Below are positions 1 through 64,000 of a stretch of 64,000 bases of DNA, piece after piece. Under the pieces are notes generated by a model. The model was not told where the DNA came from. It did no database searches and saw nothing but the letters and a program-made list of their open reading frames with translations. Origin of the DNA: Candidatus Siliceabacter maunaloa (GTDB taxonomy: Bacteria > Actinomycetota > Thermoleophilia > Solirubrobacterales > Solirubrobacteraceae); the NCBI GenBank assembly GCA_024330185.1, contig JANDLV010000004.1, positions 62,001 through 126,000 on the forward strand, in the 5' to 3' direction. Positions within the stretch are counted from its first letter, which is position 1. Every line of letters starts with the position of its first letter. Made by a program: the position numbers and the translations under genes.

Positions 1-1770
1 CCCCAGCTCCCCCCGGAGGCGCGCGAGCGCGTGCACGCCTTCCTGACCCTGCACCGCTCCGCCGCCGCGGCGCTGGACACGGCGCGCCCCGACCTCTTCG
101 TGCACCGCCTGATCGAGCGCCTCGGCCTGCGCCGCCAGCAGCTTTTCGCCGCCCAGGCCGACGTCGTGGAAAGCCTGGTCAACCTGGCCCGCTTGGCGGA
201 GCTTGCTGCCGCCCACGTTCGCCGCGCACCGCAGGCCGGCGCACGCGACTTCGCCCGCCACCTGGCCATGGTCAGCGACGCGGGGGTGGGCGAGGACGAG
301 GCCGAGGCCGACCACGCCCCGCAGGGGGTGCGCGTCGTCGGCATGGAGGCCGCCGGCGGCCTCGAGCTCGACCACGTGTTCGTCCTCGGGCTGCACGCGG
401 CGCTCATGCCCGGAGCCAGCGGTGCGCCCGCGAACGCCATCCCCGACGCGCTGCTGCCCGCGGGCCTGCCTGCCGACGTGGAGGACACGCAGGTCGCGCG
501 GATGCGCCGGGTGGCGTACGTCGGGCTGACGCGGGCGCGGGAGGGGGCCGTGCTGGCCTACGTCTCGTCCTCCGAGCAGGGGGCCGTGCAGCTGCCGTCG
601 CCCTTCGCCGAGGAGGCGCGCGGCGCGCTGGGCCTGGGGTGGGAGGCCCACGCGGAAGGGCTCTTCGGGCCCGCCGAGACGCTGCACGCCACCTACACGC
701 AGCTTCGCGACGAGTTGCTGGGCGACGTGGGGCGCGTGGGCAAGGCTTTGGGCGAGCTGCGCCTGGACACCGACCTGGATCTGGGCCACGCGGTTGTGCG
801 CTTCCTCGAGCTGGTGAAGGTCGGCGCTCTGCTCGAGCGCCCCGCCGACCAGCCGCTGGGCGACGCGCTGGCCGCGGTCAACGCACGGCTGGGCAGCGAG
901 GTGACCGCCCAGCAGCGTGAGGTGCTGCTCAGCTCCGAGCTCGACGAGGTGCTGCTGGGCGCCGAGGCCGACGGCCGCGCGCGGGCGGCCGGCGCCGCCG
1001 CGCGCAGCGAGCCGTCACTGGAGGCCTTCCTCCCGCGCCGGGGGGAGGGGCTCGCGCTCTCGGCCTCCGATATCGAGACCTACCGCACGTGCCCGCTGAA
1101 GTACAAGTTCGCGCGGGTCTTTCGCATCCCCCGGGAGCCCACGCTCAACCAGCGCTTCGGGATCGTGGTCCACCAGGTGCTGGAGCGCTACCACCAGATG
1201 TCGTCCCCACCCACCCCGGGCACGCTCGACGAGTTGCTCGGGCTGCTGGCCGGGGGCTGGCGGCGTGGCGGCTTCGGCGACAGCGAGCAGGAGCGCCAGC
1301 TACGGGGGAAGGCCGAGGCGGCGCTGGGCCGCTACCACGCACGCCTGGCGACCGAGCCCGTCGAGCCGGTCTGGTTCGAGCGCTCCTTCTCCTTTCGCAT
1401 GGGCCCCCACACCCTACGCGGCCGGGTGGACCGCGTCGACCGCCTGCCCGACGGCGACCACGAGCTCATCGACTACAAGACCGGCCGGCCACGGACCGCC
1501 GCCGCGCTGCGCGACGACGTCCAGCTCTCGCTCTACGCCGTCGCCGCCCGCGAGGCCTGGGGCCTGGAGGCCGCGCAGCAGGCCTACCTCTACGTCCTGG
1601 ACGACGAGAAGGTCCGCGTCCCCCGCGAGGAGATCGACCCCGCCGCGATCACCGAGACCGTCATGTCGGTCGCCGAGGGCATCCAGGCCCAGGGCTTCGA
1701 GCCCACGCCCTCCCGGGCCGCCTGCTCCATGTGCGACTACGCCATCGCGTGCCCGGCGGCGGAGCGGTAG
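1..1770 (+). CDS. ATP-dependent helicase/nuclease, C-terminal part (UvrD-like helicase fused to RecB/AddB-type nuclease), 5' truncated
   Basis: The reading frame is open from base 1, so the start and the Walker A half of the protein lie outside the window. The visible part begins in helicase domain 2. 'VRVVGMEAAGGLELDHVFVL' and 'RRVAYVGLTRARE' correspond to the late UvrD-type motifs (V and VI, with the motif VI arginine). After a helical linker comes a PD-(D/E)XK nuclease: 'LSASDIETYRTCPLKYKF', 'FGIVVHQVLERYH', the catalytic 'DRVDRL..' and 'ELIDYKTGRP' (D..DYK). The C-terminus 'CSMCDYAIAC', together with the Cys of 'RTCPLKY', gives the four-cysteine pattern that binds an iron-sulfur cluster in AddB-type nucleases. 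Known members resect or repair double-strand breaks. Family assignment is firm; which named actinobacterial enzyme it corresponds to (AdnA/B-like or another) is not decided here. Confidence 0.9.
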   Translation, partial: PQLPPEARERVHAFLTLHRSAAAALDTARPDLFVHRLIERLGLRRQQLFAAQADVVESLVNLARLAELAAAHVRRAPQAGARDFARHLAMVSDAGVGEDEAEADHAPQGVRVVGMEAAGGLELDHVFVLGLHAALMPGASGAPANAIPDALLPAGLPADVEDTQVARMRRVAYVGLTRAREGAVLAYVSSSEQGAVQLPSPFAEEARGALGLGWEAHAEGLFGPAETLHATYTQLRDELLGDVGRVGKALGELRLDTDLDLGHAVVRFLELVKVGALLERPADQPLGDALAAVNARLGSEVTAQQREVLLSSELDEVLLGAEADGRARAAGAAARSEPSLEAFLPRRGEGLALSASDIETYRTCPLKYKFARVFRIPREPTLNQRFGIVVHQVLERYHQMSSPPTPGTLDELLGLLAGGWRRGGFGDSEQERQLRGKAEAALGRYHARLATEPVEPVWFERSFSFRMGPHTLRGRVDRVDRLPDGDHELIDYKTGRPRTAAALRDDVQLSLYAVAAREAWGLEAAQQAYLYVLDDEKVRVPREEIDPAAITETVMSVAEGIQAQGFEPTPSRAACSMCDYAIACPAAER

Positions 1771-1786
1771 GGCTCGCCGTCCGGGG

Positions 1787-1792
1787 TACGCT
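1787..1792 (+). promoter_or_regulatory. Candidate -10 box (TACGCT) for a leaderless Uma2 transcript
   Basis: A TAnnnT hexamer lies 6 bases before the ATG of the Uma2 gene, and there is no purine-rich ribosome-binding site between them. This spacing would put the transcription start on or next to the start codon. No clear -35 element is visible. Confidence 0.35.
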
Positions 1793-1798
1793 TCTCGC

Positions 1799-2353
1799 AT
1801 GTCGCTCGAGACTGCGGCGGGGCGTCACATGACCGCGGAGCAACTGCTCGGTCTTCGTATCGAGGGCAAGAAGCACGAGCTGATCGATGGCATCGTGGTC
1901 GAGATGGAGCCACCGGGCACCGAACACGGGATCGTTCAGCTCGAGATCGCGGCCTCGCTGCGCGAGTACGTTCGCGGCGCAAGCCTCGGTATCACCCTCG
2001 TCGAGGTCGGCTTCCTGCTGCGCAGCGACCCCGACTGGGTCATGGCGCCCGACGTGGGCTTCGTCGCCGATCCGCGCGCCGCCGAGGTCGGCCGCACGCG
2101 GAAGTACTGGCCGGGCCCGCCCGACCTCGCGGTCGAGGTCGTGTCGCCCGACGATCGCTGGACCGAGGTGGAGGCCAAGGCGCTGCTGTGGCTGGAGGCC
2201 GGAACGCTCGTGGTGATGGTCGTCGACCCCCCACTGCGCACCGCGACCGTCTACCGGCCCGGATCGATCGCCCGGCACGTCACAGGGGACCGCGTCGACC
2301 TGGCCGACGTGGTCACCGGCTGGACGCCGGCGCTGGACGATCTGCTGGGCTGA
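1799..2353 (+). CDS. Uma2 family (DUF820) restriction-endonuclease-like protein
   Basis: A 184-residue protein of the Uma2 family, which has a PD-(D/E)XK endonuclease fold. Typical landmarks are 'KKHELIDGIVVEM' near the N-terminus, 'VMAPDVGFV' in the middle, 'DLAVEVVSPDDRW' carrying the E-x-x-S-P signature, and 'EVEAKALLWLEAGTLVVMVV' with the following Lys/Glu helix. The length is usual for the family. The ATG at 1799 is chosen because the conserved N-terminus starts there and an upstream extension would run into the helicase gene. The family is abundant in cyanobacteria and actinobacteria; substrates are mostly unknown, so DNA cleavage is a fold-based inference. It sits 28 bases after the helicase gene but may have its own promoter. 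Confidence 0.85.
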   Translation: MSLETAAGRHMTAEQLLGLRIEGKKHELIDGIVVEMEPPGTEHGIVQLEIAASLREYVRGASLGITLVEVGFLLRSDPDWVMAPDVGFVADPRAAEVGRTRKYWPGPPDLAVEVVSPDDRWTEVEAKALLWLEAGTLVVMVVDPPLRTATVYRPGSIARHVTGDRVDLADVVTGWTPALDDLLG

Positions 2354-2415
2354 TCGAGCTCGCACCCCAGGCGTCGACGTGAGGCTCGCCGCCGTCGCGA
2401 GCACTGGACGATGCG

Positions 2416-3213
2416 CTACCCGAGCGACTCCTCGAGCCGCCTGCGCTCGTCCTCGAGGGTGGCGCGGGCCTGCTCGACGCCGTCGATGCGCATCACGTAG
2501 GAGCGCACGGCGGCGCTCTCGAGCAGACCGTCGCCCTCGTCGTTGGAGCCCAGCTCGCGGAAGCGCAGGAGGCGCTGCGCGATCGCCGCGGCGTCCTGGT
2601 CGCCGATCGCCCCGCGCAGGCCGCGGGCGGCCTGGCCCGCGGCGTCGAGGCGCTGCACCTGGGTGTCGTGGGTGGGCTCGAGGACGGGCGGGGGCTCGAG
2701 GTCGTCGAGGTCGTCGACGATCCGGTCCAGCGCGTCGGCGTAGCGACTCAACGCACGCTGCTGGCGCTGCGGCCTCGCGTCGCCCTCCAGGCGGTCGCCG
2801 AGGCGCTCGCCGGCGGGCTCGAGCGGCTCGAGGGCGTCCTGCGCGGCGGGCAGGTAGACGGCCAGGTCGGCGGTCTCGGTGGCCAGTCGCCCGTTGGCGT
2901 CGAAGAAGGTCAGCAGCGCCTCGCGCAGGCCGCCGACCTCGGGCGGCGCGTCGAGGGCGGCCAGCTCGCCGCGGGCGAAGAGGATGTCGTCGCGGGCCTC
3001 CCCGAGCTGCTCGACGGCCAAACGGCCGTCGATGCGCCCGTCGCGGAAGGCGGCGTAGGCCTGGTTGGCCGCGGCGAAGTCGTCAGCCGCGTCGCGCAGG
3101 ACGTCGTTGGAGCGCTCGACGTAGCCCTCCGCGCGGTCGCGTGAGTCCTCGCCGCAGGCGGCGAGCGCGAGCGCCGCGAGCAGCGGCGCGAGGACGGCGA
3201 GCCTGCGCCCCAC
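2416..3213 (-). CDS. Lipoprotein of unknown function, helical, Asp/Glu/Ala-rich
   Basis: A 265-residue protein with a clear lipoprotein signal: 'MGRRLAVLAPLLAALALAAC' has an arginine n-region, a hydrophobic core and a lipobox ending in Cys20. The mature part is rich in Ala, Leu, Arg, Asp and Glu with heptad-like stretches, suggesting a mostly helical, possibly coiled-coil domain anchored outside the membrane. I recognise no catalytic motif. The start is GTG. The gene lies downstream of the giant-protein unit on the same strand but is separated from it by a strong hairpin, so it is probably transcribed separately. Confidence 0.75.
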   Translation of the reverse strand: MGRRLAVLAPLLAALALAACGEDSRDRAEGYVERSNDVLRDAADDFAAANQAYAAFRDGRIDGRLAVEQLGEARDDILFARGELAALDAPPEVGGLREALLTFFDANGRLATETADLAVYLPAAQDALEPLEPAGERLGDRLEGDARPQRQQRALSRYADALDRIVDDLDDLEPPPVLEPTHDTQVQRLDAAGQAARGLRGAIGDQDAAAIAQRLLRFRELGSNDEGDGLLESAAVRSYVMRIDGVEQARATLEDERRRLEESLG

Positions 3214-3226
3214 GGCGCTGATGGTA

Positions 3227-3266
3227 GGACCCGGCGCCCGTTGGGGATCGGGCGGGCACCGGGTCC
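3227..3266 (-). terminator. Hairpin terminator after the giant-protein/collagen-like operon
   Basis: Bases 3227-3240 pair with 3253-3266: GGACCCGG with CCGGGTCC and GCCCG with CGGGC, with one C/A mismatch between the two blocks and a 12-base loop. It starts about 25 bases past the stop codon of the collagen-like gene and has no T-run, as is common in high-GC actinobacteria. It would end the giant operon before the lipoprotein gene. Confidence 0.65.
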
Positions 3267-3290
3267 TGTCGGGGGATGTCGTTCGGAGGC

Positions 3291-4394
3291 CTAGCCGGCC
3301 GGGGTGATCTCGGTGACGATGACGTTGGCCGTGCCGGACCCCTGGTCGTCGGGCTCCTGGGTGCCCGTGGCGTCGGCCGTGAGGATCACGCCGCGAACGT
3401 CGAGGTCGGCGCCGGTGGGCCCAACCTCGATGACCACGGCGGTGCCTGCCTGCGCGGGGATGTCGCTGGGCGGGATGTCGGCGGTGAACAGGCTTCCCGC
3501 GACCGCGTTGTCGAGGAAGATGCTGGCCGCCCCGTACTCGGCCACCGGGGTGGCACCGTCAGGCGTCTCGTCCGATGCCTGGAAGGTCACCTGCACGACG
3601 TAGGTGCCCGGCTCCAGCTCGACCGGAGCGGGACCGATGAGCGGATCGCCGTCGTCCGTTGCATCGGGCGCGCCTGACGCCAGCGAGCGGCCCGAGAGCA
3701 TCACCGACGGAGTGGCTGTGGAGGGGTTGGCCGTCAACTGCGCACCCGGCGTCCCCTGAACCCCCGTCGGCCCCTGCGGACCCAGCGGACCCAGCGGGCC
3801 CTGCTCACCCTGCTGGCCCTGCGGGCCGCGGTCGCCCTGCGGACCCTGCGGGCCCGTCGCGCCGGGCTGGGCCCCCGCGCGCTGGACGGCCGCGCCGATG
3901 ATCTGCTCGGCGTCGAGGTCGTCGAGGCGGTCGGCGTTGAGGCCTGTGGCCACACCGAGCGCGTTGGTGGTGAACGGCTTGGCCGACGGGTTGGGGGTGT
4001 CGTCGTCACCGGCCTGGATCGTGCCGCCCAGCGGGCCGCCGAAGGCGAACTCGAAGGCAAGGCCATCGGCCAGGTTGGTGGAGCGCATGCAGGGCTCGTT
4101 GCCCGCGTCGGTCCCGCCCCCGCCCGAGCGGCAGCCGTAGATGGCGCCGCCGCCGTTGTCGGACTTGTTGGACTGCCGCGTGCCGTAGCCGTCGGTGTCG
4201 GCGATGATCTGCGTCTCGCGCGTCAGGTCGTTGCCCGCGCCGCCGGCCGGGTTGCGGGCGCCGCCGCGCAGGGCGTCGCCTTCACCCGCCGCCATCGCGC
4301 CGGTGCTCATCAGGACCAGTACCGCTGTGGCCCCTGCCAGCCAGCGCAGCTTCCAGCCGCGCTCCCTACGTGCCTCATGTCCCACTTTGTCCAT
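3291..4394 (-). CDS. Exported collagen-like protein with C-terminal beta domain
   Basis: A 367-residue protein. The ATG at 4394 is preceded by GGAGG at good spacing, which favours it over an upstream in-frame start. A basic n-region and hydrophobic stretch ('WLAGATAVLVLMSTGAMAAG', about residues 17-36) form a signal peptide or anchor. The middle part has the motif 'CRSGGGGTDAGNEPC', which may form a disulfide loop. Around residues 175-217 there are 14 uninterrupted Gly-X-Y triplets (GPQ, GDR, GEQ, GPT and so on), a collagen-like triple-helix segment. The rest looks like a beta-sandwich domain such as caps bacterial collagens. The first 20 bases overlap the 3' end of the giant gene, so the two are probably translationally coupled. 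Role is inferred to be at the cell surface. Confidence 0.85.
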   Translation of the reverse strand: MDKVGHEARRERGWKLRWLAGATAVLVLMSTGAMAAGEGDALRGGARNPAGGAGNDLTRETQIIADTDGYGTRQSNKSDNGGGAIYGCRSGGGGTDAGNEPCMRSTNLADGLAFEFAFGGPLGGTIQAGDDDTPNPSAKPFTTNALGVATGLNADRLDDLDAEQIIGAAVQRAGAQPGATGPQGPQGDRGPQGQQGEQGPLGPLGPQGPTGVQGTPGAQLTANPSTATPSVMLSGRSLASGAPDATDDGDPLIGPAPVELEPGTYVVQVTFQASDETPDGATPVAEYGAASIFLDNAVAGSLFTADIPPSDIPAQAGTAVVIEVGPTGADLDVRGVILTADATGTQEPDDQGSGTANVIVTEITPAG

Positions 4395-7300
4395 CCCCCT
4401 CCGTGTTGGTGATTGTCGAACGGCGCGCGGGCGTGGCCTCGGCGCCATAGAAGATCGTGTCCTCGCCCGGGGTCCGCGCCGGCAGCGGCGGACGGCCGAA
4501 GCGGGCGAGCTCGCCCCCGGCGATCACGCCGCCGGCGTTGTCGAAGACGGTGTCCGAGCCGCTGCCTCCTTCGATCTCGTCGCGGCCGTCGCCGGGGGCA
4601 TCGAACGGCGCGACGATCACGAGGTCCCCGCCGGGGACGAAGGTCCTCCCGACCTCGCGGCCGTCGCGCAGCGTCCCGTCGCCCTGGATGACGTCGTCGC
4701 CCAACCCGCCGAGGATCAGGTCGTCGCCCGCGCCACCCGCGAGCCGATCGTTGTCGTAGGTCGCCGCGCCCAGCCAGGGCGTGTCGAACGGGACCACCTG
4801 GCGCACCAGGGCGCCGGGGATCCCGCCCGCGAGGAGCTCCGAGGCGCCGCCCATGAGGCTGCCCAGCGCGAGGATCGAGCCGTTGTCGCCGATGACCGCG
4901 TCGCTTCCGCCGCCCGCGTCGATGACGTCGCCGCCGTCGGCGCCGCCGGAGACGTTGTGGCCGCCGACGATGTCGTCCGGCCCGTCGCCCGTGAAGATGC
5001 GGTCTGCCCCCTGGCCGCCCAGCACGATGTTGCGCCCGTGCCCGGCGTCGACGACGTCGTTGCCGCCCTGGTGGAAGCCCTGGGTGAACGCCGAGGTGAA
5101 GGTGAAGGGCACGGGGCGCGAGGGCACGCGCGGGCGCAGCGGGATCTGGCCGATGATCTGCCCGAAGTCGCCGAAGACCAGGTCGTCGCCGAACCCGGTG
5201 GTGACGGCGTCGCCGCCCGCGCCGCCGATGACGTAGTTGCTGCCGGGGCCGACCGCGCTGATCCTGTCGGGGCCGCCCAGGGTCGGGTCGAGGGGCACGA
5301 TCGCGCGGATGGACAGCGGCCGGCCGGGCCCGGGCTCGTAGGCCACCTGGCCGTGATCGCCGAAGACGATGTTGTCACCGGCGCTCGCGTCGATGATGTC
5401 GCCGGCGGCGCCGCCGAGCAGGACGTCGTGGCCGACGCCCGCGAGGATGAGATCGCCGCCGCCGTGGCCGGCGGCGACGGTCTCGACGAGCTCCAGCGAC
5501 CCGCCCGGGGCCCACACGATGCGCCCGCTGTCGCCGATCGCGATGTTGTCCCCGTCGCCCGCCCGGATCGCGTCCGCGCCGACGCCGCCGATGATCAGGT
5601 CGTCCCCGCCGCCGGTGGTGACGGTGTCGTCGCCGCCCGCGCCGCGGGTGTCGGCGCCGGTGTTCGTGCTGCGCGCCTCGCGCAGGTGTCCGCCCAGCCA
5701 GGTGACGACGCCGTTGTCGCCCAGCACCAGGTTGCGGCCCCAGCCCGCGTCGATGACGTCGCTGCCCGCGCCGCCGAGGATCACGTCCGCCCCGCTGTTG
5801 GTGGTGATGGTGTCCTCGCCCCCGAGCTCGCCGGCCAGGGTCGCGACCCGCTCGAGCAGGCCGCCGGCGCCGATGATGACCTCGCCGCTGTCGCCGACGG
5901 CGACGTTGTCGCCGGTGCCGGCGTCGATCTCGTCGGCGCCGATGCCGCCGAGGACGATGTCGCGGCCCGAGCCCGAGCGGATCCGGTCGGCGCCGCCGGA
6001 GGCGGCACGGTCGGCGCCCGTGTCGGTGCTGAGCACCGAGCGCACGGCGCCGTCGGTGAGGCGGACGACGCCCTCGTCGCCGAGGACCACGTTCTGGCCG
6101 ATGCCGGCGTCGATGACGTCGCCGGCGGCGCCGCCCAGGACGACGTCCCAGCCGTCACCGGTCACGATGGTGTCGGCGCCACCGCGGCCGGGCGCGATGG
6201 TCACCACGAGGCTGGGCAGCTCGCTCGCGTCCGCCACCACGCGGCCGCTGTCGCCAAGGACGACGTTGTCACCGTCACCCGCGCCGACGGTGTCCGCGCC
6301 GAGGCCGCCGACGATCACGTCGCGGCCGGAGCCCGTGGTGATCAGGTCGTCGCCGCCGGAGGCGCCGGCGTCCGCGCCGGTGCTCGTGGACAGCACCTCG
6401 CGCACCCAGGTGGTGGCGAAGGTGACCGCTCCCTCGTCGCCGAGGACGACGTTGTCGCCGTTGCCGGCACGGATGACGTCGGCACCCGCGCCGCCGAGGA
6501 CGACGTCGCGCCCGCCGTCTGCGGTGATGACGTCGCCGTCGCCCATGTCCGGGGCCAGCGTGGTCACGAGCTCGAGGAGGCCCGTGTCGCCCAGGGAGAT
6601 GAGCCCGCTGTCGCCGAGGAGCACGTTGGCGCCCGCGCCGGCGTTGACGACGTCGGCGCCCAGGCCGCCGATGATCAGGTCGTCGCCGCCCGCTGTCGTG
6701 ATGGCGTCGCCCGCTCCGGCTCCAGACGCGTCGGCGCCGGTGTTGGTGCTCATGACATCACGCACGATCCCGCCGACCAGGCGCACGACCCCGTCATCGC
6801 CGAGGATCACGTTGCGCCCGCCGCCGGCCTGGATCGCGTCGCGGCCCGCGCCACCGATGACCAGATCGTCGTCGGCGCCCGCGCTGATGGTGTCGTGAGT
6901 GCCGTACAGCGGCGCGAGCACGTGGACCAGCTCGAGCAGGCCGGTGGGGCCGAAGACGACGGCGCCGGCGTCGCCGAGGATCACGTTGTCGCCCGCGCCG
7001 GCGTTGATGGTGTCGGCGCCCATGCCGCCGATGAGGACATCGTCGCCCGCCCCGGTGATGACGGTGTCCGAGCCGCCGGAGACCGGCTGGTCGGCGCCCG
7101 TGTGCGTGGAGAGCACCTCGAGCAGCATCCCGACCGCGTAGCGCGTGCGCCCGTGATCGCCGAGCACCACGTTGTCGCCCGCGCCGGCGTCGATCGCGTC
7201 GTCGCCCTCGCCGCCCATCACGACGTCGGCGCCGCTGCCGGAGAAGATCACGTCGTCGTGGCCCCGCCCGTGGGCGATGGCCTCGACCACGGCGACGGCG

Positions 7301-10300
7301 CCCGTGTCGGCGAGCACGACGCGCCCGTGGTCGCCGAAGACCACGTTGGCGCCGCTGCCCGCGTCGATGGCGTCGCGCGCGGCTCCGCCGAAGACCAGGT
7401 CGTCATCGGCGCCGGCGCGGATGACGTCGGCGAGCGGACCGCCCTGCGTGGGCGCCACCGTGGTCAGCACCTCCGGGATGAGGAAGGAGCTGTCGCCGGT
7501 GAGGCGCACGCCGGTGACGGGGTGGCGCAGATCGGCGGGCCGCGGCGCGCCGCCCAGCACCACGTCGAAGCCCTCGCTCATCCGCGACGGGCGCAGGTGG
7601 TAGACGCGGCCGTCGTCGCCGAAGAGCACGTTGGGACCGAGGCCGCCGACGATCGTGTCGCTGCCCGCGTTGCCGAAGACCAGCAACGCCAGGCGGGTGC
7701 CGCGCAGGCCCCGCGAGGCGGCGTCGATGCGATCGTCGCCGTCCTCGCCGTGCACGACCAGCATGCGGGCCGGACCGTCGGCCACGCCGATGCGCACCAC
7801 GTCGTCGCCGCCGCCCGCGTACAACGTGGTGATCGTGCTGGCGAACAGGGCCGGCGTGCGGTCGCCGGCCAGGACGCTGCGGATGGTGAAGGCGTTGCCG
7901 CCGGTGCCGCCGTAGACGGTGATGCCGCGCCCGAACAGCCCGTAGTCGCCCTGTCGGGTCCACCAGCCCTGGCCGCCCAGGTCGCCGCCCGTGGCCGCGT
8001 AGTGGATCTCGCCCTCGGCCAGGCCGGTGATGGAGCGGTCGGTGATGACCACATTCGGGTCGGCGTCGGGGTCGTTGCGGTCGCTGACGGCCAGCGTGTT
8101 GCTGCCGGCGCCGGCGTCGATGAGCAGCTCGCCCTCGACGAGGTCCAGCGAGCCGCGGAAGACGAGGTCGTCGACCACGACGGTGCCGTGCAGGATCAGG
8201 CCGTGCAGCGTGTCCAGGTCGCGATCGGCGATGGCCTGGGGCAACAAGCCCAGGTCGGCGGAGTCCGAGACGTAGACGAGGTCGTCGCCCGGCCCGGTGG
8301 TCAGCGTCGTTCGCGGCAGCGTCCCGCGGACGTTGAAGCGGTCGTCGCCCGAGCCCAGGCCGATGTCGAGGTGCTCGAGGCCGTAGTAGTTGATGCCGTC
8401 GACGCGCAGGAGGTCGGTGGCGGTGGTGCCCTCAGCGGTCGCGCCGAGCAGCGGGCCGGCGGCGCCGGCGACCTCGCCGCGCAAGCCGATGAGCAGGTCG
8501 CCGCCGAGCTTCCAGACGAAGACGCTCTGGGCGCAGCGGCTGGCGCCCTCCAGGCCACAGGTGTCGGCGCCGGGGAAGAGCAGGGTCTGAAGCGCGGCCT
8601 GGATCTCAGCTGCGCTCGCGCCCGCCGGAAGGGCGACCGAGCCGATGCCCGCGAGCGTGATGGTGAACTCGTCAGCGCCTTGGCCCAGAGTGATCGAGTA
8701 GATCCGGTCGGCACCCGCGGCGGCGGCCATGTCCAGGCCGGTCAGCGTGGTCTGGGTCAGCGTGCCGAGGTTGTCGTCGGTGTCGCCGGCGTCGTCGACG
8801 CGGACGGTGTCGGTGCCCGCGCCGCCGTCGATGGCCAGCAGGGCCAGGATCGCGTCGACCGTGCCGGCCCCGGTGTCCGGCGCCAGGGTGCCGACGGTGA
8901 CCTCGTCGTCGCCGGCGTCGCCCTCGATCAGAGTGGGGCCGGAGAGGGTCACGACCTCGAAGTCGTCGGCGCCCGCGCCGCCGGTGATTCGCGTGGTGCC
9001 CGCGTGGGTGGTCTCGACGCGCAGGCGATCATCCCCATGGCCCAGGTGCACCGCGAGGTCCTCGAAGCTGGCGTAGGTGATGCCCTCGGGGCCCATGCGC
9101 AGACCGGTCAGGGTGGTCGACGTCAGCACCCCGGTCTCGTCGACGAGGCTGTCGCCGTTGAACACGTTGAGGGTGTCGACCTGGAGGTCCTCGACGATCT
9201 GGAAGGCGGGATCGTCGGGGATCGGCAGCGGGCCCGCGGTCTCGTTGGGCAGCAGCACGGGGTCGGGGATCTCGCGCTCCTCGCCGGCCTCCTCGTCGAT
9301 GCCGCCGTCGATGTACAGCGGACCCTGGATGGCGTTGGTGCGCTGCAGCCCGCCGGCGAAGGCCTGGACGGCGCTGCCGTCGACGTAGCCGTCGTCGATG
9401 GCCATGACGTAGACCGGCTGCGCCACGTCCCAGTCCTCGGGGGTGAAGGTGAGGGTGACCGTCTCGGCCCAGGTCACGCCGTCCAGGGAGAGCAGGACCT
9501 GGACGTCCTCGCGGGCCGGCTCGCCGGGCTGCCGGGTCGGGGTGGGCAGCGCCTGGGCGACCACGGTGACGTCCGTCGTCGGCGCCTCGTTGAGCACCGC
9601 CGTGTAGCTGTCGGTCGCGCCGCCCTCGATCACGCGGGTGGAGCCGTCGCTCTGGGTGATGACCACGCCCGGCGCGTCCCCGCCGATCGGCGGGACCGCC
9701 GGCAGGATCGGGTCGGCGAGCTCGTCGTCGAGCACCCGCACCGCGACGTTGGGGAGCACCAGGCCGTCGTACTCGCCGCCCGGCGACACCACGAGGTGGC
9801 GCAGCGCGACGACACGCTCGCCCTCGGCGGCCTGGTCGTCCTCGGCGCGCACCCAGATCGTCTGCGGCTCGTCCCACTCGCCGGGGTCGGTGGCGAACAC
9901 GAGGGTGACCGAGCGCGTGAAGGTGACCCCGTCCGTGGAGACCAGGACGGAGCGCGCGCCGCGCTGCGCCTCGGCGGGGGTCCGCTGCGGGGCGGCGACG
10001 GTGACCCGGACCTCGGTGGTGGGCGCCCGGGTCAGCGTGACCGTGTAGGCGTCGGTGGTCTCGCCGGCCTCGCCCACCATGGTGTCGCCGCCGGACTGCG
10101 TCAGCACGACGGCCGGCTCGTCGTCGTCGGCGACGTCCGCGGCGACGCCGTCGACGGCCAGGCCGTCCCAGCGCGGATCGGCGCTCTCGACGCCGTGGGC
10201 GATCAGGCCGCTGTGCCCGCGCAGGTCGTCGGAGACCACGGGCGAGGCGTCGCCCGCCACGTTGACGGTGTCGCTGCCCAGGCCGCCGAAGACGCGGGTC

Positions 10301-13300
10301 CGCGTGTCCGCCGCGGTGCTGCGCACGAGGAAGGTGTCGTCGCCCTCCAGGCCGTCGATGTCGACCTGCTCGACGTTGAGGTAGCTGACGAAGCGCCCGC
10401 CCCCGTAGATGCCGTCGCGGGTGACCACGTAGACGTCGTCGGCCTCGGTGCCCAGCACCAGCAGCGTGTCGTTCCCGTCGCCGCCGTCGAGGTTCACGGG
10501 GGCGCTGATCACGTAGGCGATGAGGTCGTTGCCCGTCCCCGCGTTGATCTGGGTGTCGTCGTCGAGGTCCAGGAAGGAGCGCACGACGAAGAGGTCGTCG
10601 CCGGCCTCGCCGTTGAGCTGCAGCGGCCCGACGTTGCGGAAGGCGATGAAGCGGTCGTTGCCCTCGCCGCCGTTGATCGTGGTGGGGAAGCTCGCGCCCG
10701 GGGTCAGCAGGCCGCGGGTGGTGCGCACGGCCTCGAGCAGCGTCTGGATGTCGACCTCGACGCCGTCGATGGTGAACGGCTCGCCGACGAGCTGGCCGAA
10801 CTGGAAGGTGTCGTCGCCGTCGCCGCCGTTGACGGTGAACACGGTGGTCGTGTCGTCGAAGGCGAAGTGGTCGTCGCCATCCAGGCCGTTGATGATCACG
10901 CCGGCCGTCAGGTCGCCGTCGTAGAGGATCCGCTCGGCCTGGGTGTAGCTGCCGTCGGCCAGCAGCCCGGTGAGCAGCGCGATCAGGCCCTCGCGCATCA
11001 GGAACTGGTCGTCGCCGGAGGTCCCGTCGACGACGAGCAGGTTGGAGCCGCCGTCGGTCTCGCTGTCGATCACGTCGATCTGCGAGTCGCCGTCGCCGAA
11101 GCGGTTGACCTGGTAGGTGTCCGAGCCCCGCCCGCCGACCAGCGTCAGGCGGCCCAGCAGGGTGTTGCCGCTGGTGCGCACCGGCAGGGCGTTGACCGCC
11201 AGCAGGTCGTCGCCGTCGCGGGTCTCGATGCGGGTGGCGGCCGAGGTGCCCTCGACGTGGACGGCGTCGCTGCCCGAGCCGAGGTTGACGTCGAGGGTCT
11301 CGATGTCCGTGTAGTCCACGCGGCCGTCGGTCATGGCCTGCGCGGTGGCGGTCACGCCCGGCGTCGCGGTCACGCCGACCGGGCCCAGCGCGCGCCCGGC
11401 CGCGCCGGCCAGGGCGCCGCGGAAGGCGATCAGGTAGCTGTCGGCCAGGCGCGCGACGGTCACGTCGGCGGTGGTGACGCCCAGGAGCGCGACGAGGGCG
11501 TCGCGCACGACGCGGGCCGTCGCGTCGACGGCGATCGGTCCGGTGGTGCCGTAGCCGGCCACCGAGAGGCTGAACGTGCCCGACGACGGGCCCCGTACGT
11601 CGACGCGGTGCAGGGCGTCGGGCTGGGCGCCGACGGGGCCCAGCGTCATGCCCAGGCCGCTGATCGTCGAGCCGGTGATCTCGCCGATGTCGCCAGCGGT
11701 GCCGCCGGTGTCGTCGAGCAGGAGGCGGTCGCGGCCATCGCCGCCGGCGATGGTCAGCAGCGCGATGACGGCGTCCAGCGTCCCGAGCGAGCCGGGGGCC
11801 GTGGAGCCGACGCGGATCTCGTCGTCACCGGCGCCGGCCGGCATGGTGTCGGGCCCGAAGGTCAGGGGCAGGAAGCCACCGTCGCCGGCGATCCGCGTGG
11901 GGCTGGACACCGTGCGCACGTTGATGGCGTCGTCGCCGTCGCGGCCCTCGACCGTGGTCGTCGACCTCTCGCCCGGATGGGTGCTCGCGATGGTGAGGGT
12001 GTCGTCGCCCGAGCCCAGCGCGAGCTCGAGATCCTCGAAGCCGGTGTAGGTGAGCGCGCCGCCCAGGCCCAGGTCCGTGAGGGTCGTCGCCGTGAGGGTG
12101 GCCGTGTTCGCGGCCCCGTCGGCGGTGTCGTCGATGCTGAGCCGCTCGCGGCCGTCGCCGGTGCCGGCGTCGATGGTGAGGGCGTCGCCGATACCGTTCA
12201 GCGTGCCGTTGGCGTTGATGAACCCGAGCTCGGGGCCCCAGTCGCCGGCCTGGCTGCCCACCGCGACCTGGTCGGTGCCCGCCCCGGTCAGGATCGTCGT
12301 GGGTCCCGAGGTCCCGCGCACGGCCACGCTGTCGTCGCCGGCGGCCGTCCCGACGAGGGTCGTACCCGCGTGGGTCTCGACGATCGTGACGAGGTCGTCG
12401 CCCGAGCCGAGCACCAGACTCAGGCTCTCCACGCCGGTGTGGAGGATCTCGCCGGGCATCCCGTCGACGCCCTCGACGCGGATCCGGTTGCGCTCGACGG
12501 CCTCGAGGACCTCGTCGTCTGCGAAGTAGTGGGCCTGCTCGCCGCCGATCCACAGGCGCGGCTCGTTGCCCAGGGCCAGGCGCTGCTCGCCGCCGGCGTA
12601 CAGCGCCGCCGTCCAGCCCCCCTCGCCGTCGGGCTCGTAGACCGGGGAGCCGCGGCGGTGGTTGCGCCCCGCCGCGCTCGCGGTCGTGTGCAGGACCACA
12701 GCGCCCTGCGCGTCGTAGGTCAGGAAGCCCTGGCTGTCGACCACCGGGTCGCCCGCCTCGATGGCCTCGTTGCCGAAGTAGAGGACCGGATCGTTCTCCT
12801 CGTGGACCGCCGGGACGACCACGGTGACGCGGATCATCAGCTCGCGGTCGATCTCCTCGACGGGGTCGAGTACGACGGTGTTTCCGACCAGCGAGACCTC
12901 GCTCGCGCTCAGCGTGAAGATGCTCGTGGCGTCGTAGACGGTGACCACGACGCGGTCGCCGGCGGCCAGGTCGCGGAACCCGCCGAGGTCCAGGTCGAGC
13001 TCGGTCCCGTCGAGCAGCCGCACGCCGGTGAAGGTGGGCGCGGCGTAGGCGGTGGCGTCGATGGCCACCCGCTCCCCGTCGACGTCCACGAGCTCGTCGA
13101 GGACGTCGCCGCGGTCGTGGATGCGCACCTGGCCCGGTGCGTAGCGGAAGGGGTTGGCGCCGTTGAAGACCGGGGTGCCGTCCTCGTCGCGGACCTGCTC
13201 GCCGCCCAGCCAGCGCTCGACCGCGCCGCGAAGCTGCTGGACCCGGTCGCCCGCGACGTGGAGCATCGGGTCGCCGTCGGCGTAGGTGAGCGGGGCGCCG

Positions 13301-16300
13301 AAGGGATCGGTGAGCACGACGCCGGTGAAGAGGTCGCGCACCGGCTCGCCGCCCTGATAGCTCATGGGCAGCCCGCTGACCGGGTCGATCACGCGCTCGC
13401 CGCCGAAGTGGTAGCGCAGGTCCGGGTCGTCGAAGTAGGTGTCGGTCCCGGCGCCGTGGAGTACCGGCAGGCCGTCGACGAGCTGGGCGACGGGGACGCG
13501 GAAGACGTCGAGGGTCACCGTCGTCGGCCCGGTCACGCTGGAGTTGAGGACCACGAGCGAGTCGGCGCCACCCGTGGCCGAGGAGACAACGTCCCCGACG
13601 GTGACGAACGGCTGCAGCTCGGTGACGTTGACCGGGATCAGCGATGGCTGGTTCAGCGAGTCGTCGGTCACCTTGCGCCCGGCACCGTCGATCCACAGGT
13701 TGACGCCGTTGACGAAGTCGGTGACGTAGCTGACCGTGCGCAGCGCCCCCAGCGCGATGTCGTCCACGCGGTAGGAGGCGTCCACGCCGTTGCGCTCGCC
13801 GACGAACGTGATGGTCACCGTGTCGCTCGACGCGATGAACTCGTAGGTGAAGGTCCCGGACGCGCCGGCGCCGGCCTCGAACACGGGGTCCTCACTGCCG
13901 CTCACGAAGACGCCGAACGAGGGGCCACCGTCGGGGCCGTAGAGGTCGGCGTTGGCGAAGCTCCCCGTGAGGCGGTAGGTGACCCCCCGGGTCAGCCCGG
14001 TGATCGTCTGGCTGATGGTCGGATCGGTCCCCGCCGCGCCGTTGCTGTTGCTGTTGAGCAGGAAGCTGCCGGAGCTCGAGCCGCCGAAGTCGTCGAGGTT
14101 CGAGGTCGTCCAGCCCCCGCCGGTCGCGTTGCGCGGCACGAAGACGCCGAAGCCGCCGTTCTCGACCAGGCTCGGGCCGAGCTGGCCGAGGACCTCGTCG
14201 AAGGCCTCGTCGACGTAGACGGGCTGGGCGCCGGCGTCGCCCTGCTGAGCGGGCAGGATCACCGGGACCCCGGTGATCGCGGCGTCGATCGTCTCGGCGC
14301 CCTCGGTGTCGAACCACAGCAGGTCGTCGCCTTCGCGCTTCTGGATCCCGTACTCCTGGACGCCCTTCTCCTGGACGAGCTGCTCGACCATCGCGCCGCC
14401 CTCGTCGAGCACCACGGTGCGCGCCTGCAGGGGTGACCCGTTGCCGGGCGTGCCGTCCGGGTCGAAGAGGATCGACTCGATGATCGCGCGGCGATAGGTG
14501 CGCCCGTCGGCGGCGGTGAGCACCCCGCCGACCGGCACGATGACCAGCGGGGCGTCGAGGAACGGCTGGACGTAGCCCTCGTCGTCGCGCACGGGGATCC
14601 GCAGCTCGGTGATCTCGCGGTCGCCGTCGACGGTCAGGCGGGAGAGGATCCCGCGCAGCGCGCGATCGTCGCCGGCGCTGTGGACGGTGATGATGTCGTC
14701 GCCGGCGCCGCCGAGGACCTGGGTCGGACCCCCGATGGCGTTGACGGTGACGCGGTCGTTCCCGCCCCCGGCGTAGATGGTGAGGTCCAGGCCCGCCGGC
14801 GTCTCGACGACCGTGAAGTCGTCACGCCCGGCGTCCGAGAGGCGCAGCTCGACGCGCTCGACCTCCTGCAGCTCGACGCCGTAGTAGGGGATCGAGCCGC
14901 CCTCGGCGCGCTCCGCGCCCGCCCGGTCGATCCCGAGGCCCGCGCCCTCCAGGCTCAGGTAGGTGTCGACGATCGGCTCGCCCGTGTCGGGGTCGAGCTC
15001 GGGCGCGTAGACCGGCACGCCGTTGATCTCGCCGGCCTGCACCCGGCGCTCGACGGAGCGCATGATGAGCTGACCCTCGTCCGGGGTGCCCTCCTGGTTG
15101 TGGTAGAGGACGCGATCGGAGCCCAGGCCGCCGCGGATGGTAAGGCGGCCGGTGACCTGCGAGCCGTCGAGGCTGCGCCCGGCGGCGAAGGCGAAGGGCA
15201 GCGGGTCGACGGTGACCGCCGGCGGCTGGACCAGGCTGGAGCGGGCCTCCAGGCGCCCGATGCTGTAGCGCAGGTCGAACTGGCCGATGGTGACCTGGAT
15301 CGACGGCGCGAACAGCAGGGCGAAGAAGAAGTCGTAGCGCACCCGCCCGCCGATCTGCGCGACCGTCGGGGCGGAGACCTCGACGAACGGGAAGATGCGG
15401 GAGTAGGCGCCCTGGAGGTGGGCGACGCGGCTGGCCACGAGGGACCGCCCGACGCGGCTGAAGTCGTCCGACGTGAAGGCGAAAGTGCCGCCGCGGGCCA
15501 GCCAGTCGGCCAGCGTGAGGGTGAAGGTGAAGCCGTCGAGGCTGTAGTTGAACTCGTCGTAGACCAGCTCGGGCGGCAGCGTGACGGTGAACGCGGGCGG
15601 CGTGTAGATGAAGGGCGGCGGGTCGAAGACAAGCGTGGGGGCGTCGCCGCCGATGTGGATCGTGTCGTTGCCCGAGCCGCCGTTGACGATGGTCTCGAAG
15701 TCGTCGCTGGTGGCCAGCACGTAGACGATGTCGTCGCCGCCCGCGCCGTCGACCTCGATGGCCTCGATGGCCACGAAGGTGACGATCCGCCCCGCGCCCG
15801 CGACGTAGGTGTCGGTGATGACGAAGATGTCGGCGATCGGCGTGCCGACGATGATCAGCGTGTCGATCCCGGGTCCGCCGTTGATGAGCACCGGCGCGTT
15901 CTCGAGGTACTCGTACCGGTTGGAGCCCGTGCCGCCGAACAGCTCGGCCAGGTTGGTGACCTCGTCGGTGTTCTTCGCGTTCTCCCTGAGGACCAGGAAG
16001 GTCTTGAGCAGGAAGCGGTCGTTGCCCGCGCCGCCGTGCAGCCAGAGCGTTGCCCGGTTGTGGTTGACCTCGAAGCGGTCGTTCTGGTCGCCGCCCAGCA
16101 CGAACAGCGGCGCCGAGTTGCCGTTGGTCATGTTGGCCGTGTCGACGACCGGGACGCCGTCGGGGAACTCGAGCGTGCGGTTGCCCGCATCGGGGATGAG
16201 CGGGACGGTGCCGATCGTGATCTCGTCGTCGCCGCCGCCGAGGTCCACGATGGTCACCGCCGCGGTGTCGTTGGACAGCACGCGGTCGGCGCCGCCGCCC

Positions 16301-19300
16301 GTGTAGACCTGCACCCGCTCCAGGCCGCGGTAGGAGACCACCGTGGTCGAGACGCCGCGGGCCATGACGGCGCCGATCCGGAAGGCGCCGCTGCCGGCCG
16401 CGCCCAGGACCACGTCGTCGGCCTGGTTGGTGCCGTTGAGGATCAGCTCGTCGACGCCCAGCGCACCGCCCGAGTCGGCGATCTCGATGCTGCCCGCGCT
16501 GCCCGGGGTGAGGGTGACGACGTAGTGCTCGGGGAACTCGCTGGGCTCGTCGGTGAAGTTGTCGAGCACTGCGCGCCCGTCGAAGGGCCGCACGCTGCGG
16601 GCCACGCCACCGATGTAGATCGTGTTGTCGGCGTCGTTGACGACGATCGTGTTGTTGCCCGTGCCCCCGGTGAGAATGACCGTCTCGAAGATGCCGTCGA
16701 GGTCCTCGACGATCGCGCCCGCGGCCCACCGGTCGCCCGTGCTCATCGTGCGGAAGCTCGGGTTGCCGTCGGGGTCGCGGATCAGGTCGATGAGCTCCTG
16801 CTCGTCGTAGACCGGCACGTCGGCAAAGGGCGTCGTTCCATCGTCGGCCCGCAGCTCGCCGACCACGAAGGTGTCCTCGAAGAGGCCCATGGCGGCGTCG
16901 TGACTCTCGACGAGGGTGTCGTCGCCGCCGGCGTCGAGGAAGACGTCGTGCCCGGCCCCGCCCGTGACGGTGTCGTCGCCCACGCCGCTGTCCAGGACGT
17001 CGGCGAAGGGCGAGCCGATCAGGCGGTCGTCGCCCGTGCCGCCGATGAGCCGGACGGCGACGAGGTCGGGGTAGATCGTGGTGGCCAGCGGGTCGGAGGT
17101 GCCCAGCGCCGAGGCGTCGAGCAGGTCGGCGCCGCCCTTGGCGTCGACGACCAGGGTGTCGCCCTCGCCGCGCAGGGTGTCGGTGAGCAGGAAGTCGGCC
17201 ACGCCGGCGTGGACCACCTGGATCGAGCTGACCGCGCCGTCGACCTCGCCGACGCCCGCGACGGTGAAGGCGTCGGCGCCCGCCCGGCCCTCGATGGTGA
17301 TGCGGTCGGCGGCGCCGTCGTCGCGGCTCTCCAGCACCGGCTGCTCGGTCTGCTGGGGCGGGACGTCGGGGTTGCTCTCGTCGATGACGCTGACGAGCTG
17401 GGTGCGTCCCGTGTCGGTGACGATCTTGCCGGCGCTGACGGCGACCGTGCGCACGCCCGAGCCCTCCAGGCTGGCGACGGTCAGGGTGTCGGCGCCCGGG
17501 CCGAGGTCGATGACCAGCTCCTCGACGGCCATCGCGTCGACGTCGGCGCTGACCGTGGCGCCGGTGAAGCGCTCGATGCGCACGCCGCCGGTGAGCGCAG
17601 AGACCTTCAGCACGTCGGCGCCGGCGCTCGCGGAGACGACCAGGTAGTCGGTTCCGCCGCCGCCCTGGACGCTCGGGAACGCGGTGCTGGTCGGCAGCGG
17701 GATCTTGATGATGTCGTCGTCGGCGCCGCCGTCGATGGTGTCGGCGCCGCCGCCGCTCTCCAGCTCGTCCTTGCCCGTGCCGCCCGCGAGCGTGTCGGCG
17801 CCCGTGCCACCGAAGAGCTTGTCGTCGCCGGTGCCGCCGGTCAGGCTCGCGCCCGCGGAGCTGGTGTTGAGCAGGTAGTCGCCACCGCCCTCGCCGAGCA
17901 GGACGAGCGTGCCCCTGGCGGCGGGGCCGAGCTCGAGGTAGTCGTCGCCCTCGCCACCGCGCAGCTCCGCGGCCCCGTCGCCGAGATGGACGAGCGAGTC
18001 GTCGCCGGCGCCGGCCTCGAAGTAGACCCCCACCAGCACGCCCTCGCGGACGACGATGCTGTCGTTGCCGTCGCCGGCGTAGGCGCGGATCTCAGTCACG
18101 CCGGTGAAGGTCTGCTGGCGGCCCATGCCGGTGATGCGCACCGTCGAGCTGCCCGCGGTGCCCGAGACGTGCTCGACGATGAACGCCTCGTCGGCGTCGC
18201 AGGCCGTGTTGGCGTCGTTGCACCCGACGCCGCGGCCGGCGAACCCGTCGTGCGCGAGAGCACGCGAGCCCATGTTCAGGTAGAGGATGCCGCCGGTGAA
18301 GCCCCGCTGACCGAGCGTCGTCGGGCTGGAGCCCGCGGGCCCGGCCAGGAAGATCGGCTTGGGCAGCTGGACGCTGCCCAGGTTGAAGTTCGCCGTCTTG
18401 GAGATCGTGATGAAGAGGATCTTGATCCTCGCCGTGACCGAGAACTTCAGCTCGACCCGGCCGCTGCCCTCGGCGTCGAGGTTGGCCGACAGCCCGACCC
18501 CGGCCAGCGTGATGCCGAAGATCTTGGCCTCGACGTTGGCGTTGAGCTTGACGCCGAAGCGGTACAGGCCCGTGGCGGGGTTCTCGTTGAGGTAGACCTG
18601 GATGTCGGCCGAGCCGAAGAGACCGAACCCGCCGCCCCCGAGGTTGAACCCGCCCTGGAGGAACAGGTCGAAGTGGCCCTCGGAGTTGATCCACCCGCGG
18701 GCGGAGAGGTTGGCCAGGCCCAGGAAGCTGGCCTGGGCGCTGAAGTCGATGACCCACTCGCCGGGCGCGAGGTCGAAGGAGTTGGCGGTCCTGCCCTCGC
18801 CGACGTTGACCGCGCCGCCGCCGATCTGGATGAAGAACCTGGTCTCGAAGCGGATGATCTCGAGCAGCTTCAGCTCGCCGGTGAGGTCGAGGCGGAACTT
18901 CTGGGCCGCGACCATGACCCCGCCGACGGCCCGGTCCTGGGCGGAGGTGTTGAGCTGCAGCTCGCCGGTCGCCTTGATCTTCACGATGCTGGCCACGGCG
19001 AAGTCGACGGAGACGGCGAGGCGCAGCGCGACGCCGTTGTCGAAGATGGCCGCACCGCCGACCGCCTGGATGGTGAAGGGCCCGAGCGTGAACGCGACGT
19101 TGAAGTCCAGCGTGAACTCGCCGTTCTGGACCGCGATGACGATCGAGCCGCCGGCGGTGGCCAGGTCGAGGAACGTGACGGTGCCGGCGATGGCCAGCTT
19201 GAAGCCGGCGGGAACCGTGTAGGTCCGCGCCCCGTCGTTGACCTCCACCGTCGAGCCCGTGGTGTTGAGCTCGAGCGACGCACTGCCGTCGAGCGTGAGC

Positions 19301-22300
19301 CCCAGGGCGGAGAAGTTCACCTCGAGCGTCGCCTGCAGGGCCAGGCCGCGCGCGTCGAGCTGCATGGCGCCGGTGATCGCGACGCTGCCCAGCGGCCCGA
19401 GCACCAGGCTGGCGTCGACGGTGATCAGGACCCGGAGGGTCGGCGTGGTCGCGATCTGGAAGGTGAACCGGCCGTCGAGGTCGACCAGGCCGGCGATCTG
19501 CAGCTCGCCGACGATGACCAGGCGCAGCCCGTGGTCGAGCGTGATGTCGTCGCGGGCGAACTCGCCGTCGTCTTCGATGACCAGCGACAGCGGGCTGGCG
19601 CAACCGGTCTCGCCGGCCTGCTCGCAGGTGACGAAGGTGTTGACCTCGCGAGCGGCGCCGTTGGTGTTGAGGTTGACCTCGAGCAGGACGCCGCCGGTGA
19701 TGGAGACGCCGGGGATGAGGCTGCGCTGCAGCACGAGCGTCGCGCGCCCGGCGATGCCGCTCTGGTCCTCGCCGGCGTAGAAGAGGAAGTCGACCGACCC
19801 CGACAGGGAGCCCAGGAACGGGAAGCTGGTGCTGACCGCGCCGGTGATGCGGACGCTGCCGCCCTCGTCGTTGCCGGCGATCGTGAAGGCGAAGAGGCCG
19901 TTGAGGGTCAACGTGTCCTGCAGGTTCATCGAGCCCGCGACGAGGATCTGCACGTAGATCTCGGGGTCGGCGCCGTCGCGCTGCGTGCCGTCGAGGTCGG
20001 GGGCCGCCGCGTAGATCGTGACGCTGGGCGGGAAGTCCGCGGGCAGCAGGCCCTGGAAGGACTCGGGGATCACGAAGCTCTGCTCGGTCAGCGTCGTGTT
20101 GAGCATCACCTTCACGCGGCCCTCGAACTGGAAGATGCCGGCGATGTCGCTGACGCCCGTCTCCTGCTCCTCGGTGCCGCCTGCGCCGACCGCCACGTCC
20201 ACGCTGAAGTAGGCGGCGATGCCGGGGATCGCGGCGGTGCGGTCCAGGACCACCAGCCCGACGACGCGACCCTCCAGGCCCACGGCGGGGATCTCGCCTC
20301 CGGCGGTGATGAAGAGCTCGAAGCGGGTCGGATCGATGCGCAGGACGAAGCCGCCGTCCATCCGGAAGTACGTCTCGGTGTCGTCGGCCGGGTTGAAGAT
20401 CCGCAGCGCGCCGACGATCTCCACCGCGAAGCTGAGCGGCTCGAGCTCGTAGGTGCGCTGCTCGCCGCGGATGAGGAAGACGTCCTTCGCCGGCGCCCCG
20501 TCGACGAGCTCGGAGGCCAACTCGACGAAGAACGTGCGCCCGGCGCCATCCTTGACGCGCCACTGCATGCCGACCTGGACCGCGACGATGGTCGCGCCCT
20601 CCTCGACGAAGTCCGCACCGAACATCTCCTGGCGCAGCACCTGGCCGGTGGCCAGCGTGATCATGCCGTCGCCGGTGGGCGGAGGGTTGGCGAACACCGT
20701 CGCCCAGAGCGGATCGAGGGGGGTGACCTCGAAGGGCACGTCGGGCAGCGCCGCCAGCAGCGCCTCCGTGCGGTCGACGGTGAAGACCGCCCCGCCCGGG
20801 ATGCCCTCGAGGGTCAGCGTCTCCACCTGCACGCGATCGGTGACGTTGAGGGTCAGCAGCGCGCTCCCACTGATGTCGATGCCGTAGTCAAGGAGGAAGT
20901 CGAAGTTGGTCTGGAAGGCGACGACGCCCCAGAACTCGGTGTCCGCCAGGCTGTCGCCCGTCTCCAGGACGAAGGAGGCCGCGCCCGAGGCGATGTTGCC
21001 GATCGGCTCGAGGAGCTTGATCGTGCCCGAGGCGCTGAGGGCGAAGCGGGTGCGCGTCTCGCCTTCGCGCTCCACCGAGCCGATCTCCAGCGTGACCTGG
21101 CCGCGGATCTCCAGGACGGGCTCGTCGCCCAGGAGGTCGGCGACCCGGAGCTCCATCCCGCCCGAGAGCTCGATGAAGAAGACCTGGCCGGGCGTCGGAT
21201 CGTCGGGGTCCGGTGCGGGCGCCGGCTCGACGACCTGGAAGCGCTGGCTTCCGGCGATGCCCTCGTTGCCGGCCTCGTCGGCCCACGACCCCGGCTGGAA
21301 GGTCACGATGACCGCGCCCGCGCCGAACGTGCCGCGCAGGAAGTAGCGGTAGACGCCGTCGCCGACGTGCAGCGGCGCGCCCTCGACCTCGACGCCGGCC
21401 GCGCCCGAGCCGCTGAGGACTATCTCGTCGCCGTCCAGGGAGGTGGGATCCAGCTCGGCGCCGGCCAGGTCGAAGCGCACGTCGATGAAGGTGAGGCCGC
21501 CCACGGCCACGGTCTCCTCGACCGGGAGAAGCTCGCCGCCGTCCTCGAAGGTCAGCTCGACGTCGCCGCTGCCCAGGGTGCCCAGGTAGAAGTAGCGGAA
21601 GGTGAAGGTGCCGGCCTCCTCGTCGAACTCCAGCAGCACCGGCGGGCGGGTGGCGTCCAGCGCGATCGTGCCCGCCGCGCCGGCGCCCGGGGCGACGGTG
21701 AAGTCGGCGACGAGGTCCAGGACGGCGTCCACGTCGAGGTCCTCCACCCCGCCGGCGGGCAGCGTGTAGACGACGTCGAAGAAGCCGCGGTCGTTGAGCG
21801 CGCCGGCGTCGATGACGCCCCCGGACGGCGGGTCCTCGAGCTGGCCGGTCAGCTCGCGGATGAGCAGTCGCTCGACCTCGCCGAGGTTGGCGTGACCGGC
21901 GAAGCCGTCCGGTACGACGCCCGAGCGCACCGTGTCGCCGACGAAGGTGACGACGACCTCGCCGGGCGCGAAGGCGCCGGTGAAGTAGAAGCGGAAGACC
22001 GAGCCGCCGGGCAGGGCGGTCGGGGCCACGGCGAGGATCTGCGCGGTGCCCGCGCCGGCGCCCGAGAAGACGATCTCGTCGCCGTCCAGGGCGGCGGGGT
22101 CGAGGGCGTCGCCCGACGTGGGCGTGATGCGCACGTCGAGGTAGCCGATGTTCGGTGTGGCGACGCCGGAGACCGTCGGGCTCGTCGGCGCCACGGGACC
22201 GGTGAACTGGTTGACCTGGCCGTCGGTGTACGCGAAGCCCCGCGCTGCGCTCTGGGTGAGGAGGGTCACTGTCAGGTCGCCGCCGTTGTAGGTGCCGGTG

Positions 22301-25300
22301 GTGAAGTAGCGCAGAACGTAGGTGTTGCCGTCGCGGCGCAGGAGCACCGGCGCGACGAGGGCCAGCGCGAGGCCCATGGCGCCGGCGCCGCCGAGCAGGA
22401 ACTCGGGCTCGAGGTCGGTCACCGTGGCGAGGTCGAGCTCCTTGCCGGCCGGCGCGACGATCGACACGTCGATGTAGCCGCGTTCGTTGAGCTCGCGGGA
22501 ACCGGCGGCGCCCTCGTCGGCGGGGTCGACCAGGTCGAGCGTCGGGCCCAGGACGCGGAAGGCCAGCGTCTCGGCGAGGTTGGTGTGGCCGTCGGTCGTC
22601 GACCAGCTTCCCGCCGTGAAGACGACCTGGACGAGGCCGACGGTGAAGTCGCCTTGCAGGTAGTAGCGGTAGACGCCGTCACCCAGGTGCGTCGGCGCGC
22701 CGACCACGGAGACCCCGGCGGCACCGGCGCCCGCGAACGCGAACTCGTCGCCGGTGATCGACGTCGGGTTCAGCGCCCCGCCGCTGGTCGGGCGGTACAC
22801 CACGTCGAGGTAGCTGCGGTCGTTGGTCGCGCTCTGGTCGGCCATCGTGCCCCTCAGCGCAGGCGCCCCGGGCTGGACGAAGGACCACCTGCCCCCGACG
22901 AAGGTCACGCGCAGGGCGTCGGCCGGCCGGTTCGCGTCGCCGGCGTAGAAGTCGCCGAGGATCTTGAAGCGGTACCCAGCGCCCGTGACCAGCGCCAGGT
23001 AGGCCACGTCGACGGTCGGCGCGACCGACGCGAAGATCGCCCCCGAGCCGGCACGTACCAGCGACCAGCTCCCGGTCACGAAGTCGACGATCAGGTCGCC
23101 GTCGGCCAGCGCGCCCGAGGACACGTCGTAGGTGCAGGCCCCCGTGGCCGCGTCACACGCGTCCAGCGTCAGCACGGCGGTCCCCAGCCCGTCGCCGCTG
23201 AGCGTGAACTCGGCGCCCCCGGCGGAGATGGACGGGACGTGCAGGGCGTTCCCGCCGCGCGGGAACCAGATGGTCACCGTGTCGTCGGTGGCGGAGACCT
23301 CGATGCGCTGCACGTAGCTCAGCGTGAACTCGGCCGGGCCCAGGTCGGTCACCGAGTCCGGATCGATGGCGAAGCCGGCCGGCGCCGCGGGGAAGGCGAT
23401 GTCCACGAACCGCGGGTCGGTGATGGCCACGACGGCGGTGGGCGCCAGCCCGCTCGCAGCGACCGGGACGTAGGCGAAGGTGCCGGGCAGGAAGGTCAGC
23501 TCCACGGCGCTGTCCGAGAGCTCGGCGTCGACCGAGGCGAACGCGCCGGTCAGCCAGAACCGGATGGTCCGCGCGGCCTGGTCGACGACGATGGGCGCGC
23601 GCGAGCCGTCGAGCTGGATCGTGCCGATCCCCGGGCCGCCCAGGGCCAGCTCGGGAGCCAGGTCGAGGATCGAGGCGAAGTCCAGCAGCCAGCCCGCCGG
23701 CGGCTGGGGGAAGGAGACGTCGAGCCAGTTGCGCCCGTTGATGACGTTGATGTCGATGCCCGACTCGGCCTGGGGATCGTTGACGCTGCCGGTCGGCCCC
23801 AGGACGCGGACGGTGCCGCCGGTTCCCTGGCCCGTGTTGCCGCTGGAGTCGCTCCAGCCGTTGGCGGTGAACGCGATGGTCAGCTCGCCGGGATCGAGAT
23901 CGCTCGCGGCCAGGTCGAAGGCGTAGCGGAACTGGGTGACCCCGGCGTCGCGCAGGATCTTCAGGTCGGCCGCCGAGAGGGTGCCGTCCGTGGCCGGGGA
24001 GACGTCGACCACCGTCGCGGTGACCAGCCCGGTCACGGCGTCGGCGCTCAGCTCGATGGCCTCGGGCACCGCCAGGTTGACCGTGGTGCCGTCGGGCAGC
24101 GTGAGGGTGAGCTCGTTGCCGCTGTCGAAGATCGACGCGTAGTTCAGCTCCGCGCCGGGCGTGGGCGTGAACGAGACGTCGAGGTACAGCTTCCCGCCGA
24201 CGACCTGCGCTCGCAGCACCGTGACGTCGACGCTCTGACCGGGCGTGACCGGGCCGATGACCTCGGCCCGGGGCACGGCGACGGCGAAGGACTCCGTCAT
24301 CGCCGCGCTGGTGATCCCGCTGCCGTCGGAGATCGCTCCGGAGGCGAAACGCACGGTGACCGTGCCGGTCTGGAACGTGCCGGTGAAGAAGAAGCGCCAG
24401 ACGTTGGTGCCCGGGATGCGCATGGGGGCGAGCCCGGCGGCCGGGGTGACGCCCGCCGCGCCGCTGACGAGCTGCAGGTCGGCCGCGGTGACGCTCGTGG
24501 GGTTGATCTCCCCCGCGGCCGTCGGCAGGAGCGCCACGTCGAGGTAGGTGACGTCGGTGCGGGTGGCCAGCAGCGTCACCGTCGCGCCCGCCTCGATGGC
24601 CCCCGAGGCCAGCACGGTCGTGGTCCAGCTGTCGGCGAGGGCGACGATCGAGGCGCCCGTGCCCGTGCCCACCACCCAGTAGCGGTAGGTGTTCGCGCTC
24701 ACCAGCACCGGCGCCTGTGTGCGGTCCAGCGCCAGGGTGCCGCCGCTTCCCGTCAGCGTGAACTCGTCGCCGGCGTCCACGATCGAGGCGGGATCGAGCC
24801 GCTGGCCGGTCGGCACGGTGAACCGCACGTCGACGTAGCCGCGGCCGTTGAGGGCCTGCTGGCCGACGGTGCCGCCGTGGCGAGGGCCGGCGAGGGTCGG
24901 CGTGGGAGCCGCGGGGGCGCTGTCGGGCACCGCGAAGCCGACTTCGACGCCGTTGGCGTCGCGGAAGCCCATCTTCAGCCGGCCGTAGAGGGTCAGGACC
25001 CGCACCTGGTCGGGGATGTCGGCCAGGAACAGCACGGTCACGGCGCCCTGCGCGACACGCGAGAGGTCGGCGTACAGACGGCCGCTGATGGAGATGTTGT
25101 CGGCGGCGAAGTTGAGCGTGCCGATGATCAGGAACTTGCCGTCGGTGCTGAACTTAATCGTCACCTGGCCGTTGAAGAGCTGCTGCGAGGTGTAGATCGA
25201 GAAGATCTTGGCCGAGCCCGTGATGGTCATGGGCGCGGTGAACGCCGCGGTGAACCCGCTGAGGTTCGGGTTGGCCTGCAGCGCCCGGTACTGGGCCAGC

Positions 25301-28300
25301 GCCTGGCTCTTCACCGTGGCCAGCCAGTTGTCGACGGAGACGTTGGTCGGCAGGCGGAAGTCGGGGCCGCGCAGCTCCATCGGGTCGTCGATGGAGGGCA
25401 GCGTCTTGAAGAAGTCCACGCCGGCGGCGAAGTCGTTGAGCGACAGGCCGGTGTTGGGCTCGAGCAGGATCCCGCCCGGCACGCTCGCGCTGATGAACAC
25501 GCCCAGCGGCCCCAGCTCGGTCATCGCGAAGCGGATCGACAGGCCGCCGATGCCCGGGAACTCGAAGCCGCCCTCGACGCCGATGAAGAACACGCGGTCG
25601 ATCACGGGCGTCGTCCTGTCCAGCGGGTCGATGAGCACGTTGCCGGCGCCGATCTTGAGGATCCCGCCGATCAGCGCGGCGTTGATCTCGCCGCCGAAGA
25701 GCTGGCCGCGCACCGACACGCCCAGCGAGGCGATGTCGACGATCGGGAACTCGCCGTCCAGCAGCATCCCGACGTCGATCTTGACGCCCTCGATGGAGCC
25801 CGAGAACTCCAGGCCGGGGACGAAGGTCAACTCCGTGACGCTGGCCGACAGGGTGAGCAGGAAGTCGCTGGGGTCGGCCTCGATGTCGGGCCACTCGATG
25901 CCGATCGCGTTGATACGGATGGGCAGCCAGGTGGGCCACTTGAAGGAGTCGCCGCTGGCCGCGCCGACGCTGAGGAACACGCCGAAGTTGTCGCGGGCGT
26001 CGAAGGAGCCGTCGCCCAGGAAGGCGAAGTTGCGCGCCTCGCCGCCGATGGTGAGGCTGCCGACGGTCACCTCGGCGCCCAGCGACTGGAAGCTGACCAG
26101 CACCTCGTCCGGGCCCGCGCCGGTGTTCAGGACGAAGTCGCGGGCGGTCAGCGTCAGGAAGCTGCCCAGGTTGATGCGCAGGGTGTCGACGTTGAAGCGC
26201 AGCGCCGAGACCTCGCCGCCCTCGAACTCGAGCGTCGCGCGCAGCGCCTCGGTGTCGGGCATCCCCGGCTGATCGCGGCCGGGCTCGGCGGTGGTGCGGT
26301 CGCTGATCACGCCAGAGATGGAGCGCCCGGGCAGGAAGCGCACGCCGCCCGAGGCGAAGAAGACGCTGCCGTCGAACACGATCTCCTGGCCGGCGCGGAT
26401 GCCGAAGTCCTGCACGCCGATGCGCAGGTCGTCGAACTCCAGGATGCTGCCGAAGCGGATGACGCCCGGCACGCCGTTCTGGTTGGGCCGGTAGATCAGC
26501 GTGGCCTGGCCGAGCAGGAAGCCGTCGCCGTAGATCGTCAGGCCGTTGGGCGTCTGCGTCGTGGGCACGATCGTCCCGGTCAGCCCAAAGGACGGGAACT
26601 CGAGGCTCGCCGTCCCGATGGCCACGAGCTGCTGGGTCGCGTCCTTGCTCGGGTCGTAGGTGATCGCGACGCGGGTCGCCTTGGCGTTGAGCACGCCGGG
26701 CACCGTCACGGTGAGGCTGGCCACGCTTAGGCCGAACTTGCCCGGGACCCCGAAGGCGCCCAGCAGTGCCGACGGGTCGCTCAGGGCGCCGGCCGCCGCG
26801 GCGATGTCGACGGTGACGTCGAAGGTGCCCAGGATGCCGTCGAGCCGGGCGGTCGCCGCGCCGCCGAAGGCGAGCGTGGCCTGGTTGACCTCGATGCCCA
26901 CGGTGAGGACGAGCTGGCCGTCCACGAAGCCCATGCCCGCGAGGCCGATGGTGGGCTGCAGCAGCGTGACCGGACCCAGCGCGACGGTGCCCGCGGCCGT
27001 CCCCGCCGTCTGCACCTCGCTGGCCACCGTGAAGGTGCCCGCGCCGCGCACCGGGGTGCGGTCGTCGGTGGTCTGCCAGGCCGGCGTGGTCGTGGAGCCG
27101 AAGACGAAGTCGAGGATCTCCACGGCGATCTCGCCGTTGGCCGCCGGGACTCCCGTCCTCGGGGTCAGGAAGTAGCGCCAGGTGTTGCCGGTGGGCAGGA
27201 GGCGCAGCGGCGTGCCGGTCACCACGCCGCCGGTGCCCAGGACGAAGTTCGCGGCGCCAGGGCCTGTGAGGCGGATCTCGTTGCCGTCGATGGTCGTGGC
27301 GTCGACCGTGCCGCCCGTGCCCGGGGAGAAGATGACGTCGACGTAGGGGCGGGCCAGCAGCGTGCGCAGGTTGACCACGCTGCCGTTGAACGGGCTGGCC
27401 AGCGAGGCGGTGGGCACCGAGGCGGGGGTTGTCGCCGGCGCGAGCACGACGAGACTCTCGCTGCCCGCCGCGCCGACGGCGCCGGCCAGGTCGTTGTAGG
27501 ACCCGGGCAGGAACTGGATCTCGACGGTGTCGGCGCTGCGCCCGCCGGTCAGCGCGAAGCTGCCGCTGAACGTGTACCGGAAGACGCCGGGGTCCGCGGT
27601 GGGATCGAGCTGCTGCGCGCGGCCGTTGACGCCGACGCCGGAGGCGGCCGGGCCGACGAGCACGAACTCGGCCGTGTCGTCGGTGATCGAGCCGGGGTTG
27701 ATCGCCACGCCGTTGACGCTGCGGAAGCGCACGTCGATGTAGCCGCGGGCGTTGAGCGCGGTCACCGAGAGGCGCTCGCCCGCGACGGGCCCGGCCAGGC
27801 TGGCCACGGGCGGGCGCAGGGCCGACGCGGGCGGCGTGACGCTGGCCACCCGGGTGCCCAGCACGTCGAAGCCGGTGACGATCAGGCTGCGCAGCTGGAA
27901 GCCCTGGCCGCCACCGAAGGAGAACTCGGCCAGGCCGCGCAGCGCGAAGGCCTCGGTCAGCCCGTCGGCGCCCGGGATGTTGATGGCGATCCCCGCGTCC
28001 TGCGCCCGGATGTCGATGCGTCCGCTGGGCTGGCGGGTGAAGGCGATCGACCCGCTGATGGTCACGATCCCGCCGATGCTGATCGTGAGCCGGGCGTCCG
28101 GATCGGCGGCGCCGCCCTCGTCGACCCCGACCTCGAAGATCTCGGTGCGCGCGCCCGTGGCGAAGTTGACGCGGATGGTCTCGGTGTCCGCCGGGTCCAG
28201 GCCGGGCAGCGTGATGAGCTCGTTGACGGCTTGACCGGTGGTATTGATGCGCACCCGCAGCGTGCCGGACACCGTGAGGCCCTCGAGGCCGACGAGCGCA

Positions 28301-31300
28301 GCCGCGCCGTAGGCGTAGATCGCGTAGGTGGCCGGGGCGTTGCCCGTCGCGAAGCTCACGACGCCGACCGTCGCGCCGGTGATGACCACGCCCAGCGCGT
28401 CGGGGTTGACGCTTCCGTCCTCGAGCCGGTAGGGGCCCTCGCCCAGGAAGAGCTCGACGTTGGTGGCGCCCCACACGCGGCGGTCGCCGCGCTGTTCGAA
28501 GGTGAAGTCCCCGGTGAGCACGAGGTTGTCGCCGAAGCTGATCGAGACGTTGCGGAAGGTGAGCGCGAAGGTGTCGGCCGGGACGTCGACGGTGACCGCC
28601 GAGCCGTTGACCACGATGGTCTGGTTGACCGGCGCGTTGGTCGTGTTGATGCGCAGGATCGGCTCGCCCTCGACCGGCCCGGCGCTGAACTCCCCGCCCA
28701 GCACGCCGGCGATGCCGCCCGGGCGCCCCGCGACGGTGGGTAGGAGGATCAGCCCGCCGCGACCGTTGCTCAGGCTCACCGCGTCGAACTCCGGGTCGCT
28801 GAAGCTGAGGCTCAGGTTGGTCACCGCGATGCGGATGAGCTTGGTCACCGGCGTGCCGGGCAGGGTGATCTGCTCGAACACCAGGTCGGCGGTGAGCACG
28901 ACGCCCTCGATGGTCAGCTCGAGGTCGGTGCCGCTGAGGCGGAAGAACGGGCCGGCGGCGAGCTGGAGGCGCTCCTGCGCCCCGCCGGCCAGGAGGAAGC
29001 GCTCGTCCACCGCCACGGCTGCGGTGTTGATGCTCAGGCCCAGGTTCCCGCTGAACGAGACGCTGTCGCCGAAGCTGAGGCTGACCGGCACCTCGAACGT
29101 GGCGGCGATCCCCAGGTCGGTGATGAGCAGCAGCCCGCTGGCGTTCTCGATGGCGAAGGCGGCCGGCTCGCCGAAGGCGATGTCCACGTCGCCCAGCGCG
29201 ACACGGATGATCTTCACGCCGTTGGCGCGCGTGGTCTGCTCGAAGGCGATCGTGGCGGCCAGCTCCACGCCGGCGATGGCGAACGTCACCCGACCGCCCG
29301 CACGCAGCAGCGCCCCGTCGAAGGCGATCGTGCGACTGGGGGCCTCCTCGCCGTCGACGGCGGGGCCGGTTCGCACGACCAGGCCGTCCTCGCCGACAGA
29401 GCTGAAGTCGAAGACCGGGATCAGCGCGCCCGGCGCGGCCGCCGAGTCGCTCGCGCCGTTGACCTCGATGAGCAGCTCCGTCGCCTCGATGGTCACGCCG
29501 TCCACGCCGACCAGCGCGATGGACGCGGCCCGTGCGCTGAGCGCGTAGTAGGACCGCGTCGGAGCGGGGCCCGTGCCCTGGACCACCGGCTTGACCAGCG
29601 CCAGCGCCAGCTCCACGCCGGTGAGGCGCAGGCCCACGGCGTCGGGGCCGTCCGGGCCGTTGATGCCCACGAAGACGGTCACGCCGCTGGCGCCGATGCG
29701 CAGCGCGGTGACGTCGCCCGCCCCGGTGCCGTCGGCCAGCGTGGCGCCGGTGATGGGCGCGCCCTTCTCGAAGGCCACCGAGCCCTCGAGGTGCACGAAG
29801 CCGCCGATGCTCAGGCTCAGCGTGCCCGCGGCGCGGAAGACCGTGCCCTCGAAGTCCAGGGCGATGCTCGGCGGCTCCTCCTCGCCCTCGGTACCGTCGG
29901 GATCCGGGCCGGTCTGGATGGCCAGCGGCGCGCCGCTGAAGTCGACGGCCAGCGCGCGGCGGCCGGTGGGCGCCGTGGCGGCCAGGCGGCCCTGGTTGAT
30001 CTCGATGGTCACGGTCTCGATGGAGGCCGTCAGCCCCTCGACCCCGACGAGCTGCACGCTGCCCGAGGCCTTGAGGGCGAAGAAGCTGGCCAGCCCGGTC
30101 GCGGCGGCCAGGGCGGCGCTCGGCGTCATCAGGGCCAGCGCGAGCTCGACGTCGTCCACGACCAGGCCCAGGGCGCCGTCGGCGGCCGGGTCGTCGTCGC
30201 CGTCGATGACCCCGTCGCCGTTGCTGTCGACGAAGTACGGCCCACCGACGCCGAAGAACGCGCGGCCCTCGCTCGCGCCGATCTGCAGGGCGGTGACCGT
30301 GCCGGTCGGCGCCGCGAGCGGGCCGTCGCCGTCGGGATCCTCCAGCGTGACGGGGATGGGCTCGCCCTGCTCGAAGGCGAACTGCGCGCTGATGAAGGCG
30401 AAGGCGTCGATGGCCAGGGTGAGCGAGCCCGCCGCGCGCACCAGCCGCCCGGCGAAGTCCAGGGTCACCGACGGCGCGGCCTGCTCGCCGGCGCCGTCCG
30501 GGTCGGGGCCCGTCTGGACGGCCAGGCCGCCGCCCGGGAGGCGGGTGAAGTCCACCACCGGGGCGATCTGGCCGGCGGGGAGGTTGGGGTCGGTCGCGGT
30601 GTTGACGGCGATCTGCAGCGTGCCGGCGAGCGTCAGGCCCTCGACGCCGATCAGCGCCGCGGCGCCGCTGCCGGTCAGCGCCGTGTACGTACGCAGCGGG
30701 GTGGTGCTCGTCGGGGTGGCGGGGACCTGGCGCATCAGGGCCAGGCCGAGCTCGACGTCCTCGAGGGCGACGCCGATCGCACCGCTGGCGGCCAGGTCGT
30801 CGGTGCGGGGGCCGAAGTCGGCGGGCAGGCCGACGCCGGCGAAGACGGTCGCCCCGCTGATGCCGACCTTCATCAGGGAGACCCGGGTGGTGGTCGTCCC
30901 GCCCACCGGGGTGACGAACAGGTCGTCGGCGCGCTCGAAGGCGAAGGAGCCGTGGACCAGCACGAAGTCGGCGATGCGCGCGGTGGCCGTCGCGGCGATG
31001 CGCAGCAGTGGCCCGGCGAAGTCGATGGTCACCGCGTCGTTGCCCTCGCCGAGGGTCAGCTCCTCCGCGAAGGTGCCGTCGCGGTCGAGGTCCAGCGTCG
31101 TGCCCCAGTTGAGCGGGGCGGGAGGCGTGGTCCCGCCCGACGCGCGGTTGACCTCGAGCTGAAGGGTGTGTGCGATGAGGGTCAGGCCCGGGATGCCGAC
31201 CAGCCCGGCGCCCTGGATGTTCGAGGTCAAAGCCAGCCAGCTGCGCGGGTCGGCAGGCATCCCCGTTGCCGGCGCCGCGGGCTTGAGCACCGCCACGGCC

Positions 31301-34300
31301 AGCGTGCCGCTCTCGACCGCGAAGCCGATCCCGTTGAAGCCCAGGAACAGCGAGTCGACCTCGAGGGTCAGCGTGGTCAGGCGTGCGTCCGCGAGGTCGC
31401 GCGTCCCGTTGCCGTCGAGGTCGACGTCCACCGTCTGGGCCTCGAAGCCGAAGCCGATCGTGCCGCGCAGGAGGCCGAAGGCGTCGATGTCGGCGACCCC
31501 CGAGGCGCGCTGTACGGCGGTCTCGTAGCCGATGGTCACCTCGTCGCCGTCCGCGTCGGTGATGACCACCGGATCGGCGAAGGCCGTCGTCCAGTCCAGC
31601 GCCTCGATGGGCGCGCCGGCCGACGAGCCCCGGTTGATCTCCACGGCGAGCGAGACCAGGTCGAGCGTCAGGCCGTCGATGCCCTGGAAGGACCCGCCGG
31701 TGATGGTTGTGCTCAGCGCGAGCCAGGAGCGCGGGTTCTGGGTACCGGTGCTCGTCGCGGGCGGCGCGGGGCGCACGGCGGCCAGCGCGAGCGTGCCCTC
31801 GTCGACCGCGATGCCCACGCCGCCGGGCTCGCCGATGAAGAGATCCTCGATGGTGAGGGCCAGGAGGGTCAGCGTCGCGTCCGGGAGGACCTCTCCGTCG
31901 ACGAGCGTCACGGTCTCCTTGCGCGTCTCGAAGGAGAAGCCGATGCGTCCCGAGACGAAGCCCAGGATGTCCAGGTCGGCGATGCCCGTGGCCCGCGTCA
32001 TCTCGCGGTCCATGTCGATCGTCACGCCCCCGATCTGCAGCGCGTTGCCCGCGCCCAGGGCGGTCGTCCAGTCCAGCGCGTCGATGGCCAGCTCGCCTTC
32101 GGTGCCGCGGTTGATCGCGACGGTGAGCTCGACGACGTCGATGGTGAGACCGTCGATGCCCTCGAGCGAGCCCCCGGTCAGCGTGCCCTTCAGGCCCAGC
32201 CAGGAGCGCTCGTCGGGCTCGGTGGCCGTCGGATCGGCCGCCGGGGTGACCGTGGCCACGGCGAGGCTGCCGCCCATCACCCGGAAGCCGACGCTGTCGG
32301 GGGCGCCCACGAAGACGTTCTCGATCGTGAGGGACAGGAGGGTGAGCTGGGCGCCGACCAGCGTCTGCGTACCGACGGCGACGTCGACGGTGCGGGCCTC
32401 GTAGGCGAAGCCGACCGTGCCGGTGACGAAGCCGAAGATGTCGACGGTCAGCGTGCCCGAGGCGCCGGTGACGCCCTCCTCGAAGGCGATGGTCTGCTCG
32501 TCGACGCCGTCGTCGGTCGAGGTGCGCACCACGACCGGATCGGCCGCGAAGGCGGGGTCGGCGGTGTCGAGGTCGATCGCCCGGGTCCAGTCCAGCGCCA
32601 CCGCGGGGACGGCGGCGCCGCCCGTCGGCGTGTAGGCGCCGCCGGCCTGGTTGATCGCGACGGCGAGCTCGTCCACGGTGGCCTCGAGGCCCTCGATGCC
32701 CTCGAAGCTGCCGCCCTCGAGCCGCGCGGTGACGGCCAGCCAGCTCCGCGTGTCCCCGGTCGCCGTGGCCGCCGGCGTCAGCGCCGCCACGGCCAGCGTG
32801 CCGCCGGCGACCGAGAAGCCGACGCCGCCGGGATCCCCGATGCGCAGCGGGTCAAGGAGCGACAGGCCGATCAGGGTCAGCGTCGCGCCGGCGAGGTCGC
32901 CGCCCGGCGCGGGGAGGAAGACGCCGTCGGAGTCCTGCGCGGCGTCGACGTCGACGCGGACCTCGCGCTGCTCGAAGGAGAAGCCGACGCGGCCGGTGAC
33001 GAAGCCACCCAGGTCGAAGGTGGCGATGCCCGAGGCGCGCAGGACCTCCTGCGTGAGGTCGATGGTGCTGGCGCCGGCCGGGAGCGCGGTCTGCCAGTCG
33101 AGCGCCCCGGCGAAGATGGGCGAGGAGCCGGTGCCCGTGCCGTCGGCGTCGTACGCGCCGCTGGCCCGGTTGATCTCCAGCGCGAGGCTCTGTGCTTCCA
33201 GCGTGAGCCCCTCGATGCCGGAGAAGGCGATCGTCTGGAAACCGCCCTGGATCGCCAGCCAGCTGCGGGTGTCGGTCACGGACCCGGCGGGCGGGCCGCG
33301 CGGGGCCGCGATGGCCAGGGTGAGCTGGCCGCCGCTCGCCGCGAAGTGGATGCCGTCCGGATCGCCGACGGTGAGCGAGAGGTCGGTCAGCGTGAAGGTC
33401 AGCAGGTCGGCAACGGGTACGTCGCCACCGGCGCTACCGCTGATGGTCGTGATCGTCCGTGTGAGGTCCAGGGTCGCGCTGCCGTTGACCAGGTCGAGGA
33501 TCGACAGGTCCATGCCGCCGCTGATCGCGAAGGTGAGCTCCCCGGCGTCGATGGGCTGGCCGCCGGCCGAGACCGCCTCGGGCGTGAAGTCGTCGCCGCC
33601 GTGCTCGCCGACGCCCGTGGCCCAGTCGAGGCCGCTGCCGCTCGTGACCTCGTTGATCTCGATCACGAGGTCCTCGATCGTCGCGCTGATCAGGCCGGCC
33701 AGATCGAGGGTGCCCGAGAGGTCGCTGACCTGGACGGCCAGCCACCGATGGCCGGCCGGGAAGGCGACGTCCATGAGCGCGGGCGTGGCGATGGCCACGC
33801 CGAGCGACCCGCTCGCGAAGGCGATGCCCGGGCCGCCGGGGATCCCGATGCGCAGCCCCTCGGCGCCGTTGGCGTCGTCCCCGTCCTCGGGGACGATGGC
33901 CAGGCCGATCGTGGTCAGGGTGGCGCCGTCGACGAAGGTGCCGTCGAGCAGGCGCAGGTCCGCCTCGCCGCTGGACAGGGAGAAGGTGACGACGCCGGTG
34001 ACGAGGCCGAAGGCGTCCAGTTGCGCGCGGCCGGACACCTCGGTGAAGGCGCCGCCCTCGAAGTCGATCGTCACGGCGTTGACGCCCTCGCCGATGACCA
34101 CCTGGGTCGGGGTGAAGGTGGTGCCGTCCGTCCCGCCCACCTGGGTCCTCCAGTTCAGCGGGGCGGCCGCGGGCGAGCCGGGCGCGGCCGTGCCCGACGC
34201 GGCGTTCACCCGGACGGCGAGCGTCTGCGCGATGAGGGTCAGGCCGGTGATGCCCTCGAGCGTCGCGCCCGCCAGCTCGGCCTTGAGCGCGATCCACTGG

Positions 34301-37300
34301 CGCCCGTCCCCGGGGGACGAGGGTGGCGCGACCACGGCGAGGGCCAGCGCGCCCGCGTCGAGCGAGAAGCCGGGGCCGTCGGGGGCGCCCAGGCGCAGAC
34401 CGCCGCCGGGCTCCTCCGCCGACCCGGGGATGACGGTCAGCCCGACGGTGGTCAGTCGCACGTCCTCGAGCACGCCGTCGCTGAGCGACAGGTCCACCTC
34501 GGTGGTGGTGAACACGAACTCCACGAGGCCGGCGACGACGCCGAAGGCGGCGATGCGCGCGATCCCGGAGACCCGGGTCAGCGGGCCGGAGAGGTCGATG
34601 GTGATGCCGTCGACCACCGGGGTACCGGCATCGGCCCAGTCGATGGCGGTCGCACCCTCGCTCGCGCGGTTGACCCGCACGCCGAGCGTGCGGGCCTCGA
34701 GCACAAGGCCCTCGATGCCCAGCAGCGACAGGTCGACCAGGTCAGCCACCAGCGCGAGGTAGGTCGGCTGCGGCGTGGTGTCGCCGATCGCGGCGACCGG
34801 CGTGAGGACGGCCAGGGCCAGCGTGCCCGCCCCGACGGAGAAGCGGGGGCCGTCCGGCACGCCGATGACCAGTCCGGCGTCCGAGCCGTCGGGGCCTTGG
34901 GCCAGGATGGTCAGGGCCAAGGTGGTGAGGTCGGCCCTGCCGCCGTCGAAGTCCACCTCGCTCGCCGTGAGGACGAAGCCGATCAGGCCGTCGACCAGGC
35001 CGAAGGCCTTGATGTCGGCGACGCCCGCGACCTCGATGATCGCTGCCTCGAAGTCGATGCCCAGCGGGCTGTCCAGGCCGGCGGCGGTCCAGTCCAGCGG
35101 TGCGGCGGCGGGCGTGCCGCCGGAGGCGTCGTTGAGGCCGACCGTGAGATCTCGCGCGACGAGCGTCAGCACGTCGGGCACGCCGGTCAGCGCGATGGCG
35201 GAGAACTCGGCCTTGAGCGCGTACCAGCGGCTGGTGTCCGCGATGTCGGTGGGGGTGACGACGGCCAGGGCCAGGGTCCCGCTGTCGACCACGAAGCCGA
35301 CGCCGTCGGGGACGCCGACGAAGAGGCCGCCGTCCGGGTCATCGGTGGTCGGCACGACAGTGAGCCCGAAGGTGGTCAGCGTGGCCGGCCCGCCGTCGAG
35401 CGCGACCGTCGTGGTGGCGAAGGCGAAGTCGAGGAGCCCGCCGACGAGGCCGAAGGCGTCGAGGTCGGCGCGACCGGATAGGGCGAACAGTGGGCCGGTG
35501 ATGTCGATGTCCAGCCCGTCGTCGACCGTCGACCAGTCCAGCGGCTGGGCACCCGGGCCCGTGGCGCGGTTGACGTCAACGGCGAGGCGCTCCACGACGA
35601 AGGTCAGGTCGGCCGGAAGCCCGGTGATGGTCACCTCGGCGAGCGCCGCCTGCAGGGCGGTCCAGGTCGTCGTCGCGTCCGTGGAGGTGATCGTCGCCAG
35701 CTTCAGCGAGCCGGAGCCGATCATGATGCCGACGGCGCCGGGGACGCCGGCGAAGAGCCCGCCCTGACCGGGAGCGACGGTTAGGGAGACCTCGGTCAGG
35801 GTGCCATCCACCGGCGCGGTGATCGGGGCGCGAGCGAAGGTGAAGGCGACGACGCCGTCGACGAGGCCGAAGGCGTCGAGGTCGGCGGTGCCGGCGACCA
35901 AGAGGGTCTGCGCGGTGAAGGCGATGCCGGGGACGCCGAGGCCGGTCCAGTCCAGTGCCGTGGCGGCGATCCCGTCCAGGTCGCCCGACGCGGTGTTGAG
36001 GTCGAGCGAGAGGTCGCTGCCGGCGAGCGTGAGGTCGGTGATGCCATTGAGGGCGACGCTCGTGAGGCTCCCGGCCAGCGCGAGCCAGGAGCGCGTGTCC
36101 GTGGCGGACCCCGGGGGGCCGCGCGGGCTGACCGAGGCGAGCGTGAGCTGCCCGCCGCTGACCACGAGGTGCACGGCGTCGACATCGCCGACGCGCAGGT
36201 CGACGTCGGTGAGTGTCAGGACCAGCAGCGTGGCGTCGGGCTGGTCGTTGGGCGTGATGGTCGGGACGGTCACGGCGCTGCGCGTGAGGCTGAAGCCTGT
36301 CTCTCCGGTGATGAGGCCGACGAGGTTCAGCTCGCTGAGCGTCCCGCTGACCGACAGGAGGTCGCCGGACAGGTCGATGGTCTGCCCGCCGGCCTGGACC
36401 GGCTGCTGGAGGGAGCCGCCGTCGGAGGTGACCCGCCAGTCGAGGACCGACGCGCCGCCGGTCGCGCGGTTGACGTCCAGCGCGAGGCCGGTGACCGTCG
36501 CGCTCAGGTCGTCGCCGAGCGCTGCGGTTCCGGCGAGGTCGCGGGCCTTGATGGCCATCCACCGCCGGGTGTCGGTGTCGATGCCGGGCGCCAGCGATGC
36601 GACGCCGATGGTGCCGCTGGTGATCGCGATGCCGTCGCCGCCCTCGCCGACGGCCAGCACGAGATCCTCGACGCCGACGGTGAGCAGGACGGCGTTCTGC
36701 TCACCGACCTCGATCGTCCCGCTCTCGTCGAAGTCGACGTCGACGACCTCGCGCGTGACGTCGAAGCTGGCGCTGCCGGTGACCAGGCCGCCGGCGATGG
36801 ACACCGCGGTCAGGTCGCCCGCGACGCGCTTGATGTCCGTCGTGAGGGTGACGCCCGATCCTGTGACGGTGGTCCAGTCGATCGGCGTGGCGCCTTGAGC
36901 GGTGTTGACCTCGATGGCGAGCTCCTCGACTACGGCGGTCAGCAGGTCCGCGCCCAGGCTGATGGAGCCGCTGATGCCGCTGGCCTGCACGCCCAGCCAG
37001 CGCCGCGCGTCGGCTCCGGCGGTCTCGTCGGGCGCGAGGGAGGCGATGGCGACGGTGCCGCCGTCGAGCTGCACGCCGAAGTCCTCCGTACCGATCGCGA
37101 GGCGCAGCTCGCTGAGAACGAGGGTCACGAGGATGGCGCCGACGAGCGACGCCTCGGCGACGTCCACCACACGGCGGGTCACGTCGAAGCGGGCGCTCCC
37201 GGTGACGAGGTCCGCGATCGTGACCTGCTCGATGAGGCCCCCGGCGGTGCCCAGGTCGCCGCTCAGCTCGATGCTCTGGCCGCCGACCACGAGGGGCACG

Positions 37301-40300
37301 CCGCCGATCGCGGTGCCCCAGTCGAGGAAGCCGGCGCCGTCGGCCCCGGTGACCGCGACGCCGAGGTCGCTGACCTGCGCGGTGAGGAGGGTGCCGACGG
37401 CGAGGGTGCCGGCGAGCCCGGTGGCCTGCACGACGCTCCAGCTACGCGCGTCCGTGGGGTCGCCCGTCGATAGGGAGGCGATCGCGATGCTCGCGCCGGT
37501 CAGCGCGAGGCCGAACGTCGCGGTGCCGATGTCCAGCGTGGCGTCGGTGATCGAGAAGGTCAGGAGCTGGCCGTCGTCGAGGTCGTCGCCGCCCGCCGAG
37601 TCGACAGTGCCGTCGCCGTCCACGTCGACCGGAACCTGCGACCGCTCGAAGGCGATGTCGGCCATGCCGACCAGGAGGCCGTCGCCGATGTCGATGGCCG
37701 CGTCATCTGCCGAGCCGCGGCTGGTCCCATCCGCGTGGGTCAGCATCGCCGGGGTGCCGCCGGTGTCCACCGAGATCGGTGTGGCCGAGAGGTCGAGCGC
37801 GCTCCCGTCGCTCGCGGCGGTGTTGAGCGCGAAGTCGAAGGTGCCGGTGGTGAGCTCGAGGCCGTCGATGCCGACCAGCGAGGCGCTGAAGGTGGTGTCC
37901 AGCGCGACCCAGACGCGGGGAACCGCGCTGAGCGTGACCTCGACGACGAGTGCGAGGGCCAGCTCGGTCAGCGTCCCCTCCAGGCCCAACGTGTCCAGCG
38001 TGCCGACGAACAACTGGCCGCCGGCGACGTAGAGGGTGGTCACGAGGGCATCGACCGTGGTGCCGCCGACCAGGGTGAGGGTCTGCAGATCCGGCGTCCC
38101 GAAGGTCGCGCTGGCGGAGAGGTGGATGAAGCCGCCGAGCGAGAGCTTGACGGGCCCGCCGCCCTCCTCGATGGAACCTGTCACGCCGGCATCCTCGGCG
38201 AGCTCGAAGGCATCCTCGGCGATGCCGCCGGTGAGGTTCTCCACGCGGGCGAAGTCGACGACCGTCTCAGCGCTGCGCAGCGTGCCGGTGTCGATGCCGT
38301 CGAGGATCCAGGTGGTGGAGGCGTCGGGGCCGACGAGCGTGTCGGCGCCTTCGCCGCCCTCGAAGCTGACGGTCACGTGCTCCGCGACGACCGAGAGGGC
38401 GATGGTCACGACGTCGGCGCCGCCGCCCCCGTTGAGCACGAGCTGCGTGACGTCGGTGAGCGCGCGCTCCTGGGGCGTGCCGTTCACGGTCACGACGAGG
38501 TTGGTGCCGTCGGAGGAGACGGTGACAGTGGTCCCGCCGTCGGGAAGGTCGATCGTCCAGGCCGACGCGCCCGGGTCGACGGTGTAGTGCGAGAAGTGCG
38601 GGAGAGCCGCGCTGACCGTGCCGGTGACCGGGTCGAACGTGGAGTCGATCGCGACCGGGCCGGCGACCGGGTCGAGGTAGACGATGGTCGCGCCGGTGGC
38701 GGCGGGGTCGACCGGGAGGGTGAGGACCGGGTCGAGGAGGAAGGTGGCGATCTGCTCCCCGGTGATCGCATCGAAGGCGAGCAGGTCGTAGACGGTGGCG
38801 GCGCCGGGGCCCTGGAGCGTGGTGGCCACCACGAGGACGTGGGCGTCGGCGGGGAGGGCGCCGGGGGCGAAGACGAGGCGGGCGTCGCCCGCGGTCACCG
38901 TGCCACCGCGCGCGGCGGTGATGAGCACGGCACCGGCGGGAGGGCCGCGGGCGAGGGTCGAGCCGCTCGTCGTGGATGCGGCCGCGTCGGTGGTCGTGGC
39001 GGAGAGGTCGGTGCCCGGCGTCGGGCCGCCGGGCGCGAGCGCCTCGGCGAGGTCGGCGGCGAGGTCGGCGGCGGAGGCGCCCGAGGCGGTGCCCGGTGCG
39101 GCGGCGGTGCCGTCGGTGCCGGGGGCGGCCGGCGCGGGCGACTGGTCGCCGGTCGTGACGGCTGGATCGAGCGGCGCGCCCGTGACGGGGTCGAGCCCCA
39201 GGCCGTTCGTGTCGGCGATGGTCGACTTGTCCGCGGAGCCGGTGGAGGGGCCGGCGTCGGTGGTCAGGGTCTGGGTCGTGGCGGGCTCGTCGAGCGAGAG
39301 GACGGGAGCGGCGGCGGTCTGTGGGGCCGCGGCGAGGGTGAGCGTGTCGGCGGTCGCCTCGAGGAGCTCGTCGGTGACCGGGGGCGGCGGAGGAGGAGGC
39401 GGCGGCGTGACGATCACCTGGACGGTGACCGGGACGAGAGCCGGCTGGGCCGGTGCAGAGAAGGTGGTCACCGGCGCCGCGACCGGGGCCGGAGCGACGA
39501 CCGGGGCCGGGGGAGCCGCGGCCGGCGCCGGAGCGGCGGCCTCAGCGGAAGCCGCGGCCTGCGCCGGAGCCCCGCCCTCGGCCGGAGCCGGCGCGACGAC
39601 CGGGGCCGGAGCCTGCGCGGGAGCGGGAGCGGGAGCGGGAGCGGGAGCGGGAGCGGGAGCGGGAGCGGGAGCGGCGACTTCGGCCGGAGCCGGAGCGACG
39701 GCCTCGACGGGTGCTGCCGCTGGAGCCGGAGTGGCGGCGTCCGGCGCGGGAGCCTGGGCCGATGTCATGGCGGGAGCGGGCGCCGGGGCGGACTGCATCA
39801 CGATGGTCTCGGTCGTTGCGACCGAGCTGGACGACATCGCCCCGGAGGTCTCGCCGTCGCCGCCGCCCGACCCGTCGCCGGTAGTGTCGTCGCCGGACGC
39901 TTGGTCGTCCGACGCGCCGCCGGTCGTGTCGTCGCCGGACCCCTCGTCGCCGGACCCGGCGTCATCGCCGCCGGCCGACCCTCCGCCCAGGTCCGACCCG
40001 CCGTCCTCATCCTCGTCGGTCGTCCCGGTGCCGCCGGTGGCCGGCGGCGGGGTCGCGGGGGTCAGCGAGACGCGGGAGGCGAGCAGCTCCTCGAGCAGGG
40101 CGATGATCTCGGCGGTGCGCCGCTCGATCTCGGCGCGGCGCTGCGCCTCCTCGGCCGCCGGGTCGACGAGCTCGACCTCCGGCATGAGCGCCGGCGCTTG
40201 CACGTCGACGACCTGCACCTGCGGGTCAGGCGCCGGCGCCGGCGCCGGCACCGGGACGGCCTGCGGCGCGGGCAGGCCGCCGAAGGGCGTGTCGGTCGGC

Positions 40301-40806
40301 GGCGGGGCCAGGGGCGGCACGACCTCGGCCTCGGGGTCGGGCTCGTCGGCCAACGGCAGCGTCGGGCGGGCCATCGGGAAGCCGCCGGCCGGAGCCGACC
40401 CCGCGGGCTCACCCGGGTCGTCGTCGGCCTGCCCCGGGCGGTCTTCGCCGCGGTCCTCGCCGCTGTCAGCGCGCCGGGCCTCCCCGGCGGCGTCGCCCTC
40501 GTCGCTCCTGGAGCCCGCCTCGGGGTCGCGGTCACGCTTCCCGGAGTCAGGCGGCTCGAAGGCCGGGAAGGAGAAGCTGGGGACCTCGAGGCCCGGCAGG
40601 CCCCCGTCCCCGCCGCCGGCAGCGGCCTCCGCCGCCGGCGCCGCATAGCCGCCCATGAGCGACCCCAGGCCCAGGACCACACAGGTCCAGGCCAGGGGCC
40701 CGCGCCTCAGGCGCGAGATGCCCAATCCGTTGGACGGCGAGACGCCGCCGCGCCCCCCCGGGCGCAATCGATTCGATGAGAGCAAGGTGTGTTTGATGTT
40801 GCGCAC
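4375..40806 (-). CDS. Giant secreted multi-repeat protein (12,143 aa) with ZU5-like, beta-module and RTX calcium-binding arrays
   Basis: One uninterrupted frame of 36.4 kb; mass is over 1 MDa by estimate. Approximate order by residue: basic N-terminus and signal peptide 1-65 (hydrophobic 'LAWTCVVLGLGSLMGGYAA', Ala-x-Ala sites after it); Pro/Ala and Asp/Gly/Ser low-complexity linker 65-610; ZU5-like domain 620-741; at least 21 beta-modules 983-4209; 'YLDV' modules 4316-4603 and 5303-6526; long beta-repeat region 6526-7509; first RTX cluster 7650-7710; mixed GGxGxD-type repeats to 11,000, including a DUF642-like jelly roll (8880-9023) and two Calx-beta-like modules (10,233-10,453); alternating RTX array 11,056-11,976. 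I see no LPxTG motif and no enzyme motif. The start is GTG with AGGAG very close upstream, so the exact start is less certain than the frame. RTX families are usually exported proteins folding on calcium; adhesin or surface-layer function is inference. Confidence 0.93.
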   Translation of the reverse strand: MRNIKHTLLSSNRLRPGGRGGVSPSNGLGISRLRRGPLAWTCVVLGLGSLMGGYAAPAAEAAAGGGDGGLPGLEVPSFSFPAFEPPDSGKRDRDPEAGSRSDEGDAAGEARRADSGEDRGEDRPGQADDDPGEPAGSAPAGGFPMARPTLPLADEPDPEAEVVPPLAPPPTDTPFGGLPAPQAVPVPAPAPAPDPQVQVVDVQAPALMPEVELVDPAAEEAQRRAEIERRTAEIIALLEELLASRVSLTPATPPPATGGTGTTDEDEDGGSDLGGGSAGGDDAGSGDEGSGDDTTGGASDDQASGDDTTGDGSGGGDGETSGAMSSSSVATTETIVMQSAPAPAPAMTSAQAPAPDAATPAPAAAPVEAVAPAPAEVAAPAPAPAPAPAPAPAPAPAQAPAPVVAPAPAEGGAPAQAAASAEAAAPAPAAAPPAPVVAPAPVAAPVTTFSAPAQPALVPVTVQVIVTPPPPPPPPPVTDELLEATADTLTLAAAPQTAAAPVLSLDEPATTQTLTTDAGPSTGSADKSTIADTNGLGLDPVTGAPLDPAVTTGDQSPAPAAPGTDGTAAAPGTASGASAADLAADLAEALAPGGPTPGTDLSATTTDAAASTTSGSTLARGPPAGAVLITAARGGTVTAGDARLVFAPGALPADAHVLVVATTLQGPGAATVYDLLAFDAITGEQIATFLLDPVLTLPVDPAATGATIVYLDPVAGPVAIDSTFDPVTGTVSAALPHFSHYTVDPGASAWTIDLPDGGTTVTVSSDGTNLVVTVNGTPQERALTDVTQLVLNGGGGADVVTIALSVVAEHVTVSFEGGEGADTLVGPDASTTWILDGIDTGTLRSAETVVDFARVENLTGGIAEDAFELAEDAGVTGSIEEGGGPVKLSLGGFIHLSASATFGTPDLQTLTLVGGTTVDALVTTLYVAGGQLFVGTLDTLGLEGTLTELALALVVEVTLSAVPRVWVALDTTFSASLVGIDGLELTTGTFDFALNTAASDGSALDLSATPISVDTGGTPAMLTHADGTSRGSADDAAIDIGDGLLVGMADIAFERSQVPVDVDGDGTVDSAGGDDLDDGQLLTFSITDATLDIGTATFGLALTGASIAIASLSTGDPTDARSWSVVQATGLAGTLAVGTLLTAQVSDLGVAVTGADGAGFLDWGTAIGGVPLVVGGQSIELSGDLGTAGGLIEQVTIADLVTGSARFDVTRRVVDVAEASLVGAILVTLVLSELRLAIGTEDFGVQLDGGTVAIASLAPDETAGADARRWLGVQASGISGSISLGADLLTAVVEELAIEVNTAQGATPIDWTTVTGSGVTLTTDIKRVAGDLTAVSIAGGLVTGSASFDVTREVVDVDFDESGTIEVGEQNAVLLTVGVEDLVLAVGEGGDGIAITSGTIGVASLAPGIDTDTRRWMAIKARDLAGTAALGDDLSATVTGLALDVNRATGGASVLDWRVTSDGGSLQQPVQAGGQTIDLSGDLLSVSGTLSELNLVGLITGETGFSLTRSAVTVPTITPNDQPDATLLVLTLTDVDLRVGDVDAVHLVVSGGQLTLASVSPRGPPGSATDTRSWLALAGSLTSVALNGITDLTLAGSDLSLDLNTASGDLDGIAATALDWTGLGVPGIAFTAQTLLVAGTADLDAFGLVDGVVAFTFARAPITAPVDGTLTEVSLTVAPGQGGLFAGVPGAVGIMIGSGSLKLATITSTDATTTWTALQAALAEVTITGLPADLTFVVERLAVDVNRATGPGAQPLDWSTVDDGLDIDITGPLFALSGRADLDAFGLVGGLLDFAFATTTVALDGGPATLTTFGLTVVPTTDDPDGGLFVGVPDGVGFVVDSGTLALAVVTPTDIADTSRWYALKAEFSAIALTGVPDVLTLVARDLTVGLNDASGGTPAAAPLDWTAAGLDSPLGIDFEAAIIEVAGVADIKAFGLVDGLIGFVLTASEVDFDGGRADLTTLALTILAQGPDGSDAGLVIGVPDGPRFSVGAGTLALAVLTPVAAIGDTTPQPTYLALVADLVDLSLLGIEGLVLEARTLGVRVNRASEGATAIDWADAGTPVVDGITIDLSGPLTRVSGIARIAAFGVVAGLVEFVFTTTEVDLSLSDGVLEDVRLTTVGLTVIPGSAEEPGGGLRLGAPDGPGFSLDAGALALAVVAPPSSPGDGRQWIALKAELAGATLEGITGLTLIAQTLAVRVNAASGTAAPGSPAAAPLNWRTQVGGTDGTTFTPTQVVIGEGVNAVTIDFEGGAFTEVSGRAQLDAFGLVTGVVTFSLSSGEADLRLLDGTFVDGATLTTIGLAIVPEDGDDANGAEGLRIGIPGGPGIAFASGSLGVAIATPALMDVAFPAGHRWLAVQVSDLSGTLDLAGLISATIEDLVIEINEVTSGSGLDWATGVGEHGGDDFTPEAVSAGGQPIDAGELTFAISGGMDLSILDLVNGSATLDLTRTITTISGSAGGDVPVADLLTFTLTDLSLTVGDPDGIHFAASGGQLTLAIAAPRGPPAGSVTDTRSWLAIQGGFQTIAFSGIEGLTLEAQSLALEINRASGAYDADGTGTGSSPIFAGALDWQTALPAGASTIDLTQEVLRASGIATFDLGGFVTGRVGFSFEQREVRVDVDAAQDSDGVFLPAPGGDLAGATLTLIGLSLLDPLRIGDPGGVGFSVAGGTLAVAALTPAATATGDTRSWLAVTARLEGGSFEGIEGLEATVDELAVAINQAGGAYTPTGGAAVPAVALDWTRAIDLDTADPAFAADPVVVRTSTDDGVDEQTIAFEEGVTGASGTLTVDIFGFVTGTVGFAYEARTVDVAVGTQTLVGAQLTLLSLTIENVFVGAPDSVGFRVMGGSLAVATVTPAADPTATEPDERSWLGLKGTLTGGSLEGIDGLTIDVVELTVAINRGTEGELAIDALDWTTALGAGNALQIGGVTIDMDREMTRATGIADLDILGFVSGRIGFSFETRKETVTLVDGEVLPDATLTLLALTIEDLFIGEPGGVGIAVDEGTLALAAVRPAPPATSTGTQNPRSWLALSTTITGGSFQGIDGLTLDLVSLAVEINRGSSAGAPIEALDWTTAFADPVVITDADGDEVTIGYETAVQRASGVADIDAFGLLRGTIGFGFEAQTVDVDLDGNGTRDLADARLTTLTLEVDSLFLGFNGIGFAVESGTLAVAVLKPAAPATGMPADPRSWLALTSNIQGAGLVGIPGLTLIAHTLQLEVNRASGGTTPPAPLNWGTTLDLDRDGTFAEELTLGEGNDAVTIDFAGPLLRIAATATARIADFVLVHGSFAFERADDLFVTPVGGTTTTRVSLMKVGISGATVFAGVGLPADFGPRTDDLAASGAIGVALEDVELGLALMRQVPATPTSTTPLRTYTALTGSGAAALIGVEGLTLAGTLQIAVNTATDPNLPAGQIAPVVDFTRLPGGGLAVQTGPDPDGAGEQAAPSVTLDFAGRLVRAAGSLTLAIDAFAFISAQFAFEQGEPIPVTLEDPDGDGPLAAPTGTVTALQIGASEGRAFFGVGGPYFVDSNGDGVIDGDDDPAADGALGLVVDDVELALALMTPSAALAAATGLASFFALKASGSVQLVGVEGLTASIETVTIEINQGRLAATAPTGRRALAVDFSGAPLAIQTGPDPDGTEGEEEPPSIALDFEGTVFRAAGTLSLSIGGFVHLEGSVAFEKGAPITGATLADGTGAGDVTALRIGASGVTVFVGINGPDGPDAVGLRLTGVELALALVKPVVQGTGPAPTRSYYALSARAASIALVGVDGVTIEATELLIEVNGASDSAAAPGALIPVFDFSSVGEDGLVVRTGPAVDGEEAPSRTIAFDGALLRAGGRVTFAIAGVELAATIAFEQTTRANGVKIIRVALGDVDIAFGEPAAFAIENASGLLLITDLGIAATFEVPVSLSFGDSVSFSGNLGLSINTAAVAVDERFLLAGGAQERLQLAAGPFFRLSGTDLELTIEGVVLTADLVFEQITLPGTPVTKLIRIAVTNLSLSFSDPEFDAVSLSNGRGGLILLPTVAGRPGGIAGVLGGEFSAGPVEGEPILRINTTNAPVNQTIVVNGSAVTVDVPADTFALTFRNVSISFGDNLVLTGDFTFEQRGDRRVWGATNVELFLGEGPYRLEDGSVNPDALGVVITGATVGVVSFATGNAPATYAIYAYGAAALVGLEGLTVSGTLRVRINTTGQAVNELITLPGLDPADTETIRVNFATGARTEIFEVGVDEGGAADPDARLTISIGGIVTISGSIAFTRQPSGRIDIRAQDAGIAINIPGADGLTEAFALRGLAEFSFGGGQGFQLRSLIVTGFDVLGTRVASVTPPASALRPPVASLAGPVAGERLSVTALNARGYIDVRFRSVNGVAINPGSITDDTAEFVLVGPAASGVGVNGRAQQLDPTADPGVFRYTFSGSFALTGGRSADTVEIQFLPGSYNDLAGAVGAAGSESLVVLAPATTPASVPTASLASPFNGSVVNLRTLLARPYVDVIFSPGTGGTVDATTIDGNEIRLTGPGAANFVLGTGGVVTGTPLRLLPTGNTWRYFLTPRTGVPAANGEIAVEILDFVFGSTTTPAWQTTDDRTPVRGAGTFTVASEVQTAGTAAGTVALGPVTLLQPTIGLAGMGFVDGQLVLTVGIEVNQATLAFGGAATARLDGILGTFDVTVDIAAAAGALSDPSALLGAFGVPGKFGLSVASLTVTVPGVLNAKATRVAITYDPSKDATQQLVAIGTASLEFPSFGLTGTIVPTTQTPNGLTIYGDGFLLGQATLIYRPNQNGVPGVIRFGSILEFDDLRIGVQDFGIRAGQEIVFDGSVFFASGGVRFLPGRSISGVISDRTTAEPGRDQPGMPDTEALRATLEFEGGEVSALRFNVDTLRINLGSFLTLTARDFVLNTGAGPDEVLVSFQSLGAEVTVGSLTIGGEARNFAFLGDGSFDARDNFGVFLSVGAASGDSFKWPTWLPIRINAIGIEWPDIEADPSDFLLTLSASVTELTFVPGLEFSGSIEGVKIDVGMLLDGEFPIVDIASLGVSVRGQLFGGEINAALIGGILKIGAGNVLIDPLDRTTPVIDRVFFIGVEGGFEFPGIGGLSIRFAMTELGPLGVFISASVPGGILLEPNTGLSLNDFAAGVDFFKTLPSIDDPMELRGPDFRLPTNVSVDNWLATVKSQALAQYRALQANPNLSGFTAAFTAPMTITGSAKIFSIYTSQQLFNGQVTIKFSTDGKFLIIGTLNFAADNISISGRLYADLSRVAQGAVTVLFLADIPDQVRVLTLYGRLKMGFRDANGVEVGFAVPDSAPAAPTPTLAGPRHGGTVGQQALNGRGYVDVRFTVPTGQRLDPASIVDAGDEFTLTGSGGTLALDRTQAPVLVSANTYRYWVVGTGTGASIVALADSWTTTVLASGAIEAGATVTLLATRTDVTYLDVALLPTAAGEINPTSVTAADLQLVSGAAGVTPAAGLAPMRIPGTNVWRFFFTGTFQTGTVTVRFASGAISDGSGITSAAMTESFAVAVPRAEVIGPVTPGQSVDVTVLRAQVVGGKLYLDVSFTPTPGAELNYASIFDSGNELTLTLPDGTTVNLAVPEAIELSADAVTGLVTATVVDVSPATDGTLSAADLKILRDAGVTQFRYAFDLAASDLDPGELTIAFTANGWSDSSGNTGQGTGGTVRVLGPTGSVNDPQAESGIDINVINGRNWLDVSFPQPPAGWLLDFASILDLAPELALGGPGIGTIQLDGSRAPIVVDQAARTIRFWLTGAFASVDAELSDSAVELTFLPGTFAYVPVAASGLAPTAVVAITDPRFVDIAFPAAPAGFAIDPDSVTDLGPAEFTLSYVQRIEVSATDDTVTIWFPRGGNALHVPSISAGGAEFTLSGDGLGTAVLTLDACDAATGACTYDVSSGALADGDLIVDFVTGSWSLVRAGSGAIFASVAPTVDVAYLALVTGAGYRFKILGDFYAGDANRPADALRVTFVGGRWSFVQPGAPALRGTMADQSATNDRSYLDVVYRPTSGGALNPTSITGDEFAFAGAGAAGVSVVGAPTHLGDGVYRYYLQGDFTVGLVQVVFTAGSWSTTDGHTNLAETLAFRVLGPTLDLVDPADEGAAGSRELNERGYIDVSIVAPAGKELDLATVTDLEPEFLLGGAGAMGLALALVAPVLLRRDGNTYVLRYFTTGTYNGGDLTVTLLTQSAARGFAYTDGQVNQFTGPVAPTSPTVSGVATPNIGYLDVRITPTSGDALDPAALDGDEIVFSGAGAGTAQILAVAPTALPGGSVFRFYFTGAFAPGEVVVTFVGDTVRSGVVPDGFAGHANLGEVERLLIRELTGQLEDPPSGGVIDAGALNDRGFFDVVYTLPAGGVEDLDVDAVLDLVADFTVAPGAGAAGTIALDATRPPVLLEFDEEAGTFTFRYFYLGTLGSGDVELTFEDGGELLPVEETVAVGGLTFIDVRFDLAGAELDPTSLDGDEIVLSGSGAAGVEVEGAPLHVGDGVYRYFLRGTFGAGAVIVTFQPGSWADEAGNEGIAGSQRFQVVEPAPAPDPDDPTPGQVFFIELSGGMELRVADLLGDEPVLEIRGQVTLEIGSVEREGETRTRFALSASGTIKLLEPIGNIASGAASFVLETGDSLADTEFWGVVAFQTNFDFLLDYGIDISGSALLTLNVTDRVQVETLTLEGIPGGAVFTVDRTEALLAALPDVPFEVTPLDPLWATVFANPPPTGDGMITLATGQVLRQEMFGADFVEEGATIVAVQVGMQWRVKDGAGRTFFVELASELVDGAPAKDVFLIRGEQRTYELEPLSFAVEIVGALRIFNPADDTETYFRMDGGFVLRIDPTRFELFITAGGEIPAVGLEGRVVGLVVLDRTAAIPGIAAYFSVDVAVGAGGTEEQETGVSDIAGIFQFEGRVKVMLNTTLTEQSFVIPESFQGLLPADFPPSVTIYAAAPDLDGTQRDGADPEIYVQILVAGSMNLQDTLTLNGLFAFTIAGNDEGGSVRITGAVSTSFPFLGSLSGSVDFLFYAGEDQSGIAGRATLVLQRSLIPGVSITGGVLLEVNLNTNGAAREVNTFVTCEQAGETGCASPLSLVIEDDGEFARDDITLDHGLRLVIVGELQIAGLVDLDGRFTFQIATTPTLRVLITVDASLVLGPLGSVAITGAMQLDARGLALQATLEVNFSALGLTLDGSASLELNTTGSTVEVNDGARTYTVPAGFKLAIAGTVTFLDLATAGGSIVIAVQNGEFTLDFNVAFTLGPFTIQAVGGAAIFDNGVALRLAVSVDFAVASIVKIKATGELQLNTSAQDRAVGGVMVAAQKFRLDLTGELKLLEIIRFETRFFIQIGGGAVNVGEGRTANSFDLAPGEWVIDFSAQASFLGLANLSARGWINSEGHFDLFLQGGFNLGGGGFGLFGSADIQVYLNENPATGLYRFGVKLNANVEAKIFGITLAGVGLSANLDAEGSGRVELKFSVTARIKILFITISKTANFNLGSVQLPKPIFLAGPAGSSPTTLGQRGFTGGILYLNMGSRALAHDGFAGRGVGCNDANTACDADEAFIVEHVSGTAGSSTVRITGMGRQQTFTGVTEIRAYAGDGNDSIVVREGVLVGVYFEAGAGDDSLVHLGDGAAELRGGEGDDYLELGPAARGTLVLLGEGGGDYLLNTSSAGASLTGGTGDDKLFGGTGADTLAGGTGKDELESGGGADTIDGGADDDIIKIPLPTSTAFPSVQGGGGTDYLVVSASAGADVLKVSALTGGVRIERFTGATVSADVDAMAVEELVIDLGPGADTLTVASLEGSGVRTVAVSAGKIVTDTGRTQLVSVIDESNPDVPPQQTEQPVLESRDDGAADRITIEGRAGADAFTVAGVGEVDGAVSSIQVVHAGVADFLLTDTLRGEGDTLVVDAKGGADLLDASALGTSDPLATTIYPDLVAVRLIGGTGDDRLIGSPFADVLDSGVGDDTVTGGAGHDVFLDAGGDDTLVESHDAAMGLFEDTFVVGELRADDGTTPFADVPVYDEQELIDLIRDPDGNPSFRTMSTGDRWAAGAIVEDLDGIFETVILTGGTGNNTIVVNDADNTIYIGGVARSVRPFDGRAVLDNFTDEPSEFPEHYVVTLTPGSAGSIEIADSGGALGVDELILNGTNQADDVVLGAAGSGAFRIGAVMARGVSTTVVSYRGLERVQVYTGGGADRVLSNDTAAVTIVDLGGGDDEITIGTVPLIPDAGNRTLEFPDGVPVVDTANMTNGNSAPLFVLGGDQNDRFEVNHNRATLWLHGGAGNDRFLLKTFLVLRENAKNTDEVTNLAELFGGTGSNRYEYLENAPVLINGGPGIDTLIIVGTPIADIFVITDTYVAGAGRIVTFVAIEAIEVDGAGGDDIVYVLATSDDFETIVNGGSGNDTIHIGGDAPTLVFDPPPFIYTPPAFTVTLPPELVYDEFNYSLDGFTFTLTLADWLARGGTFAFTSDDFSRVGRSLVASRVAHLQGAYSRIFPFVEVSAPTVAQIGGRVRYDFFFALLFAPSIQVTIGQFDLRYSIGRLEARSSLVQPPAVTVDPLPFAFAAGRSLDGSQVTGRLTIRGGLGSDRVLYHNQEGTPDEGQLIMRSVERRVQAGEINGVPVYAPELDPDTGEPIVDTYLSLEGAGLGIDRAGAERAEGGSIPYYGVELQEVERVELRLSDAGRDDFTVVETPAGLDLTIYAGGGNDRVTVNAIGGPTQVLGGAGDDIITVHSAGDDRALRGILSRLTVDGDREITELRIPVRDDEGYVQPFLDAPLVIVPVGGVLTAADGRTYRRAIIESILFDPDGTPGNGSPLQARTVVLDEGGAMVEQLVQEKGVQEYGIQKREGDDLLWFDTEGAETIDAAITGVPVILPAQQGDAGAQPVYVDEAFDEVLGQLGPSLVENGGFGVFVPRNATGGGWTTSNLDDFGGSSSGSFLLNSNSNGAAGTDPTISQTITGLTRGVTYRLTGSFANADLYGPDGGPSFGVFVSGSEDPVFEAGAGASGTFTYEFIASSDTVTITFVGERNGVDASYRVDDIALGALRTVSYVTDFVNGVNLWIDGAGRKVTDDSLNQPSLIPVNVTELQPFVTVGDVVSSATGGADSLVVLNSSVTGPTTVTLDVFRVPVAQLVDGLPVLHGAGTDTYFDDPDLRYHFGGERVIDPVSGLPMSYQGGEPVRDLFTGVVLTDPFGAPLTYADGDPMLHVAGDRVQQLRGAVERWLGGEQVRDEDGTPVFNGANPFRYAPGQVRIHDRGDVLDELVDVDGERVAIDATAYAAPTFTGVRLLDGTELDLDLGGFRDLAAGDRVVVTVYDATSIFTLSASEVSLVGNTVVLDPVEEIDRELMIRVTVVVPAVHEENDPVLYFGNEAIEAGDPVVDSQGFLTYDAQGAVVLHTTASAAGRNHRRGSPVYEPDGEGGWTAALYAGGEQRLALGNEPRLWIGGEQAHYFADDEVLEAVERNRIRVEGVDGMPGEILHTGVESLSLVLGSGDDLVTIVETHAGTTLVGTAAGDDSVAVRGTSGPTTILTGAGTDQVAVGSQAGDWGPELGFINANGTLNGIGDALTIDAGTGDGRERLSIDDTADGAANTATLTATTLTDLGLGGALTYTGFEDLELALGSGDDTLTIASTHPGERSTTTVEGRDGDDAINVRTVSSPTRIAGDGGFLPLTFGPDTMPAGAGDDEIRVGSTAPGSLGTLDAVIALLTIAGGDGRDRLLLDDTGGTAGDIGEITGSTISGLGMTLGPVGAQPDALHRVDVRGPSSGTFSLSVAGYGTTGPIAVDATARVVRDALVALLGVTTADVTVARLADSYLIAFRGALAGAAGRALGPVGVTATPGVTATAQAMTDGRVDYTDIETLDVNLGSGSDAVHVEGTSAATRIETRDGDDLLAVNALPVRTSGNTLLGRLTLVGGRGSDTYQVNRFGDGDSQIDVIDSETDGGSNLLVVDGTSGDDQFLMREGLIALLTGLLADGSYTQAERILYDGDLTAGVIINGLDGDDHFAFDDTTTVFTVNGGDGDDTFQFGQLVGEPFTIDGVEVDIQTLLEAVRTTRGLLTPGASFPTTINGGEGNDRFIAFRNVGPLQLNGEAGDDLFVVRSFLDLDDDTQINAGTGNDLIAYVISAPVNLDGGDGNDTLLVLGTEADDVYVVTRDGIYGGGRFVSYLNVEQVDIDGLEGDDTFLVRSTAADTRTRVFGGLGSDTVNVAGDASPVVSDDLRGHSGLIAHGVESADPRWDGLAVDGVAADVADDDEPAVVLTQSGGDTMVGEAGETTDAYTVTLTRAPTTEVRVTVAAPQRTPAEAQRGARSVLVSTDGVTFTRSVTLVFATDPGEWDEPQTIWVRAEDDQAAEGERVVALRHLVVSPGGEYDGLVLPNVAVRVLDDELADPILPAVPPIGGDAPGVVITQSDGSTRVIEGGATDSYTAVLNEAPTTDVTVVAQALPTPTRQPGEPAREDVQVLLSLDGVTWAETVTLTFTPEDWDVAQPVYVMAIDDGYVDGSAVQAFAGGLQRTNAIQGPLYIDGGIDEEAGEEREIPDPVLLPNETAGPLPIPDDPAFQIVEDLQVDTLNVFNGDSLVDETGVLTSTTLTGLRMGPEGITYASFEDLAVHLGHGDDRLRVETTHAGTTRITGGAGADDFEVVTLSGPTLIEGDAGDDEVTVGTLAPDTGAGTVDAILALLAIDGGAGTDTVRVDDAGDTDDNLGTLTQTTLTGLDMAAAAGADRIYSITLGQGADEFTITLAGIGSVALPAGASAAEIQAALQTLLFPGADTCGLEGASRCAQSVFVWKLGGDLLIGLRGEVAGAAGPLLGATAEGTTATDLLRVDGINYYGLEHLDIGLGSGDDRFNVRGTLPRTTLTTGPGDDLVYVSDSADLGLLPQAIADRDLDTLHGLILHGTVVVDDLVFRGSLDLVEGELLIDAGAGSNTLAVSDRNDPDADPNVVITDRSITGLAEGEIHYAATGGDLGGQGWWTRQGDYGLFGRGITVYGGTGGNAFTIRSVLAGDRTPALFASTITTLYAGGGDDVVRIGVADGPARMLVVHGEDGDDRIDAASRGLRGTRLALLVFGNAGSDTIVGGLGPNVLFGDDGRVYHLRPSRMSEGFDVVLGGAPRPADLRHPVTGVRLTGDSSFLIPEVLTTVAPTQGGPLADVIRAGADDDLVFGGAARDAIDAGSGANVVFGDHGRVVLADTGAVAVVEAIAHGRGHDDVIFSGSGADVVMGGEGDDAIDAGAGDNVVLGDHGRTRYAVGMLLEVLSTHTGADQPVSGGSDTVITGAGDDVLIGGMGADTINAGAGDNVILGDAGAVVFGPTGLLELVHVLAPLYGTHDTISAGADDDLVIGGAGRDAIQAGGGRNVILGDDGVVRLVGGIVRDVMSTNTGADASGAGAGDAITTAGGDDLIIGGLGADVVNAGAGANVLLGDSGLISLGDTGLLELVTTLAPDMGDGDVITADGGRDVVLGGAGADVIRAGNGDNVVLGDEGAVTFATTWVREVLSTSTGADAGASGGDDLITTGSGRDVIVGGLGADTVGAGDGDNVVLGDSGRVVADASELPSLVVTIAPGRGGADTIVTGDGWDVVLGGAAGDVIDAGIGQNVVLGDEGVVRLTDGAVRSVLSTDTGADRAASGGADRIRSGSGRDIVLGGIGADEIDAGTGDNVAVGDSGEVIIGAGGLLERVATLAGELGGEDTITTNSGADVILGGAGSDVIDAGWGRNLVLGDNGVVTWLGGHLREARSTNTGADTRGAGGDDTVTTGGGDDLIIGGVGADAIRAGDGDNIAIGDSGRIVWAPGGSLELVETVAAGHGGGDLILAGVGHDVLLGGAAGDIIDASAGDNIVFGDHGQVAYEPGPGRPLSIRAIVPLDPTLGGPDRISAVGPGSNYVIGGAGGDAVTTGFGDDLVFGDFGQIIGQIPLRPRVPSRPVPFTFTSAFTQGFHQGGNDVVDAGHGRNIVLGGQGADRIFTGDGPDDIVGGHNVSGGADGGDVIDAGGGSDAVIGDNGSILALGSLMGGASELLAGGIPGALVRQVVPFDTPWLGAATYDNDRLAGGAGDDLILGGLGDDVIQGDGTLRDGREVGRTFVPGGDLVIVAPFDAPGDGRDEIEGGSGSDTVFDNAGGVIAGGELARFGRPPLPARTPGEDTIFYGAEATPARRSTITNTEGDGQSGT
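4880..7640 (-). repeat. C-terminal alternating RTX-type repeat array of the giant protein
   Basis: About 14 units spaced near 180 bp each end in an 'NVVLGDxG'-like motif (for example near 7340, 7165, 6985, 6800, 6620, 6440, 6255, 6080, 5895, 5715, 5535 and 5360). Two flavours alternate strictly through the core: one continues into 'LxxVxSTxTGAD', the other into 'LLELVxTLAP'. Each is followed by GGxGADxIxAGxG calcium-binding nonapeptide-like blocks. Confidence 0.9.
9450..10110 (-). repeat. Two tandem Calx-beta-like modules in the giant protein
   Basis: Two copies of a module of about 110 residues. Each begins 'VVLTQSGGDTMV' or 'VVITQSDGSTRV', continues with a Tyr-x-Val/Ala-x-Leu strand and 'APTTxVxVxV', and then has 'LSLDGVTW'-like and 'WDxPQ' strands ending in an acidic Asp-Asp turn. 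The pattern resembles Calx-beta calcium-binding domains; assignment is by eye. Confidence 0.6.
13090..13485 (-). repeat. Tandem GGExVxDxxTGxPLxY-type short repeats in the giant protein
   Basis: Six or more imperfect repeats of about 20 residues, such as 'GGERVIDPVSGLPMSY', 'GGEPVRDLFTGVVLTD', 'AGDRVQQLRGAVERWL' and 'GGEQVRDEDGTPVFNG'. A looser continuation ('GGEQRLALGNEPRLWIGGEQ') appears near 12,490-12,640. I do not recognise the domain. Confidence 0.65.
17690..17880 (-). repeat. First classical RTX nonapeptide cluster in the giant protein
   Basis: Consecutive GGxGxDxLx nonapeptides: 'GGTGDDKLFGGTGADTLA', then 'GGTGKDELESGGGADTIDGG'. These are the canonical hemolysin-type calcium-binding repeats. 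Looser copies continue on both sides to roughly 18,150 and 16,560. Confidence 0.9.
21230..24900 (-). repeat. Array of 'YLDV' beta modules in the giant protein
   Basis: About eleven modules near 330 bp each, opening with a strand such as 'GYVDVRF', 'YLDVSF', 'SYLDVVY' or 'GYIDVSI', then 'LDPxSIxDxxxEFxLxG' and a closing 'YRYxxxGxF..G.V.VTF..GSW'. Two more copies lie at about 27,000-27,860, separated from the main block by a different beta-rich domain. Confidence 0.8.
28180..37860 (-). repeat. Array of at least 21 large beta-modules in the giant protein
   Basis: Modules of roughly 420-500 bp (about 140-165 residues) are marked by a recurrent 'LxVxxNxAsG...LDW' segment. Examples are 'LALDVNRATGG', 'LAVDVNRATGPG', 'LALEINRASGA', 'LQLEVNRASGG' and 'LRVRINTTGQA'. 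Each also has a 'GFVxGxxxFxFExR' strand and a 'GxxGIxVxxGxLALAxxxP' strand. The array is continuous and diverged rather than recently duplicated. Confidence 0.85.
39619..39672 (-). repeat. Hexanucleotide tract (GGGAGC)9 encoding an (Ala-Pro) linker
   Basis: Nine perfect copies of GGGAGC on the plus strand read as Ala-Pro dipeptides in the giant protein, at about residues 379-396 inside the Pro/Ala-rich linker. Because the unit is 6 bp, slippage would change linker length without shifting the frame. Confidence 0.9.
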
Positions 40807-40854
40807 CGCTCCTGCCGCTTCCGTGCTGCGGCCCCCGTGGCGATGCGTGCGAGC

Positions 40855-40884
40855 AATGTAGCCGGTCGCACGCCGCCGTGTCCA
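40855..40884 (-). promoter_or_regulatory. Candidate sigma70-type promoter of the giant gene
   Basis: Read on the minus strand, TGGACA (40879-40884) and TACATT (40855-40860) are separated by 18 bases, close to TTGACA and TAtaaT consensus. The predicted transcript would begin about 40 bases before the GTG start. An unusually AT-rich patch (TTTTTC, AATAAA) lies just upstream at 40,887-40,915. Confidence 0.45.
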
Positions 40885-40944
40885 GCTTTTTCGTTCCGCG
40901 GGGGCCGAATAAACCCGTTCTGGACGGATGTCCGAGGCGCCGGC

Positions 40945-40961
40945 GCCCGCTCGAGGCGGGC
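40945..40961 (-). terminator. Short hairpin after the PAC2 gene
   Basis: GCCCGC and GCGGGC form a perfect 6-bp stem around a 5-base loop, starting 5 bases past the PAC2 stop codon. The adjacent GGCGCCGGCGCC is itself self-complementary. No T-run follows. Confidence 0.45.
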
Positions 40962-40966
40962 CCTGC

Positions 40967-41839
40967 CTACCGCTCAGGCCCGCGCTGGCGCAGGAAGCGC
41001 TGGAAGTCGCGGGCGATCACGTCACCCGACGGGACGTCCTGCTCAGGCTGCTCGGCCTGCTCTTCCGCGGCCGCCTCCTCGAGGCGCTCGACGAACGCCT
41101 GCACATCGGGATCGCTGGCCACCGCGGCGCTGACCTGGCGCTCGTAGTCGGCCGCGTGGCCCTCGAGCTCGCCCGCGTCGATGGACACGCCGACAAGCGC
41201 CTCGAGCTTGCGCACGAGGGCCAGCGCGGCCTTGGGATTGGGCGCCGCGGCGACGTAGTGCGGCACGCCCGCCCACAGCGATGCGGCGGGCAGTCCGGCC
41301 TGATCGAAGGCGGCGTGGAGCACCCCCACGATGCCCGTCGGACCCTCGTACCCGGAGCGATCCAGGCCCATGTTGGCCACCAGCGCGTCGTCGGAGCTGA
41401 GCCCGGTGACGTGCACCGGCCGGGAGTGCGGGACGTCGGCCAGCAGCGCCCCCATGGTGACCGCGAGCTGGCAGCCCAGGGCCTCCGCCAGGTCCACCAC
41501 GATCCGCGAGAACGAGCGCCAGCGCATGGACGGCTCGACTCCCTGCACCAGCACCAGGTCGCGCGGCGCGCGTGGCACGCGCACCTCGAAGACCTCGACC
41601 GACGGCCAGTCGATCTCGCGCAGCCCGCCGTCCTCGATGCGCACCTTGGGCCGGGTGGCCTGGAAGTCGAAGAAGTCCTCGGGATCGATCTGCGCGAAGC
41701 GCTGTGCGCCGAGCGTGGCACCGAGGTAGGAGAGGGCCGCCGAGGCCGCGTCGCCCGCGTCGTTCCAGCCCTGGAAGGCGGCGATCAGCGCCGGGGCGCG
41801 GAGCCCGTCCGGACGGTGCTCCCAGATCAACGGCGGCAT
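40967..41839 (-). CDS. PAC2 (proteasome assembly chaperone) family protein
   Basis: A 290-residue protein starting 'MPPLIWEHRPDGLRAPALIA' followed by 'FQGWNDAGDAASAALSYL', the typical opening of actinobacterial PAC2 proteins. Further landmarks are 'DPEDFFDFQATRP', 'LVLVQGVEPSMRW', 'TMGALLADVPHSRP' and 'AGVPHYVAAAPNPKAALAL'. The C-terminal third is helical and acidic. The ATG at 41839 is the start of conserved sequence, and a TACGGT box lies 7 bases upstream. Homologues in actinobacteria relate to archaeal and eukaryotic proteasome-assembly chaperones and include nucleoside-hydrolase-fold proteins; the exact role here is not established. It is divergent from the YhaM-like gene with only 25 bases between the starts. 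Confidence 0.88.
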   Translation of the reverse strand: MPPLIWEHRPDGLRAPALIAAFQGWNDAGDAASAALSYLGATLGAQRFAQIDPEDFFDFQATRPKVRIEDGGLREIDWPSVEVFEVRVPRAPRDLVLVQGVEPSMRWRSFSRIVVDLAEALGCQLAVTMGALLADVPHSRPVHVTGLSSDDALVANMGLDRSGYEGPTGIVGVLHAAFDQAGLPAASLWAGVPHYVAAAPNPKAALALVRKLEALVGVSIDAGELEGHAADYERQVSAAVASDPDVQAFVERLEEAAAEEQAEQPEQDVPSGDVIARDFQRFLRQRGPER

Positions 41840-41846
41840 CCGGGCC

Positions 41847-41852
41847 ACCGTA
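41847..41852 (-). promoter_or_regulatory. Candidate -10 box (TACGGT) of the PAC2 gene
   Basis: A minus-strand TACGGT lies 7 bases upstream of the PAC2 ATG with no Shine-Dalgarno between, consistent with a leaderless transcript. It lies within the 25-base divergent intergenic region. Confidence 0.4.
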
Positions 41853-41864
41853 CATGATGGGTTC

Positions 41865-42773
41865 GTGCCGCCCGCCACCACGACACCCGACCACACGCCG
41901 CCCACGGTGGCCTCGCTGCGTGCCGGCCAGGAGATCGACCTGGTGCTCGCGTGCGCCCGCAAGGAGCGGCTGCTCGCCCGTAGCGGAACGCCCTACCTGG
42001 CGCTCGAGCTGCGCGACCGCAGCGGAGCGATCGCAGCCCGCGCGTTCCGCGATGCCGACGTGCTCGCCGGTCGGTTCGAGCGTGGGGACCTCGTGCGCGT
42101 CTGCGGCTCTGTGCAGCGGTTTCGCGACGAGCTGCAGCTCGAGGTGCGCGCTTTGACGCAGGCGCCGCAGGCCGATCCGGCAGCCTTCCTCCCGGTCGCC
42201 TACCGCGACCTCGACGAGCTCGACGGCTTCCTCGAGCATCTCGCGGGGGAGGTGTTCGAGGCGGGTTGCGCGCGCCTGCTCGCGGCCCTGCTGGCCGATG
42301 AGGCGCTGCGCGCCGCGTGGCGCCGGGCGCCGTGCACGCGCACCGGCCACCACGCCTACCTGGGTGGCCTGCTGGAGCACACCGTCGCCGTGGGCACGCT
42401 GGCGCTCGAGGCGGCCCAACTGCACCCGCGCCTGGACCGTGACCTCCTGCTCACCGCAGCCCTGGTGCACGACCTGGGCAAGACGCGCGAGTTCACCTAC
42501 GGCGCCGACATCGGCCTGAGCGACGAGGGCCGCCTCCTGGGCCACGTGGAGCTGGGGCTTCGCCTGCTCGACGAGCGAGCGGCGCACGTCGATCTGGCCA
42601 CCGGCCGGCGCCTGGCACTGGCCCATTGCGTGCTCACCCACCACGGCCCCGACACCGCGCCCGGCCGGCGCTTCGCCTCGGCCGAGGCACTCGCGCTCCA
42701 CCGCCTCAACGCGCTCGACGCCACGGTCAAGCAGGCACTCGAGCACGGGCTCTCGCCCGGCGGTTCCGCGTAA
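41865..42773 (+). CDS. OB-fold/HD-domain protein, YhaM-like 3'-5' exonuclease family
   Basis: A 302-residue protein with an N-terminal OB-type nucleic-acid-binding domain (about residues 18-95; 'YLALELRDRSGAIAARAF') and a C-terminal HD metal-dependent phosphohydrolase domain. HD landmarks are 'GHHAYLGGLLEHTVAVG', 'AALVHDLGKTREF', 'LLGHVELGLRLLDE' and 'LAHCVLTHHG'. This order is that of the YhaM family of 3'-5' exoribonucleases that mature or degrade RNA and DNA ends. The GTG at 41865 is the only suitable start near the conserved region, and no Shine-Dalgarno is visible. The selenocysteine tRNA begins 13 bases after its stop. Family is firm; substrate is inferred. Confidence 0.85.
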   Translation: MPPATTTPDHTPPTVASLRAGQEIDLVLACARKERLLARSGTPYLALELRDRSGAIAARAFRDADVLAGRFERGDLVRVCGSVQRFRDELQLEVRALTQAPQADPAAFLPVAYRDLDELDGFLEHLAGEVFEAGCARLLAALLADEALRAAWRRAPCTRTGHHAYLGGLLEHTVAVGTLALEAAQLHPRLDRDLLLTAALVHDLGKTREFTYGADIGLSDEGRLLGHVELGLRLLDERAAHVDLATGRRLALAHCVLTHHGPDTAPGRRFASAEALALHRLNALDATVKQALEHGLSPGGSA

Positions 42774-42785
42774 GGTCTGCGTCAT

Positions 42786-42877
42786 GGAGCGGCTGGGCCC
42801 GGTGGCCCAGCCGGCCTTCAAAGCCGGTCAGCGGCGGCGACCCCGTCGTGGGTAGGTTCGACTCCTACGCCGCTCCG
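42786..42877 (+). tRNA. selC: Selenocysteine tRNA, anticodon TCA
   Basis: The 92-base gene has an 8-bp acceptor stem (GGAGCGGC at 42786-42793 pairs perfectly with GCCGCTCC at 42869-42876) and discriminator G. The D arm is G/C-rich with a CGGT loop. The anticodon arm is CCGGC / CTTCAAA / GCCGG with anticodon TCA at 42818-42820. A long variable arm contains a GCGAC/GTCGT stem, and the T arm is GTAGG-TTCGACT-CCTAC. The 8+5 acceptor/T helix, the long variable arm and the CTTCAAA loop are hallmarks of bacterial tRNA-Sec, which decodes UGA at SECIS elements. CCA is not encoded. selA, selB and selD are not in the window. Confidence 0.95.
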
Positions 42878-42893
42878 TGAAGGGCAAGCCGGT

Positions 42894-43154
42894 CTAGGAA
42901 CCGCCCGCCGTGGCCAGCACCTCATCGTGGTCGCCGGCCAGCTCGACGCGCACCAGCGCGGTGGCCAGGCGGGCGGTTTCCGCCGGTCCACCGGCCAGCT
43001 TCGCCAGGCGCCGGGAGTCGTCCGGGAGGCCCCGGGCGACGCCGGCCTCGCGCGCGTACGTGGTGCCGTGGCGCGCGAGCAGCGCGACGACGATGTCCTG
43101 CTGGCTGGGCCGAGCCACGCTCGCGGGGCTACCCTCCTGCGCGCAGGGCGTCAC
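42894..43154 (-). CDS. Short hypothetical protein
   Basis: An 86-codon frame from GTG 43154, or 74 codons from GTG 43118; the shorter form avoids a 26-base overlap with the TauE-like gene upstream. The phrase 'DIVVALLARHGTTYAREAGV' resembles the N-terminus of some actinobacterial HhH-GPD/endonuclease-III-like proteins, but no helix-hairpin-helix or iron-sulfur motif follows, so it may be a remnant. It is helical and Ala/Arg-rich. It is convergent with selC, 16 bases away. It may not be functional. Confidence 0.4.
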   Translation of the reverse strand: MTPCAQEGSPASVARPSQQDIVVALLARHGTTYAREAGVARGLPDDSRRLAKLAGGPAETARLATALVRVELAGDHDEVLATAGGS

Positions 43155-43497
43155 GGGCCAATCGCACCGCGACCACCACGAGCAGCGCCGCGAAGGCCAG
43201 CTCGATGGTGCGGACGGGCAGGATGTTTGCCAGCACGACCCCCGCGACGGCGCCCGCGACGGCCAGCAGGCCCAGCCGCGCGCCCTCGCCCAGGCGCACG
43301 TTGCCGTAACGCCGCTGGCGCCAGGCGCCGACCAGCGCGGTGGGCACGATGGCCAGGAGGGACGTCGCCTCGGCCTCGATCTGACCGAGCCCCAGGAAGA
43401 TGACGAGCCCGGGCACGATGATCGCGCCGCCGCCGACGCCCAGCAGTCCGGAGGCCACCCCGGCGAGCAGACCGACGGCGATCGCCTCGGCGATCAC
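43129..43497 (-). CDS. Half-size TauE/SafE (TSUP) family membrane protein, second of a pair
   Basis: A 122-residue protein with about four hydrophobic segments and one copy of the TauE/SafE repeat: 'GLLAGVASGLLGVGGGAIIV' followed by 'ATSLLAIVPTALVGAWRQ' and 'RLGLLAVAGAVAGVVLA'. Full TSUP transporters have two such halves in about 250 residues. The GTG start overlaps the TGA stop of the upstream half-gene by two bases (GTGA), so the two are co-translated. Together they probably assemble into one transporter for sulfur-containing or organic anions, which is inference from the family. Confidence 0.8.
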   Translation of the reverse strand: MIAEAIAVGLLAGVASGLLGVGGGAIIVPGLVIFLGLGQIEAEATSLLAIVPTALVGAWRQRRYGNVRLGEGARLGLLAVAGAVAGVVLANILPVRTIELAFAALLVVVAVRLARDALRAGG

Positions 43498-43856
43498 GGC
43501 AGCGCCAGCTCGACGGCGCTGGCAAGCAACAAGGCGGCGAACAGCAGGGAGATCGCCTTGGTGGGCACCCGCTGTTGAAGCCATGTGCCGACAAGCACGC
43601 CTCCCACCGCGGGGACTCCGACGAGCACGGCCTCCTCGAGGCGGACGTTCCCGTACAAGCCCTGGACGGCTGCGGCGACGCCCGCGATGAGCACGATGGC
43701 GGCCAGCGACGTGCCCGTGGCCTCCCGCTCGCCGTAGCCCAGCGCGAGGACCAGCATGGGCACCATGACGATGCCCCCGCCGACGCCGAAGAGGCCGCTG
43801 AACACGCCGGCCGCGGTCCCCACCCCGGCCAGCGTCAGGGTTCGCCGCGACACCAT
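43494..43856 (-). CDS. Half-size TauE/SafE (TSUP) family membrane protein, first of a pair
   Basis: About 120 residues from ATG 43856; in-frame alternatives are ATG 43865 and 43898, and none has a convincing Shine-Dalgarno. It carries one TauE/SafE repeat: 'GVFSGLFGVGGGIVMVPMLV', 'ATGTSLAAIVLIAGVAA', 'VLVGVPAVGGVLVGTWL'. It resembles its neighbour throughout (GVGGG loop, ATxTSL segment, 'YGNVRL' and the C-terminal helix), so the pair arose by duplication or by splitting of a full-length gene. It is divergent from otsB. Confidence 0.8.
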   Translation of the reverse strand: MVSRRTLTLAGVGTAAGVFSGLFGVGGGIVMVPMLVLALGYGEREATGTSLAAIVLIAGVAAAVQGLYGNVRLEEAVLVGVPAVGGVLVGTWLQQRVPTKAISLLFAALLLASAVELALP

Positions 43857-43932
43857 CGCGACCATGATGGCCGATCGCGCAACACCGCACCCGACCACGA
43901 GCCAGCACGCACCGATCAGGCATCCTGTGGGG

Positions 43933-44757
43933 GTGACCGCCCAGGCAACGCTCGCTCAGGCGCTGGCGCCGCTGCGCGCCCAGCCCGGTGCGGCTGCGGT
44001 GCTGCTCGACGTGGACGGCACGCTGGCCCCGATCGTGCGCCACGCCGACGACGCGGCCGTGCCCGAGCCCACCCGCGCGCAGCTCATCGGGGTCGCCAAG
44101 CGCTACGGGCTGGTGGCCTGCGTGAGCGGGCGCGAGGCGGCCATCGCCCGACGCATCGTCTCACTGGGCTCGATCGCCTACGTGGGCAACCACGGCGCCG
44201 AGATGCTGCTCCCTGGTGGCGGAGGCGTGGAGCTCGACCCGGAGGTCGCGACCTGGGCGCCGCGGGTGCACGCCTTCGCGCGGGAGACGTGGACCGGGGA
44301 GCTGGACCGCCTGCGCGTGCGCCGCGAGGACAAGAACGCGATCGCCGCGTACCACTGGCGCGGGGCCCCTGACGAGGCCACCGCCGAGCAGGCGGCACGG
44401 GGCCTGGCCGAGGCCGCCGAGAAGCGGGGGCTGGCCGTCCACTTCGGGCGCAAGGTGCTCGAGGTCCGCCCGCCCGTGCCGCTGGACAAGGGCCGGGGCG
44501 TGGTGCGCCTGCTGGCCGACCGGCCGATCCGCGCGGCGCTCTACGTCGGCGACGACCTGACCGACCTCGACGCCTTCGCGAGCCTGCGCGGCCTGGTCGA
44601 GGAGGGCCGCCTGGACACCGCCGCCTGCGTCGGGGTGGCCTCCGACGAGACCCCCGACGGTCTGGCCGAGGCGGCCGACGCGATGGTCGACGGGCCCCTC
44701 GGCGTGCGGGCGCTGCTCGAAGCGCTCCTCCATACGTCGCCGGAGATCCGAACTTGA
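43933..44757 (+). CDS. otsB: Trehalose-6-phosphate phosphatase
   Basis: A 274-residue HAD-superfamily enzyme that removes phosphate from trehalose 6-phosphate. HAD motif I 'AVLLDVDGTLAPIV' provides the nucleophile and acid/base aspartates. Then come 'YGLVACVSGREAAIAR' (motif II region), 'YVGNHGAEML', 'REDKNAIAAYHWRG', the substrate-site 'GRKVLEVRPPVPLDKGRGV' and motif IV 'YVGDDLTDLDAF'. The start is GTG 43933, with GTG 43927 an equally possible choice. No OtsA gene is in the window. The last codons (Ile-Arg-Thr-stop) lie within a copy of the 37-bp repeat. Confidence 0.9.
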   Translation: MTAQATLAQALAPLRAQPGAAAVLLDVDGTLAPIVRHADDAAVPEPTRAQLIGVAKRYGLVACVSGREAAIARRIVSLGSIAYVGNHGAEMLLPGGGGVELDPEVATWAPRVHAFARETWTGELDRLRVRREDKNAIAAYHWRGAPDEATAEQAARGLAEAAEKRGLAVHFGRKVLEVRPPVPLDKGRGVVRLLADRPIRAALYVGDDLTDLDAFASLRGLVEEGRLDTAACVGVASDETPDGLAEAADAMVDGPLGVRALLEALLHTSPEIRT

Positions 44758-44783
44758 GAGGACCGGAGGCGAAATACTCTCTC
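44747..44783 (+). repeat. Single copy of a 37-bp repeat (core CCGAACTTGAGAGGACCG)
   Basis: It shares the first 28 bases with the units of the four-copy array at 46,405-46,557. It overlaps the otsB stop codon and ends next to the ATG at 44785, where its GGAGG could also serve as a distant ribosome-binding site. Confidence 0.9.
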
Positions 44784-44784
44784 C

Positions 44785-45309
44785 ATGCGCTTCGTCGACC
44801 TGCTCAAGACGACCGTCCTGCTGTCCATGGCCGCAGCGATGGCGCTCGCCGGGCTCACCGTTGCCGCCTCGACCGACGAGCGCCAGGCGCTGCCGGTGCT
44901 CATGGGGTGGTGGCTGGGAGCCGGTCTGGTCGGCGGCGTCATCGGTCGTCGCCGGGTGACCACGCCGCCCATCGCCCGGCTGCTCGCGGGGGCGCGCGCG
45001 GCCACGACGCTGCCCCAACTGCGGCCCCTGCCGGTGTTCCTCGGCCGTCTGTGCCCGATCTTCGTGGGCACCGCCGTTGCCGGCGGGCTGGCCTTCCTGG
45101 GCCCCCAGGTCCCGGGCATCGCCGTCGGGTTCACGATCATCTGGTCGCTGTCGTGGCGCCACCAGGACGCCGCCGTGGCCGCCATCGAGGACCGCGACGG
45201 GGTGGCCTTCTTCGTCGAGTCTGCCTCCCCCTTGAAGCCGATGACCCTCGTGCGCACGCCCAGCTTCCGCGCCGAGGTGCCCGGCGCCGTGCCTGACCGA
45301 GCGGGGTAG
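44785..45309 (+). CDS. Hypothetical membrane protein
   Basis: A 174-residue protein with about four hydrophobic segments (near residues 9-28, 39-56, 84-104 and 109-125) and a polar C-terminal tail containing 'EDRDGVAFFVE' and 'LVRTPSFRAEVPG'. I recognise no family signature. It begins just after a 37-bp repeat copy and is followed 21 bases later by a glycosyltransferase gene, with which it may be co-transcribed. Confidence 0.65.
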   Translation: MRFVDLLKTTVLLSMAAAMALAGLTVAASTDERQALPVLMGWWLGAGLVGGVIGRRRVTTPPIARLLAGARAATTLPQLRPLPVFLGRLCPIFVGTAVAGGLAFLGPQVPGIAVGFTIIWSLSWRHQDAAVAAIEDRDGVAFFVESASPLKPMTLVRTPSFRAEVPGAVPDRAG

Positions 45310-45330
45310 CGGGCGCTGTCGGGCATCGAT

Positions 45331-46392
45331 GTGCTGCTGGTCTCCCTCGGCGCCACCGGTGGCCTGCGCGACGCCGACGCGCAACTGCAAGGCTCCCTCG
45401 CGCGAGCGGGCGCGCGCGTCAGAATGGAGGCCGTGGATCCGCCCGGCGAGGTGCGCACCTTCGCGCTGACCGACCTGGCCTGGGCGCGGGCCGCCCGCGC
45501 GGCGGCGCGGAGGGCGCTGGCCGAGGCCCGGCCGCGCGCGATCCTCTACTCCAGCGTGACTGCGGCCCTGCTGTGGCCGGCACCGGGTGGCGTGCGCTTC
45601 GACGCGCCGGCGGCGGGCAACCGCCCCGGCCGCCACGGCACGTGGCAGCGCCCGCTGGAGCGCCGGCGCCTTCGGGAGGCCACGGTGCTGGCGCCCTGGT
45701 CCGGCGGCGCTCTGGCCGAGGCGCCCCAGCGCCGCGCCCGGGCCGTCGTGGTCCCGGTCCCCGTGGCCGCGGGGCGCCCGGGGCCGCTCGCGCAGCGCGA
45801 CATCTCGGCGGTGACCTACGCGACCAATCCGCACAAGAAGGGACTTGACCGGGTGGCCGCCGCGTGGGGGCGGGCCCGTCGCGGCGAGGAGCGGCTGCTC
45901 GTGCTGGGGATCGCCGCGGGCCACCCCGCGGCCCGGGCGGCCAGCGAGGCGTGCGCCGCCGCCGAGAGCGAGCGCCTCCCCGGGGGCGGGCCCGCAGGCG
46001 AGGCGATCGCGTTCGTGCCCTTCCTCCCCCACGCCGAGTACCGCGCGCTGCTGCGCCGCGCGCGCGTGTTCGTCACGGCGCCCCGCCGGGAGGACTACGG
46101 CCTGGCCCAGCTCGACGCCCTGGCCGAGGGCTGCGCTCTGGTGACCACCGCCGCGCCGGGACCCTATGCGGCCCTGCCGATCGCCCGCACGCTGGACGAG
46201 CGCCTCGTCGCGCCCGATCCAGGGGCCCACGCGAGTGGCGCCGGCGGCCTGGCGGAGGCCGTCCGCACCGCCCTCGACGAGCCCGCCGGCGACCTCGCGC
46301 AGCGCGCCGCCCGGCTGTTGGCGCCCTACCTGCCCGAGGCCGTCGACCGCGTCGTGGCGGAGGAGCTGCTGCCCGCGCTCCTGGACACCTAA
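45331..46392 (+). CDS. Glycosyltransferase, GT4/GT1-like (GT-B fold)
   Basis: A 353-residue protein. The C-terminal half has GT-B donor-site features: 'VTYATNPHKKGLDRVAAAW' (start of the second Rossmann domain), 'IAFVPFLPHAEYRALLRRAR' and 'PRREDYGLAQLDALAEGCAL', which matches the E-x7-E-type motif region of GT4 enzymes. The N-terminal acceptor domain is less conserved. GTG 45331 is used. The acceptor cannot be deduced; cell-envelope glycan or glycolipid synthesis is the usual role. A four-copy 37-bp repeat array follows its stop. Confidence 0.75.
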   Translation: MLLVSLGATGGLRDADAQLQGSLARAGARVRMEAVDPPGEVRTFALTDLAWARAARAAARRALAEARPRAILYSSVTAALLWPAPGGVRFDAPAAGNRPGRHGTWQRPLERRRLREATVLAPWSGGALAEAPQRRARAVVVPVPVAAGRPGPLAQRDISAVTYATNPHKKGLDRVAAAWGRARRGEERLLVLGIAAGHPAARAASEACAAAESERLPGGGPAGEAIAFVPFLPHAEYRALLRRARVFVTAPRREDYGLAQLDALAEGCALVTTAAPGPYAALPIARTLDERLVAPDPGAHASGAGGLAEAVRTALDEPAGDLAQRAARLLAPYLPEAVDRVVAEELLPALLDT

Positions 46393-46402
46393 CGTCGCCG
46401 AA

Positions 46403-46557
46403 GGTCCGAACTTGAGAGGACCGGAGGCGAAAGCCCGTCTCTCCGAACTTGAGAGGACCGGAGGCGAAAGCCCGTCTCTCCGAACTTGAGAGGACCGCAG
46501 GTGAAAGGCGTTCTCGGAGGTCCGAACTTGAGAGGACCGCAGGGCGAAAGCCGTCTA
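46403..46557 (+). repeat. Tandem array of four 37-bp repeats between convergent genes
   Basis: Units start at 46405, 46442, 46479 and 46521; the last is preceded by 5 extra bases. Units 1 and 2 are identical, and units 3 and 4 differ at a few positions. The core is CCGAACTTGAGAGGACCG. In units 1 and 4, GGTCC and GGACC can pair around the core, and GGC-GAAA-GCC makes a small GNRA hairpin. The array fills the gap between the glycosyltransferase stop and the polX stop, and no unique spacers lie between units. Confidence 0.93.
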
Positions 46558-48339
46558 CGCCCGCTTGCGCAGCGGCGCGAACGCCTCCCAGGGCAGGGCG
46601 TTGGTCACCTGCTCGGGGCCCAGCCACGCCCGCCGTGCCGTGGCCACGCCCCAGCGCGTGGTGCCCAGCGTGTTGGCGCCGTGGGCGTCGGAGTTGACGA
46701 GGATCGACACCCCCGCCGCAAAGGCCGCGCGGGCATGGACGTCGGAGAGGTCGCGGCGGTCGGCCGAGCTGTTGATCTCCAGCATCGTGCCGGTGCGTGC
46801 AGCGGCGGCGAAGAGCGCGTCGAGGTCCACCGCGTAGGGCTGGCGCGACTCGATCCTGCGCCCCGTCGGGTGGCCGAGCGCGTCGACCCAAGGGTGCTCG
46901 CAGGCGGCCACCATCCGCTGCGTCATGGCCGCCTCTCCCATCGCGAACGCGGTGTGCACCGAGGCGATGACCCAGTCCAGGCGCGCCAGCAGCTCGTCGG
47001 GGTAGTCCAGCGAGCCGTCGGGGAGGATGTTGCCCTCCGTTCCAGCCAGCACCGTGATGCCCTCGACGCGCGCGTTGGCCGCCGCGACCCGCTCGATCTG
47101 GCGCTCGAGCTCCTCGGCGGTGACGTGGTTGCCGAAGCCGTGCGTGGCCGAGTGGTCGGTGATGGCCAGGTACTCCAGGCCCCGGTCGCGTGCCGCGCGG
47201 GCCATCTCCTCGACCGTGTTGCGCCCGTCGGAGGCCACGGTGTGGCAGTGCAGGTCGCCGCGCAGATCCTCCTGGGTGAGCAGGTTGGGCACGGCGAAGC
47301 CGGGCGCCATCTCGCCGCGGTCCTCGCGCAGCTCGGGCGGAATCCAGGGCAGGCCCAGGCGCGCGTAGACCTCCTTCTCTGTGGCGCAGCGCAGGGTCTC
47401 TCCGGTCGCGTCGTCGAGGATCCCGTACTCGGAGACGTGCAGCCCGCGGCGCACGGCGGCCTCGCGCAGCGCGACGTTGTGGGCCTTGGAGCCGGTGAGG
47501 TGCTGGAGCAGGTTGCCGAACTGGTCGGGGGCCACGACACGCAGGTCGACCTTCATGCCGCTGTGCGTGCGCGCCCGGGCCTGTGCCGTCCTCGCAGCAG
47601 GCGTGGTAGGTGCCTCGACGTCGCCGCGCGAGGAGCCCTCCTCCACGACGTCGAGGGCGGCGAAGGCGGCGACCAGGGCGGCGGGGTCCGGCGTCGCGGC
47701 GATCACATCGAGGTCCTTGACGCTGTCGGCCAGGCGGCGCACCGAGCCCGCCAGCTCGACTCGCACCCCGTCGGCGTCCCCCGCCGCCTCCCCGCCCGTC
47801 GCACGCAGCGCCTCCACGATGCCCTCGCCGACGGGCAGGGCCTTGTGCAGCAGGGTACGCGGGCGCTGCTCCTGCTCCCCCGCACCGGCGGCGAACGCGG
47901 CCAGCACGGCCTCCTCGAAGCGCGCGCCGAAGCCGCGCACGTCACGCAGGCGGTGCGTCTGCGCGGCCGCGCGCAGCGCGTCGAGCGAGTCGATCCCGAG
48001 CTGGTCGTAGAGCGCCCGGGCACGCTTGGGGCCCAGGCCGGGCAGGCGCGTGAGGTCGACCAGGCCGGCTGGGAACTTCGCCCGCAGCTTCTCCACCGCG
48101 GGGATGGAGCCGGTCTCCAGGAGCTGGCCGACCTTCTCGTCCAGTGTCTTGCCGATGCCCGGCAGCTCGGTGGCCCGACGCTGACGGTGCAGCCCTGCGA
48201 CCGAGACGGGCGCCTCGCGCACCGCCTTGGCCGCGTTGCGGTAGGCCAGCACGCGGTGGACGACGGCGCCGTCGAGCTCGTAGAGGTCGGCCAGCTCGTC
48301 GAACAGCGCGGCGATCGTGGCGTTGGGTGGGTCGGGCAT
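46555..48339 (-). CDS. polX: DNA polymerase/3'-5' exonuclease PolX
   Basis: A 594-residue family X polymerase with a C-terminal PHP nuclease, used in base-excision and gap repair. It has an N-terminal 8-kDa-like domain; helix-hairpin-helix motifs 'ELPGIGKTLDEKV' and 'RLPGLGPKRARALYDQLGI'; the polymerase core with 'AGSVRRLADSVKDLDVIAAT' (GS motif and Asp-x-Asp metal ligands); and 'TGSKAHNVALREAAVRRGL'. The PHP domain follows from about residue 355: 'RGDLHCHTVASDG', 'ITDHSATHGFG', 'AGTEGNILPDG', 'DWVIASVHTAF', 'DALGHPTGR', 'VNSDAHGANTLG', with the metal-binding His/Asp residues present. The length is normal. Its stop lies at the edge of the repeat array. Confidence 0.95.
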   Translation of the reverse strand: MPDPPNATIAALFDELADLYELDGAVVHRVLAYRNAAKAVREAPVSVAGLHRQRRATELPGIGKTLDEKVGQLLETGSIPAVEKLRAKFPAGLVDLTRLPGLGPKRARALYDQLGIDSLDALRAAAQTHRLRDVRGFGARFEEAVLAAFAAGAGEQEQRPRTLLHKALPVGEGIVEALRATGGEAAGDADGVRVELAGSVRRLADSVKDLDVIAATPDPAALVAAFAALDVVEEGSSRGDVEAPTTPAARTAQARARTHSGMKVDLRVVAPDQFGNLLQHLTGSKAHNVALREAAVRRGLHVSEYGILDDATGETLRCATEKEVYARLGLPWIPPELREDRGEMAPGFAVPNLLTQEDLRGDLHCHTVASDGRNTVEEMARAARDRGLEYLAITDHSATHGFGNHVTAEELERQIERVAAANARVEGITVLAGTEGNILPDGSLDYPDELLARLDWVIASVHTAFAMGEAAMTQRMVAACEHPWVDALGHPTGRRIESRQPYAVDLDALFAAAARTGTMLEINSSADRRDLSDVHARAAFAAGVSILVNSDAHGANTLGTTRWGVATARRAWLGPEQVTNALPWEAFAPLRKRA

Positions 48340-48377
48340 GAGGGGACGGCCGGGGCGGCGGGTCGGATCAGCCCACC

Positions 48378-48383
48378 TAGCCT
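48378..48383 (+). promoter_or_regulatory. Candidate -10 box (TAGCCT) for the GT2 gene
   Basis: TAGCCT lies 6 bases before the GTG start, with no Shine-Dalgarno between them, in the 50-base divergent region between polX and the glycosyltransferase gene. Confidence 0.35.
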
Positions 48384-48389
48384 ACGTCC

Positions 48390-49139
48390 GTGGCCCCGTG
48401 GTTGATCCTGCCGACCTACGACGAGGCGACCAACGTCGAGGCCGTAGTGCGCAGCGCTCACGCGGTGCTGCGCGAGGCAGCTCCACAGGGATTCCGGATC
48501 CTCGTTGTCGACGACGCCTCGCCTGACGGCACGGGCGCGGTCGCCGACGGGCTCGCGGACGAGGTGGCCGAGGTTCACGTGCTGCACCGCACGGGCCGCC
48601 GCGGCCTGGGAGGCGCCTACCGGGCAGGGTTCGCCCGCGCGCTGGAGGGCGGCGCGACGCACGTCTTCGAGATGGACGCCGACGGCTCCCACGACCCTGC
48701 CGACCTGGCGGCGCTGCTGGCGGCCACGGGCGCGGGGGCCGACCTCGCGCTGGGCTCGCGCTACGTGCCCGGCGGCGGCGTCACCGACTGGGGCGCAGGC
48801 CGGCGCCTGGTCAGCCGGGGCGGCTGCCTCTACGCGCAGCTCGTGCTGCGCGTACGCGTGCGCGATCTGACCGGCGGCTTCAAGTGCTTCCGCCGCGAGG
48901 TGCTGGAGGCCATCGACCTGCCCAGCGCGCGCTCGCGCGGCTACGCCTTCCAGGTGGAGCTGACCTGGCGCGCGCTGCGCGCCGGCTTCCGCGTGGCCGA
49001 GGTCCCGATCACCTTCCGCGAGCGACGCGCCGGGCGGTCCAAGATGTCGTGGCGCATCGCGCTGGAGGCGGTGTGGCTGGTGCCCGGCCTGCGTCTCACG
49101 CGGCCCCGGCTCAAGGAGGCCCGTGGCGGGCGCCGATAG
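48390..49139 (+). CDS. Polyprenol-phosphate mannosyltransferase-like GT2 glycosyltransferase
   Basis: A 249-residue GT-A enzyme: 'LILPTYDEATNVEAVV' opening, 'ILVVDDASPDGTGAVAD' with nucleotide-binding aspartates, 'FEMDADGSHDPADL' (D-x-D metal site), 'ALGSRYVPGGGVTDWG', 'VRDLTGGFKCFRREVLE' and 'ITFRERRAGRSKMSW'. This is the signature set of dolichol/polyprenol monophosphomannose synthases, which make the lipid-linked mannose used outside the membrane. There is no C-terminal membrane domain, as in the single-domain actinobacterial type. The sugar donor (GDP-mannose) is inferred from the family. Start GTG 48390. Confidence 0.9.
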   Translation: MAPWLILPTYDEATNVEAVVRSAHAVLREAAPQGFRILVVDDASPDGTGAVADGLADEVAEVHVLHRTGRRGLGGAYRAGFARALEGGATHVFEMDADGSHDPADLAALLAATGAGADLALGSRYVPGGGVTDWGAGRRLVSRGGCLYAQLVLRVRVRDLTGGFKCFRREVLEAIDLPSARSRGYAFQVELTWRALRAGFRVAEVPITFRERRAGRSKMSWRIALEAVWLVPGLRLTRPRLKEARGGRR

Positions 49140-49185
49140 AGGTCGAGGTGGCGGTCGCCGCCACCCCTCCCCTGATGCCTCGCGC

Positions 49186-49854
49186 ATGAACGACACACGT
49201 GCCGTCCTCCTGGCCTGGAACGCCGCGCCCGGGCCCATCCTGCGCGCGTGGATGCCGCTCGCCTTCGCCGTCGCCGCGGCGCTGCTGACCGGAACCTGGC
49301 TCGTCGCGCTGGCCACGATGCCCGACCCCACGCCGCTGGGCTTTCCCGGGCTGGGGCGCACGCCGGCCGACGCGACGGCGATCGGCTACATCCTGGTGGG
49401 CAACGGCCTGGTGCTCGCGCTGCACGCCCTGGCCTGCGTGGCCGGCTACCTGGCGGGCCGCTCGCTGCCCGAGGAGGCCCAGCGCTACAGCGGCCTCATG
49501 CGCGTGATCCACGACAAGGCCGGCCCGCTGGCCATGGCCTTCGTGACCGCCGCGACGATCTTCTCGCTGGTCACCCAGGCCTACGAGCTGGGCGGCTCGG
49601 CCTCCACGCTGGCTGACCAGCTCGGCGTCACGCCGGGCGTTCTGATGCTCGGCCTGCTGCCCCACGCGCTGCCCGAGCTCGTTGCGCTCTTCCTGCCCCT
49701 GGCGGCCTGGGTGGTAGCCGCCCGGCGGGACCGCTGGCACGAGCTGCTGGCCGCAACGGCGGTGACCGTCGCCCTCGCGATCCCCGTGCTGGTGCTCACG
49801 GCGCTGATCGAGGTGCACGTGACGCCGGAGGTCCTGCGGGGGCTGGCCGCCTGA
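49186..49854 (+). CDS. SpoIIM-like integral membrane protein
   Basis: A 222-residue protein with five or six hydrophobic segments. The order of a helix pair, '[20 protein letters not shown]', '[20 protein letters not shown]' and a last long helix ending '[13 protein letters not shown]' resembles the stage II sporulation protein M family (the P-H-x-x-x-E-L segment and the I-E-x-x-V-T-P end). In non-sporulating actinobacteria such proteins are membrane proteins of unknown role. ATG 49186 is chosen; an earlier in-frame GTG would overlap the preceding glycosyltransferase. It is probably co-transcribed with that gene, 46 bases upstream. Confidence 0.6.
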
Positions 49855-49940
49855 GCGGCGTCGGGACTAACGCCGCACGCCGCACTTCACTTTGTACAGT
49901 GGGTAGGCAGCTCTCGCCCCCCACCCGATCAGGAGAACCC

Positions 49941-50270
49941 ATGGCAGGCACCGTCAAGGACGTCACCGATGCGAGCTTCCAGGCCGAGGTGCTCGAGGCC
50001 GACACGCCGACCCTGGTCGACTTCTGGGCACCGTGGTGCGGCCCGTGCCGCGTCGTGAGCCCGGTGCTCGAGGAGATCGGCGCCGAGCGCTCCGACATGC
50101 AGGTCGTGAAGGTCAACATCGACGAGAACCAGCAGGTGGCCGGCCAGTACGGGGTCATCTCGATCCCGACGATGATCCTCTTCAAGCACGGCCAGCCCGT
50201 GCACAAGATCGTGGGCGCCTACCCCAAGAAGCGCCTCGAGCAGGAGCTCGAGCCCCAGCTCGTGGCCTAG
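49941..50270 (+). CDS. trxA: Thioredoxin
   Basis: A 109-residue cytosolic thioredoxin with the active site '[20 protein letters not shown]', cis-proline '[15 protein letters not shown]' and the usual '[18 protein letters not shown]'. It reduces protein disulfides using electrons from thioredoxin reductase, which is not in this window. ATG 49941 follows AGGAG at 5-base spacing, one of the clearest ribosome-binding sites here. TACAGT at 49895-49900 is a possible -10 box. Its stop codon overlaps that of the convergent alkyltransferase-like gene (CTAG). Confidence 0.95.
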
Positions 50271-50593
50271 CCGTCCGTATCACCCGTCGTCGTCGCCTGC
50301 GTCCCGTCCGCGCGCAGGCGCGCGGACTGCGGCGCGCGGCCGTCCTCGAAGACGACGCCCTCGGCCTCTAGACGGCTGCGCACGCCCTCGGGGTCCTTCA
50401 GGGCCGTCGGCGCCACGGTCCCGTTGCTCTTGAGCACGCGATGTGCGTTGGGGTGGGGGTCGCGGATCAGGCGCTGGTTGAGCATGCGGGCGGCGACCGG
50501 CTCGCGGCCGGCGGCCACGGCGACGTCGGCGTAGCTCATCCAGCGTCCCGCGGGGAGCGCGTCCAGCACGGCGCGCAGTCGGTCGGGGTCCAT
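50267..50593 (-). CDS. Alkyltransferase-like (ATL) protein, MGMT fold without the acceptor cysteine
   Basis: A 108-residue protein of the O6-alkylguanine-DNA alkyltransferase superfamily DNA-binding domain: '[17 protein letters not shown]' (helix-turn-helix), '[10 protein letters not shown]' and '[14 protein letters not shown]'. The last segment aligns with the Pro-Cys-His-Arg-Val active site, but the alkyl-acceptor Cys is Ala. ATL proteins lacking Cys bind alkylated guanine and hand it to nucleotide excision repair. ATG 50593 is preceded by GAGGAGG at good spacing. It is convergent with trxA with a 4-base overlap of stop codons. Confidence 0.88.
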
Positions 50594-50715
50594 CTCGCTC
50601 CTCCTCTGGTCGGTCGATCGGAGGACGACCGTAGATCCGGTTCGCGGCGTCCCGGCCGAATGGCACACAGTTGGTGCAGGCGCGTGCGCGGGCCGTCGCA
50701 TAGCGTGCGCGTCGC

Positions 50716-51597
50716 GTGACGATCGAAGAGCACCGAGCGCTGTGGGAGCCCGTAGGGGTCTACTGCAACACCGCGAGCTACGGGCTGCCCCCGCGACCCG
50801 CGTGGGACGCGCTCCAGGCGGCGCTGGCCGACTGGCACGGCGGCCGGACGAGCTGGGAGGACTGGGGCCACAGCACGGAGGGCGCGCGCGCCGCGTTCGC
50901 GCGCCTGACCGCCGTGAAGGCGGCGCAGGTGGCGGTGGGCTCCACCGTCTCCGAGCTGGTCGGCTCGGTGGTGACCGCGCTCCCGGCAGGCGCCCGGGTG
51001 GTGGTGCCCGACGTCGAGTTCACCTCGGTGCTGTTCCCGCTGTTGGTCCAGGCGCGCCTCGATGTTCGCACCGTGCCGCCCTCACGCCTGGCCGAGGCCA
51101 TTGGCGACGGCGCCGACGTCGCCGCCTTCAGCGCCGTGCAGATGAGCACCGGCGAGGCGCGGGGCAGCGCCATGCTCGCCGTGTCAGAGCGCCTGCTGGA
51201 GCACGCGGTCCCCCACAACGCCGGCTGGTACGCGGGCGAGGACGTACACGCCAGCCTCTTCGGGCCGCCGCTGCGCCTGGCCTCCAGCGCGCGGCGCCTC
51301 GACCTCTCCCCGGCCTGGTTCTCCTGGGTGGGCACCCAGCCGGCGCTGGAGCTGATCGAGCGGATCGGCGTCGAGGCGATCCACGCCCACGACGTAGGCC
51401 TGGCCAACCGCTTCCGCGCCGGCCTCGGGCTCGAGCCGGGGAACAGCGCGATCGTGTCCGCCGAGGTGCCCGAGGCCGCGCAGCGACTGGAGCGCGCCGG
51501 AATCGTCGCCGCGCTGCGCGGCGGGCGTCTGCGCACCTCGTGGCACGTCTACAACGACGAGGCGGACGTCGACCGCGTGCTCGAGGCGCTGGCCTGA
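50716..51597 (+). CDS. Class V aminotransferase-family protein with the PLP-lysine segment missing
   Basis: A 293-residue protein. N-terminal part: 'YCNTASYGLPPRPAWDALQA', 'QVAVGSTVSELVGSVV', 'VVVPDVEFTSVLFPL'. C-terminal part: 'HNAGWYAGEDVHASLFGPPL', 'LDLSPAWFSWVGTQPALELI', 'LRTSWHVYNDEADVDRVL'. These match class V aminotransferase/kynureninase-like proteins of about 350 residues. Between 'FSAVQMSTGEA' and 'RGSAMLAVSERLLEHAV', near 51,155, relatives have about 50-60 residues containing the Asp that pairs with the PLP ring nitrogen and the Schiff-base Lys. That segment is absent with the frame intact. The protein is therefore unlikely to be a working PLP enzyme unless this is an assembly deletion. 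Start GTG; TAGCGT lies 9 bases upstream. Confidence 0.82.
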   Translation: MTIEEHRALWEPVGVYCNTASYGLPPRPAWDALQAALADWHGGRTSWEDWGHSTEGARAAFARLTAVKAAQVAVGSTVSELVGSVVTALPAGARVVVPDVEFTSVLFPLLVQARLDVRTVPPSRLAEAIGDGADVAAFSAVQMSTGEARGSAMLAVSERLLEHAVPHNAGWYAGEDVHASLFGPPLRLASSARRLDLSPAWFSWVGTQPALELIERIGVEAIHAHDVGLANRFRAGLGLEPGNSAIVSAEVPEAAQRLERAGIVAALRGGRLRTSWHVYNDEADVDRVLEALA

Positions 51598-51609
51598 GCG
51601 ACGGCGTCG

Positions 51610-54708
<3,099 letters not shown>

Positions 54709-54718
54709 GGGGACGGCG

Positions 54719-54724
54719 ATTCTA
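54719..54724 (-). promoter_or_regulatory. Candidate -10 box (TAGAAT) of ileS
   Basis: A minus-strand TAGAAT, close to the TATAAT consensus, lies 10 bases before the GTG start with no Shine-Dalgarno between, consistent with a leaderless or nearly leaderless mRNA. Confidence 0.4.
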
Positions 54725-54845
54725 GGCCGCCCTCCGGTCCCGCGCAGGAGGCCGTCCTGCCCTGGTGTTGCTATACGACAGTCAGGCAGGACGGCTCGCG
54801 TGCAGCCGGCGCGCGACCTTCGCCCGCCCGGCCCGTTGCAGGGAC

Positions 54846-56135
54846 ATGCGCCCGTTCCGTCTCCGCACCGCCACAATCGCCGGCCTCGTCCTCCTCGCCG
54901 CTCCCGCAGCGGCGCCCGCCGCACAGCCCTGGGAGCGCCCCGAGACGGTGAGCCGGGTCCCTGGGCTCCCATCCGCCGCCATCGGCGCAGATGGCATGAC
55001 CGTCGTGGCCTGGACGGGGCGCTCGGCCGGCGGCGCCGGCGCGTACGGCGCGCGGCGCACGGCAGCGCGCGGGTTCGGCGAGCCCTTCGGGCTGCGCAAG
55101 CAGCGCGCCTCGGTCGACGACGCGGCGGTGCAGATCAGCGCCGACGGCGACGCGATCATCGCCTACCGGCGGCTGGTGGAGCGCAACCACCGCATCGAGA
55201 GTCGGACGGTGCGCCGCAGCGGCTCGCGCACCCCCGCCGTGACCCTCAGTGGCCCCGGCAGCTCGGCCTATGACCCCACCTTCCCCCCCGTGGCCGCCGG
55301 CACCCTGCCCCCCGACCCCGTGCTGACCTGGTGGCGGCGGGAGCCCGATCGCGTGCAGGTCTCCCAGGCGGTCGGCGGGCGCCTGTTCGTCTCGCGCAAC
55401 CACACGGTCGCCGGGGGACAGCGAGCCGAATACGCACAGCTACCCGACGGCACCCTGCTCGCGGCGAGCGCCACGTCGACCGCGGCGCTCCTCGCGGCCC
55501 GCCTGCCCGGCGGCGACTTCGGCGAGGCCGTCACCATCGCCTCGGGCCCCGGACCGTTCAAGATCGCCGACGTGGCGGTGGGCCCCGACGGCGCCGTGGC
55601 GGTGGCCTGGCGCGAGTTCGACGGGAGCACCTATCGCCTGCGGGCCGCCGTCGCGCCTCCCGGCGGCGGCTTCGCCCAGTCACAGACGCTGTCCTCGGCC
55701 GACGAGCGCGCGGTCACGGCGCAGGTGGCGATCACCGCCGACGGCGCGGTGCGGGTTGCTTACCTGGCTGCACGGCCGGGCAACGACAACGCCACCAGCT
55801 CGGGACGCCTGAAGCTGGTCACCCTCGGCGACGAGGACCCGCCGGCCGTCGTCACCGCGGGCAGTCAGACGGCGCGTAACTTCGAGCTGGCGTCCGATGG
55901 CCGCGGCGGGTTGACCGTGGCGTGGCACGGGACCGAAGGGGGCTTCAGCAGCGGCGCCGTCTTCGCGAGCGCGGTCACGCCCAGCGGCCGGCTCGGCGTC
56001 CGCCACCTCCTGACCGCGCCGGGCGAGACCGGCTACGGGCTCACGCTCGCGGCCGGGCCCCGCGGCGACGCCCTCGTAGCCTGGGTGGTGGGCGACGAGC
56101 GGATGCGCGCCGCGTACCGCCCGCCGAGTGGCTGA
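54846..56135 (+). CDS. Secreted protein with six propeller-like repeats
   Basis: A 429-residue protein with signal peptide 'RTATIAGLVLLAAPAAAPAA' after 'MRPFRL'. The mature part contains at least six degenerate repeats spaced about 50-70 residues, each with a 'DGxxxVAW'-type strand: 'IGADGMTVVAWTG', 'ISADGDAIIAYRR', 'VGPDGAVAVAWRE', 'ITADGAVRVAYLA', 'SDGRGGLTVAWHG', 'AGPRGDALVAWVV'. This pattern suggests a beta-propeller or similar closed beta structure outside the membrane. No catalytic motif is recognised. ATG 54846 starts the signal peptide; the gene is divergent from ileS. Confidence 0.75.
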   Translation: MRPFRLRTATIAGLVLLAAPAAAPAAQPWERPETVSRVPGLPSAAIGADGMTVVAWTGRSAGGAGAYGARRTAARGFGEPFGLRKQRASVDDAAVQISADGDAIIAYRRLVERNHRIESRTVRRSGSRTPAVTLSGPGSSAYDPTFPPVAAGTLPPDPVLTWWRREPDRVQVSQAVGGRLFVSRNHTVAGGQRAEYAQLPDGTLLAASATSTAALLAARLPGGDFGEAVTIASGPGPFKIADVAVGPDGAVAVAWREFDGSTYRLRAAVAPPGGGFAQSQTLSSADERAVTAQVAITADGAVRVAYLAARPGNDNATSSGRLKLVTLGDEDPPAVVTAGSQTARNFELASDGRGGLTVAWHGTEGGFSSGAVFASAVTPSGRLGVRHLLTAPGETGYGLTLAAGPRGDALVAWVVGDERMRAAYRPPSG

Positions 56136-56191
56136 AAGCCCTCGGGCCGGCCGGCCGCCTACCCGGACGGCGCCCGTGGGAACATGGACGC

Positions 56192-56959
56192 GTGGGGCGC
56201 CTCGACGAGCTCGACCTCTCGCTCAAGCTCAAGCGCAAGGAGCAGGACCGCCGGCTGGCGGCCGGCGGCGACCGCCTGACCCAGTTGCGCCTGACCTGCG
56301 CCGGCCTGATCGGCAGCCGGGAGCTCGGGCCGCCCCTGTGCGTGGTGCTCGAGGGCTGGGACGCCGGCGGCAAGGGCGGGGCCATCAAGCGGCTGCTCGG
56401 TCCCCTCGACCCGCGCCACGCCCGCGTGCGCTCCTACTCGGCCCCCACCCACGACGAGAAGCGCCACCACTTCCTGTGGCGCTTCTGGGAGAACCTCCCC
56501 GGCTGGGGCGGCATGGCCGTCTACGACCGCTCGTGGTACGGGCGCGTGCTGGTCGAGCGCGTGGAGGGCTTCGCGACACCGGAGCAGTGGGGCCGGGCCT
56601 ACGGTGAGATCCGCGCCTTCGAGGGCACCCTCGTGGACGAGGGCATGGTGCTGGTCAAGCTCTTCCTGCACATCTCCTCACAGGAGCAGCTCGAGCGCTT
56701 CGAGCGCCGCGCGAACGACCCGCTCAAGGCCTGGAAGCTCACCGACGAGGACTGGCGCAACCGCGAACGGCGTGACGAGTACGTCGCCGCCATCGAGGAC
56801 ATGGTGCAGCGCACCGACGAGCCGGCGGCCCCCTGGCACCTGGTCGAGGGCGACTCCAAGCGCTATGCGCGCGTGAAGGTGCTGGAGACGGTGATCGCGG
56901 CGCTGGAGGAGGGCATGACGCGCCACGGCCTCGCGGTGCCCGAGTCGGTCGAAGGGTGA
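56192..56959 (+). CDS. ppk2: Polyphosphate kinase 2 family protein
   Basis: A 255-residue PPK2 family enzyme, which transfers phosphate between polyphosphate and nucleotides. Walker A is 'EGWDAGGKGGAIKRLLG', the lid/Walker B segment is 'GGMAVYDRSWYGRVLVERVEG', and 'PTHDEKRHHFLWRFWENLP', 'LFLHISSQEQLERFERR' and 'WKLTDEDWRNRERRDEY' are all standard. GTG 56192 begins the conserved 'LDELDLSLKLKRKEQDRRL'. The subclass (AMP-, ADP- or GDP-phosphorylating) cannot be decided by eye. The following lipoprotein frame starts almost at its stop codon. Confidence 0.92.
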   Translation: MGRLDELDLSLKLKRKEQDRRLAAGGDRLTQLRLTCAGLIGSRELGPPLCVVLEGWDAGGKGGAIKRLLGPLDPRHARVRSYSAPTHDEKRHHFLWRFWENLPGWGGMAVYDRSWYGRVLVERVEGFATPEQWGRAYGEIRAFEGTLVDEGMVLVKLFLHISSQEQLERFERRANDPLKAWKLTDEDWRNRERRDEYVAAIEDMVQRTDEPAAPWHLVEGDSKRYARVKVLETVIAALEEGMTRHGLAVPESVEG

Positions 56960-56962
56960 GGT

Positions 56963-57421
56963 CTGGGCCCGCGGCGCGCACCGGCCGTCCTCGCCGCCCT
57001 CGCGTTGGGCGGCTGCACGGCGGGTGACGACCTGCCGTTGCCCGCCGCCTGCCTGCAGGGGGAGGAGGCGCTGGAGGAGGCGCTGGCCGGGGCACCCGAC
57101 CCGGTACGCCTTCCCGGCGGCACCCCGGTCTCCACGTGCGTGGAGCTGGCCTCGAGCACGGCTGACCTGCAGAACGTGGGCGTCCTGGTGGTGGGCGTGG
57201 CCGAGGACCTGGAGGAGAAGGCGGCCGACGGCGACGAGGCCGCGGCGACACGGCTGGGCTACCTGGTCGGCGCGGTGCAGCGGGGCGCGGAGCGCACCAA
57301 CGGGACGCAGCTCGAGCTGGCCTTCCGACTCTCGCGCGTCGCGGGTGCGCTGGGCGATCCGTCGCCGGCGATCACCGGCGCGTTGAACGACGGCATCGCT
57401 GCGGGCGAGGAGACTGGGTAA
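56963..57421 (+). CDS. Small lipoprotein, probable CTG start
   Basis: A frame of about 152 residues. A TTG at 57005 would start at 'MGGCTAGDD' and lose any signal. Reading the open frame back to CTG 56963 gives 'GPRRAPAVLAALALGGC', a basic n-region, hydrophobic core and lipobox Cys, preceded by an AAGGGTGAGG ribosome-binding site overlapping the ppk2 stop. No ATG, GTG or TTG exists between the ppk2 TGA and 57005 in this frame. The mature part is helical, with 'CLQGEEALEEALAG' and a second Cys in 'STCVELASS'. Function unknown. Confidence 0.6.
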   Translation: MGPRRAPAVLAALALGGCTAGDDLPLPAACLQGEEALEEALAGAPDPVRLPGGTPVSTCVELASSTADLQNVGVLVVGVAEDLEEKAADGDEAAATRLGYLVGAVQRGAERTNGTQLELAFRLSRVAGALGDPSPAITGALNDGIAAGEETG

Positions 57422-57436
57422 GACTGGTCCCGCACG

Positions 57437-58282
57437 ATGCGTCTCCGCCTCTTCCACGCTCGGGACGGAGCCCGGGTCGCCTACCGCGAGGCGGGCACCG
57501 GGCCTCCCCTCGTCCTCCTGCACTCCGCGCGGCTGTCCCACCGCGAGTTCGAGCCCGTCGTCACCGAGCTGGCCGACCGCTTCCGTCTGCTGCTGCCCGA
57601 CCTGCCCCTGCACGGCGATTCCGAGGACCGCCCCCACCATCCCTACACGCTGGACTGGCTGGCCGACGTGGTCAGCGACTTCGCCTGGGACGCGGGCGGC
57701 CGCCGGGTGCTGGTGGCCGGGCACGGCGAGGGGGCCGAGATCGCGCTGCACGCGGTGGCCACCGGGCGCCTGCGCCCCCACAAGCTCGTGCTCATGCCCA
57801 CGCGGCTGCACCGTCCGGCCACCAAGGAGCGCCTGGGTCCGGGCTGGCGGGCCGGGGCGGGCCTCGCCGCCGTGCCGGGCCTGGACCGCGTCACGGCGCT
57901 GGGCGCCCGCCTGGCCTTCCGCCCCGAGCACGGGATGGCGCTGACCGCGCGCAACAACCCGGCGGCACGCGACCTCGTGCGTCACGCGCTGGCCGACGTG
58001 GGGCGCAACTCGAGCCTCGCGCGCTCCTGGGCGCGCTTCGCCCGCCGCTGGCCCGCCGGTCAGCAGCGCCACCTGCTCGAGGCCTACCCGACCCTCGACG
58101 TACCCGTCCTGCTGCTGTGGGCCGACCAGGACCGCTACCACCCGCTGGCCACCGCCGAGGAGGCCCTGGACCTACTCCCCGACGCCCAGCTCCGCGTGCT
58201 CCAGAGCACCGGCTTCCTGCTGGCCTACGACGACCCCGTCGGCGTCGCGCGGGAGCTCAAGGCGTTCTGCCTGAAGGCATGA
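57437..58282 (+). CDS. Alpha/beta-hydrolase-fold protein lacking nucleophile and catalytic histidine
   Basis: A 281-residue protein with the alpha/beta-hydrolase layout: 'YREAGTGPPLVLLHSARLS' (oxyanion region), 'FRLLLPDLPLHGDSEDRP', nucleophile-elbow region 'VLVAGHGEGAEIALHAVA', cap helices, 'VPVLLLWADQDRYHPLATA' (acid loop) and 'LRVLQSTGFLLAYDDPVGVA'. In active relatives the elbow is G-x-S-x-G; here the Ser position is Gly (G-H-G-E-G). The expected catalytic His in the last loop (G-H) is Phe. The fold should be intact but classical hydrolase catalysis is unlikely. ATG 57437. It may be co-transcribed with the lipoprotein gene 15 bases upstream. Confidence 0.85.
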   Translation: MRLRLFHARDGARVAYREAGTGPPLVLLHSARLSHREFEPVVTELADRFRLLLPDLPLHGDSEDRPHHPYTLDWLADVVSDFAWDAGGRRVLVAGHGEGAEIALHAVATGRLRPHKLVLMPTRLHRPATKERLGPGWRAGAGLAAVPGLDRVTALGARLAFRPEHGMALTARNNPAARDLVRHALADVGRNSSLARSWARFARRWPAGQQRHLLEAYPTLDVPVLLLWADQDRYHPLATAEEALDLLPDAQLRVLQSTGFLLAYDDPVGVARELKAFCLKA

Positions 58283-58294
58283 GGCGCTGGGCGT

Positions 58295-58672
58295 TCACAC
58301 TTCCTCGAGGCGTGCGCCGACTGCGCGCGCGCGAAGGAGGTCCGCGAGGTCATCCGCGTCGCTGGTCAGCACGGTGTCGCCCGGCTCGACCAGCAGGGCG
58401 AGGTGGGCGTCGACGACATCCGCGGACGCGGTCCTTGCAAGCAGCTCACCGACCCGGCGACCAGCGGCGGGATTCAGCGAGGCGGTCTCGGTCCAGGCGA
58501 GCAGGCGGGCGAGGTTGGCCTGGCGCGCACCGTCGCGCCAGACCTGCGCGACGACGGCGCTGCTGGTGCGCACCGGCAGCCCTCGGCGGCGGGTCACGAG
58601 CAGGATCGCTTGAACTCGCGGGTTGGACCGGTCGACCGCGATCAGGCCGCCCGCGTCGAGGACGAGGGCCAC
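58295..58672 (-). CDS. PIN-domain toxin (VapC-like)
   Basis: A 125-residue PIN-domain ribonuclease: 'ALVLDAGGLIAVDRSN' carries the first catalytic Asp, 'RTSSAVVAQVWRDGARQANL' is the second motif (Gln where many VapC have Glu), and 'ASADVVDAHLALL' and 'TVLTSDADDLADLL' contribute the remaining acidic residues. VapC toxins cleave RNA and are held inactive by the antitoxin. GTG 58672 follows the TGA of the antitoxin gene by one base, so the pair is co-translated. Confidence 0.85.
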   Translation of the reverse strand: MALVLDAGGLIAVDRSNPRVQAILLVTRRRGLPVRTSSAVVAQVWRDGARQANLARLLAWTETASLNPAAGRRVGELLARTASADVVDAHLALLVEPGDTVLTSDADDLADLLRARAVGARLEEV

Positions 58673-58673
58673 G

Positions 58674-58925
58674 TCAGCCGTCGCCGCGCCATCCGTCGTC
58701 CTCGATGCCCAGCGCGCGGTAGGCCCATTGGAAGTCCTCCTCGCTGGGCGGGCCGTCCTCATCCTGCCACGCTTGCAGCGCCCGCCCCAGGCCCTCGTTG
58801 CGAACCCTCGCGGCCGCAGCTTCGCTCAGCCAGCCCGAGACGCTGGTTCCAGAACGCGCTGCCTCTTGGCGGACCACCTGGCCGAGCTCCGGGTCCATGG
58901 TCACCGAGAGCCGATCGACCTTCAT
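58674..58925 (-). CDS. Ribbon-helix-helix antitoxin (VapB-like)
   Basis: An 83-residue protein. The N-terminus 'MKVDRLSVTMDPELGQVVRQ' followed by 'AARSGTSVSGWLSEAAAARV' is a ribbon-helix-helix DNA-binding domain. The acidic, Trp-containing tail (from 'WQDEDGPPSEEDFQW') is suited to wrap the PIN toxin. ATG 58925 is used; upstream in-frame starts would extend into the operator. Repression of its own promoter through the palindrome at 58942 is inferred. Confidence 0.85.
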   Translation of the reverse strand: MKVDRLSVTMDPELGQVVRQEAARSGTSVSGWLSEAAAARVRNEGLGRALQAWQDEDGPPSEEDFQWAYRALGIEDDGWRGDG

Positions 58926-58932
58926 GCCGACG

Positions 58933-58955
58933 ACCGTAGCACATACCGCGGTATG
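58933..58955 (-). promoter_or_regulatory. vapBC promoter with 14-bp palindromic operator
   Basis: CATACCGCGGTATG at 58942-58955 is a perfect 14-bp palindrome directly upstream of a minus-strand TACGGT -10 box (58933-58938), which itself lies 7 bases before the antitoxin ATG. A dimeric ribbon-helix-helix protein bound there would block polymerase. A plus-strand TAGCGT at 58983-58988 may serve fumC on the other side. Confidence 0.6.
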
Positions 58956-59022
58956 CATGGCCCGGCCGCCAACCGACGACGATAGCGTTCAGCGCCCGGA
59001 CGCGAACGAGAGGCCAGCCCCG

Positions 59023-60354
59023 ATGAGCACCCAAGAGACCAGCCCCCAACTGTGGGGCGGCGAGACCACGAAGGCCATCGAGAACTTCCCGGTCTCGGGC
59101 GAGCCCATTCCCGTGGCGGTCGTGCGCTGGCTGGGTCGCGTGAAGGCGGCGTCTGCGCGCGTCAACGGCGAGCTGGGCCTGCTCGACGACGACCTCGCCC
59201 GGCGCATCGCCGCCGCCGCCGACCGCGTGGCCGCCGGCGAGTTCGACGACCAGTTCCCCGTCGACGTCTTCCAGACCGGCTCGGGGACGTCGTCGAACAT
59301 GAACGCCAACGAGGTCATCGCCAGCCTGGCCGGCGAGGGCGCGCACCCAAACGACCACGTCAACATGGGCCAGTCGTCCAACGACGTCTTCCCGTCCGCG
59401 GTGCACCTCGCCGCGCTGGACGAGGCCACCAACCGCCTGCTGCCCGCGCTGGCGACCCTCGAGCGCGCCTTCGCAGCCAAGGCCGATGCGTTCACCGATG
59501 TGGTCAAGGCCGGGCGCACCCATCTGATGGACGCCGTCCCGGTCACCCTGGGACAAGAGTTCGCCGGCTACGCGGCGCAGGTGCGCCTGGGCGCGCGACG
59601 GGTGACCAACGCGCTGCCCCAGGTCGCGCAGATCCCCCTGGGCGGCACGGCCACGGGCACCGGGCTGAACACCCACCGTGACTTCGCCGAGAAGATGCGC
59701 GTCGCCCTGGCCGCGCGCGGCGGGCTGGAGGTCCGCGCGCCCGAGGACCCCTTCGAGGCCCAGGGCAACCGCGACGCCCTGGTGGAGCTGTCGGGCGCGC
59801 TGAAGGTCGTCGCCGTCTCGCTGACCAAGATCGCCAACGACCTCGCGCTGATGGGCTCGGGCCCGCGCGCGGGCATCGGCGAGCTGTACCTGCCCGAACT
59901 GCAGAAGGGCTCCTCGATCATGCCCGGCAAGGTCAACCCGGTCATCCCCGAGGTCGTCATGCAGGTCGGCGCACAGGTCATCGGCAACGACGCCGCGATC
60001 ACGATCGGCGGGCTGCAGGGCAACTTCGAGCTCAACGTGCGCATCCCGCTGATGGCGCGCAACCTGCTGGGCTCCATCCACATACTGAGCACCACCAGCG
60101 AGCTGTTCGCGACGAAGTGCGTGCAGGGCATCGAGCCCAACCACGAGGGCTGCGAGGCCAGCGCCGAGGGCACCCTCGCCGTGGCCACCGCGCTGAACCC
60201 CCACATCGGCTACGACAAGGCCGCCGAGATCGTCAAGGCCGCCTCCAGCTCCGGGCGCACCCTGCGCGAGGTCGCCCGCGAGCACGGCGTCGAGGAAGCC
60301 ACCCTCGACGAAGCGCTAAACCTGCGCAGGATCGCGGCGGGCAACGCGGCGTAG
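59023..60354 (+). CDS. fumC: Fumarate hydratase, class II
   Basis: A 443-residue homotetrameric enzyme of the fumarase/aspartase superfamily interconverting fumarate and malate in the TCA cycle. Landmarks are 'LWGGETTKAIENFPVSG', 'VFQTGSGTSSNMNANEVIA', 'NMGQSSNDVFPSAVHLAA', 'KAGRTHLMDAVPVTLGQEF' and the superfamily signature 'GSSIMPGKVNPVIPE'. The conserved 'TSPQLWGGETTKAIENF' start suits class II fumarase better than aspartase. ATG 59023 is chosen from conservation, with GAGAGG about 9 bases upstream. Convergent with the SMI1-like gene. Confidence 0.93.
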   Translation: MSTQETSPQLWGGETTKAIENFPVSGEPIPVAVVRWLGRVKAASARVNGELGLLDDDLARRIAAAADRVAAGEFDDQFPVDVFQTGSGTSSNMNANEVIASLAGEGAHPNDHVNMGQSSNDVFPSAVHLAALDEATNRLLPALATLERAFAAKADAFTDVVKAGRTHLMDAVPVTLGQEFAGYAAQVRLGARRVTNALPQVAQIPLGGTATGTGLNTHRDFAEKMRVALAARGGLEVRAPEDPFEAQGNRDALVELSGALKVVAVSLTKIANDLALMGSGPRAGIGELYLPELQKGSSIMPGKVNPVIPEVVMQVGAQVIGNDAAITIGGLQGNFELNVRIPLMARNLLGSIHILSTTSELFATKCVQGIEPNHEGCEASAEGTLAVATALNPHIGYDKAAEIVKAASSSGRTLREVAREHGVEEATLDEALNLRRIAAGNAA

Positions 60355-60361
60355 CGCCGGG

Positions 60362-60820
60362 TCAGCCGGGCTCGTCCTGGAGCTCGAGCCGCTCGAAGAA
60401 CTCGTCGAAGGCCACACCGAGGCTGCGGTGGGCCGCGTCGGGATCGGCGACCTCGTGGTCCCACAGATGAACGATGCTCTCCCCGGTGTCGCTTTCGACC
60501 GAGAGGCAGACCAGGTTGCCGAAGGGGTCGCCGGCGACCGGGAGCAGGAACGCGGGGAGATCGTGATCGGAGCCCGGGCCGGAGTAGGTCCGGCGTACGG
60601 AGACGAGGTCCTCGAGCTCCTCCACCTGCGTCGGCCCCGCGCTGAACAGCCGCTCCACCAGGACCTCGTGATCGAAGTGCGCGGGATCCAGGTACCCACC
60701 GTTGTGCTCTGCGAGGAACGCCCGGTAGGCGGCAGGGAGGCGCACGCCGAGCTCTCGCTCGGCGGCGACGATCTGCTCTTCGGAGGCCGGCGGAGCGGCC
60801 TCCTCGAAGCTCGGCGTCAC
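60362..60820 (-). CDS. SMI1/KNR4 family immunity protein
   Basis: A 152-residue SMI1/KNR4-superfamily protein: 'ASEEQIVAAERELGVRLPAA' then 'YRAFLAEHNGGYLDP' is the diagnostic N-terminal pattern, with 'LLPVAGDPFGNLVCLSVESD' and 'VHLWDHEVADPD' in the core. In polymorphic-toxin loci, SMI1 proteins bind and neutralise the adjacent nuclease toxin. The GTG start overlaps the TGA stop of the toxin gene (GTGA), a tight toxin-then-immunity arrangement. Confidence 0.92.
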   Translation of the reverse strand: MTPSFEEAAPPASEEQIVAAERELGVRLPAAYRAFLAEHNGGYLDPAHFDHEVLVERLFSAGPTQVEELEDLVSVRRTYSGPGSDHDLPAFLLPVAGDPFGNLVCLSVESDTGESIVHLWDHEVADPDAAHRSLGVAFDEFFERLELQDEPG

Positions 60821-62310
60821 GGCGTGCCGGCCTCCGGCTGCTGGCTGGGCGCCGCATTGCGTCGCAGGAACTCGGCGCCCCCGCTGTGACCGGTCTTCGA
60901 GTGGATGCTGGTAGGAACGAGCTGCATCGTCTTGCCATCCTCGACGTGGTGCCACGTGTACCCGCGCGGCTTCTTGGTCAACCCGGCCGCCCGGTTGGCC
61001 AGGGCGAAGTCGCTGGCGGAGCCGGTGAGGCCGTCGACCTCCACGGTCTTCGTCGCGTGGGGCGTGAAGTCCGGGTAGCCGGTCGGCTTAAAGCGCACGC
61101 CGGTCTCGGGGTGCCGCTTGCCGGCGAGATGACCGTTCTTGAGATTCCGGGGGGCCGGGGTGTCGCCTTCGGGGCCGCAGTGGGTGTTGTGGACGAGGGC
61201 GGGGTGGTGGCCGGCGTAGTAGGTGTGTTGGGTGGCGACGGTGAGGTTGTAGACGCGCTGGTGGCGGGGGGCCAGCACGGCCACGGAGGTGATCGCGGTG
61301 GTGTTTCCGGCGGGGTCGAGCACCCGGTCGCCGGGGCGCAGGTCCTCAGCGTCGACCCACCTGCCGCGGTCGTGGACCCAGAAGGGATGGCCGTCGGTGG
61401 CCCTCAGCGTCTGGCCGCCGGCGCGCACGCGAACCAGCGTCTTGGGGCCCTCGCCGACGATCACGTCCTGCACCGCCCGCGGGGCGACCTGGCCGCTGGT
61501 CGGATCGCCGGCCAGCACCCGGTCGCCCACCCTGACCTGGGAGATCGCGCGCCGCGAACCGTCGCCCATCACCACCGGGGTGTCCGCAGTAAACGAATTG
61601 CTCACGCAATCCCGCCGATCACCATCAGGCGCACGATCACCATCGGGCGCATCAGGACGCCCATCAGGGGCGCGCACCGGCGGGGGCGCCACATCGTCGA
61701 GCTTGCCAAGCTTGGGCAGCCCCTTGCCCCCGATCACCGTGCCCGCAGCGGTCACCAACCCCCGCCCCAGCGCCTCGTCCAACCCACCCTCCTCATAAGA
61801 CTGCACGATCGGATCCGCGAAGCTGCTGGCCACCGACTTGGTCGACTCCCACGGATGACTGACCACATACCCCGCCGTATCGGCCGTCTGGCCCCACTGC
61901 TCAGCCATCCCCGACGGATCGAACACATTCACATGACGCCCCACACCCTGGACGGTGTCCACCGCCTCCCCACCCACATCCTTGACGCCCTCCCACGCCC
62001 CCGTGAAGAAATTGCCCCCACCGCCCTCGCCATCCCCACCACCCTCCTGCGCCGGCCCAGACACCGACTCGCCACCCCCACCCGACGGCGCCGCCGCCGG
62101 CGGCGGCCCATCCCCAGCCCCCGCGCCCTCCTGGCCACCACCACCCAACGTCGCGATCGCCGCCCCCACCTTGGACACCACCACCTGACCCACCCCCGGC
62201 ACAGCCGCCAACAACACCCCCACGACCACCGCCGCCGCGACGATCACCCCCAGATACTCAACAGCCGACTGACCCCCCTCACAACGCAAACGCCTCATCG
62301 ACCCAACCAT
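60817..62310 (-). CDS. Polymorphic toxin: Flp-prepilin-like N-terminus, Hint domain, C-terminal WHH nuclease
   Basis: A 497-residue protein. ATG 62310 follows GGAAGGTG at 4-base spacing. The N-terminus 'MVGSMRRLRCEGGQSAVEYL' fits the Flp prepilin rule G/xxxxEY (cleavage after Gly13, Glu at +5, Tyr at +6) and is followed by a hydrophobic helix to about residue 40. A Gly/Pro-rich linker and a helical region (40-230) come next. A Hint (intein-like) autoprocessing domain runs from about 235 to 374: 'CVSNSFTADTPVVMGDGS', 'RATDGHPFWVHDRGRW', terminal 'AGHHPALVHNT'. The tip has 'FKPTGYPDFTPHA' and 'GYTWHHVEDGKTMQLVPTSI' with 'TGHSGG', the WHH branch of HNH/endonuclease VII nucleases. The Hint domain probably releases the nuclease. 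Domain calls are strong; the export route is inference. Confidence 0.9.
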   Translation of the reverse strand: MVGSMRRLRCEGGQSAVEYLGVIVAAAVVVGVLLAAVPGVGQVVVSKVGAAIATLGGGGQEGAGAGDGPPPAAAPSGGGGESVSGPAQEGGGDGEGGGGNFFTGAWEGVKDVGGEAVDTVQGVGRHVNVFDPSGMAEQWGQTADTAGYVVSHPWESTKSVASSFADPIVQSYEEGGLDEALGRGLVTAAGTVIGGKGLPKLGKLDDVAPPPVRAPDGRPDAPDGDRAPDGDRRDCVSNSFTADTPVVMGDGSRRAISQVRVGDRVLAGDPTSGQVAPRAVQDVIVGEGPKTLVRVRAGGQTLRATDGHPFWVHDRGRWVDAEDLRPGDRVLDPAGNTTAITSVAVLAPRHQRVYNLTVATQHTYYAGHHPALVHNTHCGPEGDTPAPRNLKNGHLAGKRHPETGVRFKPTGYPDFTPHATKTVEVDGLTGSASDFALANRAAGLTKKPRGYTWHHVEDGKTMQLVPTSIHSKTGHSGGAEFLRRNAAPSQQPEAGTP

Positions 62311-62422
62311 CCCACCTTCCAGCCAACCCCACCATGACCCCACAGACCCATCTTCACCCCTAGGCCGGCCCACCCAGCCCCTGGGCCCCCGCGGGCCAGC
62401 GCCCCCGGATACCCTGCGCGCC

Positions 62423-62857
62423 ATGCGCCCAGCCGCCCTGCGCCCCCGCATCGCCGCATGGGGTCTCGACCTGTTGATCACCCCCATCCTGCCCTTCGTG
62501 CTCTACCTCGCGATCGCCGCCCTGTTCGGCGACGACATCCCACTCGCCGTCGCCCTGCCGATCGTCGCGCTCCTCCTGGGCTTCCACCTGCTCTACGCGC
62601 CGGTCCTGCTCACCCGCATCGGCGACCACGCAGGCCAGACCATCGGCAAGCAACTCCTCGGGCTCCGCGTCACCCGCCCCGACGACCAGCCCCTGGACTT
62701 CCGCCGCGCCCTCGTGCGCGAACCGCTCGCCCGCAGCCTCCTGGCCTTCGTGCCCCTCTACCTCGTCGTCGACCTGCTCCTACCCCTCCTCACCCCGCCC
62801 CGCCGCCGAGCCATGCACGACATCATCGCCGACACCCTCGTGGTCCGCGCCGAATAG
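62423..62857 (+). CDS. RDD family membrane protein
   Basis: A 144-residue protein with three hydrophobic segments. RDD-family markers are the Arg in the first segment ('LRPRIAAWGLDLLITPILPF', with the Asp), 'GQTIGKQLLGLRVTRPDDQP' and the final 'RRRAMHDIIADTLVVR'. The function of RDD proteins is mostly unknown; some are linked to ion transport. It is divergent from the toxin gene. Complete and of normal length. Confidence 0.85.
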   Translation: MRPAALRPRIAAWGLDLLITPILPFVLYLAIAALFGDDIPLAVALPIVALLLGFHLLYAPVLLTRIGDHAGQTIGKQLLGLRVTRPDDQPLDFRRALVREPLARSLLAFVPLYLVVDLLLPLLTPPRRRAMHDIIADTLVVRAE

Positions 62858-62889
62858 AGAGCACCGACCCGCCATCACGGGTGCGCTGG

Positions 62890-63366
62890 CTACAGCGCCA
62901 CCACGAGGCCGGCGAGGAACCCGCCGTTCACGAGCGCCCGACAGGAGGGCGAGAGAGCGACCCACATCGTCGTCTGCACCAACGGCTCGATCTCGATCGC
63001 GAGCTGGCGGTGGGCGCCGCTGAAGCAGAACCGTGGCGCCACATCCTCGACGTACACCTCGGGTCGGCCGCCCACGACCCGCAGACTCCCACCGCCCACG
63101 CCACCAGGGGCGCTAAGCGCTTCCTCGCGCGCTTGCCAGCGGGTCCTCGGAACCAGGATCTCGATCCTGTTGACGATGCCAGCGGCGTCCATGTCGAAGA
63201 CCAGCAGCGACGCCACGTTCGCGCCGAACGGGAACTCGCGCCCCTCGATGCCCCGACCCTCCAGATGCAGGTCGTCCCCGTCGTGGACGGGACCCAGGGC
63301 CCCGTGGTCCGTCGGTGCCACGACGCTCACGGGGAGACGCGGAAGCGTCTCGAAGCGCTCGCCCAT
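62890..63366 (-). CDS. Hypothetical protein
   Basis: A 158-residue protein. ATG 63366 is favoured over an adjoining GTG at 63369 because GAGG lies about 6 bases upstream of the ATG. It has alternating hydrophobic beta-like strands ('VASLLVFDMDAAGIVNRIEI', 'RPEVYVEDVAPRFCFSG') and a hydrophobic C-terminus ending 'GGFLAGLVVAL'. I recognise no family. Its place between the toxin locus and another small gene would allow an orphan immunity role, but nothing in the sequence shows it. Confidence 0.6.
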   Translation of the reverse strand: MGERFETLPRLPVSVVAPTDHGALGPVHDGDDLHLEGRGIEGREFPFGANVASLLVFDMDAAGIVNRIEILVPRTRWQAREEALSAPGGVGGGSLRVVGGRPEVYVEDVAPRFCFSGAHRQLAIEIEPLVQTTMWVALSPSCRALVNGGFLAGLVVAL

Positions 63367-63425
63367 CACTGGCCTCGCTGGCGGCCCGGAGATCCTCTTA
63401 GTAGCAGCACGGACCGCCTCTGCGG

Positions 63426-64000
63426 TCAGCGTCGGGGTTGCGGCGACCAGACTGCCACCTCACCGCCCGGCAGCGAAACCAGCCGCAGGCCGTCCGGGCC
63501 GACAAGAGTCCACGCCTCGAACTGCTCTACGGCCGGCACGCGCAGCCACCGGCCATCCGCGAACCACAGCTCAAGGCGCCCGTCCTTGAACGCCAACGCC
63601 GCCTCCAGCGCAGCATGCAGCACAGACAACGCCGGGGCCAGCGCGGACGGACCATCCTCATCCTCCAAGCTCAGCGAGACGGGCTGGCCGCCATCGACCC
63701 AGCCCAGCACCTCGAAGGGCTGTTCGATCCGAACCTCGAACGACCCCGGGCCGCTGCCGATCACGAGCGTGAAGGCATGGTCGATACGACACTGCACCAC
63801 GACACAGCCGTCAAGCGGTACCAGCCACCGATCCTTCGCATCGACGAGTTCGCCCGCCGTCACTCCGGCAGGAACGCCTGCCTCGGGCGGGAGCCCCGAG
63901 ATCTCGCCTCCAAAGCGAGAACTGAGCGACTCGCTGCGGTCGCGCGTGAGCTCGACCAAGAACGGGCCACCAGACGCCTCGTCCTCAATGACCCCCAGCT
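63426..64000 (-). CDS. DUF6188-like protein, frame open at the window end (possibly 5' truncated)
   Basis: The frame from a TTG at 63959 gives 177 residues, but codons upstream of it stay open to the end of the window ('VIEDEASGGPFLVEL'), so the true start may be outside. The core 'QCRIDHAFTLVIGSGPGSFE' with 'VRIEQPFEVLG' and the ending 'LVSLPGGEVAVWSP' resemble the DUF6188 family of small actinobacterial proteins of unknown function. That match is from memory of the pattern. No catalytic motif is seen. Confidence 0.6.
   Translation of the reverse strand, partial: LGVIEDEASGGPFLVELTRDRSESLSSRFGGEISGLPPEAGVPAGVTAGELVDAKDRWLVPLDGCVVVQCRIDHAFTLVIGSGPGSFEVRIEQPFEVLGWVDGGQPVSLSLEDEDGPSALAPALSVLHAALEAALAFKDGRLELWFADGRWLRVPAVEQFEAWTLVGPDGLRLVSLPGGEVAVWSPQPRR

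Follow-up and report, generated by a model that had tools for sequence, protein, structure and literature searches.

A giant actinobacterial repeat protein with the core domain and module order of a cross-phylum family of giant proteins

Architecture of the locus

The window analysed here, a 64,000-nucleotide stretch of one contig of Candidatus Siliceabacter maunaloa, carries a large insertion between two conserved genes, most of which is taken up by a single giant gene. The features of the locus are the following (positions are those of the window).

1771–40966, no strand: insertion of 39,196 bp, between a PDDEXK gene (31–1770) and a PAC2 gene (40967–41962)
1859–2326, plus strand: ORF with a Uma2-type domain, inside the insertion
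2416–3213, minus strand: lipoprotein-like ORF (LAAC box by eye), inside the insertion
3291–4394, minus strand: small collagen-like protein, 367 codons, signal-type start; its ATG overlaps the end of the giant gene by 20 bases
4375–40806, minus strand: giant gene, 12,143 codons plus TGA, provisional GTG start, no internal stop and no N

In three related genomes the aligned ends of PDDEXK and PAC2 lie 101, 558 and 937 bases apart, and the site was found to be empty in all three genomes inspected among the 41 with PAC2. A search for inverted repeats at one end of the insertion revealed nothing telling. That the contig is a mis-binned piece of Rokubacteria was considered and rejected, because the insertion is bordered by PAC2 (78% to the same genus) and by the PDDEXK gene, which adjoin each other in relatives. 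The collagen-like gene and the giant gene are likely to share a transcript.

Integrity of the giant gene

The giant frame displays a coding composition over its entire length, with a GC content at position 3 of 0.88–0.99 in each of its 25 bins of at most 500 codons, and contains none of the ~194 stops expected over 12,143 codons from base composition alone. The opposite strand also holds two long ORFs, of 3,413 and 4,016 codons; these were dismissed as shadow frames, since their high GC (0.96–0.98) falls at position 1, the wrong place. The gene is free of any exact non-simple repeat of at least 30 bases, and the whole repeat units of the protein are 20–58% identical to their own reference unit; because long exact repeats are absent and the units have diverged, collapse or false joining of repeats, and misassembly of the gene by this route, appears unlikely. 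Since an AGGAG motif lies just 2 bases upstream of the GTG, the start is assigned provisionally and may shift by a few codons. The predicted product has a computed mass of ~1.23 MDa and a pI of 4.05. The host draft genome totals 3.79 Mb over 120 contigs, with a completeness of 95.4% and a contamination of 0.55%. Homologous frames of 10,331–10,918 codons were found in another genus of the same family, in five genomes, one of which is assembled in 4 contigs.

The 12,143-residue frame without a stop that a preliminary description had singled out from the sequence is accordingly one real giant gene on the minus strand, while its statements on rarity need revision. The genus Mobiluncus belongs to the actinobacteria, which had been presented as a group not known for such giants. 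An adhesin of 7,651 residues is reported from Mobiluncus (PMC10619420), and five Solirubrobacter-type genomes carry frames of 10.3–10.9 k codons. The rank of one of the longest bacterial genes is likewise overtaken, as relatives within the same protein family reach 22,500 codons and a protein of 39,678 residues has been reported from Omnitrophota (PMC10066038).

Module composition of the protein

The ordered domain blocks recognized in the preliminary description are resolved by profiles into A, B, core, B, C, F, G and H blocks, the profiles of modules A, B, F, G and H having been built from the window protein itself. From the N terminus to the C terminus, the protein comprises the following parts.

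40618–40806, minus strand: residues 1–63, signal-type leader with a long basic N-region, a hydrophobic stretch (residues 38–57) and an Ala-rich cleavage-type site, by eye
39007–40617, minus strand: residues 64–600, Pro/Ala-rich acidic linker, from sequence and composition
38551–38955, minus strand: residues 618–752, domain with 47% identity over 141 columns to an actinobacterial giant (L068 genome)
28033–38085, minus strand: residues 908–4258, module A, 19 units of ~155 residues, profile from the window protein, predicted long antiparallel beta meander
27010–27735, minus strand: residues 4358–4599, two B modules (~95 residues) upstream of the core, Ig-like by weak match only
24922–26544, minus strand: residues 4755–5295, conserved core domain, 41–74% identity to 28 homologues
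21217–24831, minus strand: residues 5326–6530, ten B modules after the core, weak Invasin_D3 match (E 0.004, below cut-off)
18433–21183, minus strand: residues 6542–7458, C region, present in 17 of 17 other giants compared
7606–18120, minus strand: residues 7563–11067, RTX-type F modules (~15) with interspersed domains (PF00353)
15487–16806, minus strand: residues 8001–8440, second conserved block, 54–70% identity in 7 of 17 other giants
9310–10122, minus strand: residues 10229–10499, two G modules, no Calx-beta match in Pfam
4633–7422, minus strand: residues 11129–12058, H modules (~nine), 120-residue RTX repeats of the GDNVVLGDxG type

The N-terminal signal sequence noted earlier corresponds to residues 1–63, a putative Sec-type signal peptide as judged by eye. 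The 12 full B units (residues 4358–6530) are split, two and ten, around the core. Pfam and NCBIfam searches were run on pieces of 4,100–4,343 residues, and Pfam was repeated on short pieces where the earlier reader was judged to have seen domains. These HMM searches, which the preliminary description had proposed as a check, recovered its RTX arrays (PF00353, E 2.3e-31, 107.8 bits, 14 stretches), the sole Pfam recognition above a family cut-off in the giant protein, and failed to recover its ZU5-, Calx-beta- and DUF642-like domains, for which there was no Pfam match (E ≤1 for pieces of 181–311 residues, E ≤0.1 for the long pieces) and none in NCBIfam. These labels were set aside, with room left for distant homology. 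The G modules are probably what had been called Calx-beta-like. Residues 618–752, which show no ZU5 match by Pfam, have a counterpart in the actinobacterial giant of the L068 genome and in none of the 16 other giants. The unrecognized module types of the earlier account are real, and one such stretch is a strongly conserved, cross-phylum core.

The block at residues 8001–8440, for which the Pfam piece covering most of it gave no match, is 28–37% identical over shorter stretches in the remaining 10 of the 17 giants. Its presence is at odds with the species tree. At the C terminus, no LPXTG or SLH anchor was noticed by eye, which makes retention of the window protein at the surface less easy to explain. 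The four Solirubrobacter-type giants whose ends were read all finish in lysine-rich tails (KKKAKKK type), which the window protein does not have. In these four (the L020, L023, L026 and L029 giants) the tail might act as an electrostatic wall anchor.

A conserved core domain in several phyla

Residues 4755–5295 form the most conserved part of the protein relative to four Solirubrobacter-type giants (54–56% identity, most other matching pieces being at 25–45%). The window core scores 976 bits against a five-row profile of which it is itself one row. The core has no model in Pfam or NCBIfam and no PDB sequence match at E ≤1. Two short peptide patterns were used to seed a single scan of 84,980 genomes, one per species, which yielded 29 confirmed core loci in 28 genomes. 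Judged from record titles and NCBI ranks, these belong to Candidatus Rokuibacteriota, Pseudomonadota, Planctomycetota, Thermodesulfobacteriota, Verrucomicrobiota, Myxococcota and Actinomycetota, plus an Acidobacteria bin. The core alignment and tree leave out L064, which is partial, and L073, which falls in the same species group as L072.

Given a contig of sufficient length, the core is found within a giant frame. Its frame spans the whole of the fetched DNA at 28 of the 29 loci, the remaining one being closed at one end beside an N run. Frames of at least 10,000 codons were found at 18 of 31 core places (the longest of 22,500, 21,975 and 21,117 codons), and 11 of the 13 shorter ones lie on contigs below 27 kb. 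Within Verrucomicrobiota the core was detected in 7 of 240 genomes at eight places, in frames of 7,781–20,466 codons. It is rare in the class of the window organism, occurring in 3 of 299 sampled genomes, the window's included, and the C region was found in 5 of 101 relatives, again with the window's own. The conservation of this domain, at 41–74% identity over seven or eight phyla, together with its absence from Pfam and NCBIfam, points to an important function that has gone unseen, and the core offers a handle for grouping giant proteins usually described as poor in annotated domains.

Two records deserve comment. The core of the L071 bin, titled as a Klebsiella pneumoniae MAG, is nearly identical to that of the Pedosphaera MAG L070, so that the record name is probably wrong. 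In the Olavius algarvensis associated bacterium, the giant frame of 21,117 codons is directly followed by one of 10,641 codons that reads like its continuation; the two are possibly one gene of ~31,700 codons with a break.

Module order is conserved across the giants

Eighteen giants were compared, namely the window protein, the four Solirubrobacter-type giants and thirteen others; seven are cut by contig ends. For this comparison 13 of the 29 core loci, picked for long contigs, were fetched in full. The order of one or two B units, the core, 4–19 B units and the C region is kept in all 18 giants (17 of them distinct). The G032 and G060 giants are identical over the C region. RTX-type modules come after C, with exceptions in the Olavius symbiont, where 11 of 14 RTX-type units precede it (one of four F units and all ten H units), and in one planctomycete, where 1 of 14 F units does. 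A units are recognizable in 13 of the 18 giants, always upstream of the core, and G units are present in 11, downstream of C. The A-module profile matches Solirubrobacter-type giants weakly (G012 and G184 among 146 family genomes). The window protein displays the order B(1–2)–core–B(n)–C–RTX in one giant frame, as read with module profiles derived from it, and at the level of sequence it belongs to a cross-phylum family of giants defined by the core and the module order.

Three sets of giants are close to the window protein. The LEPR-XLL giants (NF012209, ‘LEPR-8K') are homologous to it over thousands of residues and have the same body, with the B, core, C and RTX-type order and, in some of them, the A modules. 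The Solirubrobacter giants (S. phytolaccae, S. deserti, S. taibaiensis, CPCC 204708 and one further genome of the genus) share frames of similar size, the same order from the B modules on and a similar leader, but differ in their core, which is only 54–57% identical, in A modules that are hardly recognizable and in their own C-terminal tail. The nearest body is that of the Rokubacteria giant (L050, MGCF01000114.1), with 74% identity in the core and 70% over residues 8001–8440; it differs from the window protein in its length of 22,500 codons, about twice the window's, and is open at the contig end, where its N terminus is cut.

Origin of the window giant

The window core pairs with that of Rokubacteria in the core tree (support 99/99), and a single clade with the Solirubrobacter rows is rejected (p 4e-4, or p 3e-70 once the PROP3 bin is included). 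For the C region, a quick tree groups the window with Rokubacteria, a Solemya symbiont and Pseudomonadota (SH-aLRT 100) and likewise rejects a single actinobacterial clade. Compared piece by piece, residues 1001–9450 are nearest to the Rokubacteria giant in 38 of 42 pieces, and the last quarter of the protein is of mixed kinship. The leader has a different affinity: residues 1–110 align to the leaders of two Solirubrobacter-type giants better than did 1000 of 1000 shuffles in each case. A search of 151 relatives with residues 1–130 matched, besides the window, giant frames in G012 and G060 and short frames in G032, G047 and G184 (E 3e-7 to 1.6e-5). Four further leader matches (E 1.5e-4 to 3.8e-4) were judged to reflect Ala/Pro composition and discarded.

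Sequence comparison thus establishes the window protein as a mosaic, with a body nearest to the Rokubacteria giant and a leader nearest to Solirubrobacter, which is read as a transferred body joined to an actinobacterial leader. The alternative to transfer is old vertical inheritance: an actinobacterial ancestor with several giant paralogues, of which the window and Solirubrobacter lines kept different ones. The likeness of the leader to Solirubrobacter-type giants and of residues 618–752 to another actinobacterial giant fit such a history, and trees do not distinguish transfer from deep paralogy. It is nevertheless unlikely given the rarity of the core and C region among relatives, the empty site in 3 of 3 relatives examined, the 74% identity of the core to Rokubacteria with the matching affinity of 38 of 42 body pieces, and the rejection of a single clade with other actinobacterial giants for both regions.

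Export signals and the SecA-like/M50/HlyD locus

The giants of outer-membrane bacteria and those of actinobacteria differ in how they begin. LEPR-XLL is present in 8 of 8 outer-membrane giants with an assembled start region and in none of the four actinobacterial giants assembled there. In two of these eight the motif lies in an upstream frame, interpreted as the start of the gene cut off by a break; two of the eight were searched with NCBIfam, and both gave a match. Actinobacterial giants with an assembled start begin instead with a putative Sec-type signal peptide. In the window protein, where such a peptide (by eye) takes the place of LEPR-XLL, NF012209 was unmatched in residues 1–900 at E ≤1 (NCBIfam), and no LEP[RK]xLLS motif occurs anywhere in the protein.

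The neighbours of outer-membrane giants fall into conserved gene groups. Beside the Pelagicoccus giant, Pfam identifies OEP (TolC type), HlyD, GAF-HlyD, M50-like (weak) and SecA_DEAD proteins, and OEP and HlyD were matched in one further outer-membrane locus each. In 8 of 12 outer-membrane loci, the giant has both an M50-like and a SecA-like gene as neighbours; the other four have little or no flank (Rokubacteria, Klebsiella-titled) or carry the genes on another contig (Olavius symbiont, Desulforapulum). Both genes are present in the genome of the Rokubacteria giant. An M50-like gene of at least 200 bits was found in 21 of 23 outer-membrane bearers (16 of 18 among those that did not supply the alignment), the two exceptions being G199 and G211, and in none of six actinobacterial bearers (best 93 bits). 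In 11 of 11 tested genomes, six of which supplied the alignment, a SecA-like gene lies at most 4 kb from the M50-like gene. Eight actinobacterial genomes contain one SecA each only (frame of at least 952 codons), and in the window's own 95% complete draft genome, searches for the dedicated SecA-like and M50-like genes returned a single SecA (1,128-codon frame) and an M50 match of 51 bits, with neither dedicated gene found.

In Verrucomicrobiota, a strong M50-like match occurs in 15 of 240 genomes, and these include all seven that carry the core (p 8e-10, or 1e-8 without the centre genome, kinship uncorrected in both). The cut-off for a strong match, E 1e-150, was chosen after inspection of the list; at a looser E of 1e-50, with 51 matches, the overlap is again 7 of 7 (p 1.4e-5, kinship uncorrected). 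Since no core was detected in 8 of the 15 genomes, either other proteins use the export locus as well, as these eight suggest, or some cores escaped the search.

A locus with the same kinds of protein (SecA_DEAD, HlyD, M50 and GAF) was reported by Kamneva et al. 2015 (PMC4452313), in passages that describe its biological role as ‘completely unknown' and name no cargo. That locus is here accompanied by giants, outer-membrane members of the core family, whereas the window's draft genome shows neither of its dedicated genes. In the open-access literature, LEPR-XLL papers included, no paper was found that ties the SecA-like/M50/HlyD locus to giants. The LEPR-XLL giants and the export locus were thus each known by name; new as far as this literature showed are the core family, its fixed order, the tie to the export locus and a Sec-routed mosaic member.

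The same body probably leaves outer-membrane bacteria through a dedicated machine of SecA-like, M50, HlyD and TolC proteins that recognizes LEPR-XLL. A wider proposal, put forward tentatively as one possibility, is that the core giants are the cargo of this orphan locus, which would constitute an undescribed SecA-powered exporter recognizing LEPR-XLL, and that the actinobacterial members represent a natural re-routing to general Sec, in the window once a body originating in an outer-membrane bacterium had been fused to a leader of actinobacterial type and a tail with mixed affinities. The cargo itself would consist of one uninterrupted beta sheet with over 100 strands, a type of extracellular polymer that has yet to be described. 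The tie between giants, LEPR-XLL and locus proposes a cargo for an export system without an assigned role in 2015 and is directly testable, and the actinobacterial members suggest that a cargo can shift to a different export route.

Predicted structure

Structure prediction per module, another check that the preliminary description had proposed, succeeded for the A modules and gave a less certain result for the core. AlphaFold2 models two A units with very high confidence (pLDDT 96.7, pTM 0.89) as an antiparallel meander with long strands of 12–21 residues; the core model, of middling confidence (pLDDT 79.5, pTM 0.62), consists mostly of strands with a helical segment. It is by prediction only that the core and the pair of A modules form long antiparallel meanders of beta strands.

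Fold searches with these models returned weak matches. For the core, the best E value was 6.2e-4 at a TM of ~0.2, with rows that are nearly all beta-barrels in poor superposition; Z values reached 12.3 at an r.m.s.d. of 16.6, and the lowest r.m.s.d. among the matches listed was 8.5. Module A had no Foldseek match below E 0.001, and its Z values of at most 10.6, near the stated background of the tool, were again obtained nearly always with outer-membrane beta-barrels; one was with apolipoprotein B-100 (9coo_A; Z 10.6, r.m.s.d. 5.6 Å over 171 residues). A viral library gave nothing below E 0.001, a chorein-domain protein appearing at E 0.057 with a probability of 0.14. AsmA, VPS13 and TamB were not among the best 50 PDB matches listed, which says little. 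None of these matches was taken as homology.

The A region has a GRAVY value of +0.44, and the stretch before the core ranges from 0.06 to 0.59 in the 18 giants; five neighbouring proteins lie between -0.27 and -0.06. A test of even and odd faces for one hydrophobic side was marginal, 31 of 2000 controls being as strong.

Proposed function and alternative readings

We infer as the fairly probable reading, in agreement with the preliminary description, that the window protein is an exported, ~1.2-MDa, acidic, largely beta fibre of the cell surface or matrix, folded by calcium. Calcium-dependent folding of the repeats after export is established for RTX proteins. The chain would leave the cell N terminus first through the general Sec channel by means of its signal peptide; once outside, the C-terminal RTX arrays would bind calcium and fold, which would help to pull the chain out and stiffen it, and the beta half would form a long rod or sheet. 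Such a fibre may help cells to attach or aggregate, possibly in concert with the collagen-like product of the gene that follows the giant. Among the points against a fibre, the N-terminal half is hydrophobic for a soluble one (GRAVY +0.44), Sec export of 12,000 residues would be unusual, and the fold searches gave no clear match, with a core model of middling confidence.

SiiE, LapA and their kin are RTX adhesins exported by type I secretion, and the repeats of SiiE are Ig-type. The window protein is like these adhesins in being large and repetitive, presumably extracellular, and in having calcium-binding repeats. It differs from them in that no type I ABC transporter gene was present among the neighbouring ORFs scanned with Pfam, and in its modules, which are predicted beta meanders and not Ig-type repeats.

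An alternative reading is a protein that handles hydrophobes or lipids. In it the A modules, the core and the C region would form a continuous amphipathic sheet of over 100 strands, with lipid or hydrocarbon bound along one face, the RTX end being an export and folding device only. Apolipoprotein B, with its beta-belt, and the groove of bridge-like lipid transfer proteins are models for such an arrangement. The confident prediction of two A units as one meander is in line with bridge-like, AsmA- or apoB-type sheets, as are the contrast in GRAVY with neighbouring proteins, structural rows made up almost wholly of outer-membrane beta-barrels plus apolipoprotein B-100, and, at its poor score, the chorein-domain match. 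We consider hydrophobe or lipid handling of low probability nonetheless, since all structural matches are weak, the two-face test is marginal and the hydrophobicity could also mean a tightly packed solenoid or sandwich.

An RTX toxin or contact effector, pore-forming or enzyme-bearing and acting on other cells, is very unlikely. The RTX arrays themselves, NCBIfam matches to RTX toxin and serralysin-type families in the repeat region (far under the cut-offs) and the toxin-like role suggested for a Vibrio LEPR-XLL giant (PMC10868602) would agree with it, but neither Pfam nor NCBIfam identifies an enzymatic or toxin domain above cut-off, and the scanned neighbours lack the type I transporter gene. 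It is extremely improbable that the frame behind the proposed fibre is an artefact, that is, a chance open frame, pseudogene or misassembly: a GC content of ~73% favours long spurious frames and the genome is a draft of 120 contigs, yet the codon-position signal runs throughout, long exact repeats are absent, conserved genes flank the locus on both sides and homologues keep an identical module order.

Other features of the window

Three features lie beyond the insertion. A selenocysteine tRNA gene (anticodon TCA; 42786–42877, plus strand) is located near the PAC2 and HD-domain genes. A direct tandem repeat of 37 bp, in four copies with 87% matches (46405–46556), lies where a glycosyltransferase gene ends, ahead of a convergent PolX gene. 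A polymorphic-toxin-like ORF of 556 residues (60817–62487, minus strand) combines a PT-HINT domain (4e-20) with a following WHH or colicin-DNase nuclease domain (5e-17 and 3e-13).

What the first reader, a model, noticed from the sequence alone, without database searches (positions are those of the whole stretch)
60817..62310. Nuclease toxin carrying a Flp-type prepilin signal and a Hint domain
The N-terminus fits the class III (Flp) prepilin rule: Gly then Q-S-A-V-E-Y, followed by a hydrophobic helix, on a protein that ends in a Hint autoprocessing domain and a WHH nuclease. This suggests the toxin is processed by a prepilin peptidase and displayed or delivered through a Tad-like pilus or the membrane, instead of the usual type V, VI or VII routes. 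I cannot say whether this architecture has been reported.
Basis: partly seen in the sequence, partly recalled or inferred. Interest (0 to 1): 0.78.

Follow-up and report, generated by a model that had tools for sequence, protein, structure and literature searches.

The report
Pilus-signal polymorphic toxins encoded beside Tad genes
This gene encodes a self-splicing nuclease toxin, with its immunity gene, that starts with the export tag of a pilus subunit; it lies beside the pilus-building genes and belongs to a previously uncatalogued class of bacterial toxins that probably leave the cell by way of pilus machinery.

Summary
Window 60817-62310 (-) encodes a 497-aa protein: class III (Flp) prepilin leader (MVGSMRRLRCEGG^QSAVEY + hydrophobic helix), pretoxin region, PT-HINT, WHH/colicin-type nuclease. 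A SUKH immunity gene overlaps its stop codon (GTGA). The genome has a Tad locus and prepilin peptidase. Contig C55, which holds the window, ends in 55 bp found elsewhere only at the start of contig C65, where an ORF continues in frame; this puts the toxin about 7.5 kb from an Flp gene, 11.5 kb from TadA and 18.5 kb from the peptidase. The toxin is not alone: two more leader-toxins sit in this genome (Tox-REase-2, Endonuclease_NS_2), and others across the phylum carry Ntox24, Tox-REase-5, RNase A/CdiA, EndoU, Abhydrolase_8, calpain, thermolysin or RHS tails, often with recognised immunity genes. With the motif positions blinded, a search still recovers E+5 in 9/9 hits and G-1 in 8/9. Leader-toxins cluster near TadA, and their leaders resemble their own genome's Flp pilin. 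No catalogue or open-access paper searched describes this route. Cleavage, pilus incorporation and delivery are inferred, not shown.

The parts
60817..62310 (-). Leader-toxin gene, 497 aa (Flp-type leader, pretoxin region, Hint, WHH/colicin-DNase nuclease)
   Evidence: intact frame, RBS GGAAGG upstream of the ATG at 62310
62272..62310 (-). Predicted class III prepilin leader peptide MVGSMRRLRCEGG (aa 1-13); cleavage expected between G13 and Q14
   Evidence: Sequence; alignments A1/A2; blinded-profile test
62173..62271 (-). Pilin-like N-terminal helix QSAVEYLGVIVAAAVVVGVLLAAVPGVGQVVVS (aa 14-46)
   Evidence: Aligns with the genome's own Flp pilins; more like own-genome than other Flp pilins across 8 genomes; helix 16-35 in the low-confidence model
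61597..62172 (-). Low-complexity linker and pretoxin region (aa 47-238); aa 54-225 67% identical to the paralogue on contig C42
   Evidence: no Pfam family
61189..61596 (-). Hint autoprocessing domain (aa 239-374): NSF start, TDGHPFWV, VHN end
   Evidence: PT-HINT E=3.4e-20
60874..61017 (-). HNH-superfamily nuclease tail, WHH / Colicin-DNase (aa 432-479)
   Evidence: Pfam 4.6e-17 and 2.2e-13; Hint+WHH half found in Bacillota and Pseudomonadota with other N-termini
60362..60820 (-). Cognate immunity candidate, SUKH-1 (SMI1_KNR4), GTG start overlapping the toxin stop
   Evidence: Pfam 4.9e-17; overlap read from sequence
62890..63369 (-). Small ORF of an orphan cassette array; part of its DNA (about 63300-63365) is repeated 93% identical further along the contig
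63426..63998 (-). Orphan immunity-like gene with DUF6188; the full gene runs past the window (L009 5927-6826) and its N-terminal part is 41% identical to the immunity-like protein behind a leader protein in genome G010
   Evidence: DUF6188 2.3e-26; BLASTP 4e-22

Best explanation
It is a polymorphic toxin whose trafficking part is a Flp-type (class III) prepilin leader. Inferred steps: the protein is inserted in the membrane by its pilin helix; the Tad-locus Peptidase_A24 cuts after G13; the mature protein is used by the Tad (type IVc) machine as an outsized minor pilin, or stays anchored at the cell surface; on contact with a competitor the Hint domain cuts itself and frees the HNH nuclease tail, which degrades nucleic acid. 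The producer is protected by the SUKH protein translated from the overlapping gene. The tail is exchangeable: relatives carry a dozen unrelated toxin or enzyme domains on the same leader. Shown here by sequence: the architecture, the immunity pairs, the tad linkage, the motif constraint and the match of leaders to the own Flp pilin. Inferred: cleavage, pilus incorporation, autoprocessing, delivery and killing.
For: Domains and immunity gene. Prepilin peptidase and Tad genes in the genome. Unique 55-bp contig overlap and in-frame ORF place the toxin 11.5 kb from TadA on the same strand. Two further leader-toxins in the same genome. Same leader with Ntox24+Hint, M4 protease, Abhydrolase_8, Tox-REase-5, RHS, calpain, EndoU, DUF6782, RNase A+Hint; immunity partners SUKH, CdiI_2, weak Imm52. 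In G010 a leader-TSP3 toxin-like gene overlaps by 4 bp the stop of the response-regulator gene of the tad operon. 5 of 17 leader-toxins within 15 kb of canonical TadA, expected 0.115. TadA in 10 of 11 leader-rich genomes, peptidase in 11 of 11. Leaders match own Flp pilin better than others (15.1 vs 9.9 of 26 residues; 4 of 40320 permutations). Blinded motif test. Starting from PT-HINT rather than from the leader, 4 of 8 proteins with 500-900 aa frames in 396 genomes carry it.
Against: No direct evidence of cleavage, export, pilus incorporation or killing. A Flp pilin is 50-80 aa without a large globular domain; a 484-aa mature subunit may not fit a Tad fibre and could remain a membrane protein. 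Many leader-toxins lie far from tad genes (4 of 5 in G413). How a nuclease would reach a target's cytoplasm is unknown. TadA was not found in G184 (76% complete). The C55-C65 join rests on an assembly overlap, not on reads.
Confidence: 0.72

Rival explanations
1. The leader is used only as a cleavable membrane anchor. Prepilin peptidase trims it and the toxin sits on the outer face of the membrane, released by Hint or a protease, without entering a Tad pilus.
For: Large C-terminal domains; many copies far from tad loci; lipoprotein-like genes follow several Abhydrolase_8 and calpain versions, consistent with action outside the cytoplasm.
Against: Leader helix tracks the genome's own Flp pilin beyond the cleavage motif; tad linkage. 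A plain anchor would need neither.
Confidence: 0.3
2. The toxin is exported by Sec or a type VII system and the pilin-like motif is fortuitous.
For: Actinobacterial polymorphic toxins often use Sec or type VII export (established knowledge); another Hint protein in the phylum (L175) starts with what looks like an ordinary Sec signal.
Against: No LXG or WXG domain in the window toxin; profile E-values down to 1e-25 and E+5 retained 9/9 with the motif blinded.
Confidence: 0.05
3. The proteins are not weapons but Tad-associated enzymes, for example nucleases that process DNA during Flp-dependent natural transformation as in Micrococcus luteus (PMC4322843).
For: Nuclease tails and association with Flp loci.
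Against: Tails include RNase A, EndoU, calpain, thermolysin, lipase-like and RHS, with immunity genes and orphan cassettes.
Confidence: 0.05

Closest known systems
Polymorphic toxin systems (Zhang et al. 2012, PMC3482391)
   Same: Modular protein, Hint pretoxin domain, exchangeable toxin tail, SUKH/CdiI-type immunity gene downstream, orphan cassettes
   Different: The trafficking module is a Flp prepilin leader; the words pilin, prepilin, Tad, Flp and pilus do not occur in the held text of that catalogue
Flp / type IVc (Tad) pilins
   Same: Class III leader G/xxxxEY and hydrophobic helix, tad linkage, prepilin peptidase in the genome
   Different: Hundreds of residues of linker, Hint and enzyme follow the helix; Flp pilins are small
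Myxococcus Kil system and its Tip minor pilins (PMC8460266, PMC12075869)
   Same: Tad-like machine tied to contact-dependent killing; large minor pilins at the tip; Tip4 kills without the T3SS* and may carry toxic activity
   Different: Tip proteins are TadE/F/G-like; the paper reports no known structural homologue for the KilN4 extra domain and no immunity genes were noted; diderm host
LXG/WXG type VII polymorphic toxins of Gram-positive bacteria (PMC5555719)
   Same: Same style of modular toxin with nuclease tails, Gram-positive competition
   Different: No LXG or WXG domain here; prepilin leader instead

Membership tests
Polymorphic toxin system | Conserved N-terminal module with exchangeable unrelated toxin tails | tested here: met
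   Same leader on 12 Pfam toxin/enzyme families
Polymorphic toxin system | Pretoxin autoprocessing domain | tested here: met
   PT-HINT in the window toxin and in leader proteins of G184, G439, G430, and of G455 in a shifted frame
Polymorphic toxin system | Immunity gene directly downstream | tested here: met
   SUKH with 4-bp overlap; CdiI_2 behind an RNase A/CdiA tail, SUKH-like behind Endonuclease_NS_2. Protection itself not tested.
Polymorphic toxin system | One of the catalogued trafficking signatures (signal peptide, TPS, T6SS, LXG/WXG and others) | tested here: not met
   No such Pfam domain; Flp leader instead
Class III (Flp) prepilin | G/A at -1, E at +5, Y or other aromatic at +6, then a hydrophobic helix | tested here: met
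   Sequence; blinded test E+5 9/9, G-1 8/9
Class III (Flp) prepilin | Prepilin peptidase and tad genes in the genome, linked | tested here: met
Class III (Flp) prepilin | Cleaved by the peptidase | not testable with these tools
   Needs N-terminal sequencing or a peptidase mutant
Flp major pilin | Small (about 50-80 aa), no large globular domain | tested here: not met
   497 aa with Hint and nuclease domains
Flp major pilin | Polymerises into a Tad pilus | not testable with these tools
   None
Type VII LXG/WXG toxin | N-terminal LXG or WXG100 domain | tested here: not met
   No match at E up to 0.1
Kil Tip minor pilin | Homology to TadE/F/G-like KilL/M/N | not tested
   Only the papers were read

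The most novel reading that the evidence does not exclude
Tad pili in Gram-positive Actinomycetota are an interbacterial toxin delivery system: toxins are themselves prepilins, are cut by the prepilin peptidase, are carried as tip or minor subunits, and are released into neighbours by Hint autoproteolysis. This would be a further delivery route for polymorphic toxins and would give an arsenal to machinery so far known mainly for adhesion.
Probability: 0.45. Interest if true: 0.92.

Novelty: new variant of a known kind. Interest (0 to 1): 0.82.

Why it matters
Polymorphic toxins have been classified by export route, and a prepilin or Tad route is absent from the standard catalogue and from the open-access papers searched. 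Myxococcus kills prey with a Tad-like pilus, but its toxin had not been identified (PMC8460266). Here toxin-immunity pairs, the prepilin signal and tad genes lie together, so the question of whether Tad pili deliver toxins becomes directly testable, including in Streptomyces-like genomes that carry the same architecture. It also gives a simple signature (Flp leader plus long C-terminus plus immunity gene) for finding more such toxins.

Tried and rejected
Type VII and Sec export for the window toxin: no LXG/WXG domain and a class III rather than an ordinary signal. Chance motif: rejected by the blinded profile. Selection bias towards the leader: reduced by starting from PT-HINT instead; the first such search, in the order, gave only 9 genomes over cut-off and was too small. 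A search in other phyla could not be centred on a named locus. Structure prediction without an alignment was poor (mean pLDDT 38.7); only the leader helix and part of the Hint strands reach fair confidence, so no fold search was made. Two attempts to align the Hint+WHH homologues failed on stop codons in the fetched ranges and were not pursued. NCBIfam had no model for the leader. The first masked-motif test used loci already chosen with the motif and is partly circular; replace it.

Full report
OBSERVATION. The Hint region keeps an NSF start, TDGHPFWV and a final VHN; the nuclease keeps WHH. A good ribosome-binding sequence precedes the ATG. A SUKH-1 protein (4.9e-17) starts in a GTGA overlap with the toxin stop.

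THE GENOME HAS THE MACHINE, AND IT IS NEXT DOOR. G000 has two Peptidase_A24 genes and five T2SSE ATPases. Contig C65 carries an Flp gene, a response regulator, a histidine kinase, two TadB/C-like proteins, TadA, TadE, a TadZ-like ATPase with a TadE tail, RcpC/CpaB (3e-13) and, about 3 kb further, the peptidase (the kinase, regulator and TadB/C names are from gene order and sequence appearance, not from a profile). The end of the window's own contig carries a second Flp and a TadE/G-like gene (PF13400, 5.7e-8). The last 55 bases of C55 are the first 55 bases of C65; this 55-mer occurs nowhere else in the genome, and an ORF homologous to one beside another leader-toxin (L011 8127-8552) runs through the join in frame. 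The toxin is therefore about 7.5 kb from the C65 Flp gene, 11.5 kb from TadA and 18.5 kb from the peptidase; the toxin and the Flp-to-CpaB genes share a strand (the peptidase is on the other). The join is an inference from assembly overlap.

A CLASS, NOT A SINGLE PROTEIN. In the same genome the leader heads two more toxins: contig C42 (Tox-REase-2 tail; its leader is in another frame, so the gene may be broken or carry a sequencing error) and contig C70 (TSP3 repeats, Endonuclea_NS_2 tail, SUKH-like neighbour). Profile searches over 201 genomes of the order and 396 of the phylum found leader-rich genomes in families f1, f2, f10, f18, f27, f33 and f47. Tails identified by Pfam: Ntox24 with Hint (G184), thermolysin M4 and Abhydrolase_8 (G010); Tox-REase-5 and Abhydrolase_8 (G303), RHS (G455), calpain (G232, G413), EndoU, Abhydrolase_8 and DUF6782 metallopeptidase (G413); Hint with RNase A/CdiA, and Abhydrolase_8 (G439). 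A second leader-RHS-like protein lies 3.9 kb from TadA in G413 (RHS named from sequence). Immunity partners include CdiI_2 behind the RNase A tail, SUKH, and a weak Imm52 behind Tox-REase-5. Small genes that look like lipoproteins follow several Abhydrolase_8 and calpain versions; two of these are related, a third comparison is too short to count. NCBIfam has no model for the leader. Plasmid hits to the G303 tail are mostly Streptomyces and begin after the leader, as expected for exchangeable tails; from this and genome size I infer that f27/g95 is Streptomyces-like and the phylum Actinomycetota.

TESTS. (a) Motif. With -1, +1, +5 and +6 replaced by X in the profile, 35 genomes of family f18 gave 9 hits: E+5 9/9, G-1 8/9 (one Ala), Y+6 8/9. 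Four of the nine are from G413, one of which was a row of the profile. (b) Linkage. Among 17 leader-toxins or toxin-like leader proteins in six genomes, 5 lie within 15 kb of the canonical TadA; expected 0.115, Poisson p about 1.5e-7. Two of the five are in one genome, so the p-value is optimistic; the own-genome toxin adds a sixth. In G010 one leader-TSP3 gene overlaps by 4 bp the stop of the tad operon's response regulator. (c) Leader against own Flp. Over 26 residues from G-1, leader-toxins share 15.1 with their own genome's Flp and 9.9 with others; 4 of 40320 pairings do as well. Common descent within a lineage could contribute. (d) Starting from Hint. Of PT-HINT matches over cut-off in 396 genomes, eight sit in frames of 500-900 aa; four of the eight have the leader (own, G439, G430, and G455 with leader and Hint in neighbouring frames); one other (L175) has a Sec-like start, three were not fetched, and the proteins over 1000 aa were not examined to their N-terminus. 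(e) Machinery. Ten of eleven leader-rich genomes have a TadA at 59% identity or more and all eleven have a prepilin peptidase; the exception for TadA is a 76% complete genome.

CASSETTES. The DNA of the window toxin's leader is repeated 97.9% identical (140 bp) about 3.2 kb further along the contig, heading a 58-aa fragment; between them lie an orphan tip 53% identical to the tail of a G010 leader protein and two immunity-like proteins 41-48% identical to that protein's neighbour. Part of this array is in the window at 62.9-64.0 kb. This is the usual pattern of tail replacement in polymorphic toxins. The Hint+WHH half occurs in Bacillota and Pseudomonadota without the leader.

MECHANISM. Best reading: leader insertion, cleavage after G13 by a prepilin peptidase (most simply the Tad-linked one), use as a large minor subunit of a Tad pilus or display at the membrane, Hint self-cleavage, nuclease action in a neighbour, SUKH protection of the producer. 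Only the sequence facts are shown. The main rival is membrane display without pilus incorporation.

LITERATURE. The polymorphic-toxin catalogue of 2012 lists export routes and, in the text held, never mentions pilin, prepilin, Tad, Flp or pilus. The Kil papers show Tad-like pili in Myxococcus killing with TadE/F/G-like tips, an unidentified toxin and a possibly toxic Tip4. Nine full-text searches found no description of Flp-leader toxins. Subscription papers and preprints were not covered, so prior description cannot be excluded.

Noticed in passing
L009 8611-9933 (C55, beyond the window); also L055 16899-18314, L063 3209-4786, L069, L070, L072, L073, L123, L131, L135 16344-17783, L162, L166: A 400-480-aa protein with the same Flp leader and no Pfam match appears in most genomes looked at, often beside the Flp gene; it may be a structural large minor pilin or pilus tip.
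   Followed up: partly
L009 11631-11957 continuing into C65, and L011 8127-8552: Paralogous small membrane proteins (GAWQAAAAGAPS motif) sit beside the Flp genes and beside the C70 leader-toxin; a possible accessory factor.
   Followed up: partly
L022 7520-9405 (end of C43): A second CpaB-like plus TadA-like pair near a contig end; a separate Tad-type system.
   Followed up: no
L023 6927-10140 and G000:C31:43012-43320: Type IVa-like pilins (GFTLIELLVV) and a second prepilin peptidase on C31, so the genome has more than one type IV filament system.
   Followed up: no
L010 4488-5791: The C42 leader-toxin has its leader and its body in different frames; pseudogene, frameshift or assembly error.
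   Followed up: no
L117 5374-5895, L058 5703-6224, L128 2651-3103, L134 5023-5457, L122 3139-3486, L126 2286-2672: Small lipoprotein-like genes directly behind Abhydrolase_8 and calpain leader proteins; candidate immunity proteins acting outside the cytoplasm.
   Followed up: partly
window 58295-58958: A PIN-domain-like gene with an upstream small ribbon-helix-helix-like gene, resembling a VapBC pair; named from sequence, not profiled.
   Followed up: no
window 62423-62857: A divergent RDD-family membrane protein; a stretch at its 3' end is 91% identical at DNA level to sequence beside the C42 paralogue, so the gene or its fragment may travel with the toxin.
   Followed up: partly
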